Assembly (NCBI GenBank): GCA_027579435.1
Contig: JANBPK010000723.1
Location: forward strand, 1-55,275
Reading direction: 5' to 3'
Length of the DNA stretch: 55,275 bases
Source: Candolleomyces eurysporus
Taxonomy: Eukaryota; Basidiomycota; Agaricomycetes; Agaricales; Psathyrellaceae
The notes under the pieces are model-generated. The model searched no databases and was not told the origin of the DNA. It was given only the letters and a program-made list of their open reading frames with translations. Position numbers and translations under genes: made by a program. Positions 1-55,275 of this stretch are shown here, in pieces; the first letter of the stretch is position 1, and every line of letters starts with the position of its first letter.

Positions 1-84
1 GACATTGGAGTCACGTCTGGATTTCACATCTTGTTTTTCTTCCACCACCACGACCGTCGTCGTTGTCGTCCACATTTTGCCAGA

Positions 85-277
85 ATGTCATCAGATGTTG
101 ACCAAAATCTGTTTGAACAAGAGCCCAATGATAGCGAAGATGAGATGGACTGGGAAGAGGTGGATGTTCCAGCACATTTTGATGTGGACATCGAAGAACC
201 ACCGCAGCAAGAACATATCGAAATCACATTGAAAGCTCTGCCTTCAAAGTCCAAAGGGAAGAAAGGGGAAGATGAGT
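85..277 (+). CDS. RAD4: Rad4/XPC DNA-repair protein, 5' part of first coding exon
   Basis: This is the N-terminus of the nucleotide-excision-repair damage-recognition protein whose remainder lies at 23423-26883. The start is the ATG at 85, after a CG/ACC-rich leader. The translated start is acidic and has the DEMDWEEV motif that opens many fungal Rad4 proteins, followed by IEITLKAL and a basic KSKGKKG stretch. The frame runs into the Helitron at 278 and stops at 294 after eight element-encoded or border residues. Joining base 277 to base 23423 keeps the frame (GAG-T/CG-AGC) and gives KKGEDE followed by SSRKKGISHEERL. The host gene is therefore split within an exon. Whether any Rad4 is still made depends on splicing out the whole element (see findings). 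Family assignment rests on motif recognition and on the strong match of the downstream part. Confidence 0.85.
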
Positions 278-290
278 TACGAGTCTTTAC
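278..290 (+). repeat. 5' asymmetric terminal inverted repeat of the left Helitron
   Basis: TACGAGTCTTTAC is the perfect 13-nt reverse complement of 23330-23342. It is directly followed by GTAAGG (291-296), a strong fungal 5' splice-site consensus that is kept in the internal duplicate of this terminus at 5797-5802. Confidence 0.8.
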
Positions 291-761
291 GTAAGGAAAG
301 CTCGTTCTTGTCACCGACACGAACCCTGAACGCCAAGAATGCCAAGTGTCTACCCCGCCCCATTCAGCTCTTGTTCCGGGTCTCTTTCCCAATCGGTAAC
401 AGTTGTTATCTTAATAGGTCAATTGTCCGCTCTTGGCTGTGCCGTGCCGGCTTTGCTCCGAGAATCGCCAGTGCACCGCCTTTCTCTTTGCCTTTACCGC
501 TTGCAACCAAACAAATCAATACTTTCATCCCGCTGACGGCGCCATATATGCAACACAAGTTACCCAACTCGTAACTTTCATTCCGCTACCCGGCAATCCA
601 TCCAACGGCGGTCCGCCTTCTTTCCATTTATCTTATCTCATCTTATCGGGTCCGCATCAGTATTCTCTATGCTGTGACGTCACCAGCCCCCGACCTTTTG
701 AAAACTCGGAAACGTCTTTCGCCACCTCTGTCTTAAGTCAACAGTGTATATTTGTGTAAAT

Positions 762-2740
762 CTATGGCACGAAGGAGCAAATGATGGCGGCGACGCAGCG
801 CAAAGTATAGCAAAAGGAAAGGCTGCGAATGGTACAAGAAGTGGGTCTAGCGCNGGGGGGGTAGTAGAGAGCGGAGGCTGTGCAAGAAAAGGAAGGGGAA
901 AAGGTTCGATCGGGGTTTGGTGACGTTGCTGTACCTTGTCCCTGTCGGTTAACGCCTGAGTACTGCACGCTCGGTGAGCATGAAAATTTTCCGCGTCGAT
1001 CAATCAAATGCTTACCAGTCAGCATCGAATCGCAGACGACAAAGCCTACGTTGTCGTTGGTGGGGGCCTTGCACGCCACGCCCGTGGCCAGTCGCCATAC
1101 GGCGATCTTCGCCTCGTTCTTGCGCAGTTCGACTTGGGATACGTCGATGTAATCTGGGAACCGTACGTGGACGACGTCTCTGTCGAAGAGCGTTCGGATA
1201 GTTTGGGGGCAGCACCCGTCTATCTTGCAGCTGTGCTCCTCCTCGAAACTCCCCCATATCTCGAACCCTCTGGCTTCGTACTTATTCATGCAAGCTACAA
1301 CGCGGGTCGGCATGTCGACGTAGTTGGTGATCCCCAGCTGGTACAGGGTGATGTCGTATAGGCATACGACTCCATGGTAAGCGATGTAGTTCATGACCGG
1401 CGTGGAGTGGAACTGCATGATGGGAAGGATGGCCCGGCCCTTGGAGACTATAACGTTGATCTTGTACGCCTTCCTGTTCTTCAGCTCGAATATGTATTTG
1501 ATGTCTTGGAGATTTGAACCGTAGCCTGGGCGCCAGCTGTTCTGCGGGTACAGCTGCTTGCGGTCGTTGTATCCCTTCTTCTTCAGGTACGAAAGAACAA
1601 CGAGGTGGCTGTCGATGCTGGTAAAAAAATCAAGGTCGTTCGGGTTCACCGTCCCTCTGCGGAGCACTGGGAAGACGAAGGAACCAGAGATGACGGTGTC
1701 TGTGAGTTCCATCATGCGTAGCACTGATGTCGCGTTGAGCCCTGTACGTCGTAGCTCTTGGTCCAGCCTATCCAGGAGAACGGAGCCTATGTCAACTTCA
1801 TCTACCAGCCTTTTCAGCTGAAGGCGTCGAAGGTACGCCAAGTCAGACTCTCGGAGCAAGAGTCTTTTCTTGGCTCGATCCATCGACTCGAGCTCGGAGA
1901 CGTCAACGACTTTCAGGTCCTCGAGCGAGGCTTCCAGGATGGCCTGGTTCACTACCTCTCCCAGCAAGCTTCCATCCTCTGAGGTGACATAGCCGAGGCT
2001 CTCATCGACCACTGAGTACAGATCGCTGCTGCCGGTGTCGGATGTGCCATCATCTGTACTCCAGTCTGAATCATCGTCCTCGTCGTCCTCGTTTCCGATT
2101 TGCTTTGCTGCTGCCCTAACGAAGTTGCCAGCTTCGGTGCTTGAGGTTCCCGCTCCTCCCTGGTTGTCCTGGTTGCTATCTTCCTCGTCCGTGTCGGAGA
2201 AATCTGTGCAACAAGTCGGTGAGTCTCTGCATCTGCGTGGCTGTTTTGGTAGCTTACCGTTCATGAGAGATTCAATGATATGACTGACGGTCGGCGTTCT
2301 CTCAAAGACTGTTCAATGTCAGTGGTTCAGCACATTTCGTTCCACCGAGTGAATTCATTCGCTCACCTGCCGTCTGTATTCTTGAGCCTGACGCCTCGGG
2401 AGGGCAGCTGGGCCTGCCCATGCCAATGCCGGGGTACTTCTTGCGCCTTGGGCTTACTTCCATTGCCAGTTCGTTGAGTACCTCTTTTTTATAAAAGTCA
2501 GGATGCGAGTAGGACGGAGTGGTCTTTCTAACCTTTCTCTTCCCTGCTTAGCTCGTTGCGCCGGGCGGACTTAATGCCTGGGTTGCATACGCCTTGTAGG
2601 GTGGCATGTATCTTCGAGACGATACGAGGACGTTTGCTCGCTTTCCAGGCAGATGCGGGGGACAGCTCCAGCTCCCCACTCGTAGAGCCTTCTGAGCGTC
2701 TAGGTCGCTTGCCTTTCTGGTCGTCGGTCGAGCGATACAT
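762..2740 (-). CDS. Gene D: predicted nucleotidyltransferase-fold protein (cargo, left element only)
   Basis: Five exons are inferred on the minus strand: 2740-2533, 2483-2367, 2308-2258, 2203-1016 and 955-762, giving about 585 aa. The phases agree throughout, but the last exon holds an N near 853, so the C-terminus is uncertain. Residues 126-200 are acidic and low in complexity, followed by a helical segment. The core has ISGSFVF (G299-S300) and NPNDLDFF (D315, D317), the G-S...D-x-D signature of the polymerase-beta-like nucleotidyltransferase fold. Later comes FHSTPVMNYIAYHGVV, which I recall from fungal members of this group. A possible third acidic residue is not obvious. The substrate is unknown. 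It is divergent from the related gene at 3433, and both lie in the 5' extension of the element. No counterpart is seen in the right element before the window ends. The domain call is a motif-level inference. Confidence 0.6.
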
Positions 2741-3432
2741 CTGGACAGAGATGGGTTCAGGCGTTGGATGATAGGTTGGGTGGTGGAGCAGTAGAAGCAC
2801 AATAACCGTCTGGTATTGTCTGTTGCCCNTTTTTTTTCAAACGAATTTATGTATTGCGCCGCGGATGACCACGATGCTTGCCTTCTTCGAGACAGATCTT
2901 GTTCCCCTTTCCATATCTTTGACCCTATGCCGCGAGGCCAGATAGATCTGCACACTACCGTTCGCGTGGTCCACTTGCGCAGTGACTTTATTTCTCGCCT
3001 CTCACACCGGTTCGTTTCTCTGGATTATGTGTCCGATTTGCGATTTGGGTCGCTTCTGATGCCTTTGATTCTAAGGGTTGCATCTCAGATTGTGTACGTA
3101 CCTTCTTAATATTTGTCGACTGTCGGTGATTTTCTCCTTAGGTTTTCTCCTTTAGGCATGTTTGATATTGTTCCTCTTTGTGTAGGCTTGATTTCTGTTT
3201 ACGATTTCGAGCGTCTGTTTTGGCATAATAATATTGCGACCAGTATTCGTCGTCCCTCCCTTGTTGCCCTCGGTCCTGCCTCAGCTTACCATCAGTTGCC
3301 CCACTCTACCAAACTCAGTCCGCCTGTCACTCTTGCTCGTCCCCATGCCTTCCAACGCTAGTCTTACTCTCGGTACACTCCCAACCGCGCCGATCAGCTT
3401 GATGCCGGGCGCTGGTCCCCTGCTCGCTCTTC
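2741..3432. other. Divergent intergenic region between gene D and the F-box/NTase-like gene
   Basis: About 690 bp with no convincing coding sequence and an N beside a T-run near 2829. It is T/C-rich on the plus strand and probably contains the promoters of the two divergent genes. No clear TATA element was found. Confidence 0.4.
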
Positions 3433-4566
3433 ATGACTGTCCCCAGTGTGCAGAGTCTCATCGTGCGTATGCTCTCAGCATATCCCCCTGAACATATATA
3501 TCTTACTATATCATCATTCCTTATAGCTAACCCAAACTTCTTGCCCTCCCCTACTGTGCCTCCCGAGGTTATCGAGGGTATACTGGAGCATGTGGCCAAC
3601 CCAATCGACATGCACCGCCTCTCGCGACTTTGCCCCAAGTTCAAAGCCTTGGCTATGTACGTCATGTACGGCAGGGTGACTCGCCTGCTTGGCGAGTTTG
3701 GACTGGCAAATAACCGAGAGTTTCTCAGGCTCTTGCGCCGACACGCTGTGTATTGGGCTGGCCCCGGCCTCCTTCCCGCCCTTTTCCCCGACTACAACGC
3801 TGGGTCCTACGGCGGGCGCATGGAGCTTCACTCTCCTGACAGGCATCAAGCTCTCTCGCCTATAATCAACCTCCTCATCTCTTCTGGTTTTGGAGTCGAC
3901 AAGATTTACGTTGGCCATCGTGAAGTTGAAACATTTGCGTCGGGAACTCTCGGCTACCCGTATTTTGGCAAAACTGTGAAGCGTATCGTCCGACTCACGA
4001 AGCAAGCCGCTGGGGGCCTCAAGGAGGTCATCGTCTTTGTTTCAAAGTCCGAGCTTGCCGGTTTCTTGTCCATAGTCGAGTATCCGACCACGTTGATGAT
4101 GGTCTATGTTGATGGCATCAACTTCCATGTCTTGTATCCGTACCTGACTGGGAACCGTCGCGGTTTAGTCAACCTCCCTTTTCCTCGCCCCCGAACGCTC
4201 GCCGCCACGACTCCCGCCTTCGTTCACGCCCTTTCCCCCACTTTCGATCTGAAATATCGCCTCACGGAGTGGCCCGAATATCGTTTCCATCTCTGCGACC
4301 ACAACCCATACTGTCCGCTTCGCCTTCGTCACCAACTCGACAACCGTAGCTTATTCTTTGGATGCTCCCTCGACCACCCCGACCTGCGTTCCTTCCGCCC
4401 ACGGGACTTAAACCGCATCTTCCCCCCCCTTCTATGCTTACCAACACCCAACCCTCTGCATTTGGAGGCTTCGTTGTTCCGCCTCATGCACGGCCAACAT
4501 GCCTTTCCCGGACCAGGAAGTAAACCGCACCGGCCTCTATGCAACGGCCGATCTTTTTGTCTGTGA
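3433..4566 (+). CDS. F-box-like protein with degenerate nucleotidyltransferase-like domain (cargo)
   Basis: A single 377-codon frame without obvious introns; the true start may be downstream of the first ATG. Residues about 41-75 (VPPEVIEGILEHVANPIDMHRLSRLCPKFKAL) resemble an F-box: Pro at the start of helix 1, a spaced Leu pattern and a conserved late basic segment. F-boxes recruit Skp1 in SCF ubiquitin ligases. The following region parallels gene D at several points. WAGPGLLPALF matches ISGSFVFPVL, and YPTTLMMVYVDG matches HSTPVMNYIAYHG. The catalytic D-x-D of gene D is replaced by a GRMELH-type sequence, so this copy is probably inactive as a transferase. The last 100 residues are Pro- and Arg-rich and may be out-of-frame or intronic. 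The function is unknown. Relationship to gene D is an inference from aligned landmarks. Confidence 0.5.
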   Translation: MTVPSVQSLIVRMLSAYPPEHIYLTISSFLIANPNFLPSPTVPPEVIEGILEHVANPIDMHRLSRLCPKFKALAMYVMYGRVTRLLGEFGLANNREFLRLLRRHAVYWAGPGLLPALFPDYNAGSYGGRMELHSPDRHQALSPIINLLISSGFGVDKIYVGHREVETFASGTLGYPYFGKTVKRIVRLTKQAAGGLKEVIVFVSKSELAGFLSIVEYPTTLMMVYVDGINFHVLYPYLTGNRRGLVNLPFPRPRTLAATTPAFVHALSPTFDLKYRLTEWPEYRFHLCDHNPYCPLRLRHQLDNRSLFFGCSLDHPDLRSFRPRDLNRIFPPLLCLPTPNPLHLEASLFRLMHGQHAFPGPGSKPHRPLCNGRSFCL

Positions 4567-4765
4567 GTGGCATTTCGATTCTTTTGATAGACCCAGTTCT
4601 CTTATGCTTTGCCTTCCCAGTCGATCGCAGTCCTTGCTGCTAGGCCTATGACCCATCTGGCCGCTTTGGCCCTATGCCTTCCTGCCCTGTTGTAGTACTA
4701 GACATACGCAGTTCGTCGGGAGTGTTTTATCCGTTCTTGAAACCTTGTACTATGTTTAGACTACC

Positions 4766-5119
4766 CTTGGGTTTCTTCTCTTCGCCTGAGCTCCTTCTCT
4801 TCTTAGAGCTTTGATCCTGCGTTTACGTGTAGAAATTCTCTGCTATGCCTAATGCAAACTTGTTCATTTTCAATCTTCACCGATTCAATTGAACTGTTCT
4901 AGCCTCTATCTGGCGTCACCTTCCAGTTGGCCTGTCTTTTGCCTTGGGCTTCTTCTCTTCCCCTGAGTTTCTTCTCTTCTTAGAGCTTTGATCCTACGTT
5001 TACGTGTAGAAATTCTCTGCTATGCCTAATGCAACCTTGTTCATTTTCAATCTTCACCGATTCAATTGAACTGTTCTAGCCTCAATCTGGCATCACCTTC
5101 CAGTTGGCCTGTCTGTTGC
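4766..5119. repeat. Two tandem 177-bp repeat units
   Basis: Units 4766-4942 and 4943-5119 are nearly identical, with only scattered substitutions. Both run from CTTGGG through TCTTCTCTTC to the CAGTTGGCCTGTCT end. They lie in the non-coding stretch 4567-5780, between the F-box-like gene and the internal 5' terminus. No coding potential is apparent. Confidence 0.85.
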
Positions 5120-5332
5120 CATACAGCTGGGATTTCTTGCTATTACGTCCTAGATTTGCATCTACATCAACACGTCTAGCACTCAGGGTTGTAATGGATC
5201 CACCCNAAAAAAAAATTGAAATAGCTAGCCTTATCCGCTTAGAACCAGCACTTTACGATATCCGGGGGACCCCATCTCTGGAACTAGGCTCATTCCCTGT
5301 GCATCCTTGTGGGTGCTGCAAGTTGCCCTGTG

Positions 5333-5614
5333 GCGTCCTTCAATATATCTCGCTCGTTTTCTGCTACCCTTCTGACATTTGTTTTCTCCATAAGTTAAGC
5401 GTCCCGTCGTTTTGCCTAGAGCTATCAGGGCCAGTATTCTACCCAGCTATAGATCCCATAGCTCATCTTGGCATCTTTCTTCAATTTATCACCCTTGTTT
5501 TCTATTACCCTTCTACCGTTTAGTTTCTCCATAAGTTAAGCGTCCCGTTCTGTCTCAAGCTACCCGTGTGAATGTCATACCTGTTTTTTGGTTCCATCCC
5601 TATTTGATGCATAT
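5333..5614. repeat. Two diverged tandem units of about 141 bp
   Basis: The segment ending in CTCCATAAGTTAAGCGTCCC at about 5385-5405 recurs about 141 bp later at about 5526-5546, with similar flanks (a CTTTCTTCAATTTATC-like sequence and TTTTCTATTACCCTTCT). Unit borders are approximate. With the 177-bp repeat this fills most of the gene-free interval. Confidence 0.65.
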
Positions 5615-5780
5615 GCTCTGCTAGAGTATGTGCTGGTCTGCACGGCAGGTCCAGCTCAAGCGGGTCCTCAAGCTGAGTCACGTAACATTAACCGGTATAT
5701 TGGCGCCTATCTATATCTAGTAACGTAAGTGTGGTAACATCCAAGTCCAAATCGAGCCAGTCAGAGATGGCCGGCGGTCA

Positions 5781-5817
5781 AGTTACGAGCCTTCATGTAA
5801 GGAGAGCCCGTTCTTGT
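5781..5817 (+). repeat. Internal second copy of the Helitron 5' terminus
   Basis: This 37-nt stretch matches 275-311 at all but about five positions: AGTTACGAG, GTAAGGA and CGTTCTTGT are identical in both. It sits only about 16 bp beyond the stop codon of gene B. It probably marks the original 5' end of a shorter (about 17.6 kb) ancestral element, with 278-5780 added later. Confidence 0.7.
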
Positions 5818-5832
5818 TAACAACATGATTAC

Positions 5833-7103
5833 CTACTCGCTGTCTGAGTCGACCCTCATTCTGTTGAACCTGCGACCCGCCTCCTCGGTATCTGTGTCGC
5901 CGGTCTCATAGTACATGATCCTCCGCTTCAGAACTGGCTGTCCCTGTTGCTGCAGGGTCGCACCGAAATCAATGGTCTGATATCTCCGACGCATTCTGAG
6001 GATAGCAGCAGCCTGCAAGTCTCGTTGAGCTCTCGGCGGACAACATGCATCAACAGCATCCCACTCACATTACGTTCAGTCTGATCTAGCAGCAGTAAAG
6101 CCCGGAGCTGGATATGCATCTTCGCTGAGTTGTTCTTTGTCGGGATAGCTGCAAACGAGACGGTAGCCTCCACTATGTCTCCGTGTTTGAACACCACCGG
6201 ATCCACGGCTCGATACCTGTGAGTTAACATATTTAGCATAAAACAATTTGAAGGAATTTTGACTCTTACATCCTCGCGCCATCTGGTCCGATAAGCTGTT
6301 CCATATAGTCAACCCTGTTGTCGCTGGTGTGAACGTAATCAGCCTCCATTAGCTCCCTCAGCGAGCCGCTTGCATCCACATAAGGCGCAAATTCAACTAT
6401 GTCTCCGGCTGCGGAGTGGTTAGCCTGCGTGAAGTATCGCGCGTTTGCTTCCAGAGCCGGGTTCCCGTCAAACATTGAAGGCTGCCATGGTTCTAAGGAC
6501 CCTTCCTTAAAATGATTCGACAGTTTCAGGTATATCGCTTCGATTTGATTGATGCAGCGGACCATGTCTTCGTTTCCTAGGCCGGTCAGCTTAACATTCT
6601 GGCGGAGGTACTTGCGCGCCCTGAGACGGGTTGACCTGTTTCTGTACAATCTCTTTCACAATTGCTTCCAAAGGCACAGCTTGGTTCACCTCACGTACCC
6701 GTTGAGAACCACGGGTGGAAGGTCCTTCCCGCAGAGCACGCCCTGCACCCGGAAGCAAGCCTCCTCCAAGCTGCTATCTGGGCCTTTCTCAATGCATAGA
6801 CGCCATGCCCTTGGCTGGTTGAAAAAGCGCGTGGTGCAGTTGGCAAGCTAATTTATGTCAGCTATGCAGATAGACGCTGTCTAGGTAGAAGCTGCTCACC
6901 TTTGTGGTGGCAAGGTAGAGGTCGTTCGCCTCGGAATCCGCTCCCAGAGCAGAGTCCCTGTCCTTTATTATCTGTTCCAAAGATTTAGCTGAAACAGAGG
7001 TCTTGTCAGTATGCCTTCTGTCTGTGGTGGTGATCCAAAACATCCTGCGCTTACCTGCATTCTGTTTGCTATAGAACTCATCCATCTCTTGTGTCTCACT
7101 CAC
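5833..7103 (-). CDS. Gene B (left copy): uncharacterised Helitron cargo protein, 328 aa
   Basis: Six exons on the minus strand: 7103-7055, 6988-6900, 6847-6699, 6641-6270, 6216-6069 and 6012-5833. All phases agree and give 328 aa, starting MSETQEMDEF. Recognisable blocks are QPRAWRLC...LEEA.FR.QGVLCGKDLPPV (residues about 55-90), RLRARKYLRQNVKLTGLGN, GDIVEFAPYVD, YVHTSDNRVDYME, and the strand-rich DPVVFKHGDIVEATVSFA. It ends with AAAILRMR and an acidic tail. The same blocks and intron phases occur in the right copy (52937-54250). I recall similar sequences in many Agaricomycete genomes but know of no assigned function. It is divergent from gene C across a 549-bp region. There are no signal peptide or membrane segments, so it is probably intracellular. 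Confidence 0.75.
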
Positions 7104-7652
7104 ACTTTCTTGTTCCCCGAGGTTGGGCCTTGCCTCTTATATTATTTTGTCTGGGTTTTTTNCTGCATTTGATCGGTGAACAAGAAGCTTTGGTGTTTCC
7201 TTCGGGAACTGCTTGTACTGTATGAGATCCGGTTCTCCTACAGTTCATGACCTATGGTCTGTGGTTCGCTTTCTTTGAGTGCCAGTCTGTCGGTCGCAAG
7301 TGAGTGACCGCAACTTTAGATCTCCCGATATGGACGCTGGTATGCAGGGTCGCTCATTGCAATATACTTCCCTGCCCATCGCTAAAGTCGCCTAGCCAAG
7401 CGCTCGTCGGCTGGGCCTTTCGGGATGTGCCACAAACACGCACCTGTACATCACTACTTTGCTCCTAGTTTTTTTATTTTATTTTATTTTTATTCTACTG
7501 TCCCTGAATTCTCCCCGCTGTTTGTTCAGGATAAGCTGTAGAGCAGTATAAAAACGGTCCCCAATTTCTCTTTTTTTTTTGTCCATCGCAGTCAACGCTT
7601 GTTCTCTTTCCACATCCACCGTCTTTCATCCAAAGTTCTAACATCTTATATA
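7104..7652. promoter_or_regulatory. Divergent promoter region of genes B and C, with TATA box for C
   Basis: TATAAAA at 7547-7553 lies about 100 bp upstream of the C start codon and is followed by a pyrimidine-rich tract. The right copy has TATAAAA at almost the same distance from its C start. This supports both the promoter and the choice of ATG. A T-rich run with ATTTT repeats lies near 7470-7495, and there is an N near 7162. Confidence 0.55.
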
Positions 7653-9713
7653 ATGGCTCGTACTAAACGATCTTCTCAGTTGTCGTACGCCCACCATTTT
7701 CCTGCTGTTCTTCATATAGCGGACTGACCTTTATCCGTTATTTCCTACTTAGTGCTGGGGCCAAGTCGTGAGTCTCTACTGAAAGCACTTTCAACGCTCC
7801 TCATTCACTACTGATGAATGAAATTCAAAGTGGTAGCCAGCCCAAAGGTCAAAGTCCTGAGTATGTTCCAGACGACTATGAGCTCGTCGAACCTCCTGCG
7901 TGAGTAGCTCTAGAACAATTACAGTTTGAGCTTGTGATTCTCATTTGCCTTGTAGCACTCAAGCTCGGGCAAGCCCTGCTACACCCACCCCTTCCAGCTC
8001 CAAGAAACGAGTTCGAGCTGACGTCAATCCCACTCCTCCGTGCGTATACCAGTAATTCTTTTTGTTCCACCCTTCAATCTCTAATCTTCCACGTCTATAG
8101 CCCTGCAAAGAAGAAGAGCAAGACCGCTCTGTCTCAGGCGACCGGTTCCGCCATCGTTGTTCCTGATTCCGTGCGTTCCAAGCTATCCTGTAGTTTTGGA
8201 CTGACTTCATACCTCTAGCTACAACAGGACGATGATGATGAAGACAATTCTTCTAGCACCACTCGCAGCGTGTCTGATACCACAGAAGCCATGGATGCTG
8301 ACATTGAAGACGATGTGGAGACTCCCAAGCCTACCCAGGCAGCGGGCAAGAAAAAGGCAACAAACCTTAAGACCCAGTTGGGCGGAAGACTTGGGACAAA
8401 TGTCTTCGACGCCCATGCTGATGCTGACCATGGAACTACCCCTATCGTCACTCTTCCGTCCTCTGATTTCACGCGGGAGAATAAAGAGAAGTGGGCAAGT
8501 TCTTATGTTGACGGAAATAAGACTCATTTGTTTGTAAAGTGAGTCGCCGCCTGAGTTTGCCTGGCCGCTCGCTTTGCTTACCGGTTGTGCACTTCAATCA
8601 AGGGCTCGCGCATCTGATGACGCCTTGCTCGTTAACAAAGCCATTCTCGACCCTTACATGCTAAAGCATGGCTATTATAAGGACCTCCCTAATGCCAAGT
8701 GAGTAGCCTCGTCCATTTTCCCGATCCGAAGAGTTCGACTCATTGTGTCTCCACAGTAAGTTGCAGCTTTACTCTGTCAACGAACGCCAAGGTCTCGAGT
8801 TCACTGACGGTAATTTGAGCTCGCTTGTGCCCGGACTATCCATCGAGACGTGGGACTGCTTTGGTATTGAAAGATCGTAAGTCTCATTTTTGTTTTTGGT
8901 TCCTCTGCTCACCTTGTCCATTCAGCTACGTCGCTGGTCTTCATCGCTTCAAGCGTCAAGGCGTATTTGCAAACGCGTCTACTGTTGATGTCACTGAATT
9001 GGTTTTCAAAGAAACTTACTCCAACCAAGGACCTGGAGGTGCATATATTGCAGCCATGAAGCACGATGGCAAGCCCGTCGTCTTTGTGATGGTTGGCGCA
9101 ATCATGGAGTCGTTTATTGTCCACGGCAAGAATGTAGGACTTGATGGCAAGGCGCCATTTGCTCGAGGAATCATAGTCCTCGGTCATCGATTCGAGTATG
9201 AACGCTGGTCGTGCACCCTTGCTACTCTGTGGCAGGCCGAGGACATATTTGCCCCCATTCAACGCCGCCACATAACTCTCCAAACCCATAACCGTTCCAA
9301 CCATCCAACGACTGACGCTTCGTCAGATACCGCCAAGGTCACCGAGGTCAAGAAGGGAAAAATGGTCATCAGACCTTATCTCAGTCCCACCAAGCCAAAG
9401 ACGTCGGTCAAAACCCAGACATACATTAATTTTACTGAAGAAAGTACGTGTAGCTTGCGGTTCTCTCCTCTTCTTGAACTGACTTCTGACTCGCTGTTTA
9501 CGTGCAGTTCCAGTCTACGACGGCCGCAACCAGGCCTTCGAGCCTGAAGACATAGCTGGTTCCCTTGCCCGTCTTCCTAAATTCGTCTCGGACGACGGCG
9601 AGATTCCTGAGGGTTCCGGTGTTGTTGTTGGGTATTGTGCCGCTACCTCCAAATTCTTGTCCATTTGGAAGCTTACTTTATACATCCAATGGATCGTTGT
9701 TGTTGCTGTCTAA
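7653..9713 (+). CDS. Gene C (left copy): uncharacterised nuclear-type cargo protein, about 506 aa
   Basis: Ten exons are inferred: 7653-7684, 7753-7767, 7831-7899, 7956-8039, 8101-8170, 8228-8538, 8603-8698, 8757-8876, 8926-9443 and 9508-9713. The phases sum to 507 codons; the 15-nt second exon is the weakest call. The start MARTKRSSQ is matched by MARTKRAAQ in the right copy. Residues about 40-110 are disordered, with basic clusters (SKKRVRA, AKKKSK) and then an acidic DDDDED tract, suggesting a nuclear protein. The conserved core holds FT.ENK..WA.S.V.G.KTHLFVK, ILDPYM.KHG, LVPGLSI..W.CFGI and VVFVMVGAIMESF. The C-terminus has VPVYDGR, DDGEIPEG and AATSKF.S.WKLT.Y.QWIVV. I recognise no enzymatic motif. 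It converges on gene A and diverges from gene B. Confidence 0.75.
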
Positions 9714-10157
9714 GAACAACTCAAACGGTTAGCATTCCAGGTTATTGTCTTTATTGCATAATCTTCCCCTAGCTTCTGTTTTCTCCTATCCTTCTAGCCT
9801 TCTGTCTTTTCTCTGTTGCGTGTCGTTTGTCTAATATCTCCCGTGGCCGTTCTTCAACAGATCGGTCAGTAGCATACCCTCGTCCTCGACCTCTTGCTCT
9901 TGTTGCCTTCTACTTGCCTTCTATGCTGTACCTCTTCACGCTGCTGTGCGCGCTGTCATGCCTCGCATTATACACTCTCCTTGTCTACCTGTCGTACACT
10001 TTAATCTGTCCTCGTTGCATATCTTAAATGAACGCTCTTTGTCTCGCTTTTGGAGTGCCTTACAAGCCAACNAAAAAAATAAAGATACAAGCGTCGATAT
10101 GGTACGCAAAGCAAGGGTGTTACACAAGGTAGGCAGGATGGATAGCTAGGAAGATGG
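9714..10157. other. Convergent 3' region between genes C and A
   Basis: 444 bp between two convergent stop codons. It is T/C-rich and has an N beside an A-run near 10072. No gene seen; it probably holds both polyadenylation regions. Confidence 0.5.
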
Positions 10158-13100
10158 CTAGGGGAAATACTTGAGAGAGTGGGAGAAGGTGCGCAACAGG
10201 TGCTCCACGCGCATGGGGTCAACTTCTGGTGCCTGAAACGGCCTATACGTAACGCCTGCATTCTCGTCCTCGTACTCTTTCCTATAGTCTGGTATGTCAA
10301 ACAGCAGGTAGCCGAGATCCATCAGGGCCTGTCCAACCTGTACCCTCCTCACGTCGATATCCCTCTTCTTCCCGTCTACTAACCCTAGTAACTTGAGACC
10401 CGACAACGCCCCCTGATTCATCTGAACAACATGCTTCGCAACGTCGGCAATGCTTGGCGGTCGACAGAAGCCGGAATATGCAAGGTCGCACGCAATGTCG
10501 AACGCATCCGTCTTGCTGAGCTTCGGATACAGTCTGTTTTCGAGAGAGCCGTTGGGCTTGAAATGCTGATAACATTCCTCAAAGCTGGGGTATGTTTCGG
10601 CGAACCGCGTCCATCGCCTTTCCGTAAGCATGGCCCAGTANTTTTTTGACGGCCTTTGTCGTACTCTCCGATGGTTCGCTCTTCAAGATGTGTCTATACG
10701 CCTCGAGGAAGTCTGCTGGTGACGAGAAATGCATGCTGCTGTCTGGATGCCACGAAAAGACCTGGGGGAACGCCCTCCAGACAAGCAGGCTGAACACGGT
10801 GGACTTCGAGATCGGCTCTTCACCATCGAGCAAGTCTCGCCTGCATCGAACTCGTCCGGGGGAGCTCTCTCTGAGAGGATGATAGCCGTTCGGGTCGGCC
10901 TGTAGCTTCTTTAAGTAGGGGGTCGCCTTGGGAGGTTCCTCATCCATATTATACAGTGTCGCCATGTGGATCATTTCTTTCAGGGCGTTCCAGCGCGGCG
11001 ATACACTGGGCAGGTGTTTGATGACTTCGGAAGGAGACACGTCGCCGTTTAGGAGCTGTTTGTATAAGTTGAACAACTGTCCTTCTCTGTGGTCGGGGTC
11101 GAGCACGCTATGCCCTTCGAGCGCGGTTCGAAATGGGAGCATGTCCTGCTTTGTTGGGTTGCGATAGCCCTTGTCTCCGGGTATAATGTGCGAGGCCTTG
11201 ACGTTGGCGTACAGTTCCCACACGAGTTTCAATGTCAACGCTTCGCTTCCCATAACCTCTTCGACGATAGACGCGAACCAAGCTTGCTTCTTGTCCCCAA
11301 ACCTGTCAATGTCAACCCACTTCTCTACAACGTCCACCGCTATCAGAACAGCCGCCTTCACCGTCTCCTCCCGCCCGCGGAGCATATGATTCCCTTTGTA
11401 CAGGTTGGTTATCTTCACCGCCTTGGACTTCCATCCCAGCCCATAGTCCGACGCCTTGAACGATCTCCTCTCCTGTTTGCGAACGAGCATGTCGACGATG
11501 TCGTTGGTAAGGTTCGACACCCACGAGTGTTTGTCGGTCTTGGCCCTTATACGTCGGGCTGCGGCGGCTGCCTCATCTGCAACTGGTCCCTCTACCCAAC
11601 TACGCATGCCCGTCTGCGCCTTGATCAGTGTCAACCTCGACATACGCAACCTGTTCTCTTCTCGACCGATGAAACTGGACAGTCGCTGCGCGTCTTCAAT
11701 GATTCTGCTAATGCCCTTCGTCGCTCTGAGTCCGACCCCCCCTAGCTCGACCGCTTCGGTGGCGCCTTCCAGGCCTTCTTTGATGCCTTCGTAGTCCGCA
11801 TCGTCCTCCTTGCCTTCATCGAAAACGTCGAATGCTTGAAGTTCGGTCCTCAGGTCCAGCACCTCACTCTCCAAGGCTTCCACCGACAGCATACGAGTCA
11901 GCTTGAACGTATCGTCTGCGGAAGATGTCGCTCAGCGGACGAATCGATAAGAAGGAAATCAAGTTCGCAGGAGCCTCATACCTTGGTTGAAATTGACGAC
12001 GTTCTTGCCTCTTCGCTTTTGCTTGACCGCCTTCGCACTTCCGAGCGTTCGATTGACGGTATCGTTTTCACCTTCAGACTCTATTCCATCGTCGTCATTC
12101 AGCTCTTCGTCCGTAGCAGGGTTTTGTGGGTATGTCTTCTTCCTTTTATGCCCGTCGGAGTTGCGTTGCGATCGGCGCTGACTCTGTTGACCCGCTCCAT
12201 TTTGCGCCTCCTCTCGTTCATCGTTGGAGACGTCGGCCCTCTTTCGCTTGCGCAAGGTGTTTCCCTTTGTATTCGTACCTGGTAGAAAACCAATAACAAT
12301 AACAAAAACAAACCAAAAAAGAAAATCGCGAGGGTTTCCGTTAGCAGAAGGTCGATCGTGCATGTTGTAGATTGCTTACTCTCGTCGGCTTGCATGACCG
12401 CATCTGTCGGACTGCTGGATTCCTCTGTCGGAGCTTCAGTTCCTAGACGGATTGGTTAGCAAGCTCAACGGTAAAAGGAGCAGTCAGCGACATCATACCC
12501 TGACCATCCACGGCTAGGTCGGCAACCGTAGGCTTCGTCGAGACAGATCCATTCTGAGCGAATCTCCTCTCTGCCTCCTCCTTGATCCACGCAGATCGCG
12601 TGTAGTACGCTGGGATCATGCAACCATGCTTGAACATGTGCTCTTTAAACCTCTGTTCGCTAGCCTCTCGCGCGATATCCCTCTCGCTGTTCGTGCCATC
12701 CTGTACCGATGGCGCCATCCCCCAGGGCGTAACCTGTGTTCGAGTGCCGTCTTTGTTGATATAAGTGACAGCTTGGGCAACCAGAGCCGGGTCGAGCTCA
12801 AACTCGAACCTTCCAGGACTCTGCATCAACAGATAGCGAGCTACCAGGTAAATAACCCTCCCGACATAATCCGCGTACCCTTCGTCGTCCATGATCCACG
12901 GGCCGTCCCTCAAATAGTTCGCAAACGAATCGCTTTGAAGCCCCTTTATGATGTCTTTCTCTGCCCTGGAACACTCCCATCAGATTTTGCCGTCTTATCT
13001 CTGGCCGTGGAGACTCACTTTGACGACCTCATCTCCGGTGACAAAAAAGCTCGTATATTGGGAAGCGCGCCGATACGCTGTCTGGTTTCTCCAGCAGCCA

Positions 13101-14443
13101 TTCGTTGAGGCGTATAGTGGACGAGCGTGAACCGATATGCGGTAGGGGACGTAGGTGTACCGGGCCGAGGGTAAGGGAGAGTTCCGGCATGCTCGTGCTG
13201 TGCTTGAAAGGTGAGGCCTAGAAAGTCGACCATGTTGCTGTATACACCAATTCCGGGGAGTATCATACGAGGTGGATGGTAGTTTGGAGGTAGTTTGGAG
13301 CGGGTAATCAGAGTCGAGTAATGGCCCGGGCAATCGTTTTGATCTCGATGAGGGCGCCCAAATCGGCCCATCTGTTCATTCATTGAGGTACCTACAACAT
13401 AATATCAACGTAATGTCCTTTGCTTCCCGTCACCCTTCCAACATACCAGCATATGCGAGATTGCACTGTACTGAATGGTATGCGTAATTGCTCTTCGAAC
13501 CCAGCGGGGCCGTGCCATGCCTGTCGAACTCCGACTGGAGGATCTCCTTCACCTCCTCCGGCGCGTGGGCGATATCTTCCATGGCCATAGCGGTAGACGC
13601 CTAATGCACCGTATCTTTGTTAAAATTCATGTCCGCAGCCTTCGAAAATGGTGCTTACGTTGACGACTGCCCTTGTGATTTCGTGGACCTCCTCGGTCTG
13701 CCCCTTCCACTTTCCATTGGCGCATGGTGCTTCTACGTTCGTGTTGGGCTCCAGCGACGAGCCCATCGTCCAGCATCTTGTTCCCGGTTTGACGGGCTTG
13801 GGAGTGGGCTTGAGCCTTTCAAACTTGACCGAGGATTCTGTGATGTCGGCCTCTGGCCCCATAAACGTATCGCGGGCACTGTCGAGGGCATTCTTGGTCT
13901 CTTCGCTACGCTTGTCGCTGTTTAAAGGCACAGATCAGCGTCATAGGCCGTCAAAATAGCACAAAAGGCTGCACATACGGTCCCACTACCCATGCTACAG
14001 GGACGTCGTCCACGGGTCTCCTGCTTCCCAATTCGTTCCTTGTCCATAGATAGTCGCCAGCCTTCAGCTCCAGCAGCCCTGCAACAAGTCATCCATCGAG
14101 TCAGTGCCCCAGGATAAAGAACCCCTTCCAATATACGCAAAATCTCAAGGATACGACAACGGTCTTAGATCAACTCACCAGACCTCTCGAACTCCGCTTC
14201 GTTCTCGACAGGGAGCAGCATGGTTTCGCCGGCTTGGAGCAGCTCTTGCATCCTCTCTCTCGTGGGTCTTGTGTAGAATACGATCGAACGGCCAGGGTTC
14301 GTTTCTGGATGGAGCGGATGATTCTTCGCCTTGTATAGGGCTGGCATGCGCGGGTTTCTGCCCGGCAGTTCCAAGGGCTCGAGGTCTGAGTCGTACGTTT
14401 CTTCGAAATCGGCGCCAGTAGATGGAGATCGAGCAGTGTCCAT
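10158..14443 (-). CDS. Gene A (left copy): predicted 2OG-Fe(II) dioxygenase fused to a large unknown domain, about 1244 aa
   Basis: Nine exons: 14443-14179, 14078-13979, 13917-13659, 13600-13447, 13391-13019, 12965-12499, 12442-12380, 12278-11982 and 11915-10158. Exons 2-5 (100, 259, 154 and 373 nt) have exactly the lengths of the right copy. An extra N beside an A-run at about 10641 breaks the last exon artificially. Residues 260-385 carry the dioxygenase-like core: H274-R-D276 (HxD), H327 in QHEHAGTLP, and R346 in AYRFTLVHYTP. These fit the metal-binding HxD...H and 2OG-binding Arg of the double-stranded beta-helix superfamily, possibly the TET/JBP branch. A basic NLS-like linker (LRKRKRA, HKRKKTY) joins a mostly helical C-terminal region of about 580 aa of unknown function. 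The gene is divergent from Rep-helicase. The fold call is an inference from spacing and conservation, so moderate. Confidence 0.65.
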
Positions 14444-15164
14444 GATCTTCCGAGCTCTTTGGCGACGTGAAAGGGAGGGAAATTTGCTCTTAGCCGAGGG
14501 TACCAGCCCACAAAAGAGAGCGCTTTTATTAAATGTTCAGCTGGCGTACGGTACACCGAGTTTTGGAATTTCCGCCTACCTATCACGTCATAGATACGGC
14601 CACGCATACTCGTGGCCGGCCCAGCGGCGACACAGGAAGCGCGGAGAACCTTCGAAATGCGAATGAGCTGGATGTATCTGCGCGGAAGGAAGTTGCTGCG
14701 CTGCATCGCAAGTTCGACGCTCGAATACTCGGAGGCATCTTCTCGGCGTTCTGCAAGGCCGTCTGTTTGCAGTTTCATCTGCCTTCAGCGTAGAGGATCT
14801 TCTGTGAATCCATATTCCATCCGCCCCGTCGTCGTGCTACCCGACCATGGCGGTGATGATCGCCTTCGCCGGCCAAGCTGAACGTCGTTTTGCTGCGCGT
14901 TTGCGTTTGTCTCCCATTCTTCGAGTTCTACGGCTGATGAAACGTGGACAGGGCATGCGAGATATAGAAACCAACAGACAGAGGTTGTAGGATGAAGGAT
15001 GGCCACAGCTTTCGCTTAGATTGTAGATTGCAGCGGTGGCGTCGGCTGCCGGTGTGTTTGTATCTGTTTGTTGCATGTTGAAACTTTACGATCGCGGGTG
15101 GAAGCGCCCTCGAACCTTCTGACTTACCCCCCTCATACCTGCTCTTACGCTGACATTTATCGCT
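14444..15164. promoter_or_regulatory. Divergent region between gene A and Rep-helicase (left)
   Basis: 721 bp with no conserved ORF. The first reliably conserved residues of Rep-helicase start only near 15690, so this region and the first 500 bp of the long frame may hold the promoter, leader and an intron. Confidence 0.35.
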
Positions 15165-18100
15165 ATGCGCTCTTCTCACCGTACCTATCTATCGTATACC
15201 CTAATAATTTGTCTGTCTTTAATCGGCTTCGCTGCCAGATTTTCGTACAGAACGTCGGTCTCTGTGGATCTCAACTTGAAGCCCACTTTGTCTTGCTACG
15301 ACTCTGTCGGTCAGTATCCTACTGCAGGTCAGCAGGTCTCCCCGAACCTTACGGTAATTGTGCCGGCCATGTATATCACCTTGCAAAGGGGTTTACCTCT
15401 CACGGCAAAATCGCCGGTCATTGTGTTGTCCGAATGCGGGAGACAGGCGTCCGTGTCGAAGTCCGCTACAAACCTTGGCGTATGCGCCTTAACGGATGCG
15501 CGTGTTGCAGTCGGTCCTCTTTTGCCGCTCGATGGACTGTGGGATGGGTGCCTTTTCTCTCCAAGCCTAGCATATCTCTGTCGGAGGTTGACCTGCCCAC
15601 GACTGCTCTTCGCGCCGTGCATGTCTGTCTTGCATGCCCATCTTTCTGCATGGTTGAAAGCTCTTTTATGTCGATTGTTGGCAACACGATCGCTTTATTC
15701 TAAGAATGAATTTGCCGCTCTTCTGCAAAACATTATACCTGGCTATTGTGACAGAGCTTCTCTTGAGATGGCGTGCTCCTGTCTGATGAACTGTCTGTCA
15801 TTTCTACTAAGACGGAACGCCTCGAACCGTGTGCCTGCCCGTTCCAGCACTCCAACTTACCTTTCACGCCGTATGCCTTTTCCCCGACCTATTGGAGGTG
15901 CTACCCATCTTCCTAATCGTGCGTTCAGCTTTGATGAATTGGCCATGTATAAATTGGTATCAAAAGCTGGCAAAGCGCCCCAGTTTGAACCTGGAGCGCT
16001 GTTTGAATTTTTGCTCCTGCTTCCAGCAGCCCAGGCTCTTGTACTCGTCAGGAGCCATCCAGAATATTTGGTGGTAGATGCGCCCGTCTGGCTGCCGCTG
16101 TCTTGTATGCAGGTCAACACCCTGAAAGATCTTGCTGTCCGCCACCGCATAGTTCTAGGACGTGACAACAGGACGAGAGATACAATTGTGCCTCTACTGC
16201 TGAAATGCCTGACTGAACAGAATGTAGAGTTATTCAGCATATTCCGCAATCTGCCACAGCCCGTTTCACCTCAGAAACGCGGCTCAAAACGAGCGTCTGT
16301 GAAGGTTGAAAGACCTGTACAACATGCTGAAGGTGTCCAGCGTAAATGTCCCGTGTTGCCTTCTCCTGCTGAGGGACTCAAAGATTTAGTTGAGAGCAGA
16401 GATGCTAACCTAGCAAATGTAACTTTTCCTCCTAAGCCTCTATCTCGCCAGGCACAAGAGAATATAATATCCAATTTTTGCGCAGCTTTGAGCCCTGTCA
16501 GTGTTGAAGAGGCAGGATGCGTTGTATGCGGCCAGCTAACACTCCGCTCGGACCTTACAGGCTTGGCTGGGCTTGATCTCTCTTGCTTAATTGCACCTGA
16601 ATGTACCAGAAAGCCGAGAGATTCTGATCTGGCCCCTATTGAGGGATTGGACGGCCCTGTCTTAGCCAGCAACTGTAATGGCATTTGCCCCAGCTGCTTT
16701 CGAGATGTGAAACAGCATAAGACTCCAAAACATTCTCTTGCAAATGGACTTTGGGTAGGTGATGTGCCGCCCGAGTTGTCTGACTTGACCTTTGCAGAAA
16801 AGATGCTGGTAGCCAGAATTCGACACAACAGTTGTTTGATTCGAGTGTCTTCTGGAAGGGCCAAAATGGTTGCAAATGCAATCATGTACTCGCTTCCAAC
16901 TGTCAAAGTGTATCATGCTCTGCCACCTCCTAAAGATGAGATGGAAGATGTGTTTGCATTTATATTCATAGGCCATAAAGAACCTACCCCTGATGATTTG
17001 AAAAGGATGCCAATGCTGGTGAGACGGAACAAAGTTGCCAAGGCATTGGAATGGCTAAAACTCAACCATGCTGACTATAGCGACCTTTGTATTTCCAAAG
17101 ACAACTTGGAAACTTACCCATTAAGTGGAGTGCCGGTCACCATGGACTTTAGAAAGATTGATGATTCAACTGATCCTACTGATAAAGAGCCCCTTGCAAT
17201 GAGTAAACATGAAGTAGATATAGAGCAAGGCACAACAGATGGCCCTTGTCCATTGGTGGTGAGAGGTCTGACGGGACCTGAGTATGAAAAGATGTCAATC
17301 AAAGCGCTAAAAGCAAAGGCGCTCCAGCATCTACAGTCAGGAGGAAAAATGCTGGCTGTTGGACACTCAAGTACTCCACAGTCCATGTATAACAATCCAC
17401 AGGCTTACCCACAGATGTTTCCTTGGCTGTTCCCATATGGCCTGGGCGGTATAGGACAGCCTCGACATATCAGGTCCATTTCAGCCAGGGAGCACAAACG
17501 TAGGCTTCTTATGTATCATGACAAGAGGTTTCAGTTAGACTACTACTTTCCAATGATAGCATTTAATCATGAGCAAATAAAAGCAAATGTAACAGGGAGT
17601 TACATATACTCCAAGAGAAGCAAGTTCCAGAATATATCAGGCAGGATTGCACATCTTGACCAGAGTGTGCTGTCGTCTGTAGCTGACAGGCTTTCTAAGG
17701 GAGAGGTAATCAAGCCTGAAACTGATGCAGAGAAAAATTGCTTTTCCTTGCTTGAAGACATTGATCATGTTGGGGCTTATGCAGATGGATTTCTAACAAG
17801 CAAAAAGTTCATGAGGAATGAGATATGGTCGCTGATATCATACAAAGGTGCGCCAAATTGGTTTATCACATTTTCCCCAGCAGACAACAAGCACCCCTTG
17901 TGTCTGTATTATGCAGACAAGAACATTGAGTTCACAGACAGCCTCAGAAGCTGTAAAGAGAGAGATTTACTGGTGTTGAACAACCCTGCTGCTGCTGCCA
18001 GGTTTTTCCATGTACTTGTCAAGCTGGTAATTAACCATGTCTTTGGATGGGGCAGTTGTACAGATGGTGTGTATGGAAAGCCTTCTGCATACTATGGGAC

Positions 18101-21100
18101 AGTGGAACAACAAGGCAGACTGACATTGCACATGCACATGATGCTGTGGATCAAGGACTCTCCTTCTCCCCAATCAATACGAGACAAGTTGCTGGAGCCT
18201 GATTCTGATTTTCAGAAGAATCTTGTATCTTACTTGGAGTCCTGCCATAAAGGAGAGTTTGCCACAGATACTTTAGAAGGTCTTCGAAAAAAAAAACAGT
18301 GAACTGGTCAAGTCCAATCAGCATACTGTAGGGCAGGGCATTCATGCCATAATGCTTGAAGGGAGCGACTTGCTGGATGATGCAGTTGATTCAACCTTAA
18401 AAATGCCTACACCCCCACCTGCTAGAACATGTGGCCATTCAGACCATACTCTTTCTGAATGTGGTAGCTGTGATTCTTTGGATAAGTGGTGGAAGAACTA
18501 TGAAGATGAAACTGACAGCTTGCTCCTGAGGTCAAATGTTCATAGCTGCCGTGTACAAAAGGGTTCCAAAGTTGTAAAAAACATGATATCAGACACCTCA
18601 GCCAAACTTATGTCTGATAATCATGGTCCAAAGGGATGCTTGAACAGTGCTGGGATCTGTGCTGCCAGGTTTCCACGAGATCTCTTTCCTGAAACTATGG
18701 TTGACCCCTCCGATGGACACATAGACATGAAAAAAAAAGGAAGCATGGTTAAATACCTTCACACCTCTGCTAACCTACTTGCTCAGATGTAATACAGATG
18801 TCTCATGCTTGATGTCTGGAACCTCGGTGAAGTCCATTGTTTTGTATGTGACTGACTACATTACAAAGGTTTCATTGAAGAGCCATCATATATTCTCCAA
18901 TGCACTGGATGTTTACCAGAAAAATACAGATCTTCTCAATGACTCTGGAAGCTCTAATGATTCAGCCAGGAAGATGCTGCTGAGAATATGCAACACTCTT
19001 ACTGCAAAGATGGAGATTGGCAGCCCAATGGCATGTATGTATCTTCTTGGACATCCAGACCATTATACCAGCCATGAATTTGTTCCATTTTATTGGAGAC
19101 AGTATGTAAACAGAGTTAGGGCTATCTGGCATCAGCATGACAAAGAGCTTTACAGTAACAGTGATGACAATGGAGAAGCTGAACAATTTGATGAGAGGTT
19201 GCTGCTTGGTGTAGCAGCTGATGGTGAACTGGTAGTGCGATCTAAAGTGGATGATTATGTTCATCGTCCTGATGAACTGGAGAATATGGCATTGTATGAT
19301 TGGATTAGCTATTGTGAGAAGGTTCCCATGCCAAAACGTAAATCCAAGGCTAAGAACAGTAAGAAACATGTCTTATTGGATGAAGCTTTGGATGAGAATG
19401 AATATGATAGTGAGCCTGAAAATGATAATCTTGATAATGAGCCAGATACATCTGATAGGTGTTACACAAACCATTGCCTGCCATTCCGCTCAAGCCACTC
19501 TCAACACAAGACACATTGGGTGCGTTGTCATTTTCTTCATGAAAAAATGCTAGTCCCAAATCTGCTGGGGGGTCCAGTGCCTAGAGCTGATCAAGGAGAT
19601 AGAGAATTCTACTGTCTAACAATGCTTACTCTATTTTGTCCATGGAGAACAGGTATGGAGTTGAAAGGTGCCTTACAGCTGTGGAATGATGCATTCAATG
19701 AGTACAGGTTCTCAGACTATTTCTCTCGTATAATGTCTAACTTTAACTTGAAGTATGAATGTTTAGATGCTAGAGACGACTATAAAGCACGGCTGAAGAA
19801 AAAGCAGACAGAGGTGTTAAAAGGTGAAAAAATACATTACTTTGATGACAATGGAGAGTGTGCTGATGAATATGATGACTATTATATTGATGGGCTAGGT
19901 CATGGCATAGATGATGATGGTATGGTATCAGAAGATTATGCACTTGGAACTGTCAGACAAAGGAAGCTCAACCAAATGATTGAGGCCCAAACAATGATAT
20001 CTAGAACAGGCTGGCTTGAGATTGATGCAACTGCAAAAACTGAGGGTAAAACAATAATTCCTACATTGCAGCCTCTCAATCTGCAAGAGGCTGCCACCCT
20101 GGGTGATGAAGATGAAATTGATCCACTGGTCCATGGTCCATTGTCATATAGCAAGACATCTTCAGACTGGAGAACCAATGTCAAAAGTGCCAGGCAAAAG
20201 CTGCAAGNAAAAAAAGCTATCCAACTGTCCTGCTGCACCTGCAGGCAATCAGGCCACTTTAGACCCATCTAAGGCCCCAGAAACAGATGGTATAGTAAAA
20301 ATAGTGGATATATCATATCTGCATGAAGAATACAAGCCTACCAAGCAAGAGGACTCAGATCTTATTGCCAGGATTGCAACTGAGGCCACCCTCAACGAAG
20401 AGCAGAGGCGAGCTTTTAAGATAGTTGCACATCATGCAACTTCACCTTCATCTCCTCAGCTCAGAATGTATCTTGGTGGAATGGGAGGGACTGGAAAATC
20501 ACAGGTTATAAGGTGCCTTATCACTTTTTTTTGAAGCTAGACATGAATCACATAAATTTATAGTCCTTGCACCTACAGGAACAGCAGCTGCCTTGTTGAA
20601 TGGTTCAACTTATCACTCTGTGCTTGGCATTAACCCAAGAGGGAAAGATGAAGATGGTGCCACACGGCGGTCTGAAGCTACTTCAGTCAATGATGCAGCC
20701 ACCCGTCTGAAGGGTGTCAGATATATATTTGTAGATGAGGTATCCATGATTGCTTGCCATGAACTGTATGCAATTAGTGCTAGGCTGTCTGCCATTGCAG
20801 ATGTCCATGACATTCCATTTGGTGGATTTAACATCATTTTGGCAGGAGACTTTGCTCAGCTGCCACCTACAAGTGGCAAGGCACTTTATTACCAGCCTTC
20901 TAGTATTGAAGAATCAGTTCCAACTACTCTGTTTGCACAGCAGACAGTCATTGGAAAGCTTATATGGCACCAGTTCACAACTGTTGTGATTCTAAAGCAG
21001 AACATGAGACAAAATAAGCCTGGTGGACCTGATGCTGCACTGAGAACAGCACTTGAGAACATGAGGTATGGCGCTTGTACACAATCTGACATTGAGTTTC

Positions 21101-23165
21101 TAAATAGCAGAATTTCAAGACGCCTTACATCCACAGATTTGTCTCTGGCATGTTTTAAAAATGTATCCATTATAACATGCTACAATTCATACAAGGACAG
21201 ATATAATGATTTGGGGTCAGTAAGATTTGCCCATGACACAAACCAATTGCTTGTTGACTTTTACTCTGTTGACACCCTTGGAAGCATAGAAGAGCCTGCT
21301 GAAGCTGGAAAAAAAACGAAAAAAGAGAGGCTCAAAACGTACGCTTCTGTCACTCTCACTACAAAAGCTGTTGTGGAACTGTGAACCTCATACCAGTCAA
21401 CATATTCCAGGAAAACTGTCGCTGTGCCTGGGTTTGCCAGTAATGCTACGTTACAATGATGCAACTGAGTTATGCATGACAAAAGGTCAGGAAGGTGTTG
21501 TTGTGGGATGGAATAGCAAGCCTGGTTGCTTTGGCACTGTAACACTGGATACTGTCTATGTTCAGTTAATTAAACCACCGCAAGTGGTTAAAATTCCTGG
21601 TCTTCCCAAAAACACAGTGCCTGTGACCAGATCCAAACACAAAATCAGATGCCATTTACCTGATGATACTGTACTGAACATTGAAAGAGAGCAGGTAAAC
21701 TTACTGCCTAATTTTTCAATGACGGACTATGCTTCGCAAGGGAAAACAAGAGAATACAATGTAGTGGACCTCAGTAGATGCAGGACTATTCAGTCGATGT
21801 ACACATGCATATCAAGAAGCTCAAATGCAGCTGGCACTGTGATTGCTCATCCCTTCAATACAGACAAGTTGTGCACCCCAATATCAGGTTATTTGCGCCA
21901 AGAATTCAGAGAAACTATGTTATTGGACCAGATTACAGCTCTCAGGTTTAAAAATGTTCTTCCAAGCAGTGTGAGTGGAGAACTGCGTTATCCTCTTATT
22001 CGCTCCTTCCAGGCAGCAAAATTGAATGCCCCTGCCAACATGGCAGAATGGCATAATTCCTTAAAGTATAGCTCAGCAGACAGCCTGCTTGATGAAAATG
22101 CTGCTGACTTCATATGGTCAGGTAGGCTAACACTACCAAAGATTCAAGCCAAACGTGCNAAAAAATGCACCTCCACCTAAAAAGCCTCAAAAGATACAAG
22201 AGCTCCATTTGCCTGTGTTTGCCCCTGCTGCTGTAACCTCTATCAACTCTGTACTTGACAGTTGCCAGCCATCTGGAAGCAAAAGGACTAGGATCACACA
22301 AACCTGCAACAATGCCAGCAATAGTCCGGTTGGTCTAAAGTGGAACCATATTGACTACAGTTGTGCATATGATGCATGGTTTACAATACTGAGGTCAATA
22401 TGGATGGCAGACACAGTATACTGGACTGATGCTTTAGCACTGTATGGGAATGAATTGGCTGCTCTTGCCCAAGGCTTTGCACTGCATCACACTGGTAAAT
22501 GCACCCTTGAAAATGCAAGGGACAGAGTTAGGTCCATGTTGCACTGTGCCAACCCTGCCAGGTTTCCCATGGGACACAGCTTTGTAGGAATATATGAACT
22601 TATTGTTGCATGTATAAAATTGAAGGAAGTTGGAAAAACACACCTGGTATGCAACTACTGCACCTGCAGGGTGGATGATGGCTTGTTTCGGCTTAACCAC
22701 CTTACAGTTCTGAATGGCAGCAGCAATGGGGGAAGTTCACAGAGCAGAGATAGAAACAAATCAATCAGCCAGCTAATATATGCAGGAGTGGACTCCACAC
22801 ACTACCCTTGCTACAGATGTGCTGACATCAAGCTGCTTGGTCGAACTCTGAAGCTAGATTCTAATGCCAGCATATTAGCATTTGAGATCACAAGTCCCAA
22901 CATAATTCCTGATGCCACAATTGGTCTAGACAGCATTTCTGGAAACCGCAGACTTTACACCTTAAGAGGACTCATATACCATGGCTTTAGCCATTTTACA
23001 TCCAGAGTGGTAGATAGCCAAGGCCAGGTCTGGTATAATGATGGCGCAGAGACTGGAAGTACATGCATACTGGAAGGGAACTTGAATGCAGCAAGCAGTT
23101 TGACCTGGCTGCACAGTGCACATGGCAGGACACTGGCATATGCCATTTATGCTGTCCATATGTAA
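15165..23165 (+). CDS. Helitron Rep-helicase with C-terminal USP-like cysteine peptidase (left copy)
   Basis: This is the transposase of the element. Order along the frame: a SAP-like helical segment (TLKDLAVRHRIVLGRD, about 16120), a zinc-ribbon pair CVVC...CPSC (16520-16695), a DUF6570-like region (ALANGLW..DLTFAEKMLVARIRHN), and the Helitron-like N domain. The Rep HUH motif is HMH in LTLHMHMMLW (about 18125-18140), and the two-tyrosine motif is YVTDYITK (about 18845-18868). Pif1 helicase follows with Walker A GGMGGTGKS (about 20474-20500), DEVSM, GDFAQLPP, QNMRQN and DYASQGKT. The C-terminus has SCAYD (Cys codon 22362), IYHGFSHFTSR and WYNDG, a papain/USP-like triad. Breaks near 18290, 18730, 20208, 20530, 21310 and 22159 are each one extra base or an N at a homopolymer, so it is probably intact. 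Residues before about 15690 align poorly with the right copy, so the start is uncertain. Confidence 0.85.
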
Positions 23166-23191
23166 TTGCCCATGTAAGCACAGTAGGAAGA

Positions 23192-23371
23192 TGGAGTGGG
23201 CAGCTGGCACAGCAAGGCGGTACAAGAACTGATTAATCAAAATCAAAACTAAAGCTGGAGATTTTCTGGTTAAAAATAAATAAATAAAAAAGATAAAAAA
23301 TATATTAAAAAAAAAAAAAAAAGAAAAAAGTAAAGACTCGTACCGCCGTGCTGTGTCAACGGCCCACTCCA
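23192..23371. repeat. Imperfect 32-nt inverted repeat around the subterminal ATIR (left)
   Basis: Arm 23192-23223 pairs with arm 23340-23371 at 28 of 32 positions. TGGAGTGGGC at the outer end and GGCGGTAC at the inner end are perfect. The 116-nt loop holds an A-rich tract (about 23270-23329) and the right ATIR 23330-23342. The second arm includes the 3' hairpin GCCG...CGGC. Formed in ssDNA or RNA this would be a large stem-loop at the Helitron 3' end. The right element keeps the A-rich tract, ATIR and second arm but not an evident first arm. Confidence 0.75.
23330..23342 (+). repeat. Right asymmetric terminal inverted repeat of the left Helitron
   Basis: GTAAAGACTCGTA is the exact reverse complement of 278-290, placed about 80 bp before the 3' end and directly upstream of the hairpin. 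The same 13 nt occur in the right element (36655-36667, opposite strand). Confidence 0.8.
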
Positions 23372-23422
23372 CAAGTCCAAGTGCGTAGTGCTGGTCATGC
23401 AAGCCTGCGCTCAGCTGACGCT

Positions 23423-26400
23423 CGAGCAGGAAGAAGGGCATATCTCATGAAGAACGTCTTATGAGAATCAATGTTCATAAGATACATGCAATCGTACTCC
23501 TGGCCAATGCCAAATATCGTAATACCTGGATCAACGACGAGCTATTGCAGGTGACTGGAGCTCTCATTGAATCTCCGTGACGAACTAACAGGGCAGCGTT
23601 GGTTAGGCTCGACTAATGTCGCTCACGCCCATAACTCTACAGAACGAATTCGCTCAGATTCATCCATCTCGTATCCCCGATCAAGGTCAGCGGGGCCGGA
23701 TGTTTGAACGGGCGATGCAGCACCTCGCTCTATGGTGGTCCGACACTTTCTTCGAGGTCCTACCTTCAGGACACATCCGCAACCAGACTTGGGATGAAGT
23801 GCAGCCCAAGCTTGAGAGCTTCGCTTCACTCTATGAGGAGGGTGAACCAGACGACGAAACACTAGAAAGCGTTCTAGGCACTGAAATCGAGCGCATTCGA
23901 GGACCCAAAAGCCTCATGAAGCACGCTCTCAACCGATATGGGTCGCGAGACGTCAGCGCTCAGCTATTCACCTCTCTCTGCAGAGCACTCGGAATTCCAG
24001 CACGCCTTGTAGTCAGCTTACAGGCTGTTCCCTGGCAGTCCAGTGTCGGGAAGCCGAAGCCTAAATACGTGCGCAAGGATCCGAAGGGGAAAGGAAAGGG
24101 AAAGGCGAAACAGGTTCACGACGACGACGAACAAGAAGCCGAAGACTCCACGAAGACCTCTTTCGCTGGCTCGGGACAAAGACTAGATGGCACACCAGTC
24201 CCAAAGAGCGAGAAGGCAAAGGGTAAGGAACGGGAGAACGCACCACCTGTCATCAAGTTACGCAAGCAGAAGGACAAGGGTCGCCGACTTGGGAGTTCTA
24301 CACCATCAACCAGCACAAATCCTAGCCGCCTTCGTAAGGTCGAACCCATTCATCGGTTTTTCTTTGCTGACTTGTTGTCAATAGCTTCACCTGATCCGAC
24401 CACTACGCCGCCCGTATTTTGGACGGAAGTGTTCTCGCGACCTGACTCTCGATGGATGCCCGTAGACCCAGTGCGCGCTATTGTGAACAAACGGAAAGCG
24501 TTCGACCCGACCCCACATCCCTCCAACGTCGGTACATCTGCGTCAGCAGCGAGCTCCTCTACCTCCTTGCTTCCCCCTCGTGCGCAACCACAAGTCAACG
24601 TCTACAGCTTACCCAAGAATGTGAAGCAGGAAAATCGTATGCTGTATGTTGTGGCATTCGAAGAAGATGGGTTTGGAAGGGACGTTACCAGGCGTTATGC
24701 AAGAGATTATAACGCCAAGGTTGCGAAGCACCAGGGAGGGAGTAGTGCCGGAAATGTTGGAGGCAAAGCACGGCAGGCGTGGTGGGAGAGCGTCTTGAAC
24801 CTTGTGAAGCGGCCTTACCAACTGGTATGTTCCATCAATTCTCTGTTGACATTCGTCCTGACCCGTTCATATAGCATCGCGATGACGTCGAGGACGCTGA
24901 ACTGGCAACCAACCAGATAATGGAGGGCATGCCGACAACTATGGCCGGTTTCAAGGACCATCCACTATACGTACTCGCACGACACCTCAAACAAGTCGAA
25001 ACCATTCATCCACCTCCTCCAGAAACACCCGAAGTCGGCAAATTTCGAGGAGAACCTGTTTACCCTCGTTCCTCTGTCGTCTCCCTCAAGTCCGCAGAAA
25101 CATGGATGCGCACTGAAGGACGCATCATCAAAGCCGGTTCTCAACCTCTCAAGACGATCAAAGCTCGTCCTAATACGGTCAACCGGGTGAGGGAACTGGA
25201 AGTCCTGAAAGACGAACTGCGCGACGCTGGGCATAGTGCAGAGAACATCGAGGTGACGCAGGGTTTGTATGCGAGATCGCAGACGGAACTCTATATACCG
25301 CCACCTATCGTTGATGTACGTCCTCCTTTTTTTNGCTTATGAAGTGTCCAGCAATGGCTGAGATCGTGAATCAGGGCAAGATACCAAAGAATAATTTCGG
25401 CAACCTTGATTTGTATGTCCCTACTATGCTGCCGAAGGGTGCAGCTCATGTTCCATGTGAGATTACTTGTCTTCACTTTCGAGATCTTTCCTGGTTATCT
25501 GACTGCTTCGATAGTCAAAGGAACAGCGAAAATCGCTAAGAAACTAGGATTTGACTTTGCCGAGGCAGTAGTACGTCATTCTCCAGAGCTACTCATTATT
25601 TGCAGAAATCTAACAGCACCATCAAGACTGGATTCGAATTCAGGAAACGCCGAGCGAACGCAGTTATCCAGGGCGTCGTAGTGGCTGCTGAGAATGAAGC
25701 AGCTCTGCTAGAGGTGCGTTCTCTCTTCCACTGCGGCAGACTCAATCATTCTAACGCATTGTAGGCTTACTGGGAAGCTCAAAGAGCCGAAGATGAGAAA
25801 GCTCGAGCGAAGAAGGAAGAAAAAGCTCTGCAACACTGGATCAAGCTCGTGCAAGGCTTACGCATACGGCAACGCCTGCAAGACGAATACGCTGATCGAG
25901 GAACCCCAAAGAGCAGTAAATCAGCAGGCAAACGACGACAGCGTTCTGTATCCAGCTTGAACGACGACGCCGACGGGAATGGCGGTGGGCCTGGATTCAT
26001 TGCAGACGATGACGATGCCGCCAGTCACCATGCTGAAGGAGGGGGTTTCCTCGTTGAGGCGGACGACGTTGTCCAAGCATTCAAATTGCCGAAATATAAC
26101 CCCCTCATCTTGGCTTCTTCTAACAATCTCTTCAAGCTGGGAGGCGGTGAACGCCACGGTCACGAAAAGCACCTTCACGAGAACGAGAACGAGAACATAG
26201 GCGATCCGACGGCGGCGAATGGACAATCCGGGATCGACTACGTCACATACGACCTTGACGAAGAGCCGCATCCTAATGACACTGCAATGGACGTCGATAT
26301 GGCTATTCCAGATGGTGGGATCCCTGCTTCTCAGGAGTCTAATGCACCGAAGACGATGCAAGAACTGTTGGATGCGGAAAAGAAGGCAAAGGAGACTGCA

Positions 26401-26883
26401 CCGGCCAGCGATGATGTTGAGGTCATCGATATGCACCCAGTATCAGCAGCTGGGACCAACACGTCCACGCCTACCACCAGGTTACGAGCACGACCACAAC
26501 CAAAACCGAGTGGCAGCGACAAACCCATCGCTGCCAGCAGACCCTCCCGAACTGTTTCGGCCAAGAAACGGAAGCGGGGACGGGGTGAGGACGACGACAG
26601 AGATGAGTCGGGAGAAGAGCAGGAAGGTGATGCTGATGAGGCCACTTATTCCGGTGAAGATGAACCTGGTGTTGACGACGAAGAAGACGAAGACGATGCT
26701 GCCTTTGGTACGAGGAAGTCGAAGAAGAAGAAGAGTCCTCGCAAGAAAGCGCGAGCTGCACCAAAAACACGTACGTCGACTCGCACACCTAGAGGTGGCG
26801 CCAAACCAAAGCCGCCACCTGTAGCAGCACCCCCGACTGATAGGGTGTTACGGTCGCGACGATCGAAGCTAGAACCGTCGTAG
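23423..26883 (+). CDS. RAD4: Rad4/XPC DNA-repair protein, remainder (exons 1b-7)
   Basis: Continuation of the gene starting at 85. Segments are 23423-23550, 23607-24824, 24875-25315, 25375-25456, 25515-25570, 25627-25713 and 25765-26883. With 85-277 they total 3324 nt (1107 aa), all phases agreeing. Rad4 with its Rad23 partner detects helix-distorting DNA damage and opens it for nucleotide-excision repair. The sequence shows the transglutaminase-like fold (KIHAIVLLANAKYRNTW; SLCRALGIPARLVVSLQ; FWTEVFSRPDSRWMPVDPV). Next come the beta-hairpin domains: HPLYVLARHLKQVETIHP, then GKIPKNNFGNLDLYVPTMLPKGA and TAKIAKKLGFDFAEAVTGFEF. The last roughly 300 residues are acidic and basic low-complexity with NLS-like KKKKSPRKKAR. 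An N in the intron near 25334 is harmless. The gene is interrupted by the Helitron at codon 65. Confidence 0.9.
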
Positions 26884-27170
26884 CTGGGATGCGGCGTTCA
26901 CCATATTCAACCAACTGAACACCTTCGTGTTTGGACATTGTCTTGATCTAGCTTCTCTGTGTGAACATTTATCTGACGGACTTCGTATACTGTATAGATC
27001 ATTTAATGTAGCTAGTTCAAATGTGTGTATGTGTGCGAATCATGTTCTAATCATGACTTTCTCCGCATACTCCATCTTCTATCACGCCCGAAATCGGTCC
27101 GAGAACACCGGCAGAAAGGAACCACAGCTGCCTCTCTCGTTTCTTCTTACGGCTCCCGACTTGCAGCAGG
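26884..27170. other. Short intergenic region RAD4-esterase
   Basis: 287 bp with no coding signal. It probably holds the RAD4 terminator and the promoter of the first esterase gene. Confidence 0.4.
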
Positions 27171-28456
27171 ATGGCGGAAACGAGTACGCTCCCTCGCACA
27201 ACCTTACGATACAAAACGACGGCGGATGGCTTGGACATTCATATCGAAGTATGGGCCCCCAAAGCCTTATCGAACGACCCTGGAAATCCCATTGAGAAAC
27301 GCCCAGCCTTTATCTACTTCCATGGAGGTGGGCTGAGTGTAGGAGCTAGGGAGGTTTGGATCCCCCCCATGGGCCTTCAGTGCGTATCTTCGTTCACTTT
27401 CCCGGCAGCTTGCTCCCTGTGAGGTGGAGTGACTTACCAATCCCTCCTCTAGATCGTATCACAGAGCGAGGATACATCTTCATATCCGCGGATTACCGGT
27501 TACTCCCTCCCGCCACTGGACACGATATCATTGAAGACATAAAAGACCTGTGGGCGTTCCTCACCTCGCCGGATTTGTCTATCACTTTCCCGGTTTCGGA
27601 AGCGCCCAGAACGCTGAAGATTGATAGTGATGCTATAGCCGTCGGAGGGTCAAGTGCCGGTGGATTCTGTGCTTATATGGCTGCGATGCACTGCAAGAAT
27701 CCTAAACCCAAAGCCATTTTATCGATTTATGCATTGGGAGGACACATTTTCGTATGTCGTCTCGATTCGAGGTCGGATCGATCTGAGCTGAACCCATTCT
27801 GAACGTGACAGACTTCCTACTATCTCAGTCCGAAGAAAGACCATTTCGTCCATTCTTTCGAGTGGCTAGACAAGAAAGACTACGAAGAGTTTGTGTATCC
27901 TTACACGAAAGGCCTTCCAGCAACTGTTGCCAGGTCGCTCCCCGCCTACGCTGAGAACCACCCACTTGGACCATCTTACCCGGCCAACCCCCGCATGCAG
28001 CTCGTCTGGCTCAACCTCCAGTATGGAGAATTGTTAGATTATATGACAGGACAACACGACCCAAGTTTCAGCGCCATCCTCCGCGATGCATGCCAGCTCG
28101 GAGAGCCTAGCAGCACCTCGCACACTGCCATCACCGAGGCTGCCAAAGAGCTTCAGGAAGTGGCGAGGGAGAAGATAGACGAGAGGCATAAGCGCAACCT
28201 GTTCGCCCAATTCAACGTCTCATCCGACTGGCCAAGTGTCGTGTTTGTTCACGGTGTCTGCGACACGGGTTTACCACTCATCGACTCGGAGCACATCTAT
28301 GGTCTTCTGAAAGATGCGGGGGTGCCAACAGAGATTTATCGCATGGATGGTGAAGAGCACGCCTTTGACTATCTGGAAGGGGCGGAAAAGAAGTGGGGCC
28401 GTGAATTTGACCAGGCTATCGCGTTTGTGCATCAGGCAACTGTGAAGAATAACTAA
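27171..28456 (+). CDS. Alpha/beta-hydrolase esterase of the HSL type (copy 1)
   Basis: Three exons: 27171-27379, 27430-27751 and 27812-28456, giving 391 aa. It starts MAETSTLPRTTLRYKTT. Motifs of the hormone-sensitive-lipase-like serine esterases are present: the oxyanion-hole FHGGGLS, the nucleophile elbow GGSSAGG (GxSxG), an acid-bearing HGVCDTGLPLID, and the catalytic His in GEEHAFDY. SADYRLLPPATGHDIIEDIKDL is typical of fungal members. No signal peptide is seen, so it is probably cytosolic; the substrate is unknown. A closely related copy follows about 2.6 kb downstream, giving a tandem duplication that extends a little into the 3' flank. The first intron's acceptor (GAG at 27427-27429) was chosen on phase alone and is the least certain. 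Confidence 0.8.
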
Positions 28457-29758
28457 GGATGATATAAATACTTCTGGTTTGAATCTGTAGGGGTAGAACG
28501 TACCACCTATAATCTTGACCTCCTTGATCTTCGGTTCACAGAGATCGACAATACTGGTAGTCGTCGAAAATAACGGTCCAGGCTCTAGCCAAATCACCTT
28601 GTCAACGCCGTGTTGCTGTACTAAACTCAATCATCACGTTTTCTGTGAGATGGAGACAACGGTTCGTGCCATGACTGCCAACACTCAGAATGCCCATACT
28701 TTCAACAATGATACGTCGGTGACGAGGCCGAGCGGCCAAGTAAGAGCATTTTCAAGCACTAATATCTTTACACCCTTAACCTGGTAGCAAAGAGCTGAAA
28801 TATGGAGAACCCGTGGCCATGGCTAGCACCTGATATACATGATATGAGTTGAATGCATTCCCTAAAACTATGTATCGGGGAAATCCATGCACGGACTTAA
28901 ATGGAGACGATGGCCACTCGTCCACCATAATTGCGAGCCATGGTTGGGCGGACACCGATTAGTAGGTCAGGGAAGGTATTCAAGAGGATGGTAGCCATAA
29001 TGCCAAAAAGGGAGGCTGATAGTGTTCTGATGTCAAAAAGGTGGGCCAGTGGTAACACAGAGGAAGATACGCCAGCCCGTGATAAGCCTCTGAATCCTGC
29101 CAGAATGGGGCCAAGATGGATGCTCGTTGGTCGATCGAACCTCGGCTTTGTCCCCCATAGTGAATGCTGAATCTACTACCTGTCTTCACCGGCCTAGGCC
29201 CCTCCTGCCAGCCTCCAGATCCAAAATTCTACGCTCGGTTGCTCGCAATGCTCAGCCTCTTGCCCTAGTCGTGGCTGAATGAGGTGAACCTACTCTATCT
29301 CGATCTCCTAGTCAACTTTGGAAGGTGATGATCTTCGGCGCATTGTTTGATATGTATTTACCCCTGTATGTCAATTATTAATTACACTGCAAACGCGGAA
29401 TGCCACCGAGCGTTCCGGAAACCCGACATTTCTATTGGAGGGACTTCGAACCCTTCTATGCTGGGCCAGGCTGGGCTTTTCGGTCGCCACATACACACAC
29501 GCACATTGGCACNATCCCCATTTCGAATTCGAAGTCCGAAGGGAATGCCCTTAAAATGCCCTAGTACCGTCCGCTGCCTTCTCCCATCCCTCAGTTATCG
29601 GTTTCAACCATCTCGTCCATGGAAATCCTTACCATCTTGGCGGCAATGGCCGTGTATTGTGGGGTATGCCTCGCAAGGTAGGGGTTAACCATGTACACCG
29701 GGGTTTTTTGCTGATAGGCGTCAATCCTTGGCCAATCCCTTCTTTCATTTACAGCACA
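28457..29758. other. Gene-free spacer between the two esterase copies
   Basis: 1.3 kb. Only short unconvincing frames on either strand, with an N at about 29513. No repeat or RNA gene recognised, and no esterase-like sequence apart from the duplicated 3' flank of copy 1. Confidence 0.4.
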
Positions 29759-31040
29759 TTGGCAGAAACGAATCCGCTCCTTCAGACAACCTTACGATAC
29801 AAAACGACAACGGAAGGCTTGGACATACATATCGAAGTATGGGCCTCGAAAGCCCTATCATACAACCATGGAAACTCCATTAAGCGCCCAGCCTTTATCT
29901 ACTTCCATGGAGGTGGACTGAGTGCAGGAGCTAGGGAATATGCAATCCCCCCNATGGTTGTTCAGTGCGTATCTATTTTCACTTTCTCAGGGGTTCACTC
30001 CCGATGAGGTAGATTGAAGTCCCAATCCCTCCAGATCGCCTCACAGAGCAAGGATACATCTTCATATCCGCGGATTACCGATTACTCCCTCCAGTCACTG
30101 GACACGATATCATTGAAGATATCAAGGACTTGTGGGCGTTCGTTACTTCGCCGAATTTGTCTATCACTTTCCCGGATTCGAAAAGGAGCACTGGCAGGAC
30201 ACTCAAGATTGATAGCAATGCTATAGCAGTCGGAGGATCGAGCGCTGGTGGATGGTGCGCTTATATGACTGCGATCCACTGCAAGAAACCTGCACCCAAA
30301 GCGCTCATATCGATGTATGGATTGGGAGGACACATTTTCGTACGTCGTCTTATTGGGAAGTAGTATCTGAGCTGAACTCATTCTGAATTTAACAGACTTC
30401 CTATTATCTCAGTCTAAAGAAAGAGCCTTTCGTATATTCTTTCGGGTGGCTAGACAAGAAAGACTACGAAGAGTTTGTGTATCCTTACACGAAAGGCCTT
30501 CCAGCAACCATTGCCCGGTCGCCCCCTGCTTACGCTGAGAACCACCCACTCGGACCATTTTACCCAGCCAACCCTCGCATGCAACTCGTCTGGCTCCACC
30601 TCCAGTACGCGGATTGGATAGACTATCTCACAGGACAGCACGACCCGAGTCTCAGTGCAACCCTCCGCGATACATGCCAGCTCGCAGACCCTGCCGGTAC
30701 CTTGTACAACGACACTATCGTGGCTGCCAAAGAGCTCCAGGAAGTAGCAAAGATGAAGATAGACGAGAAGGATAGGCACAATCTGTTCCCCCAATTCAAC
30801 GTCTCATCCGACTGGCCAAGTGTCGTGCTTGTCCATGGTGTGTTAGACCCCGGTTTACCGATCATCGACTCAGACAACATGTACGGTCTTCTAAAAGATG
30901 CAGGAGTACCAGCAAAGATTTATCGCATGGAAGGTGAAGAGCACGCGTTTGACTATTCGCCGGACGCGGAAGAGAAGTGGGGCCGTGAATTTGACGAGGC
31001 TATCGCGTTTATACATCGAGCAACTGTGAAGAATCATTGA
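29759..31040 (+). pseudogene. Esterase copy 2, probably damaged tandem duplicate
   Basis: It aligns to copy 1 over its whole length and keeps FHGGGLS, GGSSAGG, HGVLDPGLPIID and EEHAFDY, so the catalytic residues are all present. Two defects are visible. The codon matching the copy 1 start ATG is TTG (29759-29761), with no in-frame ATG close upstream, although TTTACAG just before it could be a splice acceptor of a further 5' exon. The first intron also has no acceptor that restores the frame with the same donor, since the bases before CCAATCCCTCC differ from copy 1. An N lies in a C-run at about 29953. The last exon (about 30396-31040) is fully open. It could still be expressed from an alternative start; the pseudogene label is an inference. 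Confidence 0.6.
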
Positions 31041-31992
31041 GAACGGTATATATGCTTCTAGTTTGAATCCCATAGTCCTAGCGTGGGGAGAGAAAGGGCT
31101 GAGTTAGGTCCTGCGGACTGGTCTTCCTGCCAGGCTTTCCACGAGACTTGCTCCGCTTATGATACCAGTTGTAGCAATTAAAAACCTTCGGCCTATCCAA
31201 GAATTCGTGTTAGTACATCATGAGCCATCGAGAACATGGTCTACATTCTCTTGCCTTTATTTTGCCGAGAAACCCACATTGGGAAGTGGGCCGTTGCTGC
31301 GCGCGGCAGGGTTTCCGAGGCATTTTGACGCATCCACTTTAGGATGTCCTCTGCTAAATGTCATGTGATGAAACCTTAAGCAGGGATGGAACGCACGATG
31401 TGGAGCGGTTTGCCCCTCTCAGTACCACAAGACGATTGACGACAAGGGAGTTGCATCTTTCCAGTGGAATACAGCAGTCACCATACCTGTTTCCTCCCAC
31501 TTGAGGATGGAATATCTGCTCGCCAAGAGAGTTTGCAAGTGGCGATTCTCTAAATTTTGCCAAAATTGCAAATGTCCAAATTACTCACCGGATCTGCGTA
31601 GAAGGCGTATGTTGTAGTTTATAAACGTCACAAATAAAAACAAAGACTATGATAGAGATTGAGAGAAAGCAGACCTTGGGTTGTTTACGGGCACAGCAAA
31701 GATGAGACAAACCACGGTAGGAGCTGGGCTACTGGCAGGTAAGATAGAACAATTGCGTCGATTTCCAACGATGGTAAAGCAGTTGACACAGACATACGAT
31801 GGGGCGCAGATGATGGTTTCAGTGGATCATAGATCCAATGCTAAGAAGGAGCTTGGCCTAAGGGTCCTGTGGGAAAAGAGCACTGGGCAACTGATAGCTA
31901 GGCGCACGTTGCCAGAGCAGGGGCAGACAAACATAGGCATGAGAAGGAAACATGGGAAAAACCGGCCACAGGTGATGTGACCAGCACATCTC

Positions 31993-32785
31993 AGGAATGG
32001 TGCACATTGATCCAGGGGATAAAGTACCCAAGTCAAAATGCCTCAGAATCTTATAGCTGTGATATCTGTGTAGGTGCCAAACCCATGAAGAACACGTCTG
32101 TTGTTGTCATGTGTTCCTTTGACACAGGCACTGCGTTTAGATTCAAGTTAGAGGGAGTTGGGAAGCATTATCGACAAGGGCAAAGAACATACTGCTAGCA
32201 GACATAGGAAGAGCTTGTTGGAGGATGGTTTCAATGGTTTCTCCTGGAATGGCTGAAGCAACATCTTCAAAGCCTTTCCAGCCAACAATGGAACGTGCTT
32301 GATCCTTGACGCCGGATTGGTCATTTGTCAATCATTCCTTCTCCACAGGATTACTCAGAACACCGCCCTTCTGAGCGGTGCATTGTACTAGGCAAACACT
32401 TATCAGAGCCCATCCAGAATAGATGTAGCCTATATTGTTCTCTACCTCTTCTAATGCTTCTGGATTGTTGTTGAGAGGCAACCTCAGCGATTTGCATAGC
32501 AAAGAGAATGGGTACTTTGCTGGCACCTGGGCAGATGGTGGAAGTGGGTTGGGAAGGAGCATGGACAGGGAATGCTGCGCAATGGCAAGTAGCAATGGTA
32601 GATATTCATATCCATATGCCTTGAGAATTGTCATGAGTGCAACACAAAGAAATCTCACTCATGGGACAAACAAACCTGGAGTACTTCTTGTTGGATATTC
32701 TCAAGTGTCTTTGCCTTGATCCCACCAGCTGTTCCAGGCCATGTTGACTTGGGTACATTATCCCCTGGGTCGATGTGCTCCATTC
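31993..32785. repeat. Inverted pair of transposon-like remnants
   Basis: About 43 nt at 31993-32035 (GGAATGGTGCACATTGATCC and onward) recurs in reverse complement at about 32742-32785 with few mismatches. In the minus-strand copy a frame reads HIDPGDNVPKSTWPGTAGG and then TLENIQQEVLQ, which I recall as a widespread basidiomycete repeat-encoded peptide. The plus-strand copy decays after HIDPGDKVPKS. The class of the parent element is not known to me. Confidence 0.5.
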
Positions 32786-33279
32786 CTGAAACGTGCCAGT
32801 TGCATCACTATCGGCCAGAAATTTCCAGTTAGTGCTTCTCACAATTTCCATTGGTCACATCGTTTTGTTCACACTGCAGTTTTTTTATGTGTTTCTTCAA
32901 TGAGTACATCTTAAGCAAATCAGGTGCAAGGAATACATTTGTTTACAGTTTGTGTTTAATGTGCTGACATTGGACACATATTGAGCAAAGTTTTAGTGGT
33001 GGCAGAAGGAGGCCAGACATATGTAATGCAAATTTGAATTTGCCTAGCGGGGCAATGATGTGATGAGGGCTTGGGAGTGGTGCCCAGCGAACCGGATAGA
33101 CAGAAGTAGGGACGGGAGCAAAGGTACTCACCTCCGAACCTATTCCGAACTATCGAAGCATGTGGAAATAGTGGAGTGCCTCTTCAGCAGTGGTTCCAAA
33201 CACATCTCAATGCAAGTCTAGAAGGTTGAGACCTAGTTCTGGAGCCTGGATACCCTCATACGATTATTTCTGTTTGGAC

Positions 33280-34180
33280 TGGTCAATTTCATGTGCTTAT
33301 ATCTCTGTTTGTCTTGGATGTGTTTGTCAAACTTATTTACAGTATTTAATCTTGGATCCTAAGTAACTAAATCTACATAGCGGGTAGCTAGTGTTGTATT
33401 TTGCGTCCGGGTCCATGTTACCCACCGAATCTACAAGAGCCTTTCTGTTATCTTTTGTGTGTTTAAGTTCAGAAGTTGTTTGGAGGCTGTGTCCTCATCA
33501 CGTTGTTAAAGTTATATTGTGTCGAGACCGTGTTCTCACTTCTGAAGTNNAANCNGTTTATCGTTGAGTTAGTTGTCTGTGAAGTTTAGCTTCCAAAGCA
33601 ATAACATCAAACCTGGTTGAGCCTTATCTCCCCCCTCAAACTTGTGATTGCAAAGTTTACGTTCCAAAGCCTTAGTCCAACTAGACTTAGCGCTTTTCAC
33701 TATACCCTTGCCTGCCTCTTATCTTCTGAAGATACTTGGTATGTTTGTTTTGTGTGTGTTGGTGTTAGAGTTAGATTCTTTGTCTTGTTGTGTCTTGGTG
33801 TTAGAGTTAGGTTCTTTGTCTTGTTGTGTTTTGAGCCTTAAAACGTGACCTGTGCATCAATGGTAGGGTTCGAGATACAACGGATAACTTTGCAAACAGA
33901 GGAACACAGCCTCAAGCAACTTTAATGCAAGAACAGTTTGATAAAACACAAGCGACATGACTCTGATTAACTTCATGAACTTAAACACTTTTTTATTGAT
34001 AACAGACGGCTCTCATAGATTCCTGAGAACGCGGTCCTGATGCAAAATACAAACGCTAGCTACCCACTTATGCTATAATAGATAAAACAGAGACGTATAT
34101 ATAGGTAATTATTGTTTGGCAAACAGACAAAGAAACAAACGGATGACAGAGACAGAGAGACATAAGAAACACAATCACAT
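33280..34180. repeat. Inverted pair of LTR-like degenerate stretches
   Basis: The segment 33280-33480 (+) resembles the reverse complement of about 33980-34180. Shared landmarks, in order, are CTCTGTTTGTC, a GGGTAGCTAG...TTGTATTTTGC block (33380-33410; reverse complement 34040-34075), GAATCTA...AGAGCC, TTCTGTTATC and GTGTTTAAGTTCA. This spacing would fit two diverged solo LTRs or one LTR pair after rearrangement. Ends were not resolved. Confidence 0.4.
33759..33830. repeat. Two 36-bp tandem units
   Basis: TTGGTGTTAGAGTTAG followed by TTCTTTGTCTTGTTGTGT occurs at 33759-33794 and again at 33795-33830, with only about two differences. Confidence 0.8.
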
Positions 34181-36654
34181 GAGGGTATCAAAGGTCGAGA
34201 GTTGAGTCTCAAACTTTAGAACACAGCCCAGGCGCTTTGCAAACCTGTTCCAGTTGCAGCTGTTGTCAATTCTGCATGGATATTCACCAAGGATTGCTTC
34301 TGAAGAGCGCGCCCTTCTGTTCACACACCTAATCCGATGAATTGATCCAAACTTTGGGTGCTTGGCTCCACCAGGCCACACTGCTTCACTACTCTGCTGA
34401 CTCCTTCTATTTCTTGGCTATGGACAGGCTGACTGAGCTTCGGGTTGATGACCCCATACACTTTAGTCGTGCTTTTCCAGTTTTCCGTACAGGTTTGCGA
34501 ACTTTGGACGATCCTCCAAAGCTCATCAACAAACACTAATACCTTCCAAAGATGGTAAGGTCAGCACTTATTGACTTGACGGATCGACAATCATGTTCTC
34601 AAAGCCATTGGCTACTTCACAAAGACTTCCACTTAGCAATGTCAGGGCGAATTCCCTTGTAGTACACATAACTCCCGCTGATATCGTCCCTCACCAGGTC
34701 AGGCATACCGGATAGCTTCGATTCTAGTTGTAGCTGTTTCAGATACATTCACAAAGCCTTCACAAACTTCAAGTACCATTGTAGAACTGTCTTACTTGTC
34801 TTTCTTGTCTCTGCTAGGTAGTCTGCTTAGTTGGCAACCAGGGAAAGCTCCAACTCTATAGTTCCCAACTTCACAAAGATCCTCTTTATACATTAGTCAG
34901 TTCACAAACATTAAGAACAAGTTCGCGAATTTTATAGGGTGTTTGTGCAATTGGCGCATCAGCGCTAGAAAGAAGAATGATAAATGAAAGAACTTGCCTT
35001 GGGGACAATGCAGTAGCTAACATGAGGAGTTGTAAATTTGAATGGGGGTGGGAACTAATGCAGGGGTGGCAGGCGAAGGGTGGGAGAAATTAAGCTCAGC
35101 GGTACAAGCCCCCCAGTCCAACTTGTAGTGGAGACTGCCCTATATACTGCACTGGATCCTTTGAACAATTGATCATCATGCAAATTGGATCATCATGAAA
35201 TGCAACCATCTCTCATGCCAGCTGATTCAAAACTCAGCAAATACTGGTTCTCTGCCTTCTCAATGCTCAAATGTCGTTGAGGGTTTGTACACACAGTGGA
35301 CTCAGACACCTTGGCTATGCCATGTGTGGCCAGCATCACTTGATCATGCTTCCTGGTGATTCCTACGTAAAAGGCAACCTTTGGCGGCATTTGCCGTTAC
35401 ACAAGGTGCTGTGCATCCTAATTTCTCAAAGAGCCCAAACCTACCAGAAACTGAGGTGGTGACCATTGCCCAACTCTGCTGAACCCTTTCCCCACCCTCT
35501 CCCCAGCATGTTGAAGTTCACGGTGAAGAGATCGAGTACGGCAAGACTACTAACACACCAACTAACACCTAACACCAACTCCAAGTTGAGCCGTGCAAGG
35601 TAAGTATAATGTATAAACCTTTGGTAGTCGTGCCACACCAAAATCGGGGGTGCGAGTATGGGGGGTAAGTGTAGAGTATTAAGAATTTACAAGTTCTCTC
35701 TCTTGTGCACACTAGTTCCAAGGAATCGAGGAGTACTCGATAATCACACAGTTAACCCTAAAGTTACTTCTTTATAGCTTTGACCTTTCTTTTACTTAAT
35801 ATCACGCCACGCAAGATAAAAGTCACAAATCCAGCCGATTGCAAATGCAAAGTAAACACAAATAAAACAGCAGTAATTCTCTGGGGGAAAACTATGCTAA
35901 GAGAGTCCAATATAGATACTATCTGGAGCCGCGCAATCACCGGAACATGGTAAATAGGTGTACACAAGATTTATAAATAAAAGAGTTCAGGCCCCAGCTA
36001 GAGAGAGAGATAAAGAGATAAAAAAGGGGTATTGGATATGCCAAGGTGCTGCCGCGCCACTCCTGCGCTCGCACCGTGACTATTAATAGATTCTTGTTGC
36101 CTCTTCTAGTATGCCGAGTGGGATGCCAAAGCTGATCGAGGGTGGCCAGTCTATGGTTATTCCAACCGCTGCCTTGGTGAACCTCGCTCAAGCCGCATGA
36201 GGAGGAGTCGGACCTCTGTCAATTGAATAGATTTATCTTGGCAAGTCCCTTGTGACCGCCCTCTGGGTTATCTCTTTCTGTGAACAACTTTCCTTTCAGN
36301 AGTACTTTTGAGCTCCTTTCTTGTGCCGCGCCAGCCATCATGCCGTCTGATGTGCCGAAACCTAGCCGCGCATCTCTTTATGTGCTTAGGGNACTCGTCC
36401 CACTGCTCTAGCACTGAATGTACTCGATTAATGTGAGGCCGCGCGAGAGTTTAGGTTCCTTTAGTGCCTAGGAAAATATCTCTCTCGCTTTAGTAATGAA
36501 ACTGGGTCTTTCAGCTGCAGGGTAGGCCGTTTAATCTGAAGCGGCGCCAACCGGCTGGCTTACTAAACCCTAATCTCGGGTATATGGCGGGCGCGCCTCT
36601 AAGTTAGCAGTCCTCGAGTAGACTTGTTTGTGGGCCGCTGCTGGGGCACGGCAG

Positions 36655-36667
36655 TACGAGTCTTTAC
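36655..36667 (-). repeat. Subterminal ATIR of the right Helitron
   Basis: The plus strand reads TACGAGTCTTTAC; the minus strand equals 23330-23342 of the left element. An A-rich tract (T-rich on the plus strand, about 36690-36735) lies inside it, as in the left copy. Confidence 0.75.
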
Positions 36668-36920
36668 TTCATGTCTTGTGTCTCTGGTTCAATTTTTATC
36701 TTGTTTTATTTATTTTTGTTTTATTCCTGTTTTTTATTCCCAGATGTCAAGGTCTAATTCTGACTAACTTAATAAAGAGACAAGTATAACACAGCAAGAT
36801 CATAGGCAATAAATAATAATAACAATAATAACAGTAAAAGGCACTCCACAAAGCACTGAAAGACAATCACGCAAACATACTTGCAGCTTTAGCACTGCAT
36901 TCATTGTATGCTCTTCCAGT

Positions 36921-39900
36921 TCACACATGCTGTGCATAAACTACACAATGCAATGATTTCCCATGGGCATTTTTGAGCCATGCATGGCTGCCATTTCCAT
37001 TCAAATGTCCTTCCAATTTACATTGCCTACCTGTGGCTGCACCATCATTGTACCAAACCTGCCCTTGAGAGTCAACAACCCTTGATGTGAAATGGCTGGA
37101 GCCATGGTATATTAGGCCTTTGAGCAGGTACAATTTGCTTGCATTTCGAGAACTTACTCGAAGTGTGAGGTCTGGCATAACATGTTTATCTGCCAGTTCA
37201 AACATCAAAATGCTAGGCATGTCATCTGTGGCCTGCATTTCTCTGTCCAGCAGGCGAAGCTCGGAGCAATGATGGCATGGGAACTCAGCAGCTGAAGGTA
37301 CTATGTAGAGTACATGAGCAATTGTGAGCTCATTTCCAAATTGCAGTCTGCGAGGTGAGTCTGCTCCACCTATGGTTGTAAACGTATACAGCTTGTATTG
37401 GTTGGCCCTAGATGGTGACTCCAGCCGGAAGTTGCATTGCCCACACTTAAGAATGGGCTGCCCAAGGTACTTACCATTGAACAGCTCATTTGCAAGGTCA
37501 TACATGGCAATAAAGGACTGTCCCATAGGAAACACATCAGGCTTAGCACTATGCAGAGCTGCTCTTAGCTGGTCTCTAGCTACCTCCAATGTGATACTCC
37601 CATTTTTGAATGCCTGGAAGCTTTGTACAAGAGCACTCATGCTGCTGCTGTATTCTGAAAGAGACTCTGACCAGAAAGCGGTGTTAGATGACCAGATTGA
37701 GTGCAGCACAGTGAGCAGCGAGTCATATGCACAGCTGTAGTCAATGTGGTTCCATTGGAGCCCCACAATTCCCATTGAGCTTCCATCCTGCAGTAAAGGA
37801 CTGCTTGAATACAATGTCTTTGGCCTTTTGGCACCCTTTAGAATGCATGTATCATCTTTTGCACTGTTTTGGACCATTTGATAGCCTTCTATCTTCCAAT
37901 TGCTGTCTTTGACTGTGCCATTTTTTTGACTCTGTGCTTGCTTTCTCCATGGGCTCCAGCAGAGGCATTGCTTGCTTAGTTTTGCCTTTCAACTTACCTT
38001 TGGCTGTTTTNCTCAGCTGCCTTGAGCTTCTGCAGTCTTTTCATCTCCTCTTCCATCTCATCAAGCTTACCTGACCACAGATACTCAGCTGCACTGGGCT
38101 CCAATATATTCTCTGCGTCCTTGTATTTGATGGCTAAAGGCCATCCAGTCATTGCACCATCAAAGCTTGTCTTTGCTGCCTTGAAGGACCTGATGAGTGG
38201 ATATCGTAGCTGGCCTGATACACCATGTGGCAGCTGACCAAGATACTGCAGCTCTGTGATGTGATCAAGCAGGAGGGTTTCACGGAACTCCTGACGCAAG
38301 TAGCCTGTCACTGGGGAGGTCAAGTCTTTAGTGTCAAATGGGTATGCAATCACAGTGTCCTCAGCAGATGAGCTGCGTGATAGACATGTGTAAATTGACT
38401 GCAGAGATTTGCATTTACTAAGGTCAACAACATTCACTGGTCTGGTTTTTCCCTGGGCAGAGTAGTCTGTCATTGAAAAATTTGGAAGTATATTTACCTG
38501 CTCCCGCTCAATGTTTAAGCATGTGTCATCTGGTAGCTCACATTTGATCATGTGTTTGGATTGGGCAATAGGGACAACATTTTTTGGTAAGCCAGGTATT
38601 CTTACTGTTTGGGGAGGGCGAACAAGTCGAACATAGACAGTATCCAATGTTAAAGTATCATATGGTCCTGGTCTACTATCCCAGCCAACGACCAAGCCTT
38701 CTTGACCCTTTGTAATACATAGTTCAGTTGCATCGTTGTACCATATCAAGACTGGAAGTCCCAAGCATATTGATACCCTTGCAGGAATGTGTTTGCTGGT
38801 GTGTGGGCTGCAGGTCCATAGTAGCCTCTGCAGGCTCTCTGTCAGACGAGCTCGAACAGTTCCTCTCTTCTTTCGCTTTTTTCCAGTAGTTTCTTTTTCC
38901 TGAACACTTCCAAGATGGTCAATTGAATAAAAGTGAAGCAGCTCCTGCTGGGTCTCTGCTGCAAAACGAGTGGATGCTAGCTCGTTGTATCTGTCCTTGA
39001 AGGTATTCCAGCATGTAATTATGGATACATTTTTGTACTTTGGCAGAGACAGATCTGTGGATGTTGACCGTCTGGATACCCGACCCCTTAAAAATTCAAT
39101 GTCAGCATCTGTACATGCACCATACCTCATATTCTCAAGAGCACTTCGTAGTGCTGCATCTGGGCCTCCAGGCTTGTTCTGCCTCATGTTCTGTTTGAGT
39201 ATAACAACTGTATTAAACTGATGCCACAAGAGCTTACCAATTGCAGTTTGCTGAGCATAAGGTGTTGATGGTGGGCCACTGTCATAGTTCACATGCTGGT
39301 AAAGAGCATGTCCACCTGTAGGTGGCAATTGGGCAAAGTCACCAGCCAATATCATGTTCATACCGCCAAAGGGCTGGTCATGCACCTGGGCAACAGAGGA
39401 CAGCTTTGCACTAATTCCATACAGCTCATGGCATGCTATCATAGATACCTCATCAATAAAGACATACTCAACACCTTTCAAGCGCTCACGAGCATCATTT
39501 ATAGATGCTGCCTCAGATATCCGTATTGCACCATCCTCGTCTTTTCCTCTTGTATTTATCCCCAAGAATGAATGATAAGTTGCACCGTTCAAAAGGGCAG
39601 CTGCAGTGCCTGAAGGGGCCAAAACTACAAACCTATGTGCTTCACCCCGTTGCTTGAAAAGATTTATCAAAGCCTTTATAACTTGGCTTTTCCCTGTTCC
39701 ACCCATGCCTCCCAGATACATCTTCAGCTGAGGAGGTGCTACAGCTGATGCATGATTGGCAATTATAGTAAAAGCCCTTCTCTGCTCAGCATTCAATGTA
39801 GCATTGTTTGCAATATTGTCAATAAGATCAGCACTCTTCTTGTCTTTGGGTACAAATTTGTGGTTTATAAAAGACAAGTCCACAACCTTTACAACCCCTT

Positions 39901-42900
39901 TCCTGTTTTCATGGTGCAACCCTGACCCATGAGGTGTGACAAAGGTGGAGTTTACAGGGGATGCCTTGTAGTTTGCCAACTTGAGGTCAATTGCTTTTTG
40001 CCTTGCATCTTTCACAGCATTTTTCCACTCAGCAGGACTGACAGCAGTTGAAAGTGGACCCTGTTTAACAGGGTCATATTCTGGATGGTCAAGTTCAACT
40101 TCCTGTTCATTGCACTCTGCTGAACCTGACAACAGGTTGCCTGCTGATGTATCATCAAGGCTGTTGGTTTGGTTGGATTTGTTTTTCTTCATCTGCTCCT
40201 CCTCTTCTTTTTGGAGTGCTTCTATGGTTGGTATGTTTCTTGACTGTTGGTCAGAAGAGTGAGCAGCATTGTCTAGCCATCCTGTACGTGTTATCATAAT
40301 TTGTGCAGTTTGCATCTGCCCTGCCCTTCGCCTAGCATTAGTTCCAAGCTGGTACTCATCAGACATCTTTCCATCATCACCAATATTCCTTTCAAGTTCT
40401 TCAAGAAAGTCATCTTCGTATTCATCTGCATATTCACCATACTCCCCTCTGCAGTTCGAGTGACCCAGTGCTGTCTGCAGCTTTTTTTTGCTGAAGCCTA
40501 AAATCATCCCTTGCATCAAGACACTCGTACTTGAGATTGAAAAAGTTCATGATTGTTGTAAAGTGAGTGGGAAATTGGTGCTGACTGAATGCATCGTCCC
40601 ATAGCTGGAGATATGTCTTCAGCTCCAGGCCAGTTCTCCAAGGCTTAAACAAGGTCAGCATGGTCATGCAATAGAATTCCCTATCACCCTGGTCCCTACG
40701 AGGCAGAGCTCCACCCAGAATATTGGGAACAGGACTCTTACAATTCTCAGATGTGAAACGCATCTGGTGTGTTCCATATTGCGGATGCTCTGGTTTGAAT
40801 CGGTAGCATACACTGCTTGTCGGCTTTGCCTCACCCTTGCAAAAATTGTCTGCATGCAACCGATTCTCTTCCTCCAGGTCAGACTCCTCCACCTCTTCAA
40901 ACACCAGATCAGCTGCACCTTTCTTTTTGCGTTTAGGTATGTGCTCTTTGACATAAAACCTGACCCAGTCGTACAAAGCAATATCATCCAGCTCTGAAGC
41001 TCTGTATATGTAGTCATCTGCCTTGGATCTGAGCATAACCTGCCCTTCCTGGACAGATAGCAACAACTTTTCATCTGCTGTGCAGGGAGCAGTCTCTATG
41101 GAAGTTCCAACATGGGCCTCTTCCCTTTTATGCCAGCAAGACTGAACAACATTGACATACTGTCTCCAAAAGAAAGGAACAAAGGAGTGGCTGGTGTAAT
41201 GGTCTGGATTTCCCAACAGGTACAAACATGCAAGTGGACTACCAACCTCCATTTTGGATGTTAGTGCGTTGCAGATTCGCAGCAGCATTTTCCGAGCAGA
41301 GTCTGCATGTGCTGCATCAGGCTCAATCAATTCAGCATTCCTCTGAAATATGTCCAATGTATGAGAGAAAATGTGGTGACTCTTTAAAGATACCTTTGTT
41401 ATATAGTCAGTAACATAGGACACTATAGCCTTCATAGATGTGCCTGACATCATACATGTAACATCAGTGTTGCACCGAAGAAGGTACGTGAGCAGTGGAG
41501 TGAAGGTATTGAGCCAAGCTTCCTGCTTTTTCAAGTCAATATGTCCATCTTCAGGATCAACCACTGTTTTTTCCCTGGTTTCACGAGGAAACCTTGCACT
41601 GCAAATGCCATCTTTGTTTAAACAGCCTTTGGCACCACCTTCAGAAGGTACAACTCGAGCATTGGTATCAGACACAGCATTTTTTGTTGCCTTTGACCCT
41701 TTTTGAACCCTGCAAGTGTGGACATTAGACCTTAGCAGCAGATCATCTGTTTCCTTTTCCTGGGCTGCCCACCATTTTTTTTGACAGGTCACAACTCATG
41801 CAATCTGTGTCAAGCCATTCTGAATGGGTGCAGGTTCTTTTTGGTGGTGGAACTGGAAGGTGAAGAGTGGGATCAACAGAGATTGGCTGACTTTCAGTCA
41901 AAGAACCAACAGCATTGGTATCATATGCAGCACAATTATCTTGGTGGTACAGCTCTGATGGTTGTGTCTTAGCCTTGAGGCCTTCCAGCGTATCAGTGGA
42001 AAACTCTCCCTTGTGACATGCCTCAAGATAATTGATCATATCCAGCTGAAAAGAGCTGCTTGGATCAAGAAGCTTGTCTCTCAGCAGCTGGGGTGAAGGT
42101 GCATTTTCAATCCAGACCATCATATGCAGATGAAGGGTAAGCCTTCCCTGCTGCTCAACTGTACCATAGTATGCTGCTGGCTTCCCATAATAACCATCAA
42201 CTTCACCCTCAAACCCAAGGACATGTTTGATCACTAGCTTGACCAAATAGTGGAAGAAGCGGGCAGCAGCAGCAGGGTTATGCAACACCAACAGGTCACG
42301 CTCTTTCCAAGACCGAACCTTGTCTGTAAAGTCAATCTTTGTATCAGCATAATATAAACACAGTGGATGCTTATTGTCTGCAGGAGAGAATGTTATAAAC
42401 CAGTTTGGTGCCCCCTTATGGGCAATGAGGGACCATATCTCATTTCTCATATACTTTTTACTTGTAAGAAAACCATCAGCATAGGCACCAACATGATCAA
42501 TGTCTTCAAGCAAAGCAAAGCAATTCTTCTCAGCATCAGAAGCTGGCTTAATAGTCTCACCATTTGATAGCCTGTTGGCCATCGAACCAAGGACCTCCTG
42601 ATCAATAGTCAGTATTCGTTTAGAAATAGAATCAAACTTGCTTCGTTTTGCATAAAGAAAGCTCCCTGTGATATTAGCTTTAATCTGCTCATGATTAAAA
42701 GCTATCATAGGAAAATAAAAGTCTGTCTGAAAACGTTTATCATGATACATGAGCAATCTCCTCTTGTGTTCCCGCTCGGACAGAATCCTGAAGTGCCTTG
42801 ACTGGCCAATACCACCAAGCCCATATGGGAAAAGCCAAGGAAACATTTGAGGGTATACCTGAGGATTGTTGTACATGGACTGAGGAGTTGATTCATGTCC

Positions 42901-44566
42901 AACCGCAAGCATTTTGCCTCCTGACTGAAGATGTCGCAAAGCATGAGCTTTCATAGCTTTGGCAGACATTTTCTCATATTCTGGTCCAGTCAGACCTCTG
43001 ACAATCAGCAGGCAAGGGCCATCGGCTGTGCCCTGTTCAACATCTGTTTCATGCTTGCTCATCTCAAGAGCCTCTTTATCTGTGGGGTCTGTAGTTTGAT
43101 CTACTTGCCTAAAATCCATAGTTACAGGCACACCATTCAAAGGATATGAATCAAGGGCCTCTTTTGAGATGTGTAAGTCACTGTAATCAACATGGTTTCT
43201 TTTCAGCCATTCCAAGGCATCTGCTACCTTGTTTCTCCTGACCAGCATAGGAGACCTCTTGAGATCATCAGTGGTAGGCTCAGTGTGGCCTATATACACA
43301 AATGCAAACACATCTTCTAATTCATCCCTCTGGGGAGGCAGCGCATGATAGATTTTAGCAGTTGGCAATGCAAACATGATAGCATTTGCAATCATTTTAG
43401 CTCTTCCAGAAGATACTCGCATCAGGCAGCAGTTATGTCTGACCCGGGCAACGAGCATCTTCTCTGCAAAGGTGAGCTTGGATAGCTCGGATGGGATTTC
43501 TCCAAGCCAAAGTCCATTTGCCAACGCATGCTTTGGCATTTTTTTTCTTAACCAAGGAGTTGTAGCAGCTAGGACAGGCAACACGACCTTCAGGGAGAGT
43601 CACAGGCCCATCGATCTCTTCTATGGGGCTGTCATCGTCCTTTCGCTCTCTGCGAGTCACTCCTGGTGCACGAAGAGCTTCAAGGTCCAAGCCATCAAGC
43701 GACTTGAGTTCTACTCGAACGGTAAGCTGACCGCAGACAGCGCAACCGGATTCTTCAACAGCTCGAGCAGAAAGATCGGAACAGAAATTGCTGATGATCT
43801 GTTCTTTCAGGAGCGTCGAAGCAGGGGCAGGAGGAAAGGTGGTAGAGGAAGGTGCATTCAGCAAAGAGAGGTTGGTCTGAGCTGATACCAGCGGTTCATG
43901 CAAAGCAGGAGTTGCAGATCCAGGCCGCTTTTGTCTTGACGAAGAGCCATTTGCTGGTTTTGAATGCCGACGAAATACAGATACATAGTTGTGACCCAGC
44001 TTCTCTAACTGAGCTTTCACAGTGGGTATGACAGTGTCTCTTGTCCTGCAGTCACGACTAAGGTAGATTCTGTGGCGAAATGCTAAGTTCTTGATAGCAT
44101 TCAGCTGCATAGCAGAAAAGGAGAAGTCAAGAGGGGTTTCAACCATTATGCAGTTTGGCTCTTTGTCCACATACTCGACGACCTGCGATCTATCTATTAG
44201 AGTCACAAATTCGAACACATCGTCGCCAGCAGGCTGAGCGTTGTTGCGGTTGGGAATCGCATGTGAAAACACAACGAGATCATTGAACAAGAACAGGGAC
44301 TTCTGCTTAGAGACAGCACCTCCCCTTGGCCGGCTTCTGGGAGCTGCATTCTTGCAGGCAGCATAGGGTTCAGGGTGATTACCGAGGAAAGCACTGTGCC
44401 ATTGTACCCAGCAGATAAGATCCATTCCAGGGTGGCAGGCAAGGCGAGGAAGAATGCCTTCGACAAGGGCAAGAAAGTCGTGCCTCAGATATAATGACCG
44501 TAACGCATACGCCTTGCACAATCTTACCTTCAGATACACGGAGCAGCTTATCCCGACATGAGACAC
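36921..44566 (-). CDS. Helitron Rep-helicase with USP-like peptidase (right copy)
   Basis: Homologous to 15165-23165 over its whole length, with every catalytic landmark kept. These are the zinc ribbon CAVC...CPSC, ALANGLW..LTFAEKMLVARVRHN, HUH as LTLHLHMMVW, tyrosines YVTDYITK, Walker A GGMGGTGKS, DEVSM, GDFAQLPP, QNMRQN and DYSAQGKT. At the C-terminus SCAYD, IYHGSSHFTSR and WYNDG are also kept. Frame breaks occur at about 43545, 41778 and 40484, each an 8-T run where 7 would restore the aligned frame, and at an N beside a T-run near 38012. The protein is therefore probably intact in the genome. The start is uncertain: alignment with the left copy begins at about residue 22 (RSLYLRHDFLALVEG), and an intron may precede it. 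It is divergent from gene A. Confidence 0.85.
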
Positions 44567-45730
44567 AACTGAATGGAATGCAGAACACAGCAGCGGGGGN
44601 CGGCCTGTCAGAGAAGACAGCGGAAGATAAATAGCAGAGATGAGCGGCTGCGAAATGCTGCTGCGAATTGTAGGACGCGTTCACGGACAAAGCGTGCGTT
44701 GGCACGATAGACGGAAGGCCAACTGACATGTAGATTATATTCAACAAGAATGTAGATGGACCACCAGACGTATAGAACGGACAGCCGTGCTCGAGGACAG
44801 CAATATGTTCAAGAGGGGAGGCCACACCCTGCAGGTGAACTTGCGGTGCCCCAAGCTGTGATCGCTCGGTTAGCCCGAGTACGAGGTCGATGAAAGGACA
44901 CATCGAGGAGCGGAAGGATGACTCTGGTTCGATCGGCTGTGCCGTGCGCTTGCAATAGCGCGAGACCGGAATGTATTCCGTAGATAGAGCGGCCGGTGCA
45001 ATAACCGTACTCGAGAGCGAGATCTGCCGGTGGGCAGTGAGAGGCTGAACCATCGGACAAGCAGAGTCCGAGGTCGACGTCGAAGGGTCACCGGGACCGT
45101 GTCCAGACACGGAAGCCGGGGAAATTGACGTCAGAAAGAGGTAGAACAAATATATATAAGGCATCGAGGCTGAGAGTGACATGTAGCAGCTGGGTCTACG
45201 AAAAGCGGTGGAGCGCAGAAGTTGAACAGCAGAGGGATCAAGACTCACGAAGTTCAACATTCCACAAACAAGGACAAATATCACCATCATATCAGCCAGG
45301 GCCATCGTATCTAGCCGACATCCACCATCATCACTGCACACCTCCGCCTCCTCAGAGACAAACGGAATACCACGATGTTGGAAGGCTGAATACCAGCGAG
45401 TGCTCGACGGAAAGCCAGCAGCTAGGCGTCTGTCGACTTCGAAAGCGAGGATGGCGGATCAGAGGGCGAAAGACAGTGACGCCATCGGCGACCGAAGAAT
45501 CGAAAAGTCGGGGTAGCCTTGCAGCAAGCTCAGATGCTGTATGCTTCCTCCCTACGACGTGGGCCACGCTTCTATCCATCCGACGTCCCTCGGCCATCTT
45601 CTTCGCGTACGGCCTTGGGCACGTCTCTTAAGATTTCTTCGTGAAGCCTTGGAAGGCAGACGCTGCGTACAAAAGGGATGGCCAACAGGCAGATGCAGCG
45701 AACGGTTCCTCTCGCTTTCGTGCTGCCAAC
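44567..45730. promoter_or_regulatory. Divergent region between Rep-helicase and gene A (right)
   Basis: 1.16 kb with no conserved ORF and an N at about 44600. It corresponds in position to 14444-15690 of the left element. TATATATAAGG at about 45150 (plus strand) is a TATA-like sequence facing gene A, but it is distant from the start. Confidence 0.35.
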
Positions 45731-48700
45731 ATGGAAGGACTACCCCCACCGACCGAAGAGTATGACGACGATCTGGTGCCGCTCTGTCTGCCGGGAAGGC
45801 ATCCGCGTATGCCGGCGATGTACAAGGCCAGCGACCATCCTTTGCACCCGACAAACAACCCCGGAAACTCGTACGTGTTCTACACAAGACCGACGGAGGC
45901 GAGGATGCAGGAGCTCCTGCAGGCAGGAGAGACCATAGCGGTGGAGGCCGAGGTCGAGATCGACCCAGAAGCTGCTGGTGAGTCTGTCCATCGACGCCGT
46001 ACACCAGCACGCATCATATAGATATGCATCGTCCAATAGGGTTCTTGAAAATCACATCGGGCGACTATGTATGGACACGCAACGAAGCAGGCAGCCGACA
46101 CCCCACAGACGACGTCGCAGTGACATGGAAGTTCGGAAGGTAAGCACGAAAATCGTCACGGTTGTCTTCGATGGCAACATACCGTTGACCTTCGCATATA
46201 GAGAGAGAAGAAGCATGGAGAAGATGGACGCCCTGGACGCCGCTAGAGACAAATTCATGGGGCCCGAAAACAAAATCACGGAAGATTCAGTGCGGTTCGA
46301 AAGACTGAACCCTAAACCTAAGCCCGTAAAGCCAGACACGAGATGCTGGTCGCTCGGTACCTCCCTGGAGCCCAACACGAACATTGAAGCGCCATGCGCG
46401 AACGGAAAGGTCAAGGCGGGCGTTACAGAGTACAACGACATTTGTCATGACCTCGTTGTGGTGAGCCCGTTCGTATTATGCGAAAGTAAGGTAAAATCGC
46501 TGAATGAAGGCAATAGGCGTCTACCAGCTTGGCCATGGAAGACATGGAGTGCGCTCCAGACGGTATCAAAGAAGTCATCAAGTCTGAGTTCGACAGGCAC
46601 AGGATGGCGCCGTTAGGGTGGAGAGGGAACTTCGCATATCATGCCGTCCAATGCAACTTGGCTTATGCTGGTACGTCGCCAGGGCGTTGACATTGGATTC
46701 ATGACACATGCTGACAGACTTGCTTTAGGCAAATCGATGGAAGATCAGATGGGCAGGTACGCTGGGGTTCACCGGGATGTGCGGGACTGCCCTGGCCACT
46801 ACTCGACCATGATAACCCGTTCCAAACTACCCCGGAACTATCGACCACCCAGGATTTTCCTAACCGGGATTGGAGTATACTCTGATCTGGAGGATTTCGA
46901 CGGATTCACGTTTCAAGGCCAACGAGATCACGTCGGATCACCACCGTACCCTTTACCTGGGACTCTGCCACACCCGAAAGCGTACAGATTCGCCCTTATC
47001 CACTACACCCCACGCCGGATGGCGTCTGCGGACACCAGGCAGCGGATAGGTGCCCTACCGACAACACAGGCGTTCCTAGCCCCAGAGATGAGGTCTTCCC
47101 AGTAAGCATGGGTGTCCTTGTACAGATACAATTAAACTGACAGCTTCTGTATGGGCACAGGGCAGACAAGGACTTGGTCCGAGGAATGCAGGAAGACTCG
47201 TTCGCAAACTTCCTCAGGGACGGTTTGTGGATCATGGAAGACGAAGGATTCATACCGTATGTCGGCAGAGTATCTTATCAAGTTCTACGGTTCCTCCTCT
47301 TGCAAACGAACGAGAGATTCGAGTTTGACCTCGATCCGGTGAAGCTCGCGAAGTTGATCACCTACTCGACTTCGGATGGCTTGAGAAAGTCCGTTGAGCC
47401 CTGGGAGATGGCGCCGACTCTGCGTGGGAGCCGAGACCCTGAAAGGGAGGCAGAGAGGGAGGAGAGCGAGAAGCGCTTTAAGGAGCTAGTGTTCAAACAC
47501 GGTAGCATGATACCGTACAGCTTCATGAAGAATGAATGGATAAGGGAAGAGGTGGCCAGAAGGTATGGCAACATCAGCGGCAGCCATACGAACGACAAAG
47601 GTGGACACGTTGAAGGTGAGTCTTGCATTGGGTATGGGGCGCGTCCAGGGAACTGACGTGTGACGAGCAGGAAACGGCGTAGAAGCAGAAGAAGGCATGG
47701 TGGATGGAAGCATGGACTGCACTATGACTGATCCGAGCGGCAACGCGGAAGGTAAGCGACTTAACGCAGAGACTCCGGCATGCAGTCTGCCTTTCTTTCT
47801 TTCTTTCTTTNCTTTTTTTTTGTTTTTTTTTTTTTTTATTCCGTCCTTGCATCGCTTAACCCCAGTTTATTCTTGTACAGGATCCCAACCTTCATCTCGC
47901 AAGTCGCTGTCAACGGGCTCGACTTTGAGACGCAGCACGCGCAAGCGAAAGAGGATGGAGAAAGAAAGTGACGACGAAGACGAAGATGCAGTACGGGATC
48001 ATGAACATCCATCAGCTGGAACACCCGAGACGACGGCAGATCCGAAGAGGATGAAACTCTCGGCGACCTTCGCGTACGGAGGCTCCATGGATGACACGGG
48101 CGGGCTTGCCGGGGCCCAGGGCCTTAGGCGACGCCAGGGCATCAAGAAGGTCTCCACCGTAAGGCCAGGTACGGTGTTCCATATTGTGCCACTGGATACG
48201 TAATGACTTCAACTCAATGTAGAGGACTTGTACAAGCTAATGCGGTCGCTAACTGTAGATGCCCTGGAAGAAGAATTGCTAGACCTAAGGAACGAGATAC
48301 AGGCAGTGGAGGAATCTGAACATCAAACAGAGGCGTCTTACGATGAACTCAAGGATAGCCTTCAAAAAGCGAACAATGCGATCGAGCTAGGAGGCATAGG
48401 GCGAAATGCAGTCAAAGGCATCGGCTCGATCATCGACGATGCCCAGCGTCTATCCCTTCACATGGCCCAGGAAGCCAACAGGCTTCGATCGGCCAGACGG
48501 ACTCTTATCAAGGCGCAAGTCGGTGTCCGATGGTGGATCGAGGGTCCGGTGGCGGACGCAGCGGACAGAGCAGCCCGAAGGAAACGGACGTCAGCGGATG
48601 GACAGAACTGGGTTTCCAAGCTAACGAACACCATGGTCGACATGCTCGTGTGCAAGCAGGCAAGCAAGACTTTCAGGGCGACGGACTACGGGCTGGACTG

Positions 48701-49967
48701 GGGATGCACGGAGGCAGTGGTTGACAACATCCATACCGGGCGGATGATGTTTCGAGGCCATGAAGATACGGTGCGAGAGGCGGTGGGAATGACCCTTGCG
48801 GTAGTAGAGACTTGGGTGGAGGCCGACCGACACTGCGACAAGAAGCAGGCATGGTTCGCTGCAATCGTAGAGGACGTTATGGGGGAAGAAGCCTTGACAA
48901 TGAACGTCATATGGAACCTGTATACAAACCTCAAGACGTCTCACGTTATCATCGGAGATAAAGGATATCGCAACCCGACCAAGAAGGACATGGAGCCGTT
49001 TCGCATTGCGCTGGAGGGTCACAGCGTGAACGACGCTGACCACCGAGAGGGTCATCTGTACGAGCTATACAAACAGCTCCTGAACCAGGACATAACCCCG
49101 TCCGACGTTGTCAAAAGTCTGCCAAGCGTATCACCGAGATGGATCGCGATGCAAGAGATGATAGAACTGGCCACCATGTACGACGAGGAGGAGGTCGTTT
49201 CCTCTTCGTCGCCTTACTTCAAGAAGCTTCAATCCAACCCCCATATCTTCCATCCGATACGAGAGAGCGCGCCTGGAAGAAGGCGCTGCAGACAAGACCT
49301 ACTCGGGGGAAACCACACGATAACCAGGCCCGAAATCTTTAGCCTGATTGTATGGAGAGCATTTCCTCATGTGTTTTCGTGGCATCCGGATCGCACCATG
49401 CTTTATTCGTCGACGCAAGAGTTCCTGGTAGCTTACAAAAGGATTACGAAGACCGAGCCGCCAGCTGCCATTGTCGAAGCCGTAGGGAGGTACTGGGACA
49501 TGCTCGAAGAGAGGAGATGGTCAAGCTTCGCAGAGACGTACCCTACATTCGACCAGTGTTATCAACACTTCAAGCCAAACGGACGCCTAGAGTCGCGACT
49601 GTTCCCCAAGCTTAGCAGGACGGACACTTTCGACATGACCTGCGACTTGGCGTACGCGGGGTTCTGTCAGCCACCGTCGACTGCCGATGTCGCAAGGTAC
49701 ATTGTTATGCTGAACCAGGGCGCGATTGCGGGTCTGAGATCCTTGGGTCTGGTGGATGGTAAAAAGAGGGACGTCGAAACGAGGAGAGCACAAGTACATC
49801 GAGCAATGCTGGATTTAGGCGATTTATTGAAGGAAACCGCAGCCTACGGGGCGTACGAAACGGACGACTCCGAATGCAGCTTTGGTCTGTACGAGGAAGG
49901 GGAGATGGATCCCATGGCATTAGAACACCTACTACGTACCTTCTCGCACGCAGTAAAGTTGCTGTAA
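45731..49967 (+). CDS. Gene A (right copy): predicted 2OG-Fe(II) dioxygenase fused to a large unknown domain, about 1233 aa
   Basis: Nine exons: 45731-45977, 46040-46139, 46202-46460, 46517-46670, 46729-47101, 47161-47615, 47671-47751, 47881-48168 and 48223-49967. They sum to 1234 codons with consistent phases, and the frame is open with no N in any exon. The candidate active site is H268-R-D270, H321 in QRDHVGSPP and R340 in AYRFALIHYTP. All four align with the left copy, although flanking residues differ. An acidic and basic linker (STRKRKRMEKE, about 560-590) leads to a C-terminal region. That region contains IELGGIG..AVKGIGSIIDDAQRL, GDKGYRNPTKKDM, LPSVSPRW and CYQHFKPNGRLESRLFPKLSRTD. 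Intron 7 carries a CTTT microsatellite and T-run with an N (about 47793-47838). The substrate is unknown; DNA-base oxidation is only a hypothesis. Confidence 0.7.
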
Positions 49968-50282
49968 CAATGCAGATATTTTCTTGACTTACTATTGTGA
50001 CACCGGGCAATGCAAGGTCGCAGTCGGAAGAGACACGGGCATTCTATGCATATTCATTGAGGATCAACACGAGCGAGACATGAGCAATTATCTAGGGTTC
50101 AGCATATCGTAACGTTGACAAGATCGGAAAGTGGGTATGACGCTGATCTGTTGGAGAGCAGCGTGTAGTTGCCCTGTTGAAGAACAATGAAGCTGATCTG
50201 TTGAAAAAAAGCAGGTGGACGTTGCGAAGAGGAAGGGTTTCGAGCCAGAAAGTGGCGGGGAGGGCAACGGAACATTATACAA

Positions 50283-52326
50283 CTAGTCGGCGATGACAAC
50301 AATCCATTGGACATAAAAGGTGAGCTTCCAGCTAGACATAAACTTGGAGGTTGCCGCGCTATATCCTATCACTGCACCGGTACCTTCAGGAATTTCCCCG
50401 TCGTCAGACTTGTACCTGGCCATACCAGCAAGGCTTTCGGCAACATTCTGAGGATCAAAGCATCCATGACGACCGTCGTAGACGGGTACTACATGCATGC
50501 ACATTAGCCACCTACTAACAAATCAGTGAAGCCATATGCACTATCGTCGGCAAAATCGATCGAGGTCTGGGGTCGGCCGGCATGTCTCTTAGTCGGACTG
50601 GCATAGGATTTGATGTCCATCTTGCCAACCTTGATTTCTGTTTCCACCGGCTTCTCGGTGATATCTACAACAATGTCAGTTCAACACAACATAAGATCTG
50701 AACACAAGGAAGGCAAGGACACACTGTTGGGACGATTTTTGGTCTGGAAGGTGATCAACCTGCGCTGGATAGGGGCTGTGATTGCTTCACCTTGCCATAA
50801 AGTGGCAAAGGTACAGGATTGACGCTCGTACTCAAGACGGTGGTTTAACATGACAACCCCCTTTGCGAAGGGTCCCTTCCCATCAATACCGACGTTCCTC
50901 CCTTGAACGACGAACGACTCCATTATGGCACCGACCATCACGAAGACAACAGGAAGACAGTTGTCCTTGTTGCACGCAATGTACGCCGAACCAGCACCTT
51001 GAAAGGAAAACACCTCTTTGAAGATGAGATCAGTGACGTCGACGGTGGATGGGTTGATGATTTGGCCTTGACTAGGGCAACGCAGGAGCGAAGCCAAGTA
51101 CTCCTTGTTGATTCCAAAACACTCCCAGGAAGAGATGGAGAGGCCAGGGACGAGCGAGGTAAGTGAACCATCTGTGAAGTCCAGGCCCTGGGTCTCGTGG
51201 ATGGAAACAAGTTGAAGCATACTGTTGATTGGCACGTTCAGCATCGACGATGCTGAATCATAACTAAAAAGCCACCTACTTTGCTTTGGGGAGATTCTTA
51301 TAATGGCCATGCTTGACCATGTAGGGGTCAAGAATGCTCTGTCTTGCCAGCAGAGGGTCGTCCGAGGAGTGAGCCCTGCAAATTTGACAACGGTGGACAC
51401 AAAACCAATCAACAATGGAGCAGCAGTTCGAGTGAAAGACACATACTTAACAAACAGGTGAGTCTTGTGGCCCTCGACCCACGAACCGGCCCAGCTGGCC
51501 TTGTTCTCGAGAGTGAAGTCAGCAGAAGGAAGTAGCCCTATAGGAGCGGCCTTGGCGGCGGGGGCAGCGGACCCGAAAACCGTGTCGTCACCGACCAAAT
51601 TAACGCCCAGCTTACCGCCGAGCTGCGTCTTCAGATTTCCGGCTTTCTTCTTGCCCGTGACCTTGCTGGCCTTTGGCGTTTCCTGATCTTCGTCTTCTAT
51701 GTCGCCGTCACCAGCGCTGTCGGCACTTCCGGTAACACTAAGGTCGGCAACAGAGCTGCTGTCTTCATCATCCTACAGAGATAAGAATGAGCACAAGGGA
51801 TACGCGCATAAACGATAAAAAACGTACGGAATCGACGATGGTAGTAGAGGCGGCAGGTGCTTGCGTTAGGACCCCAGGTGAGACGGGCGTAAGAGCGTTC
51901 CTGCTCTTCTTCTTGGTCGGTCTGTGAGCAGGAGGCGATATTAGCTGACAGGTATCCAACCGCGTCAAAATCAAAGGCGCGTACGAAGGGGTCGGGTTGG
52001 CATCTTCTCTAACACGCCTCTTCAAGTTGCTAGCCATCGAAGATGCAGGGGTGGGGGTTAGAGGAGTACCACCGGTGCTGCAATCCGTTCAGCGGTAAGC
52101 TCGATGTAAGAGACGCTGAAAATGCACAAGGTATGAGGGTTGTCGACGATTTCGTAGTCGTCTGGCACATACTCCGGACTCGCTTGGTGGGGGACACTGC
52201 TTGCTTTAGAGCTCGCACTGAATGGGTTCGCAATGGACGAGCATCAGACACAGGAAGGTGACTGAAAAAAAAAAAAANNANAAGCGATACACACGAAGCT
52301 TGCGCAGCACGTTTGGTACGGGCCAT
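50283..52326 (-). CDS. Gene C (right copy): uncharacterised nuclear-type cargo protein
   Basis: Minus-strand counterpart of 7653-9713. It starts MARTKRAAQAS at 52326, with the same first splice phase as the left copy, and ends IQWIVV-like (QWIVVIAD) at 50283. Conserved blocks read in order: SPEYVPDDYE, LKRRVRED, TKKKSRNAL, acidic DDEDSSS, LKTQLGGKLG, WAGSWVEGHKTHLFVK, ILDPYMVKHGHYKNLP, GLDFTDGSLTSLVPGLSI, VVFVMVGAIMESF, VPVYDGRHG, DDGEIPEG and AATSKF. The intron before exon 2 contains a long T-run with three Ns (about 52266-52282). Several introns lie between the blocks; I did not fix every boundary. No enzymatic motif is recognised. TATAAAA at 52437-52443 on the minus strand is about 111 bp upstream of the start. 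Confidence 0.7.
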
Positions 52327-52936
52327 AGACGAAGGTTTAAAGCTTCAGAATAGAGTATGGTAATGAAAGAGAAAGGTAGAGGGGAAGCAGACTCGTTAAA
52401 AGGATGGGGAGAAGACACAGCAAAAACCTTGAAGGCTTTTATATGCAATCAACAGTTTTCTTTTTATTTTTGTTTTTTTTTATTAATACCTGGTTTTCCC
52501 CCAGCTTGTTGGATGTTACGGACAAAGAGATCCAAAGCCAGATCTGAAAATCTGAAAGGTGGAGTGGAGTCGACGGGAAAGGTACCCGACAGCATACAAA
52601 GAAAGCCCTGAGGGGAATCGAAAGATGGGAGCGGTACGCGGCTGATCAAAGTAGAGGTAGCTTGGCGATAAAGGGTGCCGGCAACCTGAAGAAGCGAGCG
52701 TGCTGCTACGCGCAGCAAGATGCACACTTAAGTGTCAGATAGCCGACAGAACGCTTGGGAGAGACCCCAGATGGACTCATAACATGATACACAAACAAAC
52801 AACATACGGACCACTTGAACGAACCGGAATTCGGTCGATGGAGGTGATAAAAACACATCAAACCGATGAATTCAATCTAGGAATTCAAGGAGCAACAGAG
52901 GGCGAGCCGCTAGGACGGCGAACAAGGAGACACGAA
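52327..52936. promoter_or_regulatory. Divergent promoter region of genes C and B (right)
   Basis: 610 bp between divergent starts. TATAAAA on the minus strand (52437-52443) serves C and mirrors the left copy in position. No clear B promoter element was seen. Confidence 0.5.
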
Positions 52937-54250
52937 ATGGAAAGCGATATAAGTACCTCGGCCGGCAGTCGAGAAAGCCGCACTACAAGAACAAGTCGCG
53001 TCATGGACGACTTTTACGATCGAATCAAAGCGGGTAAGGCCAAGAAAATAAAAAACGAAGACAGTAAAAGCGATAGCTGACAATATGCACGTCTCGTGAC
53101 AGCCAAACAGCTGGGGGTGCTAGTCGAAAGCNAGAAGACCTGAAGGCGGGTCAACGGTCAGCGACCNTGAACCTCGCGACGGNGCAGGCNAAGTCGTCCA
53201 TGGCGTGGAGGCCGAAATGAACTGTTAACAGACCAAGCAGATCGACGAGTATGCTGCACACTCGTTCACGCAGCCAAGGGCGTGGCGACTGTGCTCGAGC
53301 AGTGGGACCGATGGGACCCTGGAAGAGGCAACGTTCCGCTTCCAAGGTGTGTTGTGTGGAAAGGACCTTCCCCCGGTGGCCTTGACTGGGTAAGCCAGTT
53401 GAAAACGTGCTGTATACGGAACAGATTGACTCACGAACGACGGCTGCATAGAAACAGGATGTCAAGGCTGCGATCGCGCAAGTATATCCGACAGAACGTG
53501 AAGCTCACCGGCCTCGGCAACCGCGACATGATACAATGTATAAAGCAGGTCGAAGCAGTGTACTTGAAGATGTTGAACCAATTTCAAGAAGGCACCCTCG
53601 AGCCCTGGCAGCCAGCAGTATTTGAAGGAACGGCAGCTATCGAAGCCAGCACGAGATACTTCACCGACGCCAGACACGCAGCATCAGGTGACATCGTCGA
53701 CTTCGCCCCGTACGTCGACCGAAACGGGCACTTGAAAGAGATAATGGAGAACGAATATGTCCACACGACGGACAACAGGGTGGATTACATGGAGATGATT
53801 AATTCTCCTGAAGGCGGTCACTGGTGAGTCTGATCAGTCCGACGGAGCAAAGGGAACGGGCTGACGCTCAGTGCAAGCTATCAAGCACTGGATCCGGTGG
53901 TTTTCAAGCACGGCGACCTGGTCGAAGCAACTGTATCGTTCGCCGTCATGCACACCAAGCACAAGACGGCCAAAATGCATGTTCTTCTTCGAGCACTTGT
54001 CCTCCTCGACCACACGGAACGGGATGTGAGTGCCCATCGTTCTAGACTCAAAGCAGTGCTGACATGCAAGATGCAGGCAGCTGCTATTCTCCGAATGAGG
54101 CAGAGATACCAATCCATCGATTTTGGCGTCGTGCCAAGCATTCGGCCAACACTGAAGAGAAAACCAAAATACTACGATCTCGATACCGACGCAGAGGAGA
54201 CCAGCCGCAGCATGAACAGGATGAGAATCGATGGACCAGAAACGGATTGA
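52937..54250 (+). CDS. Gene B (right copy): uncharacterised Helitron cargo protein
   Basis: Exons are inferred at 52937-53033, 53103-about 53193, 53232-53389, 53452-53823, 53878-54025 and 54078-54250. Splice phases equal those of the left copy, and the fourth exon has the same length (372 nt). Exon 2 is corrupted by four Ns (about 53132-53190), so its frame and end cannot be verified; LNLAT-like residues there match LYLAT of the left copy. Conserved blocks are FTQPRAWRLC, TLEEATFRFQGVLCGKDLPPV, RLRSRKYIRQNVKLTGLGN, GDIVDFAPYVD, YVHTTDNRVDYME, DPVVFKHGDLVEATVSFA and AAAILRMRQRYQSIDFG. The N-terminus is longer than in the left copy (MESDISTSAG...VMDDFYDR). Function unknown. Confidence 0.7.
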
Positions 54251-54765
54251 TATGACGCGACAGAGTGCAGCAGGTTGGATAGTAGGGCTGCTGGAATGAT
54301 GGACATAATTACTACTTAGAGTATAGCAACACACACTTGAATCGGTAATAATAATACGACGTAAACTAAATTCAGCGTCAAGAGCGTGATCCACAAATAG
54401 GACAGCAGGCGGACATCGCACGAGAACTTATGAACCAGGCCAAGCAGCCCACTGACAAGCGACGAAGTTAAACACATTGGACAGGAACAAGATACCCAGA
54501 CAAAGGTGGGCCGGCAAAGTGGACCAGATTCAACAGGTTGCAGGGCCGACCAGAGGGTCCAATGTAACTGGTCTAACTAAAAACATCTGAATGCGGGCAG
54601 GGTCAGGAAGCACATCTTGGTGTTGCGAGGGCTAAGACGTCTTCAGACTATCGTAATTCAGCAAAGGAAAAAATAATTAGGGTAGAAGTACAGGATACCG
54701 TAAGTACCTGACTGTTCTGAACCACACATCCAATAGTATCCGAGGGGCGGCACTGAAGTGTAAAA
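54251..54765. other. Gene-free interval downstream of gene B
   Basis: About 515 bp. The Helitron 5' terminus expected here by analogy with 5781-5817 was searched for by eye and not found. No other feature seen. Confidence 0.4.
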
Positions 54766-55050
54766 GCTAGCAGGGTCAAGGTCAATTCATTAATATTGGA
54801 GAAGCTCACATCCTGAATGCAACTAAAACACCGGTTATTACGGAAAGATGGACAGGACCAGAAGGCTGGACGGGGTCAGTAGGCTGAGAAGCTAATAACA
54901 CCTTAAGGGCTGGCAGGGTCAGTTCACTAATATCAGAGAGAAGCACCTCTTCCAAATACAACAAAAACGCCGGTTAGTACGGAGAGATGGATGGAACCAG
55001 AAAGCTGGGCAGGGTTTGGGAGGTCAGGAATCTCATGGTTGCTTGGAACT
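54766..55050. repeat. Two diverged tandem units of about 143 bp
   Basis: GCTAGCAGGGTCA at 54766 and GCTGGCAGGGTCAG at 54909 open two similar stretches. Both contain AATTCA/TTCACTAATAT, CACCGG/GCCGGTTA.TACGGA.AGATGG and GACCAGAA/AACCAGAAAGCTGG. They lie at the 5' side of the right element, as the tandem repeats at 4766-5614 do in the left one, though the sequences are not evidently related. Confidence 0.55.
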
Positions 55051-55131
55051 CGCTAGAAGATCTGGACGCCACAGGACGAACCTAACTCAGAACAGCAAGC
55101 AAAGAAGATCCAGCTTAAGATTGAAAAGTTA

Positions 55132-55275
55132 GATTGGGAAGTAGGACGTAATACAAGGAAGGGGAAGTAAGATTGGGGAGTAACATCAGGACGTAATACA
55201 AGGAAGGGGAACTAAGATTGGGGAACTAAGATTGGGGAGTAACATCAGGACGTAATACAAGGAAGGGGAAGTAAG
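55132..55275. repeat. Tandem repeat of about 45 bp running off the window
   Basis: Units open with GATTGGG at 55132, 55171, 55216 (truncated, 14 bp) and 55230. The full unit contains AGTAACATCAGGACGTAATA and CAAGGAAGGGGAA. The array continues past the window edge. Confidence 0.85.

Follow-up and report, generated by a model that had tools for sequence, protein, structure and literature searches.

The window, by which we mean the whole stretch of 55,275 nucleotides analyzed here, is one entire contig (C1001) of the Candolleomyces eurysporus genome (65.85 Mb in 1,296 contigs). A six-frame comparison of the window with itself revealed two inverted elements that have the gene order Rep, A, C, B in common, and this comparison, together with the gene models, confirms for both elements the orientations given in the earlier note, with C on the strand of Rep and A and B on the other strand. 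Element 1 is a Helitron2-type element of 23.1 kb (276..23376, forward strand), its ends set where homology between copies stops, in which the genes follow one another as E(−), D(+), B(−), C(+), A(−), and Rep(+). Gene E, with a nucleotidyltransferase-like GS...PNDLD motif, occupies approximately 1005..2264 of the reverse strand (its ORF spans 762-2264, and the conserved part starts at about 1005); gene D (3337..4567, forward, i.e. the strand of Rep) is F-box-like at a score below cut-off; gene B (5833..7085, reverse) encodes a predicted single-stranded DNA (ssDNA)-binding protein of the phage/giant-virus type; gene C occupies 7653..9713 (forward); gene A (10158..14443, reverse) combines a dioxygenase-like HxD/H/R core with a helical C-terminal half; and Rep-helicase 1 (15621..23165, forward, with the start taken from the gene model) contains DUF6570, Helitron_like_N, and PIF1. 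Element 2 contains Rep-helicase 2 (36921..44568, reverse), gene A (45730..49967, forward, start approximate), gene C (50283..52326, reverse), and gene B (53003..54250, forward), and meets the contig edge at 55275 before any D, so that D and E, if present, lie beyond the contig end.

The exon structure reported earlier was recovered in both elements: exons 2-5 of gene A measure 100, 259, 154, and 373 nt and exon 4 of gene B measures 372 nt in each copy, all with GT..AG borders; the automatic gene models had picked 118 and 169 nt for two gene A exons of element 2 and 383 nt for exon 4 of B in element 1, but the lengths of the earlier note likewise keep the frame open and agree between the copies. 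The considerable protein divergence noted before is likewise evident, with 62-68% identity between the window copies of A, B, C, and Rep (computed over columns pre-filtered for local identity of at least 35%) and saturated synonymous sites.

In the Rep-helicase of element 1, Pfam matches to Helitron_like_N and the PIF1 helicase were found in the exons (E 8.6e-30 and 5.8e-17, respectively), and Helitron_like_N matches both window copies. The reading frame of Rep-helicase 1 is broken right after the Walker A motif (20500-20540), a region that is open in Rep-helicase 2. The C-terminal part of Rep, to which a peptidase had been ascribed, has no Pfam match; nor did Pfam detect the endonuclease domain characteristic of Helentrons among the Rep pieces scanned, a subset of the exons.

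Both termini of element 1 were located, and the element is thus complete from end to end. The 5′ terminus (277..309, forward) begins with TTACGAGTCTTTACGTAAGG and contains the 5′ arm of an asymmetric terminal inverted repeat, and the boundary falls at window position 276/277. The same 5′ end, with unrelated flanks, is present in five of the six copies examined (window element 1, C55, C246, C244, and C523) and absent from the sixth (C785), which diverges from its near-twin C55 inside gene E. The 3′ terminus (23331..23376, forward) runs from TAAAGACTCGTACCGCC to ACAAGT and contains a subterminal inverted repeat and a short hairpin; the 3′ terminus of element 2 lies at 36622..36666 on the reverse strand. 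The hairpin has a short stem in both copies and is no more stable than those of shuffled sequences. The motif TAAAGACTCGTACYGCCGTG occurs downstream of Rep in both window copies, and genome-wide the 3′ motif was found at 33 places with up to 2 mismatches, compared with 2 for the reversed control. The 3′ end is fixed at ACAAGT, because C246 and C1020 agree at 97% as far as this point and are unrelated past it; in the five copies examined, the sequence that follows differs. Further, the reverse complement of TACGAGTCTTTA, which stands at the 5′ end, recurs 34 bp inside the 3′ end as TAAAGACTCGTA, and the two form a 12-bp asymmetric terminal inverted repeat, a feature described for Helitron2 (PMC5148889). 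These boundaries displace those of the earlier note, which had let the shared region run from 5784 to 54250: the latter is the stop of gene B in element 2, and at the former lies a degenerate second 5′ terminus (5783..5815, forward, 5 of 33 positions mismatched) within element 1, just beyond gene B. This second terminus could serve as an alternative end or be left over from an element that was shorter; the best match in the examined stretches of six other copies and in the end of element 2 has at least 14 mismatches. No 5′ terminus of element 2 was found before the contig end at 55275.

We searched the genome using proteins A, C, and B as queries, repeated the search with more distant B and C sequences, and merged the resulting rows into places (56 Helitron_like_N rows into 50; 58 A rows into 15; 39 and 38 B rows into 20; and 33 and 33 C rows into 11). 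Eight Rep-A-C elements were found (two in the window and one each on C523, C246, C244, C55, C221, and C1020), with B present in seven of them and no B match in C1020. Distances from the Rep domain are narrow (2.9-3.2 kb for A, 7.4-7.8 kb for C, and 10.3-11.2 kb for B), and the 3′ motif lies approximately 5.1-5.5 kb from the Rep domain in all eight. The order and orientation of the genes are thus fixed in eight copies (seven with B), and the element ends lie outside the genes. The co-occurrence with Rep anticipated in the earlier note was seen in this genome: within 25 kb of Rep lie eight of the 15 places found for A, 11 of the 20 for B, and 10 of the 11 for C, against an expectation, from genome share, of at most 3.8%; all of these Rep-near places are 5′ of Rep, with A and B on the opposite strand and C on the same strand. 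Conversely, when the same 25-kb distance is taken from each of the 50 Rep places, a match to A, B, or C is present near 12 and absent near 38, indicating that the lineage bearing A, C, and B is one among several. Contigs without a Rep match hold nine B places, seven A places, and one C place. Some of these contigs are short (C785, C776, C190, and C450, at 10-11.5 kb), but the lack of a Rep match is real for C1150 (124 kb) and C475 (80 kb), both of which bear distant A genes.

B is the most widely found gene of the set. On C1008 and C222, far-diverged C and B genes lie 3.4-3.7 and 8.1-8.9 kb from Rep, respectively, with no A match in between; from these two divergent copies, it appears that Rep, C, and B form the core, to which A was probably added or from which it was lost. 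In this genome, every strong match to C or D adjoins a partner gene of the set. The association also extends to other species: a C protein is found at the neighboring locus tag of five of six A proteins in C. efflorescens and two of two in C. aberdarensis, with a B protein there too in three of these cases. (For C, the protein search was scored among the 7,991 candidates sharing most words.) Relatives of B were also detected in Coprinopsis and Ephemerocybe and, as a weak match, in Mycena. We note that the compared stretches of C246 and C1020, and likewise those of C55 and C785, agree at 96-98%; this likeness, together with the unrelated flanks of C246 and C1020 past the 3′ end, points to recent movement.

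Because the saturated synonymous sites made dN/dS unreadable between the two window copies, we used closer copies. At dS of 0.6-1.5, the core exon of A gave dN/dS of 0.07-0.10, whole B gave 0.12-0.20, C gave 0.11-0.19, and E gave 0.10-0.12; over all pairs but one young one, E ranged from 0.06 to 0.12. For D, the usable pairs had dS of 1.5-2.5 and gave 0.11-0.16. The youngest pairs (dS 0.03-0.07) gave values of 0.27-0.45 on few changes. Ratios well below 1, proposed earlier as a check for A, B, and C, were thus obtained for all five genes, and A, B, C, D, and E are under purifying selection. Between-element distances of A are correlated with those of C (r = 0.87, 12 elements), as are those of C with B (r = 0.89, seven elements) and of A with B (r = 0.69, seven elements), which indicates that the genes travelled together.

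Scans of A, B, and C against Pfam and NCBIfam gave no match above cut-off, and a profile search of PDB sequences with the A, C, and B alignments returned nothing under E 0.1. The predicted structure of B, in turn, has the characteristic OB fold of ssDNA-binding proteins of the gp2.5/giant-virus type: it resembles the solved structures of T7 gp2.5, the single-stranded DNA-binding protein (SSB) of phage Enc34, and African swine fever virus CP312R, and also matches many giant-virus proteins. It is well supported by this predicted fold that B is a virus-type protein that would coat ssDNA in support of replication. B differs from T7 gp2.5, Enc34 SSB, and CP312R in that those are viral and B is transposon-borne, and no sequence similarity to them was detectable in the profile search. 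Pfam detected no RPA in B, and hhalign no significant similarity between B and C. A weak match of B to M-inducer_phosp (E 0.0046, below cut-off) was taken as chance.

Gene A has a core in which HxDxxD, a histidine at +53, and an arginine at +72 are invariant in 18 of 18 sequences, at identities down to 39%, in a spacing that we take to be the layout of the 2OG-Fe(II) oxygenase triad. The C-terminal half is helical in the predicted model; its top structural alignments are with a phage base-transferase, queuosine-salvage enzymes, and 8-oxoguanine or 3-methyladenine DNA glycosylases, and a helix-hairpin-helix-GPD fold, as in the HhH-GPD DNA glycosylase superfamily, is a possibility for this half. 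A is plausibly a DNA-base-modifying enzyme. A was not among the matches of a Tet_JBP family search of the genome, its similarity to TET by hhalign was not significant, and TET families were not among the PDB matches listed for its AlphaFold model, which is unusable over the N-terminal half and core. We rejected A as a TET/JBP dioxygenase of the PE type because all 18 cores have HxD where HxE marks that type, as reported for Agaricus (PMC12730594). A weak match of A to WEMBL (E 0.0035, below cut-off) was also taken as chance. The six distant A genes have 25-31% identity, and those on C1150, C475, and C190, Rep-less contigs, have HFD...H...R cores. KDZ and Plavaka were searched as possible neighbors of the distant A genes and of the TET genes of the genome; weak Plavaka transposase matches lie approximately 8 kb from the distant A genes on C1150 and C475.

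The set was described in the earlier note as a conserved cargo of three genes; A, C, and B are indeed shared, but the count does not stand, as the set comprises at least five genes, with D and E lying between B and the 5′ end. In C, runs of basic and of acidic residues mark an N-terminal part of low complexity, which a conserved part follows, and the gene is constrained as strongly as the others of the set. Seven strong places were found for D, each adjoining B (window element 1, C246, C523, C244, C55, C785, and C221), and a weak place on C1088, also beside B but on the strand of B. The best Pfam family for D is F-box-like (E 0.072), its 13.3 bits falling short of the 24.3 required, and by analogy D may act on ubiquitin control. 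E was seen in five of five further copies examined (54-75% identity), and its motif GS...PNDLD or PNDVD, presumably a nucleotidyltransferase signature, is present in six of six copies; E has no Pfam match.

Helitrons capture genes, and in the usual picture they hold random gene pieces. If A, C, and B were captured host genes, passively carried and shared by the window copies through one recent ancestor, the broken Rep of element 1 and the location of six distant A genes on Rep-less contigs would fit well enough. The one layout in eight copies, the sets in other species, the 62-68% protein identity of the window copies with their saturated synonymous sites, dN/dS of 0.06-0.20 in all but the youngest pairs, and the lack in this genome of strong C or D matches away from set partners do not; passive capture is already contradicted in this genome, and we hold it to be highly improbable. 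The claim that the genes are unlike random, decaying fragments is upheld by their non-neutral divergence and repeated association with Rep. Instead, the transposon probably carries its own replication and silencing-escape kit. We consider it fairly likely that A, C, and B are three of at least five genes of the Helitron2-type lineage itself, serving transposition, with B coating ssDNA and A oxidizing bases against silencing. Rep would nick and unwind the element; B would bind the rolling-circle strand displaced by Rep, as an RPA-like protein may in plant Helitrons; A, in which a dioxygenase-like core is joined to a helical domain similar both to DNA glycosylases and to a phage base-transferase, would modify the element DNA, and its base oxidation could lift or pre-empt host silencing; and C, D, and E may assist in further steps. 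Of the functions suggested in the earlier note, replication support is well supported for B by its predicted structure, and DNA modification goes no further than plausible for A.

The evidence on A also leaves some room, as a minority possibility, for a protein that is not TET-like but glycosylase-like and acts in DNA repair or base exchange, with another role for the N-terminal core and the module as a replication/repair kit only. The order of the structural alignments of its C-terminal half and the failure of family search, hhalign, and model to connect A with TET agree with this; the invariance of HxDxxD, H+53, and R+72 in every core and a histidine at +50 in two Tet_JBP-type genes of the genome (counted by eye) argue against it. 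Somewhat less probable is a transposon resembling a phage genome, in which a viral-type SSB is joined by A as a fused oxygenase and glycosylase-type base-transferase that would hypermodify DNA, and D and the Rep end would steer ubiquitin, yielding a protected, marked circle. The viral nature of the folds nearest to B would also suit a Helitron-virus hybrid, in which B, and perhaps C and E, came from a giant virus and the element spreads like one or rides in one. We regard this as doubtful: in pattern scans of the IMG/VR viral contigs, no relative was confirmed for either B or C; the PHROGs matches were weak (E 0.0058 and weaker) and fell in families without a known function; none of the genes inspected was recognized as a capsid or packaging gene; and similarity of fold does not date a transfer. 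DNA hypermodification is reportedly the concern of Iyer 2013. A gene strongly matching HMUDK_hel (the helical domain of 5-hmdU DNA kinase) is located at C995:43800-45100 (349 bits with neighbors), and a shorter match is on C1123; neither is gene A.

The earlier claim that such a system is not yet described for Helitrons does not hold in its entirety, as TET/JBP, RPA, and capB cases have been published (PMC12730594, PMC4683698, and PMC4289320). TET/JBP genes occur in fungal Helitrons, including a Helitron2 of Agaricus bisporus (Kojima 2025, PMC12730594), and these share with our elements a dioxygenase-like gene in a fungal Helitron; they differ in that A has HxD rather than HxE and is omitted by the Tet_JBP search, and the Helitron passages of that paper mention no SSB or C-, D-, or E-like gene. 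Plant Helitrons carry an RPA gene (PHRPA; PMC4683698), a Helitron-encoded ssDNA-binding gene that, like B as predicted, has long been kept, whereas B has no Pfam RPA match and its closest folds are of the phage/giant-virus SSB kind. The HELPO1 Helitrons of Pleurotus contain capA and capB, of which capB is conserved beside RepHel in other species (PMC4289320); like ours, these are basidiomycete elements in which genes of unknown function accompany RepHel, but, compared by position, the cap genes are downstream of RepHel and the accessory genes found here are upstream. The Helitron2 elements of Fusarium (FoHelis) share Rep with a PIF1 helicase, the asymmetric terminal inverted repeat, and possibly the short 3′ hairpin, but measure approximately 5-11 kb, against 23 kb and six genes here, and their authors report finding no RPA-like gene (PMC5148889). 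Some Helitron proteins bear VTD/OTU deubiquitinase domains (PMC9741609), a further enzymatic domain in the Helitron protein, whereas Pfam matches nothing in the C-terminal part of the Rep described here. A search of the literature by title and abstract gave no description of a Rep-A-C-B-D-E gene set, and, relative to the parts of the Helitron literature compared, the kind of SSB, the number of genes, and the fixed alternating layout are new. A Helitron lineage that keeps at least five genes in one order and under selection contrasts with the random-fragment picture and makes the old question of what a Helitron needs besides RepHel testable. Alongside the plant RPA, B would provide a second instance of a Helitron that encodes a predicted ssDNA-binding protein of its own, and A, if it modifies DNA, would be a specific enzyme by which transposons in mushrooms could evade methylation.

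Between the two elements, the window contains a Rad4-type (nucleotide excision repair) coding stretch at 23616-24920 (Pfam Rad4, E 1.3e-20), the ORF of which begins 240 bases beyond the 3′ end of element 1, and, at 27130-31068, a tandem gene duplicate with a weak peptidase S9 match, whose copies are approximately 2.6 kb apart and 64-85% alike in stretches at the protein level. Elsewhere in the genome, a variant end motif, TAAAGGCTCGTACTGCCGTG, was seen at eight places (C260, C460, C682, C689, C980, C1097, C1108, and C1200), which possibly represent a related non-autonomous family.
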